From: Acrocarpospora phusangensis
GTDB lineage: Bacteria; Actinomycetota; Actinomycetes; Streptosporangiales; Streptosporangiaceae
Direction: 5' to 3'
Assembly (NCBI RefSeq): GCF_016862995.1
Contig: NZ_BOOA01000069.1
Location: 1 to 40,675, forward strand
DNA length: 40,675 nucleotides
Shown one piece after another: positions 1 through 40,675 of this stretch (positions within the stretch are counted from its first letter, which is position 1; each line of letters opens with the position of its first letter). A program made the translations under genes and the position numbers. The notes under the pieces were generated by a model. That model saw only the letters and a program-made list of their open reading frames with translations. It ran no database searches and was not told the origin of the DNA.

Positions 1-2
1 AA

Positions 3-983
3 GAATCCAACACGTATCCGGCGGACCGGCCCGGAACACCACATCTCCCGGGCGGGTCCGTGCCACCCGCCGGGCAGGCGCAGCCAGTCCAGGTCGGCGG
101 CTCCACGAGCCCAGCGTTTCTCGGCGGCGACTCGAAGCCGTCCATAGGGCGGCCGATTGGGGAGACGCGGGTGGTGTTGCTGGACCGCTTCGGGGGGCGG
201 GTGCCGCCGGGGGCGCCGGGTGAGTTGTGTATCGGTGGGGCCGGGGTGGTGCGGGGGTATCTCGGGCGGCCGGAGTTGACCGCGGAGCGGTTTGTCGTGG
301 ATGCGCAGGGGGCGCGGATTTATCGGTCCGGGGATCGGGCGCGGTGGCGGGGCGATGGGCGGCTGGAGTTTCTGGGGCGGATCGATGAGCAGGTGAAGGT
401 GCGCGGGTTCCGGGTGGAGCCGGGGGAGGTGGAGGCGCGGCTGCTGGCGCATCCGAGGGTGCGGCAGGTGGCTGTGGCGGCTGCCGGGGATCGGCTGGCC
501 GGATATGTGGTCGCGGAAGGCGTGAGCGGGGAGGAGCTGGCGGCGTTCGCCGGGGAGGCGTTGCCGGGGTACATGGTGCCTTCGGTGTGGGTTTGGCTGG
601 CGGAGTTGCCGCTGACGAGGCACGGGAAAGTGGATCGGGGGGCGTTGCCGTACCCGGAGATGGAGGCCGGGGGCGGGAGTGTGGCGCCGCGGACGGATGC
701 CGAGCAGCTGGTGGCCGAGGTGTACGGCGAGGTGCTGGGGATCGCCGAGGTGGGCGCGCTGGACGACTTCTTCGCCGTCGGGGGGCATTCGCTGCTGGCG
801 GCGCGGGTCATCGCGCGGATCCGGTCGATCACCGGGATCGACGTGCCGATCCGCACCATGTTCGACGGGGCCACGGTCGCCGCCCTCGCGGCGGCCGTCG
901 AAGCGCTGCTGGTCGAGGAGCTGGAGGAGCTCTCCGACGAGGAGGCGGCGCGGCTGGCCGGATCAGTGAGGAGCCAACCTTGA
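3..983 (+). CDS. NRPS C-terminal fragment: half adenylation domain plus carrier domain (5'-partial or truncated)
   Basis: This is the end of a non-ribosomal peptide synthetase. From about nucleotide 141 the translation shows the C-terminal adenylation motifs in order: IGRPI, GELCIGGAGV, YRSGDRARW, GRIDEQVKVRGFR, LPGYMV and the A10 lysine motif HGKVDR. A carrier domain follows, with phosphopantetheine serine in GGHSLL, and then an acidic tail containing LSDEE. The substrate-binding half (A3 to A5, including YGPTE) is absent. In full A domains YGPTE lies about 25 residues before IGRPI, but here the preceding in-frame residues do not resemble an A domain. The frame stays open to the window edge; GTG at 60 is the first internal start candidate. 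Codons from about 150 to 700 mostly end in G, then shift to C-ending, unlike the neighbours. The downstream gene overlaps by 4 bp (TTGA). It may be a broken remnant or an assembly join, and its substrate cannot be predicted. Confidence 0.75.
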   Translation, partial: ESNTYPADRPGTPHLPGGSVPPAGQAQPVQVGGSTSPAFLGGDSKPSIGRPIGETRVVLLDRFGGRVPPGAPGELCIGGAGVVRGYLGRPELTAERFVVDAQGARIYRSGDRARWRGDGRLEFLGRIDEQVKVRGFRVEPGEVEARLLAHPRVRQVAVAAAGDRLAGYVVAEGVSGEELAAFAGEALPGYMVPSVWVWLAELPLTRHGKVDRGALPYPEMEAGGGSVAPRTDAEQLVAEVYGEVLGIAEVGALDDFFAVGGHSLLAARVIARIRSITGIDVPIRTMFDGATVAALAAAVEALLVEELEELSDEEAARLAGSVRSQP

Positions 984-2587
984 CCGTCGCCCGTTTCCAC
1001 GCGGCGCAGGAGCGCACCGGTCCCCTGACGATGGGCCAGGCGAACATGGTCCGCTGCGTGCGCACCGACCCGCCCGAACACATGAACTACCGCGTGGTAC
1101 GCCCGCTGCCCCCGGAGACGACCCTGACGGGCCTGGCCGAGGCGGCGGGTCTGCTCCTGTCCCGGCACGAGTCCCTGCGCACACTCGTCCGCGAAGACAC
1201 CCAGCACGTGCTCGCCTCCGGCGAACTGCCCGTTCCGGTACGCGATTCCGCCACCCCGGAGGAATCCGCCGAGGAGCTGGCGAGGGAACTCCAGGGCGCA
1301 CGGTTCGAACTGGTGTCGGAGGTGCCGTTCCGGATCGCGGCGGTCACCTCCGGGGGCGTGCCCAGCCAGGTCGTGCTGGTCACCACGCACAGCGCGGTCG
1401 ACGCGATCGGCCTCGCCGTGCTGCTCGCCGACTGGGACGCGCTGATCCTCGGCAAACCGCTCCCCCCGGTCACCGCGCCCCAGCCGGTCGACGTGGCCGC
1501 CGCGGAGAACGGCACGGCCAGCCGTCGGCGTGCCGAGGCCGCGCTGCGCTACTGGGAGACGCACCTGCGCCGCATCCCCCGCTCGACCCTGACCGTGTCC
1601 GTGGACGACACCGACACCGAGTGGCTGCTGCCCCGGCTGCGGGTCCGCTCGGTCGCGGCCGCCGCCGCACTGCGCCGGATCACCGTACGGACGGGGGTGA
1701 GCGCGTCCGCGGCCGTGCTCGCCGCCCTGGCCACGGTGACCGGCCTGCGCGCGGGCGCGGTCACCGTCCCGATCCTGTCCATCTCGGCCAACCGGTTCCG
1801 CCCGGAGTTGCGCGACTACGTGGGGCCGCTGGCGCAGGACGCCCTGGTGCCCGTCGAGATCGGGGCGGACACGTTCGACGCCGTACTGCGGGGGGTGCGG
1901 TCGGCCACGCTCGCCGCGTACCAGAACAGCAGGTTCGACGCGGACGCGCTGATCCGCGTCATGACGGACGTGCAGCGGGAGCGCGGCGTGTTCTTCGCCA
2001 GGGATATCGTCTTCAACGACATGAGCGTGCCCGGTCAGGGCGGCCGGGTCGCGCGTACGGACGCCGGTGTGCACACGACCTGGCTGCCGGAGGCGACCCT
2101 GCCGACCCGGATGTCGCTCTGGGTCAACCGCCTCGAAGGCGAGCTGGATTTCACGCTGTGGGCCGATCCGCGTGTGCTCCCGCGGCCAGATGCCCAGGCG
2201 GCCGGGGAGGGACTGGCGCGCCTGCTGATCGACGCGGGCACCCGTGACGTCCCCCTCGCCGATCTGGCCGTCGAGCCGGTTCCCCGCGGTCCCGGCTGGG
2301 TCAGATCGGACGGCTGCTGGACCGACCTCGCCGAGGTGCGCAACCTCCTCCCGCCGGGCTCCGAGGTCGTGGCCGTGCCCGACGAGGAGCTGGGGTGGCG
2401 GCTCGTGGCGTACACGGTGGGCCAGGCGGATCGCACCCCGGAGGACTTGCACCGTGCCTGTCTGGCCGCCTTGCCGGGGCGCATGTCCGCCATGACTCCG
2501 CATCACTACGTCGTGTGCGCGACCGCACCGCGACCAGGCGAACGCTGGGAGGACCAGGCCCGCCTGGCCGAAGGCTCCGGCCGCTGA
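980..2587 (+). CDS. Stand-alone NRPS condensation-domain protein with a vestigial adenylation C-terminal subdomain
   Basis: A protein of about 535 aa, most of it a condensation-like domain (roughly residues 10-440). The usual HHxxxDG motif reads THSAVDA at residues 136-142, so the second His and the Asp remain but the first His is Thr and the Gly is Ala. Residues from about 450 to the end (DEELGWRLVAYTVG, then LHRACLAALPGRM) resemble the C-terminal subdomain of an adenylation enzyme, but the A10 lysine motif is missing. TTG at 980 is chosen because it overlaps the upstream stop as TTGA and has GAGGAG 6 nt before it. It is translationally coupled to the NRPS fragment and may act on its carrier domain in trans. 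Amide formation, epimerisation or a degenerate role are all possible. The C-domain assignment is strong; the function is not. Confidence 0.75.
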   Translation: MTVARFHAAQERTGPLTMGQANMVRCVRTDPPEHMNYRVVRPLPPETTLTGLAEAAGLLLSRHESLRTLVREDTQHVLASGELPVPVRDSATPEESAEELARELQGARFELVSEVPFRIAAVTSGGVPSQVVLVTTHSAVDAIGLAVLLADWDALILGKPLPPVTAPQPVDVAAAENGTASRRRAEAALRYWETHLRRIPRSTLTVSVDDTDTEWLLPRLRVRSVAAAAALRRITVRTGVSASAAVLAALATVTGLRAGAVTVPILSISANRFRPELRDYVGPLAQDALVPVEIGADTFDAVLRGVRSATLAAYQNSRFDADALIRVMTDVQRERGVFFARDIVFNDMSVPGQGGRVARTDAGVHTTWLPEATLPTRMSLWVNRLEGELDFTLWADPRVLPRPDAQAAGEGLARLLIDAGTRDVPLADLAVEPVPRGPGWVRSDGCWTDLAEVRNLLPPGSEVVAVPDEELGWRLVAYTVGQADRTPEDLHRACLAALPGRMSAMTPHHYVVCATAPRPGERWEDQARLAEGSGR

Positions 2588-2618
2588 AGCCGGCGCCGAA
2601 CCCGATCGGCACCGCGGC

Positions 2619-3407
2619 CTAGGCGCCTGTCCGGGGTTTCCGGAGGGTTCTGAGGTGGTGGGCGGCGAGGAGGGTCAGCCAGCACCAGCCGATGACGGCG
2701 GTGACGCGCTGGAGTAGACCGGCGATGTCGACCAGGCCGTCGACCTGGTTGAAGCCGACGGTGGCGAGTACGAACGCGGTCACGAAGGCGATGCCGGTGA
2801 GTATCGAGTAGCGGGACCAGGCGCGTGCGCCGTACGCGGCGAAACGGCGGCTGAGCACGAAGGGGGCCGCGGCGAGAGAGAGGAAGCCGGGGATGGAGAC
2901 GAGGTCGTGGACGGCGGCGTGCGCGCTGCCGAACTCGGTGAGCAGGTCGGGAGTGCCTGGAGGGTAGCCGCTCACCGGATCGGTCACGAAGACGCCCGCG
3001 AAGATCAGGTGGATTGCCCAGATCCCGATGAGCAGCGGCCCCCAGGTCGAGCCGCGCGTCGATCCCCGAACCGGCCGCGATATCTGAAGCGATGCCGGGG
3101 AGTGGGTCCCGCCGGGCCGGAGCACGCGGCGCAGGCCGATGGCGAAGCCCAGCGTCAGCAGACCCGCGACGACGAAGTTGACGGACTGGATCCAGCCGAA
3201 GTCGCCGAGCTCGAGTGAGCTGACCGGGTGACGTAAGGGGTCGTAGTGGGCGCGGGTGGCGCCCTCGATCAGGAACGTTGCGACGAACAGCGGCCCTGCG
3301 ATGACGCCGCCGGCCAGAAACCGCCTGGTCATGGACGTGTGCTGGTTACCCGATGGGGGTGGCCCGCCTCCGGCGGGCGGTGCGATGGTGCCCGATTCGA
3401 TACCCAT
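2619..3407 (-). CDS. DUF998-like multi-pass membrane protein
   Basis: An integral membrane protein of about 262 aa with a short Pro/Gly-rich N-terminus and about six hydrophobic segments, beginning near FLAGGVIAGPLFVATFLIEG. The motif HYDPLRHPVSSLELGDFGWIQ after the first segment is typical of the DUF998 family, whose function is unknown. The ATG at 3407 is preferred because a promoter-like TTGACG-N17-TACATT ends 7 nt upstream, predicting a leaderless mRNA that starts at or near this ATG. An internal ATG at 3332 (MTRRF) lacks a Shine-Dalgarno sequence but would give a more typical family length. It converges with the condensation-domain gene, and no clear terminator lies in the 31-bp gap. Confidence 0.7.
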   Translation of the reverse strand: MGIESGTIAPPAGGGPPPSGNQHTSMTRRFLAGGVIAGPLFVATFLIEGATRAHYDPLRHPVSSLELGDFGWIQSVNFVVAGLLTLGFAIGLRRVLRPGGTHSPASLQISRPVRGSTRGSTWGPLLIGIWAIHLIFAGVFVTDPVSGYPPGTPDLLTEFGSAHAAVHDLVSIPGFLSLAAAPFVLSRRFAAYGARAWSRYSILTGIAFVTAFVLATVGFNQVDGLVDIAGLLQRVTAVIGWCWLTLLAAHHLRTLRKPRTGA

Positions 3408-3410
3408 GCG

Positions 3411-3456
3411 TGTCAATGTAGGTTGACACCCCAGCCGCGTCAACCCACATTGACAT
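3411..3456. promoter_or_regulatory. Symmetric tandem operator and divergent promoter
   Basis: Two 18-bp dyads lie 27 bp apart centre to centre: TGTCAATGTAGGTTGACA (3411-3428) and CGTCAACCCACATTGACA (3438-3455). Each is TGTCAA-N6-TTGACA-like, and the two are near-perfect inverted copies of each other. On the minus strand TTGACG (3443-3438) and TACATT (3420-3415) are 17 bp apart and point at the DUF998 gene. On the plus strand TTGACA (3423-3428) and CACATT (3446-3451) are 17 bp apart and point at ssuC. A dimeric repressor of TetR or MarR type binding both dyads would block both promoters; no such regulator is encoded nearby. Confidence 0.55.
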
Positions 3457-3526
3457 ACCGATTGACTTGGTAGGAAATATCGGTAACCCTGAATAGACGA
3501 CGCGCCCAGCTTTGCGAGGTATGCCT

Positions 3527-4351
3527 ATGTCCGTCATCGAACTGGAGGCTCCGGCCGAGGTCCGACCCCGTTCCCGCCCCCAGCCGTCACGGACCCGCGG
3601 AAAAGCCTGGCAACGCTGGCTCAGCCCCATCGCGGTCATCGCGATCTGGCAGCTCGCCAGCAGCACGGGCTTACTCCCGCCGCGACTGCTCGCCGCCCCC
3701 GCCACCATCGCCGCCACCGCCGCCGACCTCGTCCAGTCGGGCGTGCTCCCGACCGCGGTCGGCGTCTCCCTCCAGCGGGTCCTGCTCGGCTTCGGGGCCG
3801 GCGCGGCGGCCGGCATCCTGCTGGCCCTGGTCGCCGGCCTGAGCCGCCCGGGCGAGAACGCCGTCGACCCGATCATGCAGATGCTGCGCGCGCTCCCGTT
3901 CTTCGGCCTGATCCCGCTGTTCATCCTCTGGTTCGGCATCGGCGAGACCCCGAAGGTCCTGCTGGTCGCGCTGGCGGTCTCCTTCCCGCTCTACCTGAAC
4001 ACCTTCGCCGGCGTCCGCGGCGTGGACGGCAAGCTCGCCGAGGTGGCCCACACCCTGAAACTGGGCAGGGCCGCGCTGATCCGGCACATCGTGCTGCCCG
4101 GCGCGCTCCCCCAGACGCTGGTGGGGCTGCGGCAGAGCCTGGGCGTGGCCTGGCTGGCGCTCATCGTGGCCGAGCAGGTCAACGCCACCGCCGGCCTCGG
4201 ATACATGATCAACGACGCGCGGGAGTTCCTGCGCACCGACGTGATCGTGGTCGGGCTGCTGGTGTACAGCGCGCTCGGCCTGCTCACCGACGCCCTCGTC
4301 CGGCTGCTGGAGAGGAGGGCCCTGTCATGGCGGCGCGGCTTCCTGGGGTGA
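3527..4351 (+). CDS. ssuC: Aliphatic sulfonate ABC transporter permease
   Basis: Membrane subunit, about 274 aa, of an SsuABC/TauABC-type importer for sulfonates used as a sulfur source. It has a basic N-terminal tail, about six transmembrane segments and the permease-ATPase contact loop around EVAHTLKLGRAALIRHIVLPGALPQTLVGLR, typical of the BPD_transp_1 family. ATG 3527 has GAGG at a 7-nt distance; ATG 3521 would leave only 2 nt. Codon 49 is a TTA leucine (3671), rare in this GC-rich DNA and, in Streptomyces, read by the bldA tRNA. The ssuB start lies inside its 3' end (25-bp overlap), so the two are translationally coupled. The ssu assignment rests on the ssuD gene in the same operon; taurine or nitrate transport is the alternative for the transporter alone. 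Confidence 0.88.
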   Translation: MSVIELEAPAEVRPRSRPQPSRTRGKAWQRWLSPIAVIAIWQLASSTGLLPPRLLAAPATIAATAADLVQSGVLPTAVGVSLQRVLLGFGAGAAAGILLALVAGLSRPGENAVDPIMQMLRALPFFGLIPLFILWFGIGETPKVLLVALAVSFPLYLNTFAGVRGVDGKLAEVAHTLKLGRAALIRHIVLPGALPQTLVGLRQSLGVAWLALIVAEQVNATAGLGYMINDAREFLRTDVIVVGLLVYSALGLLTDALVRLLERRALSWRRGFLG

Positions 4352-5046
4352 CGGTGGCGTCCGTACGGGGCCTGACCAAGGCTTTCGGGGAGCGGGTCGT
4401 GCTGGAGTCGCTCGATCTGGAGATCGGCTCGGGCGAGTTCATCGCGCTGCTGGGCCGCAGCGGCTCGGGCAAGTCCACGCTGCTGCGCGCCCTGGCGGGG
4501 CTGGACCGGGAGGTGAGCGGGGAGCTGGCGGTGACCGGCTCGGTCGCGGTGGCGTTCCAGGAGCCCCGGCTGGTGCCGTGGAAGCGGGTGCTCGGCAACA
4601 TCACCCTCGGCCTGGACGCGCCCGTGGAGCGCGCCCGCGAGGCGCTGGCCGAGGTCGGCCTGACCGAGCGGGAGCAGGCCTGGCCGCTCACCCTCTCCGG
4701 CGGCGAGGCGCAGCGCGCCAGCCTGGCCAGGGCCCTGGTCAGGGAGCCGGACCTGCTGCTGCTCGACGAGCCGTTCAGCGCCCTGGACGCGCTCACCCGG
4801 ATCTCCGTGCACCAGCTCGTGCTGGAGCTGTGGGCCCGCCACCGGCCGGCCGTGCTGCTCGTCACGCACGACGTGGACGAGGCCCTGCTGCTGGCCGACC
4901 GGGTGCTCGTGCTGGACGAGGGCCGCATCGCCCACGACTCCGCCGTGACCGCCCCCCGCCCCCGGCACCGCGACAACCCCGAGCTCATCACGCTCCGCGC
5001 CGACCTGCTGACCGCGCTCGGCGTCTCCCCCGAAGGACGATCATGA
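4327..5046 (+). CDS. ssuB: Sulfonate ABC transporter ATP-binding protein
   Basis: Cytoplasmic ATPase, 239 aa, that powers the importer. Visible motifs are Walker A GRSGSGKST (about residues 43-51), the Q-loop in FQEPRLVPWK (a PRLVPWK signature common in SsuB/TauB), the ABC signature LSGGEAQRASLARAL (about 124), Walker B LLLLDEPF (about 144) and the switch histidine in VTHDVDEAL (about 180). The start ATG at 4327 is preceded by GGAGAGGAGG. It overlaps ssuC by 25 bp and ssuA by an ATGA. The length is at the short end for the family, with no extra C-terminal domain. Confidence 0.9.
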   Translation: MAARLPGVTVASVRGLTKAFGERVVLESLDLEIGSGEFIALLGRSGSGKSTLLRALAGLDREVSGELAVTGSVAVAFQEPRLVPWKRVLGNITLGLDAPVERAREALAEVGLTEREQAWPLTLSGGEAQRASLARALVREPDLLLLDEPFSALDALTRISVHQLVLELWARHRPAVLLVTHDVDEALLLADRVLVLDEGRIAHDSAVTAPRPRHRDNPELITLRADLLTALGVSPEGRS

Positions 5047-6020
5047 TCAGCACCGCCCGCCGGCTCCTCGCCGTCCTCCTCCTCACCGCCGCGGCCGGTA
5101 CGGCCTGCGCCGCCGAGGACACCCCCACGACCGCCGCCGAGCCCGGGAAGATCACCCTCCGGGTCGGCGACCAGAAGGCCGGCTCGCAGGCGCTCCTGAA
5201 GGCCGCCGGCCTGCTGGAGGGCACCGGCTACGACATCACCTGGTCCCAGTTCACGTCGGGGCCGCCGCTGCTGGAGGCCGTCAACGCGGGCGCGGTGGAC
5301 GTGGGCGGCGTCGGCAACACCCCGCCGGTGTTCGCCGCCGCGGCGGGATCCAAGATCAAGATCGTCGCCGCGTACCGGCAGAATCTGGCGGCGGCCGCGA
5401 TCGTGGTGCCGGACGCCTCGGCGATCGCGTCGCCCGCCCAGCTCAAGGGCAAGAAGGTCGCGGTGGCCAAGGGCAGCTCCGCGCACTACCACCTGCTGTC
5501 GGTGCTGAAGAAGGAGGGGCTGTCGTTCGCGGACATCCAGCCGCAGTACCTGCAGCCCGCCGACGCGCTGGCCGCGTTCTCCGGCGGCACGGTGGACGCG
5601 TGGGCGATCTGGGACCCGTTCACGTCTCAGGCCTCCATCCAGCACAAGGCCCGGCTGCTCGTGACCGGCGAGGGCTACGTGAACGGCCTCAACTTCCAGG
5701 TGGCCGCGCCGTCGGCGGTGGCGGGCAAGGAGGCGGCGCTGCGCGACTTCCTGACCCGGCTGGCCAAGGCGCGGGCCTGGTCGGTGAACCACAAGGACGA
5801 GTGGGCGAAGGTGTGGGCGCAGGAGACCGGCCTGCCGCAGGAGGTGGCCGACGCGGCCGTGGCCAACGCGGTGGCCACCCCGATCGTGATCGACGACGCC
5901 GTGGTGAGCTCGGAGCAGGAGATGGCCGACGCGTTCAGCGCGGAGGGTCTCATCCCGGGCAGCCTGAAGTTCGCCGACTTCGTCGACCAGCGGTTCAACG
6001 ACGTGGTGGGGGCCCAGTGA
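5043..6020 (+). CDS. ssuA: Sulfonate ABC transporter substrate-binding lipoprotein
   Basis: Extracytoplasmic solute-binding protein, about 325 aa. A twin-Arg hydrophobic leader (RRLLAVLLLTAAAGTAC) ends in a lipobox-like GTAC with Cys22 as the predicted lipid anchor. The mature part shows the SsuA/NMT1-type fold markers: LRVGDQKAGSQALLKAAGLLEG, the WSQFTSGPPLLEAVNAGAVDVGGVGNTPP region and the WAIWDPFTSQA segment. It is coupled to ssuB by ATGA and to ssuD by a GTGA overlap. Its position between the transporter core and the monooxygenase supports an alkanesulfonate ligand, but the exact ligand cannot be read from sequence. Confidence 0.88.
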   Translation: MISTARRLLAVLLLTAAAGTACAAEDTPTTAAEPGKITLRVGDQKAGSQALLKAAGLLEGTGYDITWSQFTSGPPLLEAVNAGAVDVGGVGNTPPVFAAAAGSKIKIVAAYRQNLAAAAIVVPDASAIASPAQLKGKKVAVAKGSSAHYHLLSVLKKEGLSFADIQPQYLQPADALAAFSGGTVDAWAIWDPFTSQASIQHKARLLVTGEGYVNGLNFQVAAPSAVAGKEAALRDFLTRLAKARAWSVNHKDEWAKVWAQETGLPQEVADAAVANAVATPIVIDDAVVSSEQEMADAFSAEGLIPGSLKFADFVDQRFNDVVGAQ

Positions 6021-7132
6021 GTGCGCTCAGGTTCCACTGGTTCCTCCCGACCACCGGCGACGGCCGCTCGATCGTGGGCGGCGGGCACGGCCTGGCCCGC
6101 GAGCACGGCCGCGCCGTCTACCGGCCGCCGTCGATCGACTACCTGGGGCAGATCGCCCGCTCGGCCGAGCAGCTGGGCTTCGAGGCGGTGCTCACCCCGA
6201 CCGGCACCTACTGCGAGGACGCCTGGCTGGTCACCGCGGCCCTCACCCAGGTGACGAAGAAGCTCAAGTTCCTGGTCGCGTTCCGGCCGGGGCTGCTCTC
6301 CCCGACGCTGGCCGCGCAGATGGCGGCGACGTACCAGCGTGTGTCCGGCGGCAGGCTGCTGCTCAACATCGTCACCGGCGGCGAGGACGCGGAGCAGCGC
6401 CGCTTCGGCGACCACCTCGGCAAGGACGAGCGCTACGCCAGGACCGACGAGTTCCTCTCCATCGTCAAGGGCGCCTGGCAGGGCGGGTACGACTTCACCG
6501 GCGCCTACTACGACGTCGAGGACGCCCGGGTGGCCGAGCGGCCGGACCCGCTGCCCGAGCTGTATTTCGGCGGGTCGTCCGCGGCTGCGGGCACGGTCGC
6601 CGCGAGGCACGTGGACGTCTACCTGACCTGGGGCGAGCCGCCGGCCGCGGTGGCCGAGAAGATCGCGTGGGTCCGGCGGCTGGCCGCCGAGCGGGGCCGT
6701 ACGCTGCGGTTCGGCATCCGGCTGCACGCGATCACGCGGGACAGCTCGGCGGAGGCGTGGGACGAGGCGGGCCGCCTGCTGGACCGCATCCCGCCCGACG
6801 ACATCGCCAAGGCCAGGAAGCTGCTCAGCCGGAGCGCCTCGGTGGGGCAGCAGCGCATGCTCGCCCTGCACGCGGGCTTCCAGGGCGGGAAGGCCCGCGA
6901 CCTGGAGGTCCATCCCGGGCTGTGGGCCGGCGTCGGCCTGGTACGCGGCGGCGCGGGCACCGCCCTGGTGGGCAGCCACGCCGAGGTGGCGGACCTGGTC
7001 GAGGAGTACGCGGCGCTCGGCATCGAGGAGTTCGTGCTGTCCGGCTACCCGCACCTGGAGGAGGCGTACTGGTTCGGCGAGGGCGTGCTGCCCGAGTTGC
7101 GCCGCCGCGGGGTGCTGCCGAAGGCCGCCTAG
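6017..7132 (+). CDS. ssuD: FMNH2-dependent alkanesulfonate monooxygenase (LLM class)
   Basis: About 371 aa, close to the usual SsuD length of about 380. It cleaves C-S bonds of alkanesulfonates with O2 and reduced flavin, releasing sulfite and an aldehyde. Family marks include the N-terminal FHWFLPTTGDGR, PPSIDYLGQIARSAEQLGFEAVLTP, GGRLLLNIVTGGE (flavin-binding strand) and the C-terminal ALGIEEFVLSGYPHLEEAYWFGEGVLP, which is very SsuD-like. GTG at 6017 overlaps the ssuA stop (GTGA). No flavin reductase (SsuE) gene lies nearby, so reduced FMN must come from elsewhere. The stop codon overlaps that of the convergent esterase by two bases. Confidence 0.92.
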   Translation: MSALRFHWFLPTTGDGRSIVGGGHGLAREHGRAVYRPPSIDYLGQIARSAEQLGFEAVLTPTGTYCEDAWLVTAALTQVTKKLKFLVAFRPGLLSPTLAAQMAATYQRVSGGRLLLNIVTGGEDAEQRRFGDHLGKDERYARTDEFLSIVKGAWQGGYDFTGAYYDVEDARVAERPDPLPELYFGGSSAAAGTVAARHVDVYLTWGEPPAAVAEKIAWVRRLAAERGRTLRFGIRLHAITRDSSAEAWDEAGRLLDRIPPDDIAKARKLLSRSASVGQQRMLALHAGFQGGKARDLEVHPGLWAGVGLVRGGAGTALVGSHAEVADLVEEYAALGIEEFVLSGYPHLEEAYWFGEGVLPELRRRGVLPKAA

Positions 7133-8055
7133 CCGAGCAGAACGGGAAGGGCGCGTTCGAGTGCTCTGCTCCAGTACGGCCAGCGGTGCGTGCCGTCGCC
7201 GTAGAAGTCGGTCGTGACCTCCACGCCGGCCTTCTCGGCGGCGGCCGCGAAGTTCCGGTTCTCGACGAGGATGGCGGCTTCGCCCGCGTCCCTGGGCCTG
7301 CCCAGGTCCAGGGGCCCAGGCTCCCCGTTGCCGGAGGAGATGTAGAGGCGCAGGCCCTTCAGCCCGGCGACCAGGTCGGTGGGGTTGTGCGCCTTCCAGT
7401 TGGCCTCCCGGCCCGGGTAGGGTCCCCAGATCTCGTCGGGTTCGACGCCCTCGCCGCGCAGGAAGTCGCTGAAGGCGGGCGGATCGGACCGGATGTCGAG
7501 CACGCCGGAGAAGGAGGCCGCCGCCTGGAAGACGCCGGGGTGCCTGGCCGCGTAGCCCATCGCGCCGTGGCCGCCCATGGACAGGCCGGCGACGGCCCGC
7601 CTGTCGCCGATGCCGTACAGGGGTTCGAGCAGGTCGCGGACCTCGGTCATGTGGAAGGTCTCCCAGGCGGGGCCTTTCACCCAGTCGGCGTACCAGCCCA
7701 TGGTGCCCGCCTCGGGGACGATGACAACGGCCTTGGCCTTCGCGGTGATGCGGTCGGCCTCGCCCGAGATGAGCCAGGCGTCGCCCCGGCCGACGCAGCA
7801 GCCGTGCAGCAGGTAGAGCGCCGGCCAGCCGGTGGAGCCCTCCGTCCAGCCCTCCGGTCTGAGCACCCAGACCGAGCCCTCCCGGCCGAGCGCGGGCGAC
7901 CAGATGGTGATCTCATCCACGCGCCCGCCGGCGGCCTCCCGCCCGACGACCTTCGCCACCGGTTTCTCCGGGGCTTTCTCCGAGGCCGGGATCGCCTCGC
8001 CCGCCGCGCATCCCGTCACCAGCAGAAGCGCGAAAACACCCAATATCCGTCGCAC
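7129..8055 (-). CDS. Secreted lipoprotein esterase (esterase D / antigen 85-like alpha/beta hydrolase)
   Basis: About 308 aa. The N-terminus (MRRILGVFALLLVTGC) is a lipoprotein signal with Cys16 as anchor. The catalytic domain has LYLLHGCCVG near the oxyanion site, a nucleophile elbow GLSMGG (Ser near residue 159) and a C-terminal GTHRWPYW containing the likely catalytic His. These match the putative esterase family (PF00756), which includes mycolyltransferases and feruloyl or acetyl esterases. The GTG start at 8055 has only a weak purine stretch upstream. A biomass-related role (esterified plant polymers) would suit a window rich in cellobiose genes, but the substrate is unknown. The 3' end overlaps ssuD. 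Confidence 0.82.
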   Translation of the reverse strand: MRRILGVFALLLVTGCAAGEAIPASEKAPEKPVAKVVGREAAGGRVDEITIWSPALGREGSVWVLRPEGWTEGSTGWPALYLLHGCCVGRGDAWLISGEADRITAKAKAVVIVPEAGTMGWYADWVKGPAWETFHMTEVRDLLEPLYGIGDRRAVAGLSMGGHGAMGYAARHPGVFQAAASFSGVLDIRSDPPAFSDFLRGEGVEPDEIWGPYPGREANWKAHNPTDLVAGLKGLRLYISSGNGEPGPLDLGRPRDAGEAAILVENRNFAAAAEKAGVEVTTDFYGDGTHRWPYWSRALERALPVLLG

Positions 8056-8090
8056 TGATGACTCTTATCGGAAATAGCAGGAAAAGGGCC

Positions 8091-8124
8091 ACCGGGCGGG
8101 GTCACATGGTGTGCCCCGCCCGGT
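8091..8124. repeat. 11-bp stem hairpin in the esterase upstream region
   Basis: The arms ACCGGGCGGGG (8091-8101) and CCCCGCCCGGT (8114-8124) pair perfectly around a 12-nt loop. It lies 36 bp upstream of the esterase start, so it is either in its 5' leader or a terminator against read-through. There is no U-tract, as is common in actinomycetes. Confidence 0.5.
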
Positions 8125-8242
8125 GGAGATGGCGCTCCCAGGTCCCTTCGGGCCGAAACGGGCTCGGACCGAACCAACCGCCTCCACGCTAAACACGCAG
8201 TCTTATGTATGTCAATTAAACAAACTAAGCCCGTCTGGAACC

Positions 8243-8259
8243 CGATGAAACTTTCATCG
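8243..8259. promoter_or_regulatory. 17-bp palindrome, LacI-type operator candidate
   Basis: CGATGAAACTTTCATCG is perfectly palindromic around a central C. Its core GAAACTTTC resembles operators of actinobacterial LacI-family xylan and beta-xyloside regulators. The inner 13 bp (ATGAAACTTTCAT) recur exactly at 28602-28614, before the glycosyltransferase/dioxygenase pair. The assignment to a regulator is inferred from motif similarity only. Confidence 0.45.
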
Positions 8260-8277
8260 CCGGGCGGGAGAGGCGAC

Positions 8278-8305
8278 AGGCCCGCCGGCTGAGCCCGGCG
8301 GGCCT
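8278..8305. terminator. Strong GC hairpin, possible terminator
   Basis: AGGCCCGCCGG (8278-8288) pairs perfectly with CCGGCGGGCCT (8295-8305) around a 6-nt loop, forming an 11-bp stem. No gene ends immediately next to it, so it may insulate the divergent genes or belong to an untranslated or non-coding transcript. Confidence 0.45.
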
Positions 8306-8331
8306 GCATCCCCTCTGGCGAGGGTCGGAGA

Positions 8332-8366
8332 GCCCCCGACAGGGCTGTGAAGGGACCGTCGGGGGC
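8332..8366. repeat. 9-bp stem hairpin
   Basis: GCCCCCGAC (8332-8340) pairs with GTCGGGGGC (8358-8366) around a 17-nt loop, 27 bp from the preceding hairpin. The two together form a double stem-loop in a region without a gene. Confidence 0.4.
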
Positions 8367-8693
8367 GGCCTGTCCGGACGACACGGGGGCATTCTCCGGA
8401 CGGGCGACCAGCGGAGCGGGACGGCGTGAGCAGCCCGCTCAATTCTTTTCTGATCGGAATCGCATGATCCTCGCTCGATTCCCATTGAATCCATCGGGCC
8501 CGCGGGCAGACAGGACCACTTCACCGCCAGATGCGCGCGGGAGTGGTCCGGCTTACGAAACCCGCAACACTCAAAGTTCAGATGCGCGCCCTTGGCTGTT
8601 CAGCTACTCATCCCCTTGCCGGTCACCCCCATGGCTAGGTTTCCATGCACCCCCGGGCTCGGGGTGTGTTGTCGCAGGTAAGAGGAGTGTCTC

Positions 8694-10757
8694 GTGCGTG
8701 TGCTTGCCGTAATTCCGGCCCGTGGGGGTTCGGTGGGGGTTCCGCTGAAGAACCTGGAGCGGGTTGGCGGGATGCCGTTGGTGTCCCGGGCAGTGACGGC
8801 GTGCGTGCGCGCGGAACTGGTGGACACCGTGGTGGTCAGCACCGACCACGCGGGCATCGCGGACGCCGCCGAGTCGGCGGGCGCGCGGGTGGTGCCCAGG
8901 CCGGCGGACCTGAGCGGCGGCACGGCCTCCAGCGAGTCGGCCGTCCTGCACGTGCTGGACGCGCTCGGCGAGGAGCCCGAGATCGTGGTCCTGGTCCAGT
9001 GCACCAGCGCCTTCATCGACCCCCAGGACTTGGACGCGGCCATCGCCAAGGTCCTCGACGGGGAGGCCGACGTGGTCTTCTCCGGCCTGGAGACCTACGA
9101 GTTCGTCTGGAACGTGAACGGCGGCGGCATCAACCACGACCCCGCGCACCGGCCACGCCGCCAGGACCGCGAGCCGCACTTCCGGGAGACCGGCGCCTTC
9201 TACGTGATGCGCACCGCCGGCCTGCGCGAGGGCGGGCACCGCTTCTTCGGCACCGTGGCCGTGCAGCCGGTCCCGGCCCGGCACGCGGTCGAGGTGGACA
9301 CCGTGGAGGACCTGGAGATCGTCAGGGCGCTGGCCCCCTTCGTGGACGAGCCGCAGCCCATCGACGTGGACGCGGTCATCACCGACTTCGACGGCGTGCA
9401 CACCGACGACCGGGCGTACGTGGACTCCGAGGGCCGCGAGATGGTCGCGGTTAGCCGCTCCGACGGCATGGGCGTCGCCCTGCTGAAGCGGTCCGGCGTC
9501 AAGCTGCTGGTGCTGTCCACCGAGCAGAACCCGGTCGTGGCGGCGCGGGCGCGCAAGCTGGGCGTGCCGGTGCTGCAGGGACTGAACACCAAGCAGACGG
9601 CGCTGCGGGACTGGCTGGCCATCGAGGGCCTGGACCCGGCGCGGGTGGCCTACGTGGGCAACGACCTCAACGACCTGGGGTGCATGCAGCTCGTGGGCTG
9701 GCCGGTGGCGGTGCCGGACGCGCACCCGCGGGTCCGGGCCGCCGCCCGGGTCGTGCTCACCCACGCGGGCGGCGCGGGCGCGGTCCGCGAGCTCTGCGAC
9801 CGGGTGCTGGCCGCCCGCCCGCCGCTGGCGGAGACGCAGCAGCCGCCGCTGAGCCCGCTCACCTTCCGCCCCCGCCCGGCCCAGGCCCCGAGCGTACGGA
9901 TCGGCGACGCCCTGCTCGGCCCCGGCAACCCGGTGTACGTGATCGGCGAGATCGGCATCAACCACAACGGCGACGTGGACATCGCCCGCCGCCTGATCGA
10001 CGTGGCGGTGGAGGCCGGCTGCCAGGCGGTCAAGTTCCAGAAGCGCACCCCGGAGATCTGCGTGCCGCCGGAGCAGCGCGGCCAGATGCGGCAGACGCCG
10101 TGGGGCGAGATGACCTACCTGGAGTACAAGATCCGCACCGAGTTCGGGCGTGACGAGTACACCCAGATCGCCAAGTACTGCGAAGAGCGCGGCATCGACT
10201 GGTTCGCCTCCCCGTGGGACGTGCCCTCGGTGGAGTTCCTCGAGGAGATGAACGTGGTCACCCACAAGGTGGCCTCGGCCTCGGTGACCGACCACGAGCT
10301 GCTCCGCGCGCTGGCCGCCACCGGCAAGCCGATCATCCTGTCCACCGGCATGTCCACGCTGGAGGAGATCGACAAGGCGGTCGACATCCTCGGCACCTCG
10401 AAGCTGGTGCTGATGCACGCCACCTCGACCTACCCGCTGCCGCCGGAGGAGGCCAACCTCCGCACCATCGTCACCCTCCAGGACCGGTACGGCGTGCCCG
10501 TCGGCTACTCCGGCCACGAGCGCGGCCTGCAGATCTCGCTGGCGGCGGTCACCCTGGGCGCGGTCACGGTGGAGCGGCACATCACCCTGGACCGCACGAT
10601 GTGGGGCTCCGACCACGCGGCCTCGCTGGAGCCGAGCGGCCTGGAGCACCTGGTCCGGGACATCCGGATCATCGAGTCCGCGCTGGGCGACGGCGTGAAG
10701 CGGGTCTTCCCCGGCGAGGAGGCCCCCCGGGCCCGCCTGCGCCGCGTCACGGTCTGA
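8694..10757 (+). CDS. Trifunctional CMP-nonulosonate synthetase / HAD phosphatase / NeuB-type synthase
   Basis: About 687 aa with three enzymes in one chain. Residues 1-215 are an acylneuraminate cytidylyltransferase (IPARGGSVGVPLKNL; the usual SKG lysine is Val). Residues about 220-385 are a KdsC-like HAD phosphatase (ITDFDGVHTDD supplies the DxD pair; VGNDLNDL the later acidic motif). Residues about 410-687 are a NeuB-type PEP-condensing TIM barrel (VIGEIGINHNG, AVKFQKRTP, GYSGHERG). The C-terminal SAF domain of most NeuB proteins is missing. A built-in phosphatase suggests a phosphorylated intermediate, for example mannose-6-P to Kdn-9-P to Kdn to CMP-Kdn; this is inferred from animal and Bacteroides pathways. 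GTG 8694 has AAGAGGAG at good spacing. Glycosyltransferase genes follow, so the product likely feeds a cell-wall sialic-acid-like polymer. Confidence 0.87.
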   Translation: MRVLAVIPARGGSVGVPLKNLERVGGMPLVSRAVTACVRAELVDTVVVSTDHAGIADAAESAGARVVPRPADLSGGTASSESAVLHVLDALGEEPEIVVLVQCTSAFIDPQDLDAAIAKVLDGEADVVFSGLETYEFVWNVNGGGINHDPAHRPRRQDREPHFRETGAFYVMRTAGLREGGHRFFGTVAVQPVPARHAVEVDTVEDLEIVRALAPFVDEPQPIDVDAVITDFDGVHTDDRAYVDSEGREMVAVSRSDGMGVALLKRSGVKLLVLSTEQNPVVAARARKLGVPVLQGLNTKQTALRDWLAIEGLDPARVAYVGNDLNDLGCMQLVGWPVAVPDAHPRVRAAARVVLTHAGGAGAVRELCDRVLAARPPLAETQQPPLSPLTFRPRPAQAPSVRIGDALLGPGNPVYVIGEIGINHNGDVDIARRLIDVAVEAGCQAVKFQKRTPEICVPPEQRGQMRQTPWGEMTYLEYKIRTEFGRDEYTQIAKYCEERGIDWFASPWDVPSVEFLEEMNVVTHKVASASVTDHELLRALAATGKPIILSTGMSTLEEIDKAVDILGTSKLVLMHATSTYPLPPEEANLRTIVTLQDRYGVPVGYSGHERGLQISLAAVTLGAVTVERHITLDRTMWGSDHAASLEPSGLEHLVRDIRIIESALGDGVKRVFPGEEAPRARLRRVTV

Positions 10758-10793
10758 CCTGTTCCGGCCCCCTCGGCCCCTCGGAGGAGGATC

Positions 10794-11717
10794 TTGATCA
10801 CGCTGTCGGTCATCGTGCCGGTACGGGACGGCGAGCCGTACATCGCGGACGCCCTGACCTCGCTGGCGCGCAACGCGCGCGCGGACTTCGAGGTGATCGT
10901 CATCGACGACGGCTCCGCGGACGCGACCGGGGAGATCGTCGCCGAGTTCCGCGACGAGCTGCCGGCCCTGCACGTGATCAGGCACTCCGAGGCGGCCGGG
11001 CTGGCCAGCGCCAGGAACGCGGGCCTGCGCCTGGCCTCCGGCAGGTATGTGACGTTCCTGGACGGCGACGACTGGATCGGCCGGGGCTATCTGGTCTCCC
11101 TGGTGGCCGCGATCGACGGCCTCGGCTGCGACTTCGTCCGGGTCGACCACGTGCAGTCGGACGGCCGCAAGCGGGAGCCGCACCGGGCGCCGGAGGCCCG
11201 CAGGGACGTGGTCCTCGACCCGAGGGACGCGATCCTGCCGACCGGCGCCAAGACGATGGTCGACTATCCGTACGCGTGGGCGGGCGTCTACCGGCGCGAG
11301 CTCGGCGACCTGCTGGCCTTTCCCGAGGGCCTGCACACCGCCGAGGACCGCCCCTGGATCTGGCGGCTGCACCAGCGGGCCAAGTCGTTCGCGGTGGTGT
11401 CGCTGTCCGGCGTGTTCTACCGGCGCGGCCTGCCGCAGTCGCTGACCAGGATCGGCGACGAGCGGCAGCTGCACTTCTTCGACGCCTTCGACCTGGTGCT
11501 GGCCGAGGCGGAGGAGCCGTACCGGCCGAAAGCGGTCCGCACCTTCTGCGCGCTGCTCGCCAACCACCTGGAGATGCGGGACCGGCTCACGCCGGAGACC
11601 GCGGCGCGTTTCGAGGAGCGCGGCGCGGCGACGCTGGCCCGGCTCCCCGCCGACCTGGTGGCCGACGCACTCGACGCCCTCGATCCCGATCGCCGCGCTC
11701 TGCTGAGGCTCTCATGA
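10794..11717 (+). CDS. GT2-family glycosyltransferase
   Basis: 307 aa. The N-terminal GT-A fold shows LSVIVPVRDGEPYIADAL, VIVIDDGSADATG and the metal-binding DGDD in FLDGDDWIGRGYL (about residues 85-95). The C-terminal part is longer than the minimal domain and carries AEDRPWIWRLH, which resembles the ED-containing acceptor region of teichoic-acid and capsule transferases. The TTG start at 10794 follows GGAGGAGG. It is 36 bp downstream of the trifunctional enzyme and overlaps the next gene by ATGA, so it belongs to the same operon. Donor and acceptor cannot be predicted. Confidence 0.85.
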   Translation: MITLSVIVPVRDGEPYIADALTSLARNARADFEVIVIDDGSADATGEIVAEFRDELPALHVIRHSEAAGLASARNAGLRLASGRYVTFLDGDDWIGRGYLVSLVAAIDGLGCDFVRVDHVQSDGRKREPHRAPEARRDVVLDPRDAILPTGAKTMVDYPYAWAGVYRRELGDLLAFPEGLHTAEDRPWIWRLHQRAKSFAVVSLSGVFYRRGLPQSLTRIGDERQLHFFDAFDLVLAEAEEPYRPKAVRTFCALLANHLEMRDRLTPETAARFEERGAATLARLPADLVADALDALDPDRRALLRLS

Positions 11718-12946
11718 CGACGGTCTTCCACGCCTCCCGCCTGTTCGGCGTGATGACGCTCACCGCCGCGATCGACTCGGGCGCGTTCGGCCCGTCCGGC
11801 CGACGGGTGCTGATCGTGACCAACAACGCGGACATCCCCGAGATCGCCCTCGGCCTGGACGAGACGCCCGCGTTCGCGTCGCTGCGGGACCGCTTCGACG
11901 AGGTGCACTCGTGGAACGAGATCATCGCGCCGCTGCACCCGTCGGAGTGGCGGGCCCGCGCGATCGAGGTCCCGATGCTGGGCCGGCTGCTGCTGTCCCG
12001 GCTCGGCATCACGGATCTGCGCGAGCTGGTGCTGGAGTCGGTGATCGTGCCGCCGGCGCGCAGCCTGCCGGGCCTGTTCAAGGACTGCCCGATCACGGTC
12101 TACTCCGACGGCCTGATGGCGCACAGCCCGACCAGGGACGTGCTGCCCGGCGAGATCTCCTCCCGGGTGACGCGCCTGCTCCACCTCGGCCTGGTCCCGG
12201 GGGTGGCCCCGCTGCTGCTCAGCGAGTACGGCGTGCCCGCCCAGACCGTGCCCGCCGAGTACTTCCCGAGGATCGAGTCGCCGCCGGTCTACGGTGAGGC
12301 CGTCATCCTCGGCCAGTACCTGTCGTCGCTGGGCATCCTCTCCGAGGACGAGGAGAACCACCTGCACGCGGGGATGCTGCGCGCGGTGGTCGCCCGGGGC
12401 CACCGTGAGGTGATCTTCCAGCCGCATCCGGCCGCCCGGCACCGGCAGGGCAGGGAGCTGCGCCGCCTGGCCGCCGACCTGGGCGCCCGCCTCGTCTTCC
12501 CCGCCGAGGGCACCCCGGCCGAGGCCCTGTTCGCGGCGGCCCGCCCCAAGCTCGTGGTCAGCTGCTTCTCCACGGCGCTGACCACGGCCCGCCTGCTGTA
12601 CGGCCTGCCGGTGGCCACCATGGGCACCGAACTGCTGCTGGAGCGCCTGGCCCCGTACGAGAACAGCAACCGGATCCCGGTGACGATCGCGGACGCCACC
12701 CTGCCGCGCCTGAACGAGGACGGCTCGCTCACCGAACCGTCCCCGGTGGACCTGCCCGGCCTGATCAACTCGGTCGCGTACTGCATGCAGCCCGCCGCCC
12801 ACCCCGGCCTGCGCGCGACCGCCCAGGCGTACCTGGAGGCGAACGGGCCGATCCGGTATTTCAAGCGCCGCCGCCTGGAGTCCCTGGACCTCCCCATCCA
12901 GCCCCAGTCCCGGTCGCGGCTGCGTTCGCTCATCCGCGGCCGATGA
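11714..12946 (+). CDS. Polysialyltransferase-like glycosyltransferase
   Basis: About 410 aa. It has the three marks of the bacterial alpha-2,8-polysialyltransferase family (PF07388-like): a D/E-D/E-G-type motif as YSDGL, an HP motif as FQPHPAA, and a Ser/Thr pair in SCFSTALTTAR. There is no signal peptide, consistent with a cytoplasmic enzyme that extends a polymer from a CMP-sugar. It directly follows the CMP-nonulosonate enzyme and the GT2 gene (ATGA overlap), which strongly suggests a nonulosonic acid donor. In actinomycetes this would fit teichulosonic-acid-like wall polymers rather than true polysialic acid. The C-terminus is highly basic (RSRSRLRSLIRGR), which could help membrane association. 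Confidence 0.78.
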   Translation: MTTVFHASRLFGVMTLTAAIDSGAFGPSGRRVLIVTNNADIPEIALGLDETPAFASLRDRFDEVHSWNEIIAPLHPSEWRARAIEVPMLGRLLLSRLGITDLRELVLESVIVPPARSLPGLFKDCPITVYSDGLMAHSPTRDVLPGEISSRVTRLLHLGLVPGVAPLLLSEYGVPAQTVPAEYFPRIESPPVYGEAVILGQYLSSLGILSEDEENHLHAGMLRAVVARGHREVIFQPHPAARHRQGRELRRLAADLGARLVFPAEGTPAEALFAAARPKLVVSCFSTALTTARLLYGLPVATMGTELLLERLAPYENSNRIPVTIADATLPRLNEDGSLTEPSPVDLPGLINSVAYCMQPAAHPGLRATAQAYLEANGPIRYFKRRRLESLDLPIQPQSRSRLRSLIRGR

Positions 12947-12949
12947 CAG

Positions 12950-12979
12950 TTGACACAATTTACGTCCGGACCGAATTAA
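12950..12979 (+). promoter_or_regulatory. Candidate promoter of the CHAP gene
   Basis: A perfect TTGACA (12950-12955) is followed after 17-18 bp by GAATTA/AATTAA in a locally AT-rich 95-bp gap. It lies about 90 bp before the CHAP protein start. The -10 element is only a partial match. Confidence 0.4.
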
Positions 12980-13069
12980 CTGAGACACATACCTAAAGGG
13001 TATTAAAGCAGCCATTCTTCAGCTTTATCGGCAGGCTTCCGCATGGCATTCGTGACGGAAGGACGAACC

Positions 13070-14368
13070 TTGCGGAAGACAATCACTGCCGGAATGACCG
13101 CGGGAATGTGCCTGGGCCTGCTGGGCGGCCCCGCGGACGCGGCGGCGGGAGCACCGCTCCGGATGGCCGGGAGCGCCTGGTTCGCGGGGGGCGGGGTGCC
13201 CATCTGCGGCAAGAGCACCGCGCGCACCTGCGACGGCCAGCCGCACGTGGGCGGCGTCTCGTCCAACTGGTGGCAGTGCGTGGAGCTGGCGCAGCGCTTC
13301 TACCAGCGGCGCGGCTGGCACAAGGGCATCTTCGCCGGGGTCGGCGTCGCCTCCCACATCTTCACCAAGGCGGCGGCGCTGCGCATGACGCCCCAGCCCA
13401 ACGGCGCCGTGACCGACATCGTGCCCGGCGACATGATCGTCATGAACCGCACCGGGCAGGCCGGGCACGTCGTGATCGTCGAGTCGATCACCCAGAACCG
13501 GGACGGCACCCGCAGCGTGATGACCGTCGGCCAGAACTCCAAGGTCGTCCGGAACCCGATGCGCTGGCACGGCGGCGTCCTGGACAGCTTCTGGTCCGGC
13601 TACAGCGTCGCCGGCGTCGTCCGCTCCCCCGAGAACATCGGCATCCTGTCCTACGGCGGCGGCACGCCCGGCTACGCGCCGCTCGTCAACGGCGGCGGCG
13701 TGCACGCCGTCGGCGCGAGCCTGCTCTCGGTGACCTCCACCGGCCAGGCCTTCGGCGGTCCGCTGCCGCACCGCCCGCCCGCCGGCCTGACCGGCCGCGT
13801 CGTCGACGCCGCCGGCACGCCGACCGGCCGCGGCTACTGGCTGGCCGCCTCCACCGGGCAGATCTTCGCGTACGGCGACGCGAAGCCGTACCCCGCGATC
13901 GAGGGCGAGGTCACCGCCATCACCGCGACCGGGAAGGGCCCGCTGGCCGTCGACGCCACCGGCCACGTCCACGCGCCGGGCCGGAAACCCGTGGCCGCCC
14001 CCGAGGGATACTCCGGCGGCTTCGTCGACATCGCGGCCACCGCGGACGGCTACTGGCTGCTCACCTCGGCGGGCCAGGTCCACGGCACCGCCCCCTGGTA
14101 CGGCAACGCCACCACCTTCGACCACGCCGTCGTCGCCATGTCCCCCACCCCGTCCGGCAAGGGCTACCTGATCCTGGACAAGACCGGCCACGTGTACGCC
14201 TTCGGCGACGCGGAACACCTCGGCGACCTGCCCGCGGGCTCGGCGGAGGCGGCCGACGTCACGCACACCCCGACCGGCTACACGATCATCACCAGGACCG
14301 GCGTGCGCCACTCCTTCGGCGGCGTGACCTCGACCGGCCGCGCCACCGGCTTCACCGGATTCTTCTAG
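13070..14368 (+). CDS. Secreted CHAP-domain hydrolase with C-terminal propeller-like repeats
   Basis: About 432 aa. TTG at 13070 is preferred over ATG 13043 because GGAAGGA sits 6 nt upstream and the protein then starts with a clean signal peptide (RKTITAGMTAGMCLGLLGGPADA). The CHAP amidase/endopeptidase region (about residues 45-190) has catalytic Cys in WWQCVELAQRF and His in GHVVIVE, suggesting peptidoglycan cleavage. The rest holds repeated blades of the type GYWLAASTGQIFAYGDA, GYWLLTSAGQVHG and GYLILDKTGHVYAFGDA, a propeller-like module common in actinobacterial exported proteins that may bind wall polymers. Its position next to the surface-polymer genes fits cell-wall remodelling; its partner or substrate is not evident. 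Confidence 0.82.
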   Translation: MRKTITAGMTAGMCLGLLGGPADAAAGAPLRMAGSAWFAGGGVPICGKSTARTCDGQPHVGGVSSNWWQCVELAQRFYQRRGWHKGIFAGVGVASHIFTKAAALRMTPQPNGAVTDIVPGDMIVMNRTGQAGHVVIVESITQNRDGTRSVMTVGQNSKVVRNPMRWHGGVLDSFWSGYSVAGVVRSPENIGILSYGGGTPGYAPLVNGGGVHAVGASLLSVTSTGQAFGGPLPHRPPAGLTGRVVDAAGTPTGRGYWLAASTGQIFAYGDAKPYPAIEGEVTAITATGKGPLAVDATGHVHAPGRKPVAAPEGYSGGFVDIAATADGYWLLTSAGQVHGTAPWYGNATTFDHAVVAMSPTPSGKGYLILDKTGHVYAFGDAEHLGDLPAGSAEAADVTHTPTGYTIITRTGVRHSFGGVTSTGRATGFTGFF

Positions 14369-14385
14369 ACCACAGCTGAACAGAC

Positions 14386-14418
14386 GGCAGGCCCGTCCCG
14401 GTCGGGGACGGGCCTGCC
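14386..14418. terminator. Bidirectional terminator hairpin
   Basis: GGCAGGCCCGTCCC (14386-14399) pairs perfectly with GGGACGGGCCTGCC (14405-14418) around a 5-nt loop, a 14-bp stem. It sits between the 3' ends of the convergent CHAP and subtilase genes and can serve both. Confidence 0.85.
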
Positions 14419-14433
14419 TGATCTGGTTCCTCG

Positions 14434-16149
14434 CTAGCGGCCCACGGCGCGCAGGGCGTTCACGATGCCCTGGCCGTAGAAGCCGTTGTTGCTCCTGCCG
14501 CCCTCACACACGTGCGTCGCGGTCACGGTGGTGCCGCTCGGCAGGTGACGGGTGTAGGTGTAGCTGCCGCCCGGCGGGCACGCCGTGTCGGTCGCGGTCT
14601 GCTTGAGCACGCGCTCCACGTCGTCGGGGTCCATGCCGAAGCCGCCCCGGCCGTTGCGGCCGTACTTGCTGACGATCAGCGCCGCCACCCCGGCCGCGCG
14701 CGGCGAGGCCATCGAGGTTCCCTGCAGGTACTGGTAGTACGCGCAGACGGAGCCCCTGCAGTCCTTCACCACGTACTCGACCGTCGGGTTCCCGTCGGCG
14801 TCGATCTCACCGTTGGCCCGCGCCAGCGACTCGGGGTACGCCGAGAGCGTCGCCTTGGTGATGTCCCGCGTGTTGCCCGGCGTGTCGTAGACGTCCCCGC
14901 CCGGAGCGGCCACGTCGACGTAACCGTTGCCGTAGTCGGAGTAGTACGACTTGCGGGTGCTGATGCCGGTGGAGGAGACCGAGACCACGTGGTTGCCCTC
15001 GCTCGGCATGGACACGCAGCTCGGCGGGATGGTCCGGCTGCGCGGCGCCTCGCCCGGCTCGCTGGCGAAGTCCGGCGAGGAGGCGTCGATCAGCGTCTTG
15101 GTGTAGTCGGTGGCGCCGTTGCCGGCCGCCGCGACCAGGGTCACGCCCCTGCGGTGCGCGTAGTCGAGCGCCCGCTGGGTGGCCTTGATGATGGTGACCT
15201 GCTCCGCCCGGTCGGCCGGCGAGTCGGCCGGGTTGTCGGCGCAGTTGAACAGCCACGGGTCGATGTAGTAGCTCATGTTGACCACGTCGACGCCGATGTC
15301 GCCGGCGTAGGTGAGCGCGTCCACCGAGGGCTGCAGGAAGAAGTAACCGGAGTCCTGGCCGGCCCGGATGTTGACGATGGTCACCTTGGGGGCCACGCCC
15401 GCCACGCCCAGCTTGTTCAGCGGCGAGGCGATGGAGGAGGCCACGTGCGTGCCGTGCCCGTCCTCGTCCACGTTCGCCGGGTCGTTGCAGGAGCCGTCGG
15501 GCTCGTCCGCGCACGGCCCGTCGATCGGGTCGCCGTTGGCGTCCGCCGGGATGTCCACGGTGAAGTTGCGGCTCAGCGCGTTGCTGAAGTTGGGGGCGAT
15601 GTCGGGGTGCGTGCCGTCCACGCCGGTGTCGAGCACGCCGACGAGCACGCGCTTGTCACCCTGCTCGTACTTGTGGGCCTCGTTGGCCTTCATCAGGTCG
15701 AGGTCCCACTGCAGGTCGTCGAGCGGCTCCTCGGACGGCCTGCGGTTCCACTTGGCGAACTTGCCGTGGCCGCGGCCCTCCTTCTCGATGGCCTTGGCCT
15801 CGATGGCCTTGCGCACGTCCGCGCGGACCCTGGCGGTGTCCGGCGCGGTGCCGATGACCCGGTTGGCGGCCACGCCCTCGATGGCCGGACTGCTCCGGAC
15901 CGCGTCGGCGAAGCCGGCGTTCTCGGTGCTGACCGTGGCCAGCCCGACCGCCGTGTTGACCTTCACGATGGAGCCGCCGGCCGCCTGGATCGCCTTCTGG
16001 GCATCGGCCGCGCTGGCGCCCTCCTTGTAGAGGACGACGTACTCCTTGCTGGTCGCGGGCGCCGCGGACCCGGATGCCGCCTGGACCGGCGCCGTCAGTG
16101 CCGCCGCGGCTAACGAAACCGCTCCGGCAATGGCGATGAGACGTTTCAA
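14434..16149 (-). CDS. Secreted subtilisin-family serine protease (S8)
   Basis: 571 aa. A signal peptide (MKRLIAIAGAVSLAAAALTAPVQA) is followed by an I9-type inhibitor prodomain (EYVVLYKEGASAADAQKAIQ, to about residue 100) and the peptidase domain. The triad is visible as Asp in GVLDTGVDGTHPD (about 172), His in DEDGHGTHVASS (about 234) and Ser in LQGTSMASPRAAG (about 478). Paired cysteines (GPCADEPDGSCND, FNCADNP, DCRGSVC, CPPGG) suggest disulfides in an exported enzyme. The TTG start at 16149 follows GGGAGGTGGCAG. It is transcribed like the upstream DUF6716-like gene but has its own 216-bp upstream region. It probably degrades or matures extracellular proteins; the target is unknown. Confidence 0.9.
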   Translation of the reverse strand: MKRLIAIAGAVSLAAAALTAPVQAASGSAAPATSKEYVVLYKEGASAADAQKAIQAAGGSIVKVNTAVGLATVSTENAGFADAVRSSPAIEGVAANRVIGTAPDTARVRADVRKAIEAKAIEKEGRGHGKFAKWNRRPSEEPLDDLQWDLDLMKANEAHKYEQGDKRVLVGVLDTGVDGTHPDIAPNFSNALSRNFTVDIPADANGDPIDGPCADEPDGSCNDPANVDEDGHGTHVASSIASPLNKLGVAGVAPKVTIVNIRAGQDSGYFFLQPSVDALTYAGDIGVDVVNMSYYIDPWLFNCADNPADSPADRAEQVTIIKATQRALDYAHRRGVTLVAAAGNGATDYTKTLIDASSPDFASEPGEAPRSRTIPPSCVSMPSEGNHVVSVSSTGISTRKSYYSDYGNGYVDVAAPGGDVYDTPGNTRDITKATLSAYPESLARANGEIDADGNPTVEYVVKDCRGSVCAYYQYLQGTSMASPRAAGVAALIVSKYGRNGRGGFGMDPDDVERVLKQTATDTACPPGGSYTYTRHLPSGTTVTATHVCEGGRSNNGFYGQGIVNALRAVGR

Positions 16150-16239
16150 CTGCCACCTCCCTGTGGGCAGTAGAGAACACAGGCAAACAGATCAGGACAC
16201 ATCTGTCGCGCAGCACATATTTCGGGATCACACCAGGGA

Positions 16240-16268
16240 TCTAAAGCTCGCCTGAAAGTTGAGGCCAA
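16240..16268 (-). promoter_or_regulatory. Candidate promoter of the subtilase gene
   Basis: On the minus strand TTGGCC (16268-16263) and TTTAGA (16245-16240) are 17 bp apart, with about 90 nt of leader before the TTG start at 16149. Both boxes are imperfect. Confidence 0.3.
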
Positions 16269-16365
16269 GGTGTGACATTGGAGAGACCGTACTGTCGTGC
16301 GGATTTGCCCGGGAGGTACTTGACATCCGCATTTTGGAATGGGTCAAACCGTCCGAAAATACATA

Positions 16366-17652
16366 TCAGAAGGGTTTGAGGTAGCGGCGGATCCGGCGTT
16401 TGGTGCGGTAGCCGTACCTGAGGACGCGGGGCGGGATCTCGATGCGCAGGCGGGCGCGGCGGCGGGCGGCGGCGTGCTCGGGCCCGTCCAGCAGCGACCG
16501 GGCCGGGACGAGCCCGCCCTCGCGGGCGGCCAGCACGAGCGCGGACAGGCGCTGCGCCCAGTCGCTGGCCGCGGCGTCGTGGAAGTAGTTGGCCTGGCAC
16601 CACTCGGGACTGGGCGTGCGGAAGTCGGCCTTGGCCAGGTCGTCCAGGGTGCCGAGGGTGCCGCTGCCCTCGAAGACCAGGTTGATCATCTCGGCGCTGA
16701 CCCCGAAGTCGGACAGGATCAGCAGCGGCACGCCCTGGGCGATGGCCTCCAGGGCGGCGGTGGAGCTGACCGTGACGAACCCGCCCGCGCGGGCCAGGTG
16801 CTCGTGCATCGGACCGGCCTCGAACCGCACCGCGGCGGCCCGGACCCGGCCGTCGGCGGCCATCGTGTTCCACAGCCGCTCGTAGTGGTGGCGCTCGTTG
16901 TGCGTCTGCCGCTCGTCGTCGCGGGCCCGCAGCTTGACCACGATGTCCAGATCGGGACGCGCGTCGGCCAGCGCCTGCAACGCCAGCAGGATGCTCTCCC
17001 GCTCCTCCCGCCTGGCCGGCACCTTGGCCTGCGTCGCGAAGATCACCCGATCCCCGCTCCCCCGGCTCCCCAGATCCAGGTACGGCAGGCGCGCCAGCGC
17101 GATCTCGCCGCCCCCGCCGAGCCGGTCCCCCAGCTCCCGGAACTCGCCCACCTCACGGCCGCTGTGCAGGATGAACAGGTCGCAGCCGCTCCGGAAGAGC
17201 CAGGCCTTCTCGGTCGCCGGCACCGAGATGCCCGGCAGCCCGGTCGCGATCACCGGGCGCGGCCGCAGCCCGGCCAGCACCTCGGCGGCCAGCGCGTCCA
17301 CGACCGGCCCCGTGCAGGCCAGCAGCACCACGTCCGGGCGGAACCGCTCGGCCGCCCGGCGCAGGCCGCGGGCCCCGAGCACCTCCGTGGACGGCCCCTC
17401 CTCCGGCGCGCCGCCGAAGCGGGTGCCGCTCACGGCCGCCGCGATCTGCCCCGGCGACGGGGTGATCGGGGTGCGCACGACCGCCAGCTCCGTGGTCCAG
17501 TTCGCGGGCGCGGCGTCGAGCAGGCCGGCCGCCCACTTCAGGTACGAGTCGGAGTCGGCGACGGCCAGCACGCGCAGCGGCGCGGGGACGAGCAGGCGGT
17601 CCGGGGTGACGCGGGTCTGTGTGATGGAGGTCGGGGGGGTGACGCGGGTCAA
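16366..17652 (-). CDS. Putative glycosyltransferase of the nonulosonate locus (DUF6716-like)
   Basis: About 428 aa, no signal peptide. The protein starts a Rossmann-like fold at LRVLAVADSDSYLKWAAGLLD and carries VIATGLPGISVPATEKAWLFRSGCDLFILHS, DIVVKLRARDDERQTH and FVTVSSTAALEAIAQGVPLLILSDFG. The last is a GT-B donor-site-like segment with a Ser/Ser/Thr cluster, as in polysialyltransferase-like enzymes. I relate it to the DUF6716 family seen beside sialic acid genes in actinobacteria; that link is from memory and moderate. TTG 17652 overlaps the upstream stop as TTGA, so the two genes are coupled. The tail (RYGYRTKRRIRRYLKPF) is strongly basic, as in the 11714 gene product. Confidence 0.65.
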   Translation of the reverse strand: MTRVTPPTSITQTRVTPDRLLVPAPLRVLAVADSDSYLKWAAGLLDAAPANWTTELAVVRTPITPSPGQIAAAVSGTRFGGAPEEGPSTEVLGARGLRRAAERFRPDVVLLACTGPVVDALAAEVLAGLRPRPVIATGLPGISVPATEKAWLFRSGCDLFILHSGREVGEFRELGDRLGGGGEIALARLPYLDLGSRGSGDRVIFATQAKVPARREERESILLALQALADARPDLDIVVKLRARDDERQTHNERHHYERLWNTMAADGRVRAAAVRFEAGPMHEHLARAGGFVTVSSTAALEAIAQGVPLLILSDFGVSAEMINLVFEGSGTLGTLDDLAKADFRTPSPEWCQANYFHDAAASDWAQRLSALVLAAREGGLVPARSLLDGPEHAAARRRARLRIEIPPRVLRYGYRTKRRIRRYLKPF

Positions 17653-18620
17653 GGAGCAACCCTTTCGTGGGCGAAGAGCTGGAGATGGGAACGGAGCGAG
17701 GGGCCCGCCGAGGCGGTCCACCAGTCGTCGGGCACCTCGACGGTCTCGATCGAGACCCCGCGGGCCCTGAGCAGGATGCGCAGCGAGGTGACCGCCGTGG
17801 ACGGCAGGCTCAGCACCCGCTGGCCTGGGCGCAGCCCGCGCAGCGTCATCTCCGCCGGCACGCCAGTCTCGTACACGGTGACCCCGGCGATGCCGCGCAC
17901 CCGCTCCAGGTCGCGCGGGTCCTCCCGGCGGTGCGGGTAGTACGCGACCGGCTCGTCGATGGCGGCCAGCCACTTCACGTACGCGTCCCGGTGGATCAGG
18001 CCGTTGCGGACCAGCGAGGTGCCGAGCACGACCGTGCGCTCGTCGGGGGGCACGTCGCCGGGCTGCGAGCGGAGCCAGCCGAAGTCGTGGCGCACCAGCT
18101 CGGCGCCGCGCTCGCGTACGGCCTCGGCCAGCGCGTCGGGGACGGGCAGCGCGGTGAACACCGTGAGCCGGCCGCCGCGCAGGCGCAAGCCGGCGGCGGC
18201 GCCCAGGACGCGGCGGGCCAGGCCGGGTTCGGCGCGGGCGCGCAGCAGCGGGCGGCGGGCGACCAGCAGTTCGAGCAGCCGGATGGTGGCCAGGCCGTCG
18301 TCCACCAGCACGACCCGGCGCGGCGGGGAGGTGAGCAGGCTGAGCTGCACCCGGCCGGAGAACGCGTCACCGAACACCCAGGTCCGGCCCGGCTTGGGCA
18401 TGCGCGCCGCGGGTTCGGCCAGGTCGAGGCCGGGCGGGAGGTCGAGCCGGGTCATCTCGGCTCGGGTGAGCCTGAGCGCGGGCAGGCCGGAGCGCGGCAC
18501 GACCCTGGTGGCCGGGCCGAGCAGGCCGGCATGCTGTGCTTCGATCACGCACAGCAGCTGCAGCGGGGATTCCACCCACGCGACGGCGAGGCCGTCTTCA
18601 CTCTCCGAGGACCCTTTCAC
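17649..18620 (-). CDS. Polysialyltransferase/sialyltransferase-like protein
   Basis: 323 aa. It opens with AWVESPLQLLCVIEAQHAG, the start seen in many bacterial sialyltransferase-like proteins. It then shows a D/E-D/E-G motif (VLVDDGLATI), an HP-like motif (YYPHRRED) and a Ser/Thr pair (LPSTAVTSLRIL), together matching the polysialyltransferase-like fold. It is probably cytoplasmic and uses a CMP-activated sugar. The GTG start at 18620 has GGTGAG upstream. It is coupled to the DUF6716-like gene and lies on the opposite strand from the 8694-12946 operon, so the glycosyltransferases of this locus sit in two operons separated by secreted enzymes. Confidence 0.72.
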   Translation of the reverse strand: MKGSSESEDGLAVAWVESPLQLLCVIEAQHAGLLGPATRVVPRSGLPALRLTRAEMTRLDLPPGLDLAEPAARMPKPGRTWVFGDAFSGRVQLSLLTSPPRRVVLVDDGLATIRLLELLVARRPLLRARAEPGLARRVLGAAAGLRLRGGRLTVFTALPVPDALAEAVRERGAELVRHDFGWLRSQPGDVPPDERTVVLGTSLVRNGLIHRDAYVKWLAAIDEPVAYYPHRREDPRDLERVRGIAGVTVYETGVPAEMTLRGLRPGQRVLSLPSTAVTSLRILLRARGVSIETVEVPDDWWTASAGPSLRSHLQLFAHERVAP

Positions 18621-18774
18621 GACGGGCTCACCGTAGCCGCCGGATGCGACGTCACAGGGAACACCCGGTTAACAGCCGCCCACGGGGACAACTCATCCGA
18701 AATCCTCCGCGATCTCCCCTCACCCCGGTCGTTGGGACGTTTCCGCAGGTCGTCGCGGGGTGATGATCTAGTCC

Positions 18775-20211
18775 ATGGGTAAATGGACGGTCTGGCCGGT
18801 GGTTGTCGCATTGCTGGCGTCGGCGCTCTCCGCGCCGGCCGAGGGTTCCCAGAGGCGGGCCGATCCGGCCAAGCCGAACATCATCTTCATCCTCACCGAC
18901 GACCTCGACACCAGCGATCTCACGAAATTTCCGAACATCTCATCGCTGCTGATGGGGCAGGGCACCACCTTCTCGCGGTTCTTCGTGGCCAACCCGTGGT
19001 GCTGCCCGTCCCGCTCGTCGATCCTCCGCTCCCAGTACGTGCACAGCCACGGCATCGTCTCCAACCGCGCGCCCAGCGGCGGCTTCCCCCGGTTTCATCC
19101 CATGGAGAGCTCCACCCTCGGGACCTGGATGCGGAAGGCCGGCTACCGCACCGCGCTGATGGGCAAATACCTCAACCAGTACCCGTCCGGCGTCTCCCCC
19201 ACCTACATCCCGCCCGGCTGGGACGAGTGGGCGGTCCCGGTCACCCACCTCTACCAGGAGTACGGCTACCGCCTCAACGACAACGGCAAGCTCGTCGACC
19301 ACGGCGACGCCCCGGAGGACTACCTCACCGACGTGCTGGCCCGCAAGGCCGTCGACTTCGCCGCGAAGGACGACCCGTTCTTCCTCTACCTCTCCCCGGT
19401 GGCCCCGCACCGCCCGGCCAACTTCGCCCCCCGGCACGCCAAGGCGTTCCCCGGCGCGAAGGCCCCGCGCACGCCCTCCTTCAACCAGCTGGACGTCTCC
19501 GCCGAACCCGCCTGGCTGCGTGAGCGCAGGCCGCTCTCGGCCGGCGCGATCGCCTCCATCGACCGGCAGTACCGGGACCGGATGCGCGCCATGCTCGGCG
19601 TCGACGACCTCGTCGGCACCCTCATCGCGGAGCTGGCCAGGAGCGGCAAGCTGGCCAACACGTACCTGTTCTTCACCTCCGACAACGGCTTCCACCTGGG
19701 GCAGCACCGGCTGCGGCCCGGCAAGACCACGCCGTTCGAGGAGGACATCCGGGTGCCGATGATCGTGCGCGGGCCGGGTGTGCAGGCCGGCCGCGTCACC
19801 GACGCCATGGGCGCCAGCGTCGACTTCGCGCCCACCTTCACCGAGCTGGCCGGCACCGGGCATCCGGACTTCTGCGAGGGCAGGTCGCTCGTGCCGATCC
19901 TGCACAACCGGCCCACCGCCTGGCGGGACGCGGTCCTGGTGGAGTTCGTGCTGCCGGACTACGCGGGGTCCTCGCCGCCGACGTACAAGGCGCTGCGCAC
20001 GGCGCGGCACACCTATGTGGAGTACGAGACGGGTGAGAGCCAGCTCTACGATCTCGCGACCGATCCGTACCAGCTCCGCAATCTCGCCGCCGAGGCCGAT
20101 CCCGCGCTGATCTTCCAGCTGTCCAGCCGGCTGGCCGCGCTCCACCGCTGCCAGGGGGCGAGCTGCCGGGAGGCCGACAGGGCCGCTCCGGGGGTCTACC
20201 AGCACAGGTAA
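18775..20211 (+). CDS. Secreted sulfatase
   Basis: 478 aa. The signal peptide is KWTVWPVVVALLASALSAPAEG. The alkaline-phosphatase-like sulfatase domain follows: metal-binding Asp pair in NIIFILTDDLDTSD, the formylglycine site CCPSR (first Cys near residue 76, matching CxPxR), MGKYLNQY, and SDNGFHLGQHRLRPGKTTPFEEDIRVP. The Cys-type site needs a formylglycine-generating enzyme, which is not in the window. It probably releases sulfate from sulfated carbohydrates or aryl esters outside the cell; the ssu sulfur-scavenging operon elsewhere in the window is a loose thematic link only. The start ATG 18775 has only GGGGTGAT upstream. It is divergent from the polysialyltransferase-like gene across 154 bp. 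Confidence 0.9.
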   Translation: MGKWTVWPVVVALLASALSAPAEGSQRRADPAKPNIIFILTDDLDTSDLTKFPNISSLLMGQGTTFSRFFVANPWCCPSRSSILRSQYVHSHGIVSNRAPSGGFPRFHPMESSTLGTWMRKAGYRTALMGKYLNQYPSGVSPTYIPPGWDEWAVPVTHLYQEYGYRLNDNGKLVDHGDAPEDYLTDVLARKAVDFAAKDDPFFLYLSPVAPHRPANFAPRHAKAFPGAKAPRTPSFNQLDVSAEPAWLRERRPLSAGAIASIDRQYRDRMRAMLGVDDLVGTLIAELARSGKLANTYLFFTSDNGFHLGQHRLRPGKTTPFEEDIRVPMIVRGPGVQAGRVTDAMGASVDFAPTFTELAGTGHPDFCEGRSLVPILHNRPTAWRDAVLVEFVLPDYAGSSPPTYKALRTARHTYVEYETGESQLYDLATDPYQLRNLAAEADPALIFQLSSRLAALHRCQGASCREADRAAPGVYQHR

Positions 20212-20255
20212 CCGGAGCTGCGCTTGTCACAGGGAGTAGCGGCCTGGAACGCGCA

Positions 20256-20269
20256 CGGGAGCGCTCCCA
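20256..20269. promoter_or_regulatory. CebR/CelR box, one mismatch
   Basis: CGGGAGCGCTCCCA differs from the 14-bp consensus TGGGAGCGCTCCCA only at its first base. It is 130 bp upstream, centre to centre, of the perfect box at 20386, so DNA looping between the two is possible. Confidence 0.75.
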
Positions 20270-20286
20270 AATGCCCCTCTGGGTGA

Positions 20287-20366
20287 AATGTCACGATATG
20301 CCGGAATCTAGCTGTGCAACCTGTCCAGGAGTAACAGTTAGGTTTCGGCATATTGACGCTGACATT
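20287..20366. repeat. Two-part inverted repeat between the CebR boxes
   Basis: AATGTCA (20287-20293) and ATATGCCG (20296-20303) are mirrored by CGGCATAT (20346-20353) and TGACATT (20360-20366). The arms match exactly, but the spacers between the two blocks differ (2 and 6 nt). The repeat ends just before the -10-like TATAGT at 20370. It may bind a second regulator or form an RNA structure if transcribed. Confidence 0.45.
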
Positions 20367-20369
20367 GCG

Positions 20370-20399
20370 TATAGTGGACTCTTCGTGGGAGCGCTCCCA
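20370..20399 (+). promoter_or_regulatory. cebE promoter -10 and perfect CebR/CelR box
   Basis: TATAGT (20370-20375) is a good -10 element, although no clear -35 stands 16-18 bp upstream. The perfect palindrome TGGGAGCGCTCCCA (20386-20399) begins 10 bp later and would cover the transcription start. This is the operator sequence described for Thermobifida CelR and Streptomyces CebR, released by cello-oligosaccharides. Confidence 0.85.
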
Positions 20400-20489
20400 A
20401 CGCAGACTCAACGCAGGGCCACGTTGTCGGGGACGGGCCCGGGAGGCGCCCCCAAACGAGATTCGGGAACCACCTGAGAGGGGTCCGGA

Positions 20490-21833
20490 ATGATGAAGAA
20501 CACGCGCCGCGGCAGGCTGCTCGCGGCCGTCGCGGTTGGCGCTCTAGCCTTGTCGGCCGCCGCCTGCGGTTCGGACGACCCCGCGCCGTCCGGCGCGGCC
20601 AGCGGCTCCGCCTCTGCCCCGGCGGAGAAGGTCGAGATCACCCTGCAGACCTTCGGCGGCGGCGAGAACTTCGCCTACGACGAGGCGGTCAAGGCCTGGA
20701 ACGCCAGCCACCCCAACGTCCAGGTCAAGTACGTGAACCTGACCGACCGGTTCGAGGACACGTACCTGCCCCAGGTGCTCCAGTGGCTGGAGGCTGGCAG
20801 TGGCGCCGGCGACATCATCGGCATGGACGAGGGCGCCATGGGCCTCATGTCCGCCCGCCCGCAGTACTTCGCCGACCTGTCGCAGTACGGCCTGGACAGC
20901 CGCAAGGCCGACTTCCCCGAGTACAAGTGGAACACCGGCATCAACAAGGACGGCAAGCTCTACGCGCTCGGCACCGACATCGGCGGCATGGCCATGTGCT
21001 ACCGCACCGACCTGTTCAAGCAGGCCGGCCTGCCCACCAACCGCGACGAGGTCTCGGCGCTCTGGCCGGACTGGAACGCCTACCTCGAGACCGGCAAGAA
21101 GTTCAAGGCCGCGATGCCCAAGGTCGGCTTCGTGGACGGCGCCAACACCGTCTACAACTCCGTCCTCGCGCAGGAGGCCGGCAAGAACGGCGGCCAGGTC
21201 TACTTCGACACCAACCAGACGCTCATCGTCGACAAGAACCCCGGTGTCAAGGCCGCCTTCGACTACGTGCAGCAGCTCAGCACGGCGGGCCTGACCGCCA
21301 AGCTGCGCTCCTGGACGGAGGAGTGGAACACCGGCCTGCAGAAGGGCAGCTTCGCCACGATGGGCTGCCCGAGCTGGATGCTCGGCGTCATCTCCGGCAC
21401 CTCCGGCGAGGGCAACGCCAACAACTGGGACGTCGCGGCGGTGCCCGGCGGCAGCGGCAACTGGGGCGGCTCCTGGCTGATGGTGCCGTCGCAGAGCAAG
21501 CACCCGAAGGAGGCCGCCGAGGTCCTCAACTACCTCACCGGCAAGGACGGGCACGTCGCCGCCTTCAAGGAGGGCGGCAACTTCCCGAGCAGCCTCCCCG
21601 CGCAGCAGGACCCGGCCGTCGCGGACGCCAAGAACCCGTACTTCAACGACGCGCCGAGCGGGCCGATCTTCTCCGCCTCGGTCGCCAAGCTGTCGCCGGT
21701 GTTCTTCGGTGAGAAGCACGCCCAGGTGAAGGCCGCCGTGGAGGAGGTCCTCGTGGGCGCCGACCAGGGTTCGGTCAAGTGGGCCGACGCCTGGACCCGG
21801 TTCGTGGAGGAGGGCGTCAAGGCCTCGGGCTGA
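20490..21833 (+). CDS. cebE: Cello-oligosaccharide ABC transporter substrate-binding lipoprotein
   Basis: 447 aa. Lipoprotein signal RLLAAVAVGALALSAAAC with Cys26 as anchor, then a Ser/Ala-rich linker and a family 1 solute-binding fold (VEITLQTFGGGENFAYDEAVKAWNASHP and GGSWLMVPSQSKHPKEAAEVLNYL). It captures cellobiose and longer cellodextrins at the cell surface. Order and operator support CebE: it is followed by two CUT1-type permeases, a GH1 beta-glucosidase and a LacI regulator, and preceded by CebR boxes. GAGAGGGG precedes ATG 20490; ATG 20493 is also possible. No ATPase gene is present, which fits the known use of a shared MsiK-type ATPase encoded elsewhere. Confidence 0.9.
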   Translation: MMKNTRRGRLLAAVAVGALALSAAACGSDDPAPSGAASGSASAPAEKVEITLQTFGGGENFAYDEAVKAWNASHPNVQVKYVNLTDRFEDTYLPQVLQWLEAGSGAGDIIGMDEGAMGLMSARPQYFADLSQYGLDSRKADFPEYKWNTGINKDGKLYALGTDIGGMAMCYRTDLFKQAGLPTNRDEVSALWPDWNAYLETGKKFKAAMPKVGFVDGANTVYNSVLAQEAGKNGGQVYFDTNQTLIVDKNPGVKAAFDYVQQLSTAGLTAKLRSWTEEWNTGLQKGSFATMGCPSWMLGVISGTSGEGNANNWDVAAVPGGSGNWGGSWLMVPSQSKHPKEAAEVLNYLTGKDGHVAAFKEGGNFPSSLPAQQDPAVADAKNPYFNDAPSGPIFSASVAKLSPVFFGEKHAQVKAAVEEVLVGADQGSVKWADAWTRFVEEGVKASG

Positions 21834-21900
21834 CCCCCGGGCCGCGAACGTCACCGGCCCCCCGCAGCCCGCGGGCGGGCCGGTCGCCTCGACTCAGAGC

Positions 21901-21930
21901 GGCCAGTGCAGGGCTTCGGCCCCCCTGGCC
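21901..21930 (+). ncRNA. Intercistronic stem-loop between cebE and cebF
   Basis: GGCCAG (21901-21906) pairs with CTGGCC (21925-21930), and an inner GGGC-TTCG-GCCC carries a stable UUCG tetraloop. It lies in the 122-bp gap after the binding-protein gene. Such hairpins commonly protect the upstream mRNA or cause partial termination, so the binding protein is made in excess over the permeases. Confidence 0.55.
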
Positions 21931-21955
21931 GCTCCTTCCACGAAAGGTTGCAGTG

Positions 21956-22930
21956 ATGAGCCTCGACGTCGACGCGGGCCATAGGACCCGCACGCTGCCG
22001 TCGAATCAACGGCGGCACGCCCGGCCGCCAGGACCCCGGCGGCTGTTGTCCTGGCTGGACCTGCGGGCAGCGCCCTACTTCTTCGTCTCGCCGTACTTCG
22101 TGCTCTTCGCGATCTTCGGCGTCTTCCCGCTGATCTTCACCCTCTGGGTGTCCCTGCACGACTGGCAGCTCGCGGGCGACAAGACCTTCATCGGCATGGA
22201 GAACTACACCGAGCTCCTCGCCGACGACAAGTTCTGGAACTCGGTCGTCAACACGGTCGCCATCTTCGTGATCGCCACGGTGCCGCAGCTGCTCCTGGCC
22301 CTGCTGCTGGCGAACGCGCTGAACAAGCGGCTGCGCGGCCGGCTGATCCTGCGGCTCAGCGTGCTCGCGCCGCTGGTCACCTCGGTGGTCGCGGTGGCCG
22401 TCGTCTTCACCCAGCTGTACGGACGCGACTACGGCATGGTCAACTGGCTGCTGAGCCTGGTCGGCGTGGAGCCCATCCACTGGCAGAACGCGAGCTGGTC
22501 GTCCTGGATCGCGATCGCCACGATGGTGGACTGGCGCTGGACCGGCTACAACGCGATCATCTACCTGGCCGCCATGCAGACCATTCCGAAAGACCTGTAC
22601 GAGGCCGCGGCCATCGACGGCGCCAGCCCCCGCAAGCAGTTCTGGGGCATCACCGTCCCGCTGCTCAAGCCCACCATCATATTCACCGTCATCGTCTCCA
22701 CGATCGGCGGTTTCACGCTGTTCGCCGAGCCGGTGATGTTCGGTTCCGGCCTCATGACCGGCGGCACCACGGGCCAGTTCCAGACGGTGGCCATGTTCAT
22801 CGTCAAGGAGGGCTTCCGCGACTTCCAGTACGGCTACGCCGCCGCGGCGGCCTGGATCCTCTTCCTGCTGATCCTGATCTCCGCATTGATCAACTTCGCG
22901 CTCGTACGCGGACTCGGGAGATCACGATGA
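21956..22930 (+). CDS. cebF: Cello-oligosaccharide ABC transporter permease
   Basis: About 324 aa, MalF-type permease with about six transmembrane helices starting at APYFFVSPYFVLFAIFGVFPLIFTLWVSL. The EAA loop reads EAAAIDGASPRKQFWGITVPLLKPTIIF. ATG 21956 has GAAAGG at 8 nt; GTG 21953 is an in-frame alternative. The basic N-terminal 30 residues (TRTLPSNQRRHARPPGPRR) are cytoplasmic. It overlaps cebG by ATGA. Together they form the membrane channel for cellodextrins bound by CebE. Confidence 0.9.
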   Translation: MSLDVDAGHRTRTLPSNQRRHARPPGPRRLLSWLDLRAAPYFFVSPYFVLFAIFGVFPLIFTLWVSLHDWQLAGDKTFIGMENYTELLADDKFWNSVVNTVAIFVIATVPQLLLALLLANALNKRLRGRLILRLSVLAPLVTSVVAVAVVFTQLYGRDYGMVNWLLSLVGVEPIHWQNASWSSWIAIATMVDWRWTGYNAIIYLAAMQTIPKDLYEAAAIDGASPRKQFWGITVPLLKPTIIFTVIVSTIGGFTLFAEPVMFGSGLMTGGTTGQFQTVAMFIVKEGFRDFQYGYAAAAAWILFLLILISALINFALVRGLGRSR

Positions 22931-23811
22931 CCACACTCACGCAGACCCGCCCGCCCGCCTCCCGCGCGGGCGCCAACCGGCTCGACCCGTTCCGGGCCAC
23001 CCCGTTCACCAAGGCCATGCTGGCCCTGGCGATCTTCCTGTCGATCTTCCCGATCTACTGGATGATCATCATCGCGACCCGGAGCAACGAGGACGCGCAC
23101 AGCGTGCCGCCGCCGTTCCTGCCGGGCGGCAACCTGGGCGAGAACATCCAGGCGGTGTTCGACGCCGAGAACGCCCACTTCATGACGGGCATCATCAACT
23201 CGATCATCATCGCGTCCACGGTCACCGTGGGCATCGTGGTGATCTCGACGCTGGCCGGCTTCGCCTTCGCCTCGCTCAACTTCCGCGGCCGCAACCTGTT
23301 GCTGCTGTCGGTGGTGCTGACCATGATGGTCCCCCTGCAGCAGATGGGCATCGTCCCGCTGTACCAGATGATGGTCACCCTGGGCTGGACGAACACCCTC
23401 AAGGCGGTCATCCTCCCGTTCCTGGTGAACGGGTTCGGCGTCTTCCTGATGACGCAGTACACCCGGCAGGCCGTGCCCCGCGAACTCGTCGAGGCGGCCC
23501 GGGTGGACGGCGCCAACACCCTGCGGATCTGGTGGAACGTCGCGGTCCCCGCGGTCCGGCCCGGCATGGCGGTGCTCGCCATCCAGACCTTCATGCTCAT
23601 CTGGAACGAGTTCCTCTGGCCGTTGATCATCCTGACGCCGGACAACCCGACCGTCCAGGTGGCGCTCCGGGCCCTCAACGACCGATACTCCACCAACTAC
23701 GTGCTCATCTTCGCGGGCACCACGATCTCCATCATCCCGCTCCTGCTGGTCTTCGTCCTCTTCGGCCGCCAGATCATCGGCGGACTCATGGAAGGCGCGG
23801 TCAAGGAGTGA
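22927..23811 (+). CDS. cebG: Cello-oligosaccharide ABC transporter permease
   Basis: 294 aa, MalG-type partner permease. Six hydrophobic segments are visible, from MLALAIFLSIFPIYWMIIIATRS to ISIIPLLLVFVLFGRQIIGGLMEGAVKE, whose GA(V)KE end is typical of the family. The EAA loop is ELVEAARVDGANTLRIWWNVAVPAVRPGMAVLAI. It is translationally coupled to cebF (ATGA), and the GH1 gene starts 64 bp downstream. Confidence 0.9.
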   Translation: MTTLTQTRPPASRAGANRLDPFRATPFTKAMLALAIFLSIFPIYWMIIIATRSNEDAHSVPPPFLPGGNLGENIQAVFDAENAHFMTGIINSIIIASTVTVGIVVISTLAGFAFASLNFRGRNLLLLSVVLTMMVPLQQMGIVPLYQMMVTLGWTNTLKAVILPFLVNGFGVFLMTQYTRQAVPRELVEAARVDGANTLRIWWNVAVPAVRPGMAVLAIQTFMLIWNEFLWPLIILTPDNPTVQVALRALNDRYSTNYVLIFAGTTISIIPLLLVFVLFGRQIIGGLMEGAVKE

Positions 23812-23875
23812 GCCCGCGATCGGAAACCATTCACCTATCAAGCGCCTCGGTCACACGGCCGGCGAAGGAGGACTC

Positions 23876-25315
23876 GTGACCACCCACAAGCCAGACACCC
23901 AGCTCGAAACGCCAGGTCTGGTGTTTCCCACCGGTTTCGTCTGGGGTGCGGCCACCTCCGCGTACCAGATCGAGGGTGCGCTCGACGTCGACGGGCGCGG
24001 CCGGTCGATCTGGGACACCTTCTGCGCCACGCCCGGCCGTGTGGTCAACGGCGAGGACGCCCGGGTCGCGATCGACCACTACAACCGCTACCGGGACGAC
24101 GTGCGCCTGATGGCCGACCTCGGCCTGTCCGCGTACCGGTTCTCGGTGTCCTGGTCCAGGATCCAGCCGCTGGGCAGCGGCGCGATCAACAACAAGGGCC
24201 TGGACTTCTACAAGAACCTGGTGGACGAGCTCCTCAGCTACGGGATCGACCCGTGGCTGACGCTCTACCACTGGGACCTTCCGCAGGCGCTGGAAGACGC
24301 GGGCGGCTGGCCGTCACGCGACACGTCGAAGCGCTTCGCGGACTTCGCGGCGGCGGTGCACGGCGCCCTCGGCGACCGGGTCAAGAACTGGAGCACCGTC
24401 AACGAGCCGTGGTGCGCGGCGCTTCTGGGGTACGCCTCTGGGGAGCACGCACCGGGACGGCGTGAGCCCGCCAAGGCGATCCACGCCGCGCACCACCTCA
24501 ACCTGGCGCACGGCCTGGCCGTGGAGGCGATGCGCGCCCAGCACGCCGACTCCAGGATCGCCGGTTCCGTCAACCTCTACGCGGTGACCCCGGCCACCGA
24601 GAGCGAGGCGGACCAGGACGCGGCCCGGCGCGTCGACGGCCTGCAGAACCGCTTCTTCCTGGACGCGCTCATGTACGGCCGCTACCCGGAGGACGTGCTG
24701 GCCGACCTGAGCCACCTGACCACCCCGGACGAGTTCATCCAGGACGGCGACCTGGCGGCGATCGCGGCGCCGCTGGACATGCTGATGATCAACTACTACA
24801 GCCGGTTCACCGTGTCCGGCGCGCCCGGCGGGGCCCAGTCGGCCGCCGCCGCGCCCACGGACTCGGGCTCGCCGTGGGTCGGCAGCGAGCACGTCGGTTT
24901 CGTCAACGGGGGCCGCCCGGTGACGTCCATGGGATGGGAGGTGGACGGTACCGGCCTGTACGAGGTGCTCACCCGGCTGGCGCGCGAGTACCCGTCCATC
25001 CCGCTGTACATTTCAGAGAACGGCGCCGCCTACGACGACGTCCTCACCGAGGACGGCACCGTCCACGACGCGGAGCGGCGCGACTTCATCGATACCCACC
25101 TGCGTGTTTGTCACCAGGCCATCGAGGGTGGAGTGCCCCTGCAGGGCTACTTCGCCTGGTCCCTCATGGACAACTTCGAGTGGGCCTGGGGCTACGACAA
25201 GCGGTTCGGGCTGGTCTATGTGGACTATTCAACGCAGACGAGGATCCTGAAAGATAGCGCTCTCTGGTATGCCGAGACCATCCGGCACGGAGGCCTTCGG
25301 GGTCCGGCAGAATAG
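23876..25315 (+). CDS. bglC: Intracellular GH1 beta-glucosidase
   Basis: 479 aa, no signal peptide, so it acts on imported cellobiose. It shows FVWGAATSAYQIEGALDVDGRG, acid/base Glu177 in STVNEPWCAALLG, HAPGR, and nucleophile Glu381 in YISENGAAY, plus the glycone-site FEWAWGYDKRFGLVYVDY. All key GH1 residues are present and the length is normal. GTG 23876 is preceded by GAAGGAGGA. Its place after cebEFG and before cebR matches cellobiose operons in Thermobifida and Streptomyces; hydrolysis removes the inducer and yields glucose. Confidence 0.93.
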   Translation: MTTHKPDTQLETPGLVFPTGFVWGAATSAYQIEGALDVDGRGRSIWDTFCATPGRVVNGEDARVAIDHYNRYRDDVRLMADLGLSAYRFSVSWSRIQPLGSGAINNKGLDFYKNLVDELLSYGIDPWLTLYHWDLPQALEDAGGWPSRDTSKRFADFAAAVHGALGDRVKNWSTVNEPWCAALLGYASGEHAPGRREPAKAIHAAHHLNLAHGLAVEAMRAQHADSRIAGSVNLYAVTPATESEADQDAARRVDGLQNRFFLDALMYGRYPEDVLADLSHLTTPDEFIQDGDLAAIAAPLDMLMINYYSRFTVSGAPGGAQSAAAAPTDSGSPWVGSEHVGFVNGGRPVTSMGWEVDGTGLYEVLTRLAREYPSIPLYISENGAAYDDVLTEDGTVHDAERRDFIDTHLRVCHQAIEGGVPLQGYFAWSLMDNFEWAWGYDKRFGLVYVDYSTQTRILKDSALWYAETIRHGGLRGPAE

Positions 25316-25341
25316 GCCCAAGTGATGAGGGGGCAGATTTG

Positions 25342-26361
25342 ATGAACGGGGACCGCCGCTTGGCCGCCAGACCGACGCTCGAAGCGGTCGCGGCCAGGGC
25401 CGGGGTCGGGCGTGGCACGGTGTCACGGGTCATCAACGGGTCGCCGAAGGTGAGCGACAAGGCCCGCGACGCCGTGCTGCTCGCGATCGACGAACTCGGG
25501 TACGTGCCCAACCGGGCGGCCAGGACCCTGGTCACCAACCGGACCGACACCATCGCGCTGGTGGTGTCGGAGTCGGAGCAGCGGGTGTTCGACGAGCCGT
25601 ACTTCGCCGGGCTCATCCGCGGCATCGGCTCGGCCCTGGCCGAGACCGGGCTGCAGCTCATCCTGAGCATGGCGCAGAACAGGAACGAGCACGACCGGCT
25701 GGAGAACTACCTGACCGGGCAGCACGTGGACGGCGTGCTGCTGACCTCGGTGCACGGCGCCGACCCGCTGCCCGGCCGGCTGGAGAACCTGGGCGTGCCG
25801 ACCGTGCTGGGCGGCCGTCCCGTGGGGCTCAATCCGTACAGCTACGTGGACATGGACAACCGGGCGGGCGCCCGGCAGGCGGTGAAGTACCTGCTCGGCA
25901 ACGGCCGGTCCCGGGTGGCCACGATCGCGGGCCCCCAGGACATGGGCGTGGGCGTGGACCGTCTCGCCGGGTACCGGGACGCGCTGCTGGCCACCGGCAC
26001 GCCGGAGCGGGTGGCGTACGGCGACTTCTCCGAGGAGAGCGGCTCCACGGCGATGCGCGAGCTGCTGGACCGGCACGGCGACCTCGACGCGGTGTTCGCG
26101 GCCTCCGACCCGATGGCCGTGGGAGCGCTCCGAGTGCTCCGGGAGCGCGGCAGGTCCGTCCCGGGCGACGTCGCGCTGATCGGGTTCGAGGACTCCAAGG
26201 TCGCGCTGCACACCGATCCTCCCCTGACCAGCGTCCACCAGCCCACGGAGTCCATGGGCCGGCAGATGGTCCAGCTCCTGGTGGCCCGGATCAACGGCGA
26301 GCCCCTGGAACAGCCCGTGGTCATCCTGGACACCCACCTGGTGATCCGCGCCAGCACGTGA
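25342..26361 (+). CDS. cebR: LacI-family repressor of cello-oligosaccharide genes
   Basis: About 339 aa. The N-terminal HTH reads PTLEAVAARAGVGRGTVSRVINGSPKVSDKARDAV, followed by the hinge LGYVPNRAARTLVTNRT and a periplasmic-binding-protein-like sensor domain with VDMDNRAGARQAVKYLLGNG, FAASDPMAVGALRVL and GFEDSKVALHTDPPLTSVHQP. ATG 25342 has GAGGGGG at 8 nt. It lies 26 bp after bglC, so it is probably co-transcribed with the genes it represses, giving negative autoregulation. The cognate operator is expected to be TGGGAGCGCTCCCA, found at four perfect or near-perfect intergenic places in the window. It is called CelR in Thermobifida. Confidence 0.9.
   Translation: MNGDRRLAARPTLEAVAARAGVGRGTVSRVINGSPKVSDKARDAVLLAIDELGYVPNRAARTLVTNRTDTIALVVSESEQRVFDEPYFAGLIRGIGSALAETGLQLILSMAQNRNEHDRLENYLTGQHVDGVLLTSVHGADPLPGRLENLGVPTVLGGRPVGLNPYSYVDMDNRAGARQAVKYLLGNGRSRVATIAGPQDMGVGVDRLAGYRDALLATGTPERVAYGDFSEESGSTAMRELLDRHGDLDAVFAASDPMAVGALRVLRERGRSVPGDVALIGFEDSKVALHTDPPLTSVHQPTESMGRQMVQLLVARINGEPLEQPVVILDTHLVIRAST
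26120..26133. promoter_or_regulatory. CebR-box-like sequence inside cebR
   Basis: TGGGAGCGCTCCGA matches 13 of 14 consensus bases. It encodes part of the conserved VGALR segment, so the match may come from codon choice alone. If bound, it could act as a transcriptional roadblock. Confidence 0.3.
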
Positions 26362-26372
26362 CGACCGCCGCG

Positions 26373-26408
26373 GAACGGCCCTGCCGGCTCAGACCGGCAG
26401 GGCCGTTC
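26373..26408. terminator. Bidirectional terminator hairpin after cebR
   Basis: GAACGGCCCTGCCGG (26373-26387) pairs perfectly with CCGGCAGGGCCGTTC (26394-26408) around a 6-nt loop, a 15-bp stem. It sits between the convergent cebR and dioxygenase genes. Confidence 0.88.
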
Positions 26409-26412
26409 GCGT

Positions 26413-27324
26413 TCAGTCGCTCATGGCCACCAGGACTCTGCGGGAGCCGGTGAACGGGCGGCGGCCGTGGCCGACCAGGATGTTGTCGATCAGGAGCACG
26501 TCACCGGTCCGCCAGTCCACGTCCACGGCGTTCTCCAGGCCGCGGTCGCGGGCCTGGATGACGTGGCCGGGCGGGATCGGGCTGCCGTCGGCGAAGGCGA
26601 CCGACTGGGGCAGGTCCTCGGGTGGCATGATCTCGGCCAGCATGGCGGCGGTGTCGTCGCCGAGGGAGGCCGGGTGCCACTGGTCGGCCTGGTTGAACCA
26701 GACCTCGGCGCCGGTGACGGGGTGGCGGGTGGTCGCGGGCCGTACCTGGCTGACCCGGATGCCGCCGTCGGCCCGCCACTCCCATTCGGCGGCCGAGGCG
26801 TCCAGGAACGCCTCCACCTCGGGTCTGGAGTCCGTCTCGAAGGTGTCCTGCCAGCTCTTGCCCAGGCCCATGCCGCCGTGCAGGTTCTGGGTGTAGCGCA
26901 CGCCCTTGGCGAAGTCGTCGCGTACGCCGGGGTCGAGGGACTCCAGCCAGCGCACGCCGTCCACCACCGGCGTGGCTCCCCCGGTGGCGGCGGCCCGGGC
27001 GCAGAAGAACAGCAGCCGGGACGGCCAGCCGGCCGCGTAGGACAGCTCGTTGTGCATGGAGATGGTGAACTCGGCCGGGTACTCCGTGGAGGTGTACACG
27101 TTCTGCCCCACCTTGGTGCGGGGCGAGTTGCCGTGCACGTAGGCGAGCCGGTTGGGCAGCAGCAGCTCCATCGGCCCTTCCAGGGTTTGCTCGGTGACCC
27201 CGAACCCGCGGAAGACCAGCGCCTTCTCCCGGACCAGCAGGTCGTCGACGGGGTTGGCGCGCAGGTAGTCGGCGAGGCTCTGCCCGGGGCTCTCGGGAGC
27301 GATCTCGAATGGCTGCCAGGTCAT
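26413..27324 (-). CDS. TauD/TfdA-family Fe(II)/2-oxoglutarate dioxygenase, SyrP-like
   Basis: 303 aa. The iron ligands appear as His and Glu in MHNELSYAAGWP (HxE in place of HxD, as in the SyrP subgroup) and the distal His in DNILVGHGRRPFTGSRRVLVAM, where the following Arg would bind 2-oxoglutarate. LLFFCARAAATGGATPVVD is also typical of SyrP-like enzymes, some of which hydroxylate the beta carbon of Asp or Asn on NRPS carriers. The ATG at 27324 overlaps the upstream glycosyltransferase stop as ATGA, so the two form one minus-strand operon. Divergence from the NRPS operon suggests a tailoring role. It could instead act on a small free substrate. Confidence 0.85.
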   Translation of the reverse strand: MTWQPFEIAPESPGQSLADYLRANPVDDLLVREKALVFRGFGVTEQTLEGPMELLLPNRLAYVHGNSPRTKVGQNVYTSTEYPAEFTISMHNELSYAAGWPSRLLFFCARAAATGGATPVVDGVRWLESLDPGVRDDFAKGVRYTQNLHGGMGLGKSWQDTFETDSRPEVEAFLDASAAEWEWRADGGIRVSQVRPATTRHPVTGAEVWFNQADQWHPASLGDDTAAMLAEIMPPEDLPQSVAFADGSPIPPGHVIQARDRGLENAVDVDWRTGDVLLIDNILVGHGRRPFTGSRRVLVAMSD

Positions 27325-28556
27325 GGGCGGTCTCTCTTCGCTGAACTGAGGTGTCTTCTGAGTGCCAGGAGCTGGTGCGGGGTGAGTTCCGGCCGGGTAC
27401 GGCGGGCCTGCCCGGACAGCTTCGCGATCAGCTCGGCCGCCCCCGCGATCCCGGCCGACGGATCCAGCCCCGCGGGCACCCGCCCGGTCAGGTCGCCGTC
27501 GGCGAGCACGTCCGCGAGCGCGGCGGCGGTCTCCCCCCAGCGGGCCGGCGGCAGCCAGGCGGCGAGCCCCAGCCGGGCCAGCCGGGCGGCGTTGTCCGGC
27601 CGGTCGGCGCCGTCGGCCAGCACCACCTGCGGGGTGCCGGCGGCCAGCGCGCGGGTGAGGGTGCCGATGCCGCCGTGGTGCACGACCGCGGAGACGCGCG
27701 GCATCACCCGCCGGAACGGCAGGCGGGGGAACCAGGTGGTCCCGGGCGGCAGCGGCCGGGGCACCAGGTCCTCGTGCGGCACCACCAGCAAGGCCGGGCG
27801 ACCGGCGCAGCCGTCGAGGGCGGCCCGGTAGAACCGCGGGTTGAGCATGCGCCCGGTCCCGCCGCTGATCAGCACGGGCCGTTCCACCAGCGCCTCGTCC
27901 GCGCCGTCCGGCAGGTCCTCGTCGGCCTCGTCGGGCACGGCGAAGCCGGTGAGCCGGAAGCGGGCGGGGGCGCGCGCCCCGGCCTGGTCGAACCAGTCCG
28001 GCCAGAGGCCGATGTCGAGGTCGGCGCCGGCGAACCACCGCTGCCAGTCGGTGATCGGGGGCAGGCCGAGCCGGGCGCGCGTCTCGGTGAACCGGTCGGC
28101 GAGCTCGGTGCCGTACATGTGGGCGGCGAGGCGGGCGGACATGACCTGGATGGGCGAGACCGAAACCCAGGCCGCGGGCGCGCCGAGCAGTTCGGCCGCG
28201 AATCTGACCGAGACGGCCGAGGTGTGGCGGCCGACCAGGACGGTGTCGCCGGGCCGGTGCGCGGCGGTCAGCGCGCGGGTCTCCAGGAGCAGCTGCTCGA
28301 ACAGGCCGTTGCGGAGGTAGAAGCCGAGCCAGCTTGACTCGCCCCGGGTGTCCATGAGATGGGCGGTGTCGGCCTGGTGGCGGGCGAACTCCTCCGCCGT
28401 GTCGATGGGGATGAAGTCCAGGTCGCAACGATCACGGTACGGCTCGTGGCTGATCAGCGTGACCTCGTGCCCATCCGACCTGAGCCGCTCGCCCAGCCGG
28501 ACGAAGGGCAGCACGTCCCCGTCGGTGCCGTGGGTCACCATCAGTATCCGCGTCAC
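27321..28556 (-). CDS. UDP-glycosyltransferase (GT1, MGT/macrolide-type)
   Basis: About 411 aa, GT-B fold. The N-terminal acceptor half starts RILMVTHGTDGDVLPFVRLGERLRSDGHEVTLIS. The C-terminal donor half has PVLISGGTGRML, and the signature HHGGIGTLTRALAAGTPQVVLADGADRPDNAARL. GTG 28556 is chosen among four in-frame GTGs because GGAG is 8 nt upstream. It likely glycosylates the product of the adjacent NRPS system, either for maturation or as self-protection by glucosylation; a beta-glucosidase in the opposite operon could reverse this. Candidate LacI-type operators lie 46 and 101 bp upstream. Confidence 0.87.
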   Translation of the reverse strand: MTRILMVTHGTDGDVLPFVRLGERLRSDGHEVTLISHEPYRDRCDLDFIPIDTAEEFARHQADTAHLMDTRGESSWLGFYLRNGLFEQLLLETRALTAAHRPGDTVLVGRHTSAVSVRFAAELLGAPAAWVSVSPIQVMSARLAAHMYGTELADRFTETRARLGLPPITDWQRWFAGADLDIGLWPDWFDQAGARAPARFRLTGFAVPDEADEDLPDGADEALVERPVLISGGTGRMLNPRFYRAALDGCAGRPALLVVPHEDLVPRPLPPGTTWFPRLPFRRVMPRVSAVVHHGGIGTLTRALAAGTPQVVLADGADRPDNAARLARLGLAAWLPPARWGETAAALADVLADGDLTGRVPAGLDPSAGIAGAAELIAKLSGQARRTRPELTPHQLLALRRHLSSAKRDRP

Positions 28557-28601
28557 ACGCACCACTCCGGGTCGAGAAAACCACCTGACGGCGTCTTGGC
28601 C

Positions 28602-28614
28602 ATGAAACTTTCAT
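28602..28614. promoter_or_regulatory. GAAACTTTC-type palindrome upstream of the GT1 gene
   Basis: ATGAAACTTTCAT is a perfect 13-bp palindrome and an exact copy of the core at 8245-8257. It lies 46 bp before the glycosyltransferase start, a normal operator position. The core resembles xylan/beta-xyloside regulator sites, but no such regulator is in the window. Confidence 0.5.
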
Positions 28615-28656
28615 TTCCCTTGCATCGGTGGCCTGCGGTGAGTGATACTCCCATTC

Positions 28657-28670
28657 AGAGAGCGCTCTCT
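28657..28670. promoter_or_regulatory. CebR-box variant palindrome
   Basis: AGAGAGCGCTCTCT is a perfect 14-bp palindrome with the same central GAGCGCTC as the CebR box but changed symmetrically at positions 1/14 and 3/12. It may be a lower-affinity CebR site or the site of a paralogous LacI regulator controlling the minus-strand GT1/dioxygenase operon. Confidence 0.5.
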
Positions 28671-28862
28671 TGCGCACTTCCCCGACCCCGGAATGAGTAC
28701 AAAGAAGCAGTACGGACGTATCCTTGTCAACCGGTGACCCCGATATCGGGAACGTCCTGGCGCGTCGCTTCACGCACTTCCTCATCGTCGAGGCCGTGAC
28801 TTTTTTTAAGTATCATACTATCCTGGCCCAAGGCATGTGACCTGCACGAAGCCCACTGGAGG

Positions 28863-28876
28863 TGGACGCGCTCCCA
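28863..28876. promoter_or_regulatory. Degenerate CebR/CelR box
   Basis: TGGACGCGCTCCCA has 12 of 14 consensus bases with one intact half (GCGCTCCCA). It is 134 bp upstream, centre to centre, of the perfect box at 28997, similar to the 130-bp spacing of the pair before cebE. Confidence 0.5.
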
Positions 28877-28996
28877 CGCTTGGCTATTTCTTGCGGATGT
28901 GACACGAAATCACCATGTGAGCGACCGTGTGACACGTCGGCCGCCTGTGGTCTTGCGCCATGGGATCGGTTCATTTAATCTCTTTGGGAGGCGCTG

Positions 28997-29010
28997 TGGG
29001 AGCGCTCCCA
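28997..29010. promoter_or_regulatory. Perfect CebR/CelR box before the NRPS operon
   Basis: TGGGAGCGCTCCCA lies 124 bp before the GTG start of the megaprotein and just downstream of the candidate -10 TTAATC. It is identical to the cebE operator and well placed to block transcription of the biosynthetic operon unless cello-oligosaccharides are present. The abutting upstream sequence TGGGAGGCGCTGTGGGA (from 28985) is a degenerate half-copy. Confidence 0.85.
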
Positions 29011-29134
29011 TGCATTTATTGACTACGGCACCGAAATAAGGCGGCGGACCGAATTGGTACGTCGGCCGCTTTCGGCATGCGTGTGTTCGGAGTGCTCGCC
29101 CCATGTTCAAAGCTCGAAGAGGAGAGGCCACTCA

Positions 29135-32100
29135 GTGGCAGTGACATCCACCTCCACGTCGCCCTCAGCGCCGCGTTCGCCGATCGGAGGTCTGTCGCCC
29201 CTCCGTCAGGCCGCGCTCAACCGGCTGCTCCCTCCGCGCGCCAAGGCTCCGATCACGGGCGTGCCCCGGGACGGCGAGCCGCTCGCCTGCTCGTACGAGC
29301 AGCGCCAGATGTGGCTGGGCGCGCAGGTCCCCGGCACCGCGACGGCGCCCAACGCCACCCTCGGCCTCCGCCTGGACGGCCCGCTCGACCTGGCCGCCCT
29401 CACCGCCGCCCTGGACGGGGTGCTGGCCCGGCACGAGAGCCTGCGCACCACATACGAAGGGGACGAACCCCGCCAGCGCGTCCACGAGCCCTTCCCGATG
29501 CCGCTGGAGATCCACGACGCTCCCGAAGCCGCCGCCGCAGCCGCCGAGATCACCGCCCGCGCCGTCACCCACCGCTTCGACCTGCGCGAAGGCCCGGTGG
29601 TCAAGGCCACCCTGATCCGCCTGGCCGAGGAGTCGCACGCGCTGCTGGTGGTCTGCCACCACATCGCCGCCGACGGCTGGTCCATGAGCCTGCTCGCCGA
29701 CGAACTCGCCACCCGGTACGGCGCCGCCCTGGCCGGCCGCGACCCCGCCCTGCCTCCCCTCCCGATCCAGTACGCCGACTACGCGGCCTGGTCCCGCGCC
29801 GAACTCACCCCCGAGGTGCTGGCCACCCGGGTGGAGCGCTGGCGGCGCACCCTGGACGGCGCGAGCGGCGTACGGCTGCCGATGCGCCGGGAGCGCCCCG
29901 CCCCCGAGGGCCGCAAGACCAGCACCCACTGGACGGACCTGGCCGAGGGCGTGCTGCCCCGGCTGCAGGCGGCCGGCGGGCCCGGCACGACCCCGTTCAC
30001 CGCGCTGCTGACCGTCTTCACGATGCTGCTGGCCCGCTACACCGGCGAGCGCGACCTGACGCTGGCCTCCACCAACGGCGGCCGCCGCAGAGTCGAGCTG
30101 GAACCGCTGATCGGCTGCTTCGTCAGCGCCGTGCCGGTCCGGGGCGACCTGTCGGGCGACCCCACGTTCGCCGAGGTGGCGGCGCGGCTGCGCCGGTCGG
30201 TGGGCGGCGCGCTCACCAACCACGTGCCGCTGGCGCTGCTGGCCGAGCGCGCCTCCATCGACCTGGCCCTGCCGGTGAGCTTCTCGCTGCGCGGCTTCCG
30301 CGACCAGCGCGGCGGCGACTGGCCGGGCCTGACCGCGTCGGTCTGGGGGCACGAGGTCGACGACCTGGGCTACGAACTGTCGCTCCTGGTCCACCTGGAC
30401 GGCGACCGGGCCGCCCTGGACTTCACCTACCGCAGGGACGTGCTCGACGACGACGCGGTCGAGCGCATGGCGCGGCACTTCCACTGGCTGGCCGGGCAGA
30501 TCGCGGCCGACCCCGCCCGCCCGCTGTCGGCCCTGGAACTGGTGACGGACGAGGAGCGGGAGCGGATCCTAGGGCCGTGGAACGACTCGGCCGCGCCCTA
30601 CCCGGAGCGGCCGCTGCCGGAGCTGCTCCAGGAGCGGCGGGACGGCACCGCCGTCGTCTTCGAGGGCGAGGCCACCGGCTACGCGCGGCTGCACGCGCGG
30701 GCCAACCAGATCGCCAACCGGCTGCGCGCGCTCGGCGTGGGCACCGAGTCCACGGTCGGCGTGCTGCTGGATCGTTCTCCCGACCTGATCGCGACGCTGC
30801 TGGGCGTCTGGCAGGCGGGCGCGGCCTACGTGCCGATGGATCCGGCGTTCCCGGCGCAGCGCATCGCCGACATGCTGGAGACCGCGGGCACCCGGCTGGT
30901 GGTGACGGAGGCCGCGTACGCGGAGCGGTTCCCCGGGATCGGCGTGCTGGACATCGCGGATCCGTCCATCGGGGCGGAGGCCGGGACGCCGCCGGGCGTG
31001 CCGTACGACCTCGACCGGCTGGCCTACCTGATCTTCACCTCGGGGTCGACCGGGCGGCCGAAGGGCGTGCAGGTCACCCATCGCGGCCTGGTCAACCACG
31101 TCTGGTGGGCGGTCCGGGAGCTGGCCTCGCGCGGCGACGGCGGCGCGCCGCTGCTGGGGTCGGTGGCGTTCGACCTGGTGGTGCCCAACCTGTGGGCGCC
31201 GCTGGTGGCCGGGCAGACCGTCACGGTGCTGCCGCAGGACGTGGACATGGGCGAGCTCGGCCCGATCCTGGCACGCTCCGGGCCCTTCAGCTTCATCAAG
31301 CTCACCCCCGGCCACCTGGAGGTGCTCGGCCACCAGCTGGACGACGAGCAGGCCGGAGGGCTGGCCGAGGTGATCGTGGTGGCGGGCGAGGCGCTGCCCG
31401 GCTCGCTGGCCGACCGCTGGCTGGAGATCCTCGGCCCCGGCCGCCTGATCAACGAGTACGGCCCCACCGAGGCGTCCGTCGGCACCTGCGTCTACCCGAT
31501 CACGGTACGCCAGCACCACGAGGTCGTCCCGATCGGCCACCCCCTGCCCAACATGCGCATGTACGTCCTGGACCCGGCCGGAAAGCTCGTCCCCGCCGGA
31601 GTGCCGGGCGAGCTGTACGTCGGCGGCGTCGGCGTCTCCCGCGGCTACATGAACCGCCCCGACCTCACCGCGGAGCGTTTCGTCGAGTTCGAGGGCGAGC
31701 GCGTCTACCGCACCGGCGACCGGGTCCACTGGCTCCCGGACGGCAACGTCGCCTTCCTGGGCCGCTTCGACGACCAGGTCAAGATCCGCGGCTACCGGAT
31801 CGAGCTGGACGAGGTCCGCGCCGCCCTGCTGGACCATCCGGGCGTCCGGGACGCGGTGGCCGCCGTGCACGAGGACCGCCTGGTCGCCTACTACGTGGCG
31901 TCCGGCGAGACGGGCGGGCCGGACGGCCTGGCGGAGCACTGCGCGCTGCGGCTGCCCGAGTACATGGTCCCCGTGGTCTTCACCGAGCTGGACGCGATCC
32001 CCCTCAACGCCAACGGCAAGGTGGACAGGAAGGCCCTGCCCGCGCCGGCCGCGGCCGTGGTCACGAGCACGGTCGCGCCCCGCACCGAGACCGAGCGGGT

Positions 32101-34507
32101 GATCGCGGACGTCTGGCGGGAGGTGCTCGGCCGGGACGAGGTGGGCGTCGAGGACGACTTCACGGCGCTCGGCGGCCACTCGCTGCTGATGATCCGGATG
32201 ATCGCCCGGCTCCGCCAGGTCCTGCCGGAGCGCCCGGTCAGCGTGCTGGACGCCATCGCCAACCGTACGGTGGCCGCGCTGGCCGCCCTCGTGGACGCCT
32301 CCGGCGAACCCGCCGGCGCCGGGGAGCGGGGCCGGGGGCTGCTGGTGCGCCTCACTCCCCCGGGTCCGGCCACGACCACGCTGGTCTGCGTGCCGTACGG
32401 CGGCGGAAGCGCGGTCGTCTACCAGGCCCTCGCCGACGCGGTGCCCAAGGGGGTGGCGCTGCACGCGGTCGCGCTGCCGGGCCACGAACTGGGCGTCGAG
32501 GAGGAGACGCTGCCCTTCCACGAGGCCGCCGAGCGGGTGGCCGCCGAGATCCTCGCCACCGTGCGCGGCCCCCTCGTCCTGTACGGCCACTGCGTCGGCA
32601 GCGCCCTCACCACCGAGATCGCCCGCCGGGTGGAGAGCGCCGGGCGCGCGATCGACGCCGTGTACATCGGCGGCAGCTTCCCGTTCGCCGCCCCGCGCAC
32701 CGGCTTCAGCGGCGTGCTGGCCCGCTGGTTCCGGCGCGAGCGCACGCTCAACGACAACGGCGAGGCCAACTGGCTGCGCGCCATCGGCGCCGACCTGGAG
32801 GGCCTGGACGTCGAGCAGGTCGAGAGCATCGTGCGGACCATGCGCGGCGACGCCCGCGCGGGCGAGGAGTACTTCACCGACCTGATCGAGACCGGCGCGC
32901 CGCTGCTGTCCGCGCCGGTCATCTCCATCGTCGGCAGCCGGGACCCGATCACCGACTACTACCCGGAGCGCTACCGGGACTGGCACGTCACCGCCGGGAC
33001 CACGGCGCTGGTCGTCGTCGACGAGGCCGGCCACTACTTCCTGCGCTACCGCGCGGCCGAGCTGGCGAAGATCATCACGACCGTGCACACCTCGCTGGAC
33101 GGCCCGCACGAGGCCGCGACCTGGCGCAAGGAGGCGGTCTCCCGGGAGGCCCCGCCCGCCGACGCCCGGCTCGGCCGGTTCCTGCGGGTGGCCGGCGGCC
33201 AGATGGTGTCGATGATCGGCACCGCGATGACCGAGTTCGCGGTGCCCATCTGGGCGTACCTGCAGACCGGCTCGCTGCTCCAGTTCAGCCTGTTCGCGAT
33301 CATCGCCCTGGTGCCCGGCCTGGTGCTGGCGCCGGTCGTGGGCGCGCTGATCGACCGTACCGATCGCCGAAAGGCCATGCTGGCCGGCGACGGCGCCTGC
33401 CTCACCCTGCAGGGCGTCATGCTGGCGCTGCTGCTCACCGGCAACCTCTCCATGCCCGCCCTGTACGGAATCCTCGTGCTGCTCTCGATCTCGCTCACGG
33501 TGCAGCGCCTGGCCTGGGCGGCGGCGGTGCCACAGCTGGCGCCCAAGCACTACCTGGGCCACGCCGGCGGGGTGCTCCAGCTCGGCAACGCCATCGGCCG
33601 CCTGATGGTCCCGCTGTTCGCGGTGGGCGTGCTGGCCGCGATCGGCCTGGACGGCATCCTGGTCGCCAACGTGGCCTGCTACGTGGTGGCCGTCACCGTG
33701 ACGCTGCTCACGCCGTTCCCGAAGCGGCTGGGCTGGACCCGGCGGGAGAGCGTCGGCGCGGAGATCCGCAACGGCTTCCGCTACCTGTGGCGGCGGCGCG
33801 GCCTGCGGGCCATGGCGGCGACCATGTTCACCGTCAACTTCTTCCTGTTCACCGCGTTCGTGATGATCTCGCCGCTGGTGCTGTCGATCGGGGACCTGGC
33901 CGACACCGGCCGGATCGCGGTGATCGCCGGCGTCGGCGCGGTGGCGGGCGGCTTCGCCATCTCGATCTGGGGCGGCCCCAAGCGCCGCCGGATGTCCGGC
34001 ATGCTCGCCGCGGTGGGGGTCGTGGCGGTGTTCGCCTTCGCCATGGGCCTGCGCCCGTCGCTGGCGCTGATCGCGGTCTGCGCGGCCGGGATGGCGCTGA
34101 TGATGTCGATCAGCGACGGCATCTGGATCACGATCATCCACGCGAAGGTGCCGCAGCGCTACCACGCGCGGGTGATCTCGATCAACCAGATGCTGGCCAT
34201 GTCCACCCAGCCGATCGGGCTGGCCGTGCAGGCGTGGGCGGCCGGGCTGGTCTTCGAACCGCTGATGCGGGAGGGCGGCGCGCTGGCGCCCACCGTGGGC
34301 GCGCTGATCGGGGTGGGCGAGGGCCGCGGCATCGGCCTGCTCTACCTGATCTGCGGCCTGGCCATGGCCGTCACCATCGTGATCGCGCTGCGGCACCCGG
34401 CGCTCGCGCACTTCGACCGGGACACTCCCGACGCCGAACCGGACGACCTGGTCGGCCTCGCGGAGCTGAACGCCAGAAAGTCTCCCGCTGAAAGGAACCC
34501 GGCATGA
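29135..34507 (+). CDS. NRPS megaprotein C-A-T-TE fused to an MFS exporter
   Basis: About 1790 aa. The condensation domain (about 20-430) has canonical HHIAADG at 175-181. The adenylation domain (about 440-960) has IFTSGSTGRPKG, NEYGPTE, YRTGDRVHW and NGKVDRKAL. The substrate code read by eye (from Asp680) is D-L-P-K-V-A-E-V-G-K, close to known Asn codes such as DLTKLGEVGK, so Asn or Asp is likely. The carrier serine is Ser1016 (GGHSLL). The thioesterase-like domain (about 1050-1310) has Cys1153 in GHCVG where Ser is usual, with Asp1270 and His1300 completing a triad. From about 1345 an MFS transporter follows (GALIDRTDRRKAM loop, about 10-12 helices). GTG 29135 is chosen for GGAGAGG 7 nt upstream. 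The stop overlaps the next gene (ATGA). The fusion suggests synthesis coupled to export; the product is unknown. Confidence 0.9.
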   Translation: MAVTSTSTSPSAPRSPIGGLSPLRQAALNRLLPPRAKAPITGVPRDGEPLACSYEQRQMWLGAQVPGTATAPNATLGLRLDGPLDLAALTAALDGVLARHESLRTTYEGDEPRQRVHEPFPMPLEIHDAPEAAAAAAEITARAVTHRFDLREGPVVKATLIRLAEESHALLVVCHHIAADGWSMSLLADELATRYGAALAGRDPALPPLPIQYADYAAWSRAELTPEVLATRVERWRRTLDGASGVRLPMRRERPAPEGRKTSTHWTDLAEGVLPRLQAAGGPGTTPFTALLTVFTMLLARYTGERDLTLASTNGGRRRVELEPLIGCFVSAVPVRGDLSGDPTFAEVAARLRRSVGGALTNHVPLALLAERASIDLALPVSFSLRGFRDQRGGDWPGLTASVWGHEVDDLGYELSLLVHLDGDRAALDFTYRRDVLDDDAVERMARHFHWLAGQIAADPARPLSALELVTDEERERILGPWNDSAAPYPERPLPELLQERRDGTAVVFEGEATGYARLHARANQIANRLRALGVGTESTVGVLLDRSPDLIATLLGVWQAGAAYVPMDPAFPAQRIADMLETAGTRLVVTEAAYAERFPGIGVLDIADPSIGAEAGTPPGVPYDLDRLAYLIFTSGSTGRPKGVQVTHRGLVNHVWWAVRELASRGDGGAPLLGSVAFDLVVPNLWAPLVAGQTVTVLPQDVDMGELGPILARSGPFSFIKLTPGHLEVLGHQLDDEQAGGLAEVIVVAGEALPGSLADRWLEILGPGRLINEYGPTEASVGTCVYPITVRQHHEVVPIGHPLPNMRMYVLDPAGKLVPAGVPGELYVGGVGVSRGYMNRPDLTAERFVEFEGERVYRTGDRVHWLPDGNVAFLGRFDDQVKIRGYRIELDEVRAALLDHPGVRDAVAAVHEDRLVAYYVASGETGGPDGLAEHCALRLPEYMVPVVFTELDAIPLNANGKVDRKALPAPAAAVVTSTVAPRTETERVIADVWREVLGRDEVGVEDDFTALGGHSLLMIRMIARLRQVLPERPVSVLDAIANRTVAALAALVDASGEPAGAGERGRGLLVRLTPPGPATTTLVCVPYGGGSAVVYQALADAVPKGVALHAVALPGHELGVEEETLPFHEAAERVAAEILATVRGPLVLYGHCVGSALTTEIARRVESAGRAIDAVYIGGSFPFAAPRTGFSGVLARWFRRERTLNDNGEANWLRAIGADLEGLDVEQVESIVRTMRGDARAGEEYFTDLIETGAPLLSAPVISIVGSRDPITDYYPERYRDWHVTAGTTALVVVDEAGHYFLRYRAAELAKIITTVHTSLDGPHEAATWRKEAVSREAPPADARLGRFLRVAGGQMVSMIGTAMTEFAVPIWAYLQTGSLLQFSLFAIIALVPGLVLAPVVGALIDRTDRRKAMLAGDGACLTLQGVMLALLLTGNLSMPALYGILVLLSISLTVQRLAWAAAVPQLAPKHYLGHAGGVLQLGNAIGRLMVPLFAVGVLAAIGLDGILVANVACYVVAVTVTLLTPFPKRLGWTRRESVGAEIRNGFRYLWRRRGLRAMAATMFTVNFFLFTAFVMISPLVLSIGDLADTGRIAVIAGVGAVAGGFAISIWGGPKRRRMSGMLAAVGVVAVFAFAMGLRPSLALIAVCAAGMALMMSISDGIWITIIHAKVPQRYHARVISINQMLAMSTQPIGLAVQAWAAGLVFEPLMREGGALAPTVGALIGVGEGRGIGLLYLICGLAMAVTIVIALRHPALAHFDRDTPDAEPDDLVGLAELNARKSPAERNPA

Positions 34508-34827
34508 CCCCCACTGAGTCGGCCGTCTCGGAGATCTGGACCGAACTGCTCGGGCAGGCTCCGCCGACCGTCCACGACGACTTCTTCGAGCTCGGCGGCC
34601 AGTCGCTGACCATGGTCCAGTTCCTGGCCAGAGTCGAGGAGCAGTACGGCGTCGAGCTCCCCATCGACGTGCTGTTCACCTCCGGGTTCACGGTCGCCGA
34701 GGCGGCCAAGGCGATCGACCAGGGCCGGCTGGAGGCGGTCGGCGAGCAGGAGCTGGCCGAGCTGCTCAAGCACCTGGAGGGCATGTCCGACGAGGAGATC
34801 AGCGAACTGCTCTCGGAAGACGCATGA
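34504..34827 (+). CDS. Stand-alone carrier protein (PCP/ACP)
   Basis: 107 aa. A single phosphopantetheine-carrier domain with DDFFELGGQSL and attachment Ser34. Residues 80-107 form an acidic helix ending LEGMSDEEISELLSEDA, the type of tail often found at the ends of NRPS chains and possibly a docking element. The ATGA overlaps on both sides couple it to the megaprotein and the GT4. It may hold the acyl group supplied by the E1/E2 proteins, or the amino acid to be hydroxylated or glycosylated. The megaprotein already has its own T domain, so this is a second thiolation site. Confidence 0.88.
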   Translation: MTPTESAVSEIWTELLGQAPPTVHDDFFELGGQSLTMVQFLARVEEQYGVELPIDVLFTSGFTVAEAAKAIDQGRLEAVGEQELAELLKHLEGMSDEEISELLSEDA

Positions 34828-36050
34828 GGATACTGCTGGCCCAGAACATGTTCCACCTGCCGAGCCACGGCGGGGCGAACAAGTCCAACCGGGTCCTGCT
34901 CGAACAGCTCGCGGCGCGCGGCCACGAGTGCCATGTGGTGGCGCCCATGTCGGGCGCCCTCCGGGCCACCTCCGTGGACGAGCACGTCGCCTACCTGCAG
35001 CGGATCGGCGCGACGGTCAAGTCGGTGACCGGGGACGGGGTCGAGTACACCTACCAGGGCGTGCACGCCTGCGCGGTCGCGCGGGCGCCGCAGCTGGCCG
35101 CCCGGGTCGGCGAGGTGGCCGCCGAGGTCAAGCCGGACTGGACGCTGGTGCCGTCCGACGACCCCGGCCTGCTCATGCTGGGAGCCGCGCTGAAGGCGAC
35201 GCCGGAGCGGGTGGTCTATCTCGCGCACACGCTCCAGCAGCTGCCGTTCGGCCCCGGCGCGTTCTACCCGAGCGCGGCCGGGACCCGGATGGTGAAGCGG
35301 GCGGCGAGCGTGCTGGCGGTCAGCAAGGCGGCGCAGTCGTACCTGGAGCGCTGGGGCGAACTGCGGTCGGCGCTGCTCTACCCGCACATCTACGGCGACC
35401 CGCCGGAACGCGCCGACGGCACGTACGTGACGATGATCAACCCGTGCGGCTACAAGGGCCTGGCCATCCTGCTCGGCCTGGCCGACGCCCGCCCGGACGT
35501 GCCGTTCCTGGCGGTGCCCACCTGGGGGGCTACCCCGCCGGAGCTGGCCGAGCTGGCCGGGCGGCCGAACATCACGGTGATCGAGCCGTCCGACGAGATC
35601 GACGACATCCTGGCCAGGACCCGGGTGCTGCTGATGCCCTCGCTGTGGGACGAGACGTTCGGCTACACCTGCGTGGAGGCGATGGCGCGCGGCATCCCGG
35701 TGCTCGCCTCGGACGTGGGCGGGCTGGCCGAGGCCAAGCTCGGCGTGCCGTACCTGCTGCCGGTCCGGCGGATCGAGAAGTACGAGTCGGCCGGGCACGC
35801 GCGGCCTGTCCCGGTGGTGCCGGAACAGGACCTGGGGCCGTGGGCGGACGCGCTGTCGGCGGTGCTCGCCCACCCCGACCTGTACCGCGAGCTGTCGCGG
35901 CGTTCCCGCGCGTCCGCCCGCGACTTCATCGCCTCCCTGGACGAGGACGCGCTGGAGACCCACCTCACCGCGCTGCGGCCGAACCGGCGGCAGGCCGCCC
36001 TGGCGGCGCTCGCGGCCCGGAAGAAGGAAGGCAGGACGACCACCACATGA
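34824..36050 (+). CDS. GT4-family glycosyltransferase
   Basis: 408 aa, GT-B fold. It starts MRILLAQNMFHLPSHGGANKSNRVLLEQLAARGHE, the classic GT4 N-terminus with a GGA motif. The donor site is ETFGYTCVEAMARGIPVLASDVGGLAE, containing the E-x7-E signature. The central MINPCGYKGL segment is typical of family members in peptide and lipopeptide clusters. It is coupled by ATGA overlaps to the carrier protein and E1alpha genes. With the GT1 enzyme across the control region, the pathway has two glycosyltransferases. Whether it modifies a carrier-bound intermediate or the released product cannot be seen. Confidence 0.87.
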   Translation: MRILLAQNMFHLPSHGGANKSNRVLLEQLAARGHECHVVAPMSGALRATSVDEHVAYLQRIGATVKSVTGDGVEYTYQGVHACAVARAPQLAARVGEVAAEVKPDWTLVPSDDPGLLMLGAALKATPERVVYLAHTLQQLPFGPGAFYPSAAGTRMVKRAASVLAVSKAAQSYLERWGELRSALLYPHIYGDPPERADGTYVTMINPCGYKGLAILLGLADARPDVPFLAVPTWGATPPELAELAGRPNITVIEPSDEIDDILARTRVLLMPSLWDETFGYTCVEAMARGIPVLASDVGGLAEAKLGVPYLLPVRRIEKYESAGHARPVPVVPEQDLGPWADALSAVLAHPDLYRELSRRSRASARDFIASLDEDALETHLTALRPNRRQAALAALAARKKEGRTTTT

Positions 36051-36973
36051 TCGGCGCGATTGTGGAGCGGGTACGGGCGCTGACGCCCGTGGCCGACGCG
36101 GATCTGGAGCGCATGCTCAGGATCAGGCACTTCGAGCGGGCGCTGCTGCGCCTGTTCGAGCGCGGCCAGCTCAACGGCACGACGCACACCTGCCTGGGCC
36201 AGGAGCACGTCCCGGTGGCGGTCAGCGGCCTGCTCGACCCGGACGACTACGTGTTCAGCAACCACCGCGGCCACGGCCACTTCCTGGCCAGGCACGACGA
36301 GCCGCACGCGCTGCTGGCCGAGATCATGGGCCGGCAGGGCGCGGTCTGCAACGGGGTGGGCGGCAGCCAGCACGTCTACCACGGGCGGTTCCTGTCCACC
36401 GGGGTCCAGGGCGAGAGCCTGCCGGTGGCGGTGGGGGTGGCGCTGCGGCTGAAGCGGGTCACGCCGGGACGGCTCGCCTGCGCGTACGTGGGGGACGGGA
36501 CCTGGGGTGAGGGGTCGGTCTACGAGGCGCTGAACATGGCGCAGCTGTGGCGGGCGCCGCTGCTGGTCGTGGTGGAGCACAACGGGATCGCGCAGTCCAC
36601 GCCGACGGGCGCGCAGATGTCCGGCTCGATCGCGGGCCGCGCGGCGGCGTTCGGCGTGCGGCACCACCGGATCGACTCGGTGGACGTGAACGTGATCAGG
36701 CACGAGCTGGCCCCGCTGGTGGCGGCGGTCAGGTCCGAGTCCCGGCCGGCGGTGGCCGAGATCAGGGTGCATCGGGCCGGCCCGCACAGCAAGGGCGACG
36801 ACACCCGCACCCCCGAGGAGCTGCGGGAGGCCGCCGAGGGCGACTGGCTGCCCGCCTACGCGGACTCCTTCCCCGAGCAGTTCGCCCGGCTGGACGAGGA
36901 GCAGCGGGCCTTCATCGGCCGGGTCGTGGACGACGTGCTGATCCGCCCGGCGTCGGACTGGGAGCGGCCATGA
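36047..36973 (+). CDS. 2-oxoacid dehydrogenase-like E1 alpha subunit (TPP-dependent)
   Basis: 308 aa. The thiamine diphosphate/Mg motif is G149-D-G in YVGDGTWGEGSVYEALNMAQLW, closed by the Asn in VVEHNGIAQST. NHRGHGHFLA and NGVGGSQHVY are family marks of PDH/acetoin-type E1alpha. It decarboxylates a 2-oxoacid (or in related antibiotic systems takes a two-carbon unit from a ketose) and passes the acyl group to the E2 lipoyl arm. ATGA overlaps join it to the GT4 and to E1beta. Its embedding in an NRPS operon, without E3, argues for a dedicated acyl-supply role rather than central metabolism. Confidence 0.9.
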   Translation: MIGAIVERVRALTPVADADLERMLRIRHFERALLRLFERGQLNGTTHTCLGQEHVPVAVSGLLDPDDYVFSNHRGHGHFLARHDEPHALLAEIMGRQGAVCNGVGGSQHVYHGRFLSTGVQGESLPVAVGVALRLKRVTPGRLACAYVGDGTWGEGSVYEALNMAQLWRAPLLVVVEHNGIAQSTPTGAQMSGSIAGRAAAFGVRHHRIDSVDVNVIRHELAPLVAAVRSESRPAVAEIRVHRAGPHSKGDDTRTPEELREAAEGDWLPAYADSFPEQFARLDEEQRAFIGRVVDDVLIRPASDWERP

Positions 36974-37953
36974 GGGTCGCCGAGCACCTGAACGAGGCGC
37001 TGCACGCGCTGCTGGACGCCGACCCCTCGGTGCACGTGCTGGGCGAGGACATCGCCGACCCCTACGGCGGCGCCTTCAAGATCACCAAGGGCCTGTCCAG
37101 CAAGCACGGCTCCCGGGTCATCTCCACCCCGCTCAGCGAGGGCGGCATCGTGGGCGTCGGCGCCGGCCTCGCCCTGGCGGGCGACCGCGCCATCGTCGAG
37201 ATCATGTTCGGCGACTTCGCCGCGCTCGCCTTCGACCAGCTGCTCAACTTCGCCAGCAAGTCCACCACCATGTACGGCAGGCGCGTGCCCATCCCCCTGG
37301 TCGTACGCTGCCCCACCGGCGGCCGGCGCGGCTACGGCCCCACCCACAGCCAGAGCCTGCAGAAGCACTTCATCGGCATCCCCGGCCTCGACCTGTACGA
37401 GCTGAGCCCGTTCCACGACGCGCACGCCCTGCTGGCCACCATGTTCGCCCGCCAGAACCCCTGCGTGCTGTTCGAGGACAAGGTCCTCTACACCCGCCGG
37501 GTCTGCCGCGAGGGCGTCGTGGACGACCTGTTCCGGTTCGAGCTCACCGGCGGCTGGGCCCGCGTGTACGCCGACGGCGACGTGCCCCCCGACTGCGTGA
37601 TCATCGCCCCCGGAGGCCTGACCGACCGCTGCCTGGAGGCCATGCGCGACCTGCTCATGGAGGACGAGATCACCTGCGAGCTCCTGGTCCCCGAACGCCT
37701 CTACCCGCTCGACCCCGCGCCTGTCATGCCGATCCTGCGCGGCGTGCGCACGGTCTGCGTGGCCGAGGACGGCTCCGCGGGCGGCACCTGGGGCGCCGAG
37801 GTGGCCCGGCTGCTCCATCCCGAGCTGTGGGCCTCCCTGTCCGGGCCGATCCGGCTGGTCAGCGCGGCCGACTCGATCATCCCCACGGCCGCGCACCTGG
37901 AACGCGAGGTCCTGGTCCAGGCGGACACCATCAGGAAGGCGGTGCTGGCGTGA
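36970..37953 (+). CDS. 2-oxoacid dehydrogenase-like E1 beta subunit
   Basis: 327 aa, the transketolase-like partner of E1alpha. Recognisable segments are VLGEDIADPYGGAFKITKGLSSKHG, TPLSEGGIVGVGAGLALAGDRAIVEIMFGDF, RCPTGGRRGYGPTHSQSLQKHF and the C-terminal ELLVPERLYPLDPAPV. The catalytic Glu region (SEGG) and the GPTHSQ-containing loop are present. It overlaps E1alpha by ATGA and E2 by a GTGA. The substrate may be pyruvate, acetoin or a branched 2-oxoacid; sequence alone does not decide. Confidence 0.9.
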   Translation: MRVAEHLNEALHALLDADPSVHVLGEDIADPYGGAFKITKGLSSKHGSRVISTPLSEGGIVGVGAGLALAGDRAIVEIMFGDFAALAFDQLLNFASKSTTMYGRRVPIPLVVRCPTGGRRGYGPTHSQSLQKHFIGIPGLDLYELSPFHDAHALLATMFARQNPCVLFEDKVLYTRRVCREGVVDDLFRFELTGGWARVYADGDVPPDCVIIAPGGLTDRCLEAMRDLLMEDEITCELLVPERLYPLDPAPVMPILRGVRTVCVAEDGSAGGTWGAEVARLLHPELWASLSGPIRLVSAADSIIPTAAHLEREVLVQADTIRKAVLA

Positions 37954-39158
37954 CCGAGGTCAGGGTGCCCAAGCTCAACAACAACGACACCAGCTACATC
38001 CTGGTCGAGTGGCTGGCCGCCGACGGCGACGCGGTGGCGATCGGCGACCCGCTGGTGGTGGTGGAGACCTCCAAGACCGCCGAGGAGCTGCTGGCCGAGG
38101 ACGCGGGCATCCTGCGCCGGGTGGTGGCCGAGGGCGCCGACTGCGAGCCGGGCCAGCTGATCGCCCGGCTCCAGCGTCCCGGCGAGACGGAGACGGCGGA
38201 GGCGGTGCCCGCCGTCACGGCTGCCACAGCGACCACGGCGGCCAGTTCGGCCAGTTCGGCCAGTTCGGCCAGGGAGTCCGGGGGGACGGCCGGGCCCGGT
38301 CTCGGCGGAACCGGGGACCTCGCGGATCTCGGGGACCTCGGGGATCTCGTCGTCACCGCGCCCGCGCGGGCACTCATGGAGGAGCTGGGCGTGCCCGCCG
38401 AGCGGCTGCGCACGCTGGGCAAGAAGGTGATCCGCCGCGAGGACGTGGCGGCGCTCGCCGCCCCGGGTCCCGGCTCCCGCGCCGGGCTGGTCGCGCTGAG
38501 CAAGGCGCAGCGGCTGACCGGCGAGGTGGTACGGCGCTCGCACGAGACCATCCCGGCCGCCTTCACCGCCGTCAAGGTCGACGTGACCGGCACCGCCAAG
38601 CTCACCCGCGACCTGTCCCGGCACGCCCGTACCCTGATCGGCCTGTCCGAGCTGCTGGTGAAGGCCGTCGCCGACCAGCGGGCCGACTTCCCGCTGATGT
38701 TCGCCACCCTGGTGGAACCCGGCTACGTACGGCTGGCCGAGGCCTCCCACGTGGGCGTGACCATCGACGTCGGGAAGGGCCTGTTCATCCCGGTCGTCAG
38801 GGACGCCGACACCCGCCCGCTGGACGCGGTGGCCCGCGAGCTCATGGACCACCGGATGACCGCGCTGCGCGGCAGCTTCCGGGAGCGGGACCTGGAGGGC
38901 GCCAACATCGCCGTCACCCTGCACAACGACGGCGCGGTGACCGTGGCCGTGCCGATCGTCTATCCGGGCCACGTCTGCGCGCTGTCGCTGGCCGCGACCC
39001 AGCAGGAGGTGGTGGCCGCCGATGATGGTTTCACGGTCCGGCAGACCGTGCAGCTGGGCCTCGCCTTCGACCATCGCGTGGTCAACGGGCGGGACGCCGC
39101 GATGTTCCTGGGCGCGGTGAAGCAGATGCTGGAGACGCCGCGGCGATGGCTGGAATAA
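37950..39158 (+). CDS. 2-oxoacid dehydrogenase-like E2 acyltransferase
   Basis: 402 aa. A single lipoyl domain (residues 1-75) carries Lys42 in VETSKTAEE. A low-complexity Ala/Ser/Gly linker encoded by tandem 9-bp repeats leads to a peripheral-subunit-binding domain (TAPARALMEELGVPAERLRTLGKKVIRREDV, about 134-165), then the catalytic domain (about 175-402). The C-terminal motif reads DHRVVNG (His375, Asn379), whereas classical E2 proteins have DHRxxDG, so the conserved Asp is replaced by Asn. GTG 37950 overlaps the E1beta stop (GTGA). It probably passes the acyl group from lipoamide to CoA or directly to the carrier protein encoded upstream. Confidence 0.9.
   Translation: MTEVRVPKLNNNDTSYILVEWLAADGDAVAIGDPLVVVETSKTAEELLAEDAGILRRVVAEGADCEPGQLIARLQRPGETETAEAVPAVTAATATTAASSASSASSARESGGTAGPGLGGTGDLADLGDLGDLVVTAPARALMEELGVPAERLRTLGKKVIRREDVAALAAPGPGSRAGLVALSKAQRLTGEVVRRSHETIPAAFTAVKVDVTGTAKLTRDLSRHARTLIGLSELLVKAVADQRADFPLMFATLVEPGYVRLAEASHVGVTIDVGKGLFIPVVRDADTRPLDAVARELMDHRMTALRGSFRERDLEGANIAVTLHNDGAVTVAVPIVYPGHVCALSLAATQQEVVAADDGFTVRQTVQLGLAFDHRVVNGRDAAMFLGAVKQMLETPRRWLE
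38241..38349 (+). repeat. Tandem repeats encoding the E2 linker
   Basis: CCAGTTCGG occurs three times in a row with a partial fourth (38242-38272), encoding Ala-Ser-Ser units. A second block, 38316-38349, is two near-identical copies of an 18-bp unit made of GACCTCG and GGATCTCG, encoding Asp-Leu-Gly-type units. Both keep the reading frame, so linker length can change by slippage without frameshift. Confidence 0.7.
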
Positions 39159-39168
39159 CCCGGCGTAC

Positions 39169-39188
39169 GGTATTCCTGCCGATACCGC
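39169..39188. repeat. Short inverted repeat between E2 and the GH1 gene
   Basis: CGGTAT (39169-39174) and ATACCG (39183-39188) flank 8 nt in the 61-bp gap. It is a weak hairpin that could modulate read-through or mRNA stability, or bind a regulator. Confidence 0.35.
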
Positions 39189-39219
39189 CCAGTTGTGGCG
39201 ATACCCATCTAGGAGGCCC

Positions 39220-40521
39220 ATGAACGCCTTGCGGTTCCCCAGCGAATTCGTCTGGGGCGCGTCCACGTCCGCGTACCAGATCGAGGGAGCGACCAAGGAG
39301 GACGGGCGGGGGGTGTCCATCTGGGACACCTTCGCCGCCACGCCGGGAAAGGTGCGCAACGGCGACACCGGCGACCCGGGCGCCGACCACTACCACCGCT
39401 ACGCGCAGGACCTGGACCTGATGCGCGAGCTCGGACTGCGCAGCTACCGGTTCTCGGTGGCCTGGCCGCGGATCCAGCCCAACGGCTCGGGCAAGCCCAA
39501 CCAGAAGGGCCTGGACTTCTACCGGCGGCTGGTCGACGGCCTGGTGGACCGCGGCATCCGGCCGATGGTGACGCTGTTCCACTGGGACCTGCCGCAGGCG
39601 CTGCAGGACGCGGGCGGCTGGGAAAGCCGGGACACGGCGCTGCGGTTCGCCGAGTACGCGGAGATCGTCTTCGGCGCGCTGCACACCCGGGACTGGCTGA
39701 CGATCAACGAGCCCAAGACGGTGGTCGACTGCGGCTACCGCCAGGGCGTGCACGCGCCGGGGATCGCGGACTGGGACCGCGCCCTGGTCGCCTGCCACCA
39801 CCTGCTGCTGGCGCACGGCCTGGCCTCCCGCCTGCTGCACGAGCGGCACCCGGGCCGCCGGATCGGACCCGCGCTCAACCTGCACCCCACCTACCCGGCC
39901 GAGGACACCCAGGCGTGCCGGGACGCGGCCGAGCGGCAGGACGTCATCGAGAACCGGCTCTACCTGGACCCGATCTTCAAGGGCTACTACCCCGAGGAGA
40001 CGCTGCCGGCCGACCGGAGCCACATCAGGGAGGGCGACCTGGCGGTGATCAGCGAGCCGATCGACCTGCTCGCCGTGCAGTACTACACGCCGGTCTTCGT
40101 CGGCCCCGACCAGCTCCGGGTGATCAAGCACACGACCCGGCAGGCCGGCTGGCTGGAGGACTACCCCGACGGCTTCCACGACATCCTGACCCGGGTCCAC
40201 CGCGACTATCCCGCGGTCCCCTTGGTCATCACCGAGAACGGCCTGGCCACCGACGACGAGCCCGGCCCCGACGGCCGCGTCGCCGACGAGGACCGCGTCT
40301 CGTACCTGCGCGGGCACCTGGCCGCGATGCACCGCGCCATGAAGGCGGGCGTCCCGGTCGAGGGCTACCACGTCTGGTCGCTCATGGACAACTACGAGTG
40401 GGCCGAGGGCTACGCCCAGCGCTTCGGCATCGTGCACGTCGATTTCGAATCCCAGAAACGCACCCCGAAAGACAGCGCCATCTGGTACCGCGATCTGATC
40501 AGAACCGGAGAACTCCACTAA
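39220..40521 (+). CDS. Second GH1 beta-glucosidase, in the biosynthetic operon
   Basis: 433 aa, no signal peptide. It shows FVWGASTSAYQIEGATKEDGRG, acid/base Glu164 in TINEPKTVVDCG, nucleophile Glu339 in VITENGLATDD and YEWAEGYAQRFGIVHVDF near the end, so the GH1 active site is complete. It is a paralogue of the 479-aa enzyme, shorter mainly in the loop before the nucleophile. ATG 39220 follows AGGAGG closely (3 nt). Only 61 bp separate it from the E2 gene, so it is probably in the same CebR-controlled transcript. It could cut cellobiose, or remove glucose from a glycosylated metabolite made by the neighbouring glycosyltransferases. Confidence 0.9.
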   Translation: MNALRFPSEFVWGASTSAYQIEGATKEDGRGVSIWDTFAATPGKVRNGDTGDPGADHYHRYAQDLDLMRELGLRSYRFSVAWPRIQPNGSGKPNQKGLDFYRRLVDGLVDRGIRPMVTLFHWDLPQALQDAGGWESRDTALRFAEYAEIVFGALHTRDWLTINEPKTVVDCGYRQGVHAPGIADWDRALVACHHLLLAHGLASRLLHERHPGRRIGPALNLHPTYPAEDTQACRDAAERQDVIENRLYLDPIFKGYYPEETLPADRSHIREGDLAVISEPIDLLAVQYYTPVFVGPDQLRVIKHTTRQAGWLEDYPDGFHDILTRVHRDYPAVPLVITENGLATDDEPGPDGRVADEDRVSYLRGHLAAMHRAMKAGVPVEGYHVWSLMDNYEWAEGYAQRFGIVHVDFESQKRTPKDSAIWYRDLIRTGELH

Positions 40522-40547
40522 CCGCCCGATTACCCCGGGCCAATTAG

Positions 40548-40592
40548 TTGACTATCCAGCCAAAATCCACTTAACTAATGGGAGCGCTCCCA
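40548..40592 (+). promoter_or_regulatory. Promoter with perfect CebR/CelR box at the right edge
   Basis: TTGACT (40548-40553), a 17-bp spacer and TTAACT (40571-40576) form a promoter-like unit, followed at once by TGGGAGCGCTCCCA (40579-40592) over the expected start site. It probably drives a gene beyond the window; a divergent or terminator-side role is less likely because the boxes point right. Confidence 0.75.
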
Positions 40593-40615
40593 CACCCTCT
40601 TTATTCACCACGTAA

Positions 40616-40632
40616 ACTGGTCAAGTACCAGT
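40616..40632. promoter_or_regulatory. Short palindrome downstream of the right-edge CebR box
   Basis: ACTGGT (40616-40621) and ACCAGT (40627-40632) flank 5 nt. It falls in the 5' leader of the putative rightward transcript and may be a second operator. Confidence 0.3.
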
Positions 40633-40675
40633 CAACCCCGGCGGGCAACCGCCGCCCCATAAGTCGTATGCCCGG

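What the first reader, a model, noticed from the sequence alone, without database searches (positions are those of the whole stretch)
20256..40592. A cello-oligosaccharide repressor appears to control a small NRPS/2-oxoacid-dehydrogenase pathway
The perfect 14-bp box TGGGAGCGCTCCCA stands before cebE (20386), before the NRPS operon (28997) and at the right edge (40579). Near-copies lie at 20256 (13/14) and 28863 (12/14). A chance perfect 14-mer is expected far less than once in 40 kb, and all three perfect copies sit in short intergenic regions at promoters. cebR itself is in the window. CebR is known to gate thaxtomin production in Streptomyces scabiei; here the same logic is attached to a different pathway (C-A-T-TE-MFS, carrier protein, E1/E2, two glycosyltransferases, a beta-glucosidase). 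This may be an undescribed plant-biomass-triggered metabolite.
Basis: partly seen in the sequence, partly recalled or inferred. Interest (0 to 1): 0.9.

Follow-up and report, generated by a model that had tools for sequence, protein, structure and literature searches.

The report
Cellulose sensor gates peptide-making gene cluster
In a soil actinomycete, and in distant relatives, the DNA switch that stands at cellulose-digesting genes also stands in front of genes that look able to build an unknown small sugar-decorated peptide, which suggests that these bacteria make it when they feed on plant fibre.

Summary
TGGGAGCGCTCCCA has 15 perfect places in the 9.1-Mb genome (reversed control 0), mainly at cellulase-like, sugar-transport, LacI and NRPS genes. 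The genus is Acrocarpospora, not Streptomyces; the regulator matches PDB 5ysz with an identical recognition segment. The PCP-GT4-E1-E2 module occurs in 26 named loci of 10 genera. Of 28 operon-lead regions (with the window and unnamed G034), 21 have the perfect box, 4 one mismatch, and Pseudonocardia two: a form that also fronts its ceb operon, with a changed recognition helix; 2 lack it. In relatives the 40579 box fronts an aldose-1-epimerase-like gene. Two further Acrocarpospora NRPS loci carry the box without E1/E2, and A. corrugata keeps the boxed E1/E2 module although its NRPS gene is reduced to its two ends. Most likely CelR represses the cluster and cellobiose releases it; E1/E2 loads a small acyl group on the carrier protein for an NRPS and glycosyltransferases. 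Binding, induction and product are untested. Known precedent: CebR gating thaxtomin. I found no report of this family in eight paper searches.

The parts
20256..20269 (.). CelR-type box, 1 mismatch (CGGGAGCGCTCCCA); upstream member of a pair 130 bp apart before cebE
   Evidence: a 130-bp pair recurs in four other Acrocarpospora, Herbidospora galbida, G034, and S. album (there cebE inferred from position only)
20386..20399 (.). CelR-type box, perfect, before cebE
20490..26361 (+). cellobiose-utilisation operon: cebE (20490-21833), cebF (21779-22930, start uncertain), cebG (22927-23811), bglC GH1 (23876-25315), celR LacI (25339-26361)
   Evidence: Pfam; CelR best PDB match 5ysz, E 1.3e-122, segment AGVGRGTVSRVINGS identical; gene names by analogy
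26120..26133 (.). 1-mismatch box inside celR coding sequence; probably incidental
   Evidence: present in A. macrocephala and A. corrugata, not in A. catenulata, while the protein is 97-99% identical
26413..27324 (-). TauD-family 2-oxoglutarate oxygenase (start inferred)
   Evidence: Pfam PF02668; PDB 9yut and 1y0z; not detected beside the cluster in A. pleiomorpha, A. macrocephala, A. corrugata
27321..28565 (-). GT1-type glycosyltransferase (EryCIII-like C-terminal domain)
28657..28670 (.). AGAGAGCGCTCTCT palindrome near the divergent GT1 gene; 2 copies in the genome, both in an intergenic region with a perfect CelR box
   Evidence: its AGCGCTCTCT part is invariant in 12 of 12 Acrocarpospora/Herbidospora sequences, outer bases vary; same 14-mer described upstream of a ceb-like operon in Thermobispora bispora (PMC3377646 passages)
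28863..28876 (.). 2-mismatch box TGGACGCGCTCCCA, 134 bp upstream of the perfect box; possible auxiliary operator
   Evidence: in an invariant 20-bp block of 5 of 5 Acrocarpospora, absent from 7 of 7 Herbidospora
28997..29010 (.). CelR-type operator of the NRPS operon, perfect, about 138 bp upstream of the inferred start
29135..34507 (+). NRPS: C-A-PCP-TE-MFS in one polypeptide (GTG start inferred from homologues)
34504..34827 (+). stand-alone peptidyl carrier protein
34824..36050 (+). GT4-type glycosyltransferase (probe used for the cross-genome search)
36047..36973 (+). E1alpha-like thiamine-diphosphate subunit
   Evidence: GDGTxGxG motif in 26 of 26 relatives
36970..37953 (+). E1beta-like subunit
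37950..39158 (+). E2-like acyltransferase with one lipoyl domain; HRxxDG catalytic motif reads HRxxNG
   Evidence: N in 25 of 26 relatives, T in Pseudonocardia
39193..40521 (+). second GH1 beta-glucosidase; possibly catabolic
   Evidence: in G034 its homologue lies beside celR, outside the E1/E2 operon
40579..40592 (.). CelR-type box, perfect; probable operator of an aldose-1-epimerase-like gene lying beyond the contig end
   Evidence: gene seen in relatives

Best explanation
TGGGAGCGCTCCCA at 28997 is an operator for the CelR/CebR-type LacI repressor encoded 2.6 kb away. Without cellobiose, CelR sits on it and blocks the NRPS-PCP-GT4-E1alpha-E1beta-E2(-GH1) operon. When cello-oligosaccharides are imported by CebEFG they release CelR, so the pathway is switched on together with cellulases, importer and beta-glucosidases. 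In the pathway E1/E2 takes a small acyl group from a ketose or 2-oxo acid via its lipoyl arm and loads it on the stand-alone carrier protein. A condensation domain joins it to an NRPS-bound amino acid, one or both glycosyltransferases add sugar, TauD hydroxylates where present, TE releases the product and the fused MFS domain exports it. Shown here: box, genome-wide context, conservation, co-variation with the regulator, gene content. Inferred: CelR binding, induction by cellobiose, the chemistry and its order. My confidence by step: regulation 0.85; E1/E2-to-PCP loading 0.6; glycolyl rather than another acyl group 0.4.
For: 15 perfect boxes genome-wide versus 0 control; 27 versus 1 at up to one mismatch. 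Neighbours include GH6, GH9, GH12 and CBM2 proteins, transporters and LacI genes, as a CelR regulon should. CelR recognition segment identical to 5ysz; Streptomyces YS415, whose cluster has the perfect box, also has a ceb-like locus with the perfect box and a LacI protein with GRGTVSRVINGS. Lead-region box in 28 regions: perfect 21, one mismatch 4, two mismatches 1, none 2; shuffles gave 0 perfect and 2 with at most one mismatch in 2800. In Pseudonocardia TGAGAGCGCTCTCA fronts both the cluster and the adjacent ceb operon, with SRATAGRVL instead of GRGTVSRVI, and the perfect box is absent from that genome. Box invariant in 12 of 12 Acrocarpospora/Herbidospora. It is selective: 58 condensation-domain matches in the own genome fall, by my grouping, in about 20 loci, 5 of them with a box of at most one mismatch at the lead. 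Catalytic motifs conserved. E1/E2-to-carrier loading has precedents.
Against: No binding or expression data. Actinoplanes utahensis has the PCP-GT1-GT4-E1-E2 set without a box although its genome has 15 perfect copies; S. album, with 12, has only a 3-mismatch form. Another LacI protein could read the box: one at C31 is 43% identical to CelR and flanked by two perfect boxes. The 28 regions are not independent (5 are one genus, 7 another). A different 17-base run is conserved longer than the box in the same intergenic region. In Micromonosporaceae the cluster box TGGAAGCGCTCCCA is not the form seen at their cebE genes. The acyl donor, sugar and product are unknown; HRxxNG in E2 might mean altered chemistry.
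Confidence: 0.78

Rival explanations
1. The box is read by another LacI-family regulator, or by several that share it, not mainly by CelR.
For: A LacI gene at C31 (43% identical to CelR) has perfect boxes on both sides, and one at C47 (32%) has one. A different LacI-type palindrome, AGAGAGCGCTCTCT, lies in the same intergenic region.
Against: Among the 34 own-genome loci searched the other LacI proteins (C31, C47, one on C1) have different recognition segments; the whole genome was not searched for LacI genes. In Pseudonocardia box and CelR helix differ together.
Confidence: 0.12
2. The box is a by-product of the cluster having landed next to the ceb operon and does not regulate the NRPS genes.
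For: The cluster lies next to or within about 13 kb of ceb genes in Acrocarpospora, in the Herbidospora loci where celR was in reach, in S. album, G034 and Pseudonocardia.
Against: In three Kitasatospora and two Streptomyces loci no ceb homologue was found in 15-21 kb, yet the perfect box is at the operon lead; the box is conserved above its surroundings.
Confidence: 0.04
3. The operon does not make a secreted specialised metabolite but a glycosylated cell-surface or storage component.
For: Two glycosyltransferases; no product-specific NCBIfam model above its cut-off for the NRPS in the 25 of 83 rows shown; the window also holds NeuB/cytidylyltransferase and DUF6716 genes.
Against: C-A-PCP-TE with intact core motifs and a fused MFS domain fits an exported small peptide.
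Confidence: 0.06

Closest known systems
Thaxtomin cluster under CebR in Streptomyces scabiei
   Same: Cellobiose-sensing LacI repressor with the same 14-bp consensus represses a peptide-type natural product pathway (PMC8914351 and PMC12527672, passages; that thaxtomin is NRPS-made is recalled).
   Different: There the sites are one mismatch off, lie far upstream or inside coding sequence, and act through the activator TxtR; here a perfect site lies at the operon lead and no activator gene was recognised in the operon.
CelR regulon of Thermobifida fusca and other actinobacteria
   Same: CelR with ceb-type operon and cellulases as targets; variants TGAGAGCGCTCTCA and AGAGAGCGCTCTCT described before ceb-like operons (PMC3377646, 12 of 28 passages shown).
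   Different: Secondary metabolism is mentioned once in that text, as a CelR site in a polyketide synthase coding region of A. mirum; the word 'nonribosomal' has 0 hits.
NapB/NapD-NapC of naphthyridinomycin and DinU/DinS-DinT of dnacin
   Same: Two-component transketolase-type enzyme with a separate small carrier protein feeding an NRPS; DinU 306 aa and DinS 754 aa (PMC7570522, passages) against 308, 327 and 402 aa here.
   Different: Here three genes, or a fused E1 in S. smaragdinus and K. phosalacinea NBRC 14627; no KASIII gene recognised in the operon; glycosyltransferases in the core. No sequence comparison made, as those sequences were not at hand.
Pepteridine cluster of Photorhabdus
   Same: E1-like and E2-like proteins proposed to prime a carrier domain directly, without an own E3 (PMC5384830, passages).
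   Different: E2 fused to T and C domains and a pteridine acceptor; no glycosyltransferase in the passages seen.

Membership tests
CelR/CebR regulon | 14-bp palindrome at the promoter | tested here: met
CelR/CebR regulon | CelR-type LacI regulator encoded with cebEFG-bgl | tested here: met
CelR/CebR regulon | Box at cellulases elsewhere in the genome | tested here: met
   GH6, GH12, GH9 and CBM2 genes in the own genome; GH48, GH5, GH6 in A. catenulata
CelR/CebR regulon | In vitro binding released by cellobiose | not testable with these tools
   needs protein and probe
E1/E2-to-carrier acyl loading (NapB/NapD type) | E1 thiamine-diphosphate motif, lipoyl lysine, separate carrier protein beside an NRPS | tested here: met
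   26 relatives: GDGTxGxG in 26; lipoyl motif E[TG][SA]K[AT] in 25, not seen in L075, where the match is partial; window intact. In A. corrugata the neighbouring NRPS gene is internally deleted
E1/E2-to-carrier acyl loading (NapB/NapD type) | Intact E2 HRxxDG motif | tested here: not met
   HRxxNG in 25 of 26, HRxxTG in 1; that HRxxDG is the E2 rule is recalled, and whether NapD keeps it I do not know
E1/E2-to-carrier acyl loading (NapB/NapD type) | Ketose donor giving glycolyl-S-carrier | not testable with these tools
   needs enzymology; a 2-oxo acid donor is equally possible
Thaxtomin-type CebR-gated cluster | Pathway-specific activator (TxtR) under CebR | tested here: not met
   no regulator recognised among the genes between 26413 and 40521

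The most novel reading that the evidence does not exclude
A family of clusters spread over distant actinobacteria is wired to cellulose through the CelR box: an E1/E2-carrier-glycosyltransferase starter module, often sitting in the cellobiose locus, supplies a (glycosylated) small acyl starter drawn from the same sugar pool. In Acrocarpospora this one module serves several NRPS lines at distant loci that share no gene neighbourhood, only the CelR box, so the operator is what holds a dispersed pathway together. A. corrugata, which keeps the boxed module but has lost nearly all of the neighbouring NRPS gene, would be the natural test case. The product would be a cellulose-growth-specific secreted glycopeptide, for example to defend freed sugars against competitors.
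Probability: 0.36. Interest if true: 0.87.

Novelty: new variant of a known kind. Interest (0 to 1): 0.72.

Why it matters
In the passages seen here, the BGC shown to be under direct control of a cellobiose sensor is thaxtomin; in S. scabiei the other cello-oligosaccharide-responsive clusters lacked CebR sites. A conserved box at one module family in ten genera (9 of 10 with a box of at most two mismatches in at least one member) would show that plant-polymer sensing and peptide biosynthesis were linked widely and kept linked. It names a simple inducer (cellobiose or cellotriose) for an uncharacterised cluster present in culturable strains, so both regulation and product are directly testable.

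Tried and rejected
Rejected: (1) 40579 as a site for this pathway; relatives show an aldose-1-epimerase-like gene there. (2) 26120 as an autoregulatory site; it is in a 97-99% conserved coding region and not found in A. catenulata. (3) Assigning the host to Streptomyces; G001-G004, 'same genus', have contigs matching named Acrocarpospora records in length. (4) A first impression that the cluster is far from ceb in A. pleiomorpha; ceb lies about 13 kb away. (5) A second Pseudonocardia ceb operon with the variant box: L145 and L068 show the same proteins and are one place. (6) The idea that NRPSs of this C-A-PCP-TE-MFS type are always boxed: A. corrugata has relatives of the window A-PCP-TE-MFS part at C51:131432 and C43:171212 where no perfect box is listed nearby.

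Led nowhere: PDB and NCBIfam naming of carrier, TauD and NRPS gave no product. Adenylation codes read by motif look Asp/Asn-like for the window module, and Gly-like, Asp/Asn-like and one unclear for the other boxed loci; code meanings are recalled, so I put little weight on them. The 1-mismatch sites at C8, C54 and C151 showed no obvious target and were not pursued. Structure prediction and viral scans were not used. Paper searches showed no description of this cluster in their listings; the library lacks most subscription papers.

Rows dropped before counts: of 29 named loci, L072 (no E1/E2 found; the upstream stretch fetched as L101 was another contig), L078 and L079 (no E1/E2 found) were left out; the window and unnamed G034 were added, giving 28. 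For L070, L074, L076 and L080 the lead region came from separate upstream stretches. Gene starts are approximate, and A. corrugata (L055) is counted at its NRPS remnant.
Full report
WHERE IT LIES. The window is one whole contig (C69) of a 9.11-Mb, 219-contig genome. Four genomes that the tool calls 'same genus' have contigs equal in number and length to named records of Acrocarpospora pleiomorpha (G001), A. corrugata (G002), A. macrocephala (G003) and A. catenulata (G004; length only). Acrocarpospora is in the Streptosporangiaceae. The species is not told.

THE OBSERVATION. Perfect copies of TGGGAGCGCTCCCA lie at 20386, 28997 and 40579, 13/14 at 20256, 12/14 at 28863. An extra 13/14 copy at 26120 is inside celR. 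Genome-wide there are 15 perfect places and none of the reversed control; with up to one mismatch 27 against 1. With up to three mismatches the window itself is not clearly above shuffles (9 found, mean 5.56, 7 of 100 shuffles reach 9).

WHAT THE OTHER SITES DO. The 12 perfect sites outside the window have these neighbours: a CBM2-like protein cut by the contig end (C1, by sequence); GH6-CBM2 (C22); a LacI gene and a kinase-like gene (two sites on C31); an NRPS (C34:25595); a CBM2 protein followed by GH9 (C34:85988); GH12-CBM2 (C41); a solute-binding protein and a LacI gene (C47); a secreted-looking protein without a Pfam match at 1e-5 (C51); a CBM2-like protein cut by the contig end, by sequence, and a protein without a Pfam match (C87); GH9-CBM2 (C100); a condensation-domain protein and a divergent NRPS-like gene (C165). 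In A. catenulata 13 stretches around perfect sites show GH48, GH5 and GH6 proteins by Pfam (5 proteins searched) and one NRPS pair of the C165 type; in A. corrugata 12 stretches show similar protein starts, not family-searched, and both the C165-type and the C34-type NRPS loci. This is a cellulose regulon with NRPS genes in it.

THE REGULATOR. The LacI protein 25339-26361 matches PDB 5ysz over its length (412 bits, E 1.3e-122) and the segment AGVGRGTVSRVINGS is identical. That 5ysz is Thermobifida fusca CelR is recalled; the entry says only 'Transcriptional regulator, LacI family'. CelR sites and ceb-type operons in T. fusca and relatives are described in PMC3377646 (passages).

THE CLUSTER. 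Pfam shows TauD and GT1 on the minus strand, and on the plus strand C-A-PCP-TE-MFS, a stand-alone PCP, GT4, E1alpha, E1beta, E2 with one lipoyl domain, and GH1. Core NRPS motifs are intact. Two signatures stand out. The TE nucleophile motif reads GHCVG, with cysteine, in the window, H. mongoliensis, A. catenulata and Micromonospora; in the other TE-bearing proteins my pattern found no TE motif. The E2 motif HRxxDG reads HRxxNG in 25 of 26 relatives. Pfam reported no E3-binding domain in E2 at E 0.001.

CONSERVATION. A GT4 profile search of the species-genome collection gave 29 loci. 26 of them have PCP, GT4, E1alpha, E1beta and E2: Acrocarpospora 4, Herbidospora 7, Sphaerisporangium 2, Nonomuraea 2, Pseudonocardia 1, Kitasatospora 3, Streptomyces 2, Micromonospora 1, Dactylosporangium 3, Actinoplanes 1. 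With the window and unnamed G034 there are 28 operon-lead regions. Best box: perfect in 21 (Acrocarpospora 5 of 5 with the window, Herbidospora 7 of 7, Sphaerisporangium 1 of 2, G034, Nonomuraea 2 of 2, Kitasatospora 3 of 3, Streptomyces 2 of 2); one mismatch in 4 (TGGAAGCGCTCCCA in Micromonospora and three Dactylosporangium); two mismatches in Pseudonocardia; three in S. album; five, that is none, in Actinoplanes utahensis. First-order resampled versions of the same regions gave 0 perfect, 2 with at most one and 15 with at most two mismatches in 2800. Among 283 upstream regions of other genes in the same loci 14 had a perfect box, 0 one mismatch and 2 two mismatches; I did not itemise the 14, but a listing of perfect boxes in the named loci shows them, besides the cluster leads, at the aldose-1-epimerase-like gene and at cebE. 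Relatedness within genera makes these counts fewer events than rows.

CO-VARIATION. In Pseudonocardia TGAGAGCGCTCTCA stands before the cluster (L068:8389) and before the adjacent ceb operon (L068:3400); the LacI protein, 45% identical to the window's, reads SRATAGRVL where the window has GRGTVSRVI, and the perfect TGGGAGCGCTCCCA has 0 places in that genome. PMC3377646 reports the same variant before a ceb-like operon of Catenulispora. In Streptomyces YS415 the cluster box, a ceb-like promoter box and the helix GRGTVSRVINGS all keep the common form. In Micromonosporaceae the cebE promoters carry one-mismatch forms such as TGGGAACGCTCCCA, TGGGAGCGTTCCCA and TGGGAGCGCTCCCG, not the TGGAAGCGCTCCCA seen at the cluster, so there I claim similarity, not identity.

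FOOTPRINT. In an alignment of the intergenic region of 5 Acrocarpospora and 7 Herbidospora, GTGGGAGCGCTCCCA is the second-longest invariant run (15 columns); the longest is a 17-column T-rich run whose role is unknown; 34% of columns are invariant overall. The 28863 form is invariant in the 5 Acrocarpospora and absent in Herbidospora. A second palindrome, AGAGAGCGCTCTCT at 28657, occurs only twice in the genome; the other copy starts 228 bp from the perfect box at C87:348.

OTHER BOXED NRPS LOCI. In A. corrugata a condensation-domain protein (449 aa) and two NRPS proteins (2142 and 1779 aa) diverge from a box pair. Their best matches outside the genome are the NRPS proteins that in G034, S. 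album and Nonomuraea wenchangensis lie next to PCP-GT1-GT4-E1-E2 (condensation protein 46-56%, NRPS 54-58%), above the matches of the condensation protein and the second NRPS to the window NRPS (38-39%). A search of ten stretches with boxed NRPS loci (five of the own genome, four of A. corrugata, one of A. catenulata) found no E1, E2, GT4, TauD or second GH1 homologue at E 1e-5; the own C1 locus has its own GT1 homologue (58%), and the stretch beside the C34 type in A. corrugata a weak one (32% over 132 residues). In A. corrugata itself the NRPS gene of the ceb locus is reduced to an in-frame remnant of its two ends, while box, PCP, GT4, E1alpha, E1beta and E2 remain, and no place in that genome matches the searched part of the window NRPS above 50%, against 90% in A. 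macrocephala. Either this is a recent loss, or an assembly fault, or the module works with other NRPS proteins. In the own genome 58 condensation-domain matches fall, by my grouping, in about 20 loci; 5 carry a box of at most one mismatch at the lead: C34, C165 and C69 (perfect), C166 and C1:112-117k (one mismatch).

HOW IT MOST LIKELY WORKS. Regulation as in the ceb operon: repression by CelR, release by cellobiose (as described for CebR and CelR in PMC8914351 and PMC3377646, passages). The chemistry is inferred from families: E1/E2-type acyl loading on a carrier protein is described for naphthyridinomycin (as cited in PMC7570522 and PMC5384830, passages; the original was not held) and proposed for pepteridines; Rif15 shows that a two-component transketolase of a natural product pathway uses ketose phosphates (PMC6002545, passages). 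Whether the acyl group here is glycolyl, acetyl or another is open.

KNOWN OR NEW. In the part of the curated table of PMC12527672 that I saw, the CebR sites in BGCs are those of thaxtomin (passages), and in S. scabiei the other cello-oligosaccharide-responsive clusters lack predicted CebR sites (PMC8914351, passages). PMC3377646 had already suggested secondary metabolism as a possible CelR target from a site inside a polyketide synthase gene. The eight paper searches named in Tried and rejected listed no report of this NRPS family or of its CelR box; the library lacks most subscription papers. I therefore rate it a new variant of a known kind.

Noticed in passing
window 20256-20399; L041, L045, L047, L049, L106, L138, L157: Box pair exactly 130 bp apart at the cebE promoter in five Acrocarpospora, H. 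galbida and G034, and in S. album where cebE is inferred from position: conserved spacing that suggests co-operative binding or looping.
   Followed up: partly
L055:9345-9690 (A. corrugata): The NRPS gene is internally deleted, leaving its two ends in frame, while the boxed carrier-GT4-E1-E2 genes remain.
   Followed up: partly
window 28657-28670; G000 C87:576-589: AGAGAGCGCTCTCT occurs twice in the genome, both times in an intergenic region that also holds a perfect CelR box.
   Followed up: partly
window 29135-34507: Thioesterase nucleophile motif GHCVG has cysteine instead of serine; cysteine TEs are recalled from strained-ring-forming NRPSs.
   Followed up: no
window 37950-39158 and relatives: E2 catalytic motif HRxxDG is HRxxNG in 25 of 26 relatives, HRxxTG in one.
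   Followed up: partly
window 29135-34507; L132:7396-12735; L068:14232-19709: A major-facilitator domain is fused behind the thioesterase of the NRPS: by Pfam in the first two, by near full-length alignment in the third.
   Followed up: no
G000 C31:48419 and C31:51045 (L032): A LacI gene (43% identical to CelR) and a kinase-like gene are flanked by two perfect boxes; a two-box arrangement with the same LacI start recurs in A. catenulata and A. corrugata.
   Followed up: no
window 8694-10757 and 16366-17973: Cytidylyltransferase-HAD-NeuB fusion and a DUF6716 putative glycosyltransferase: a sialic-acid-like sugar locus left of the ceb operon.
   Followed up: no
window 1073-2017: Weak condensation-domain match (47.9 bits) at the left end of the contig.
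   Followed up: no
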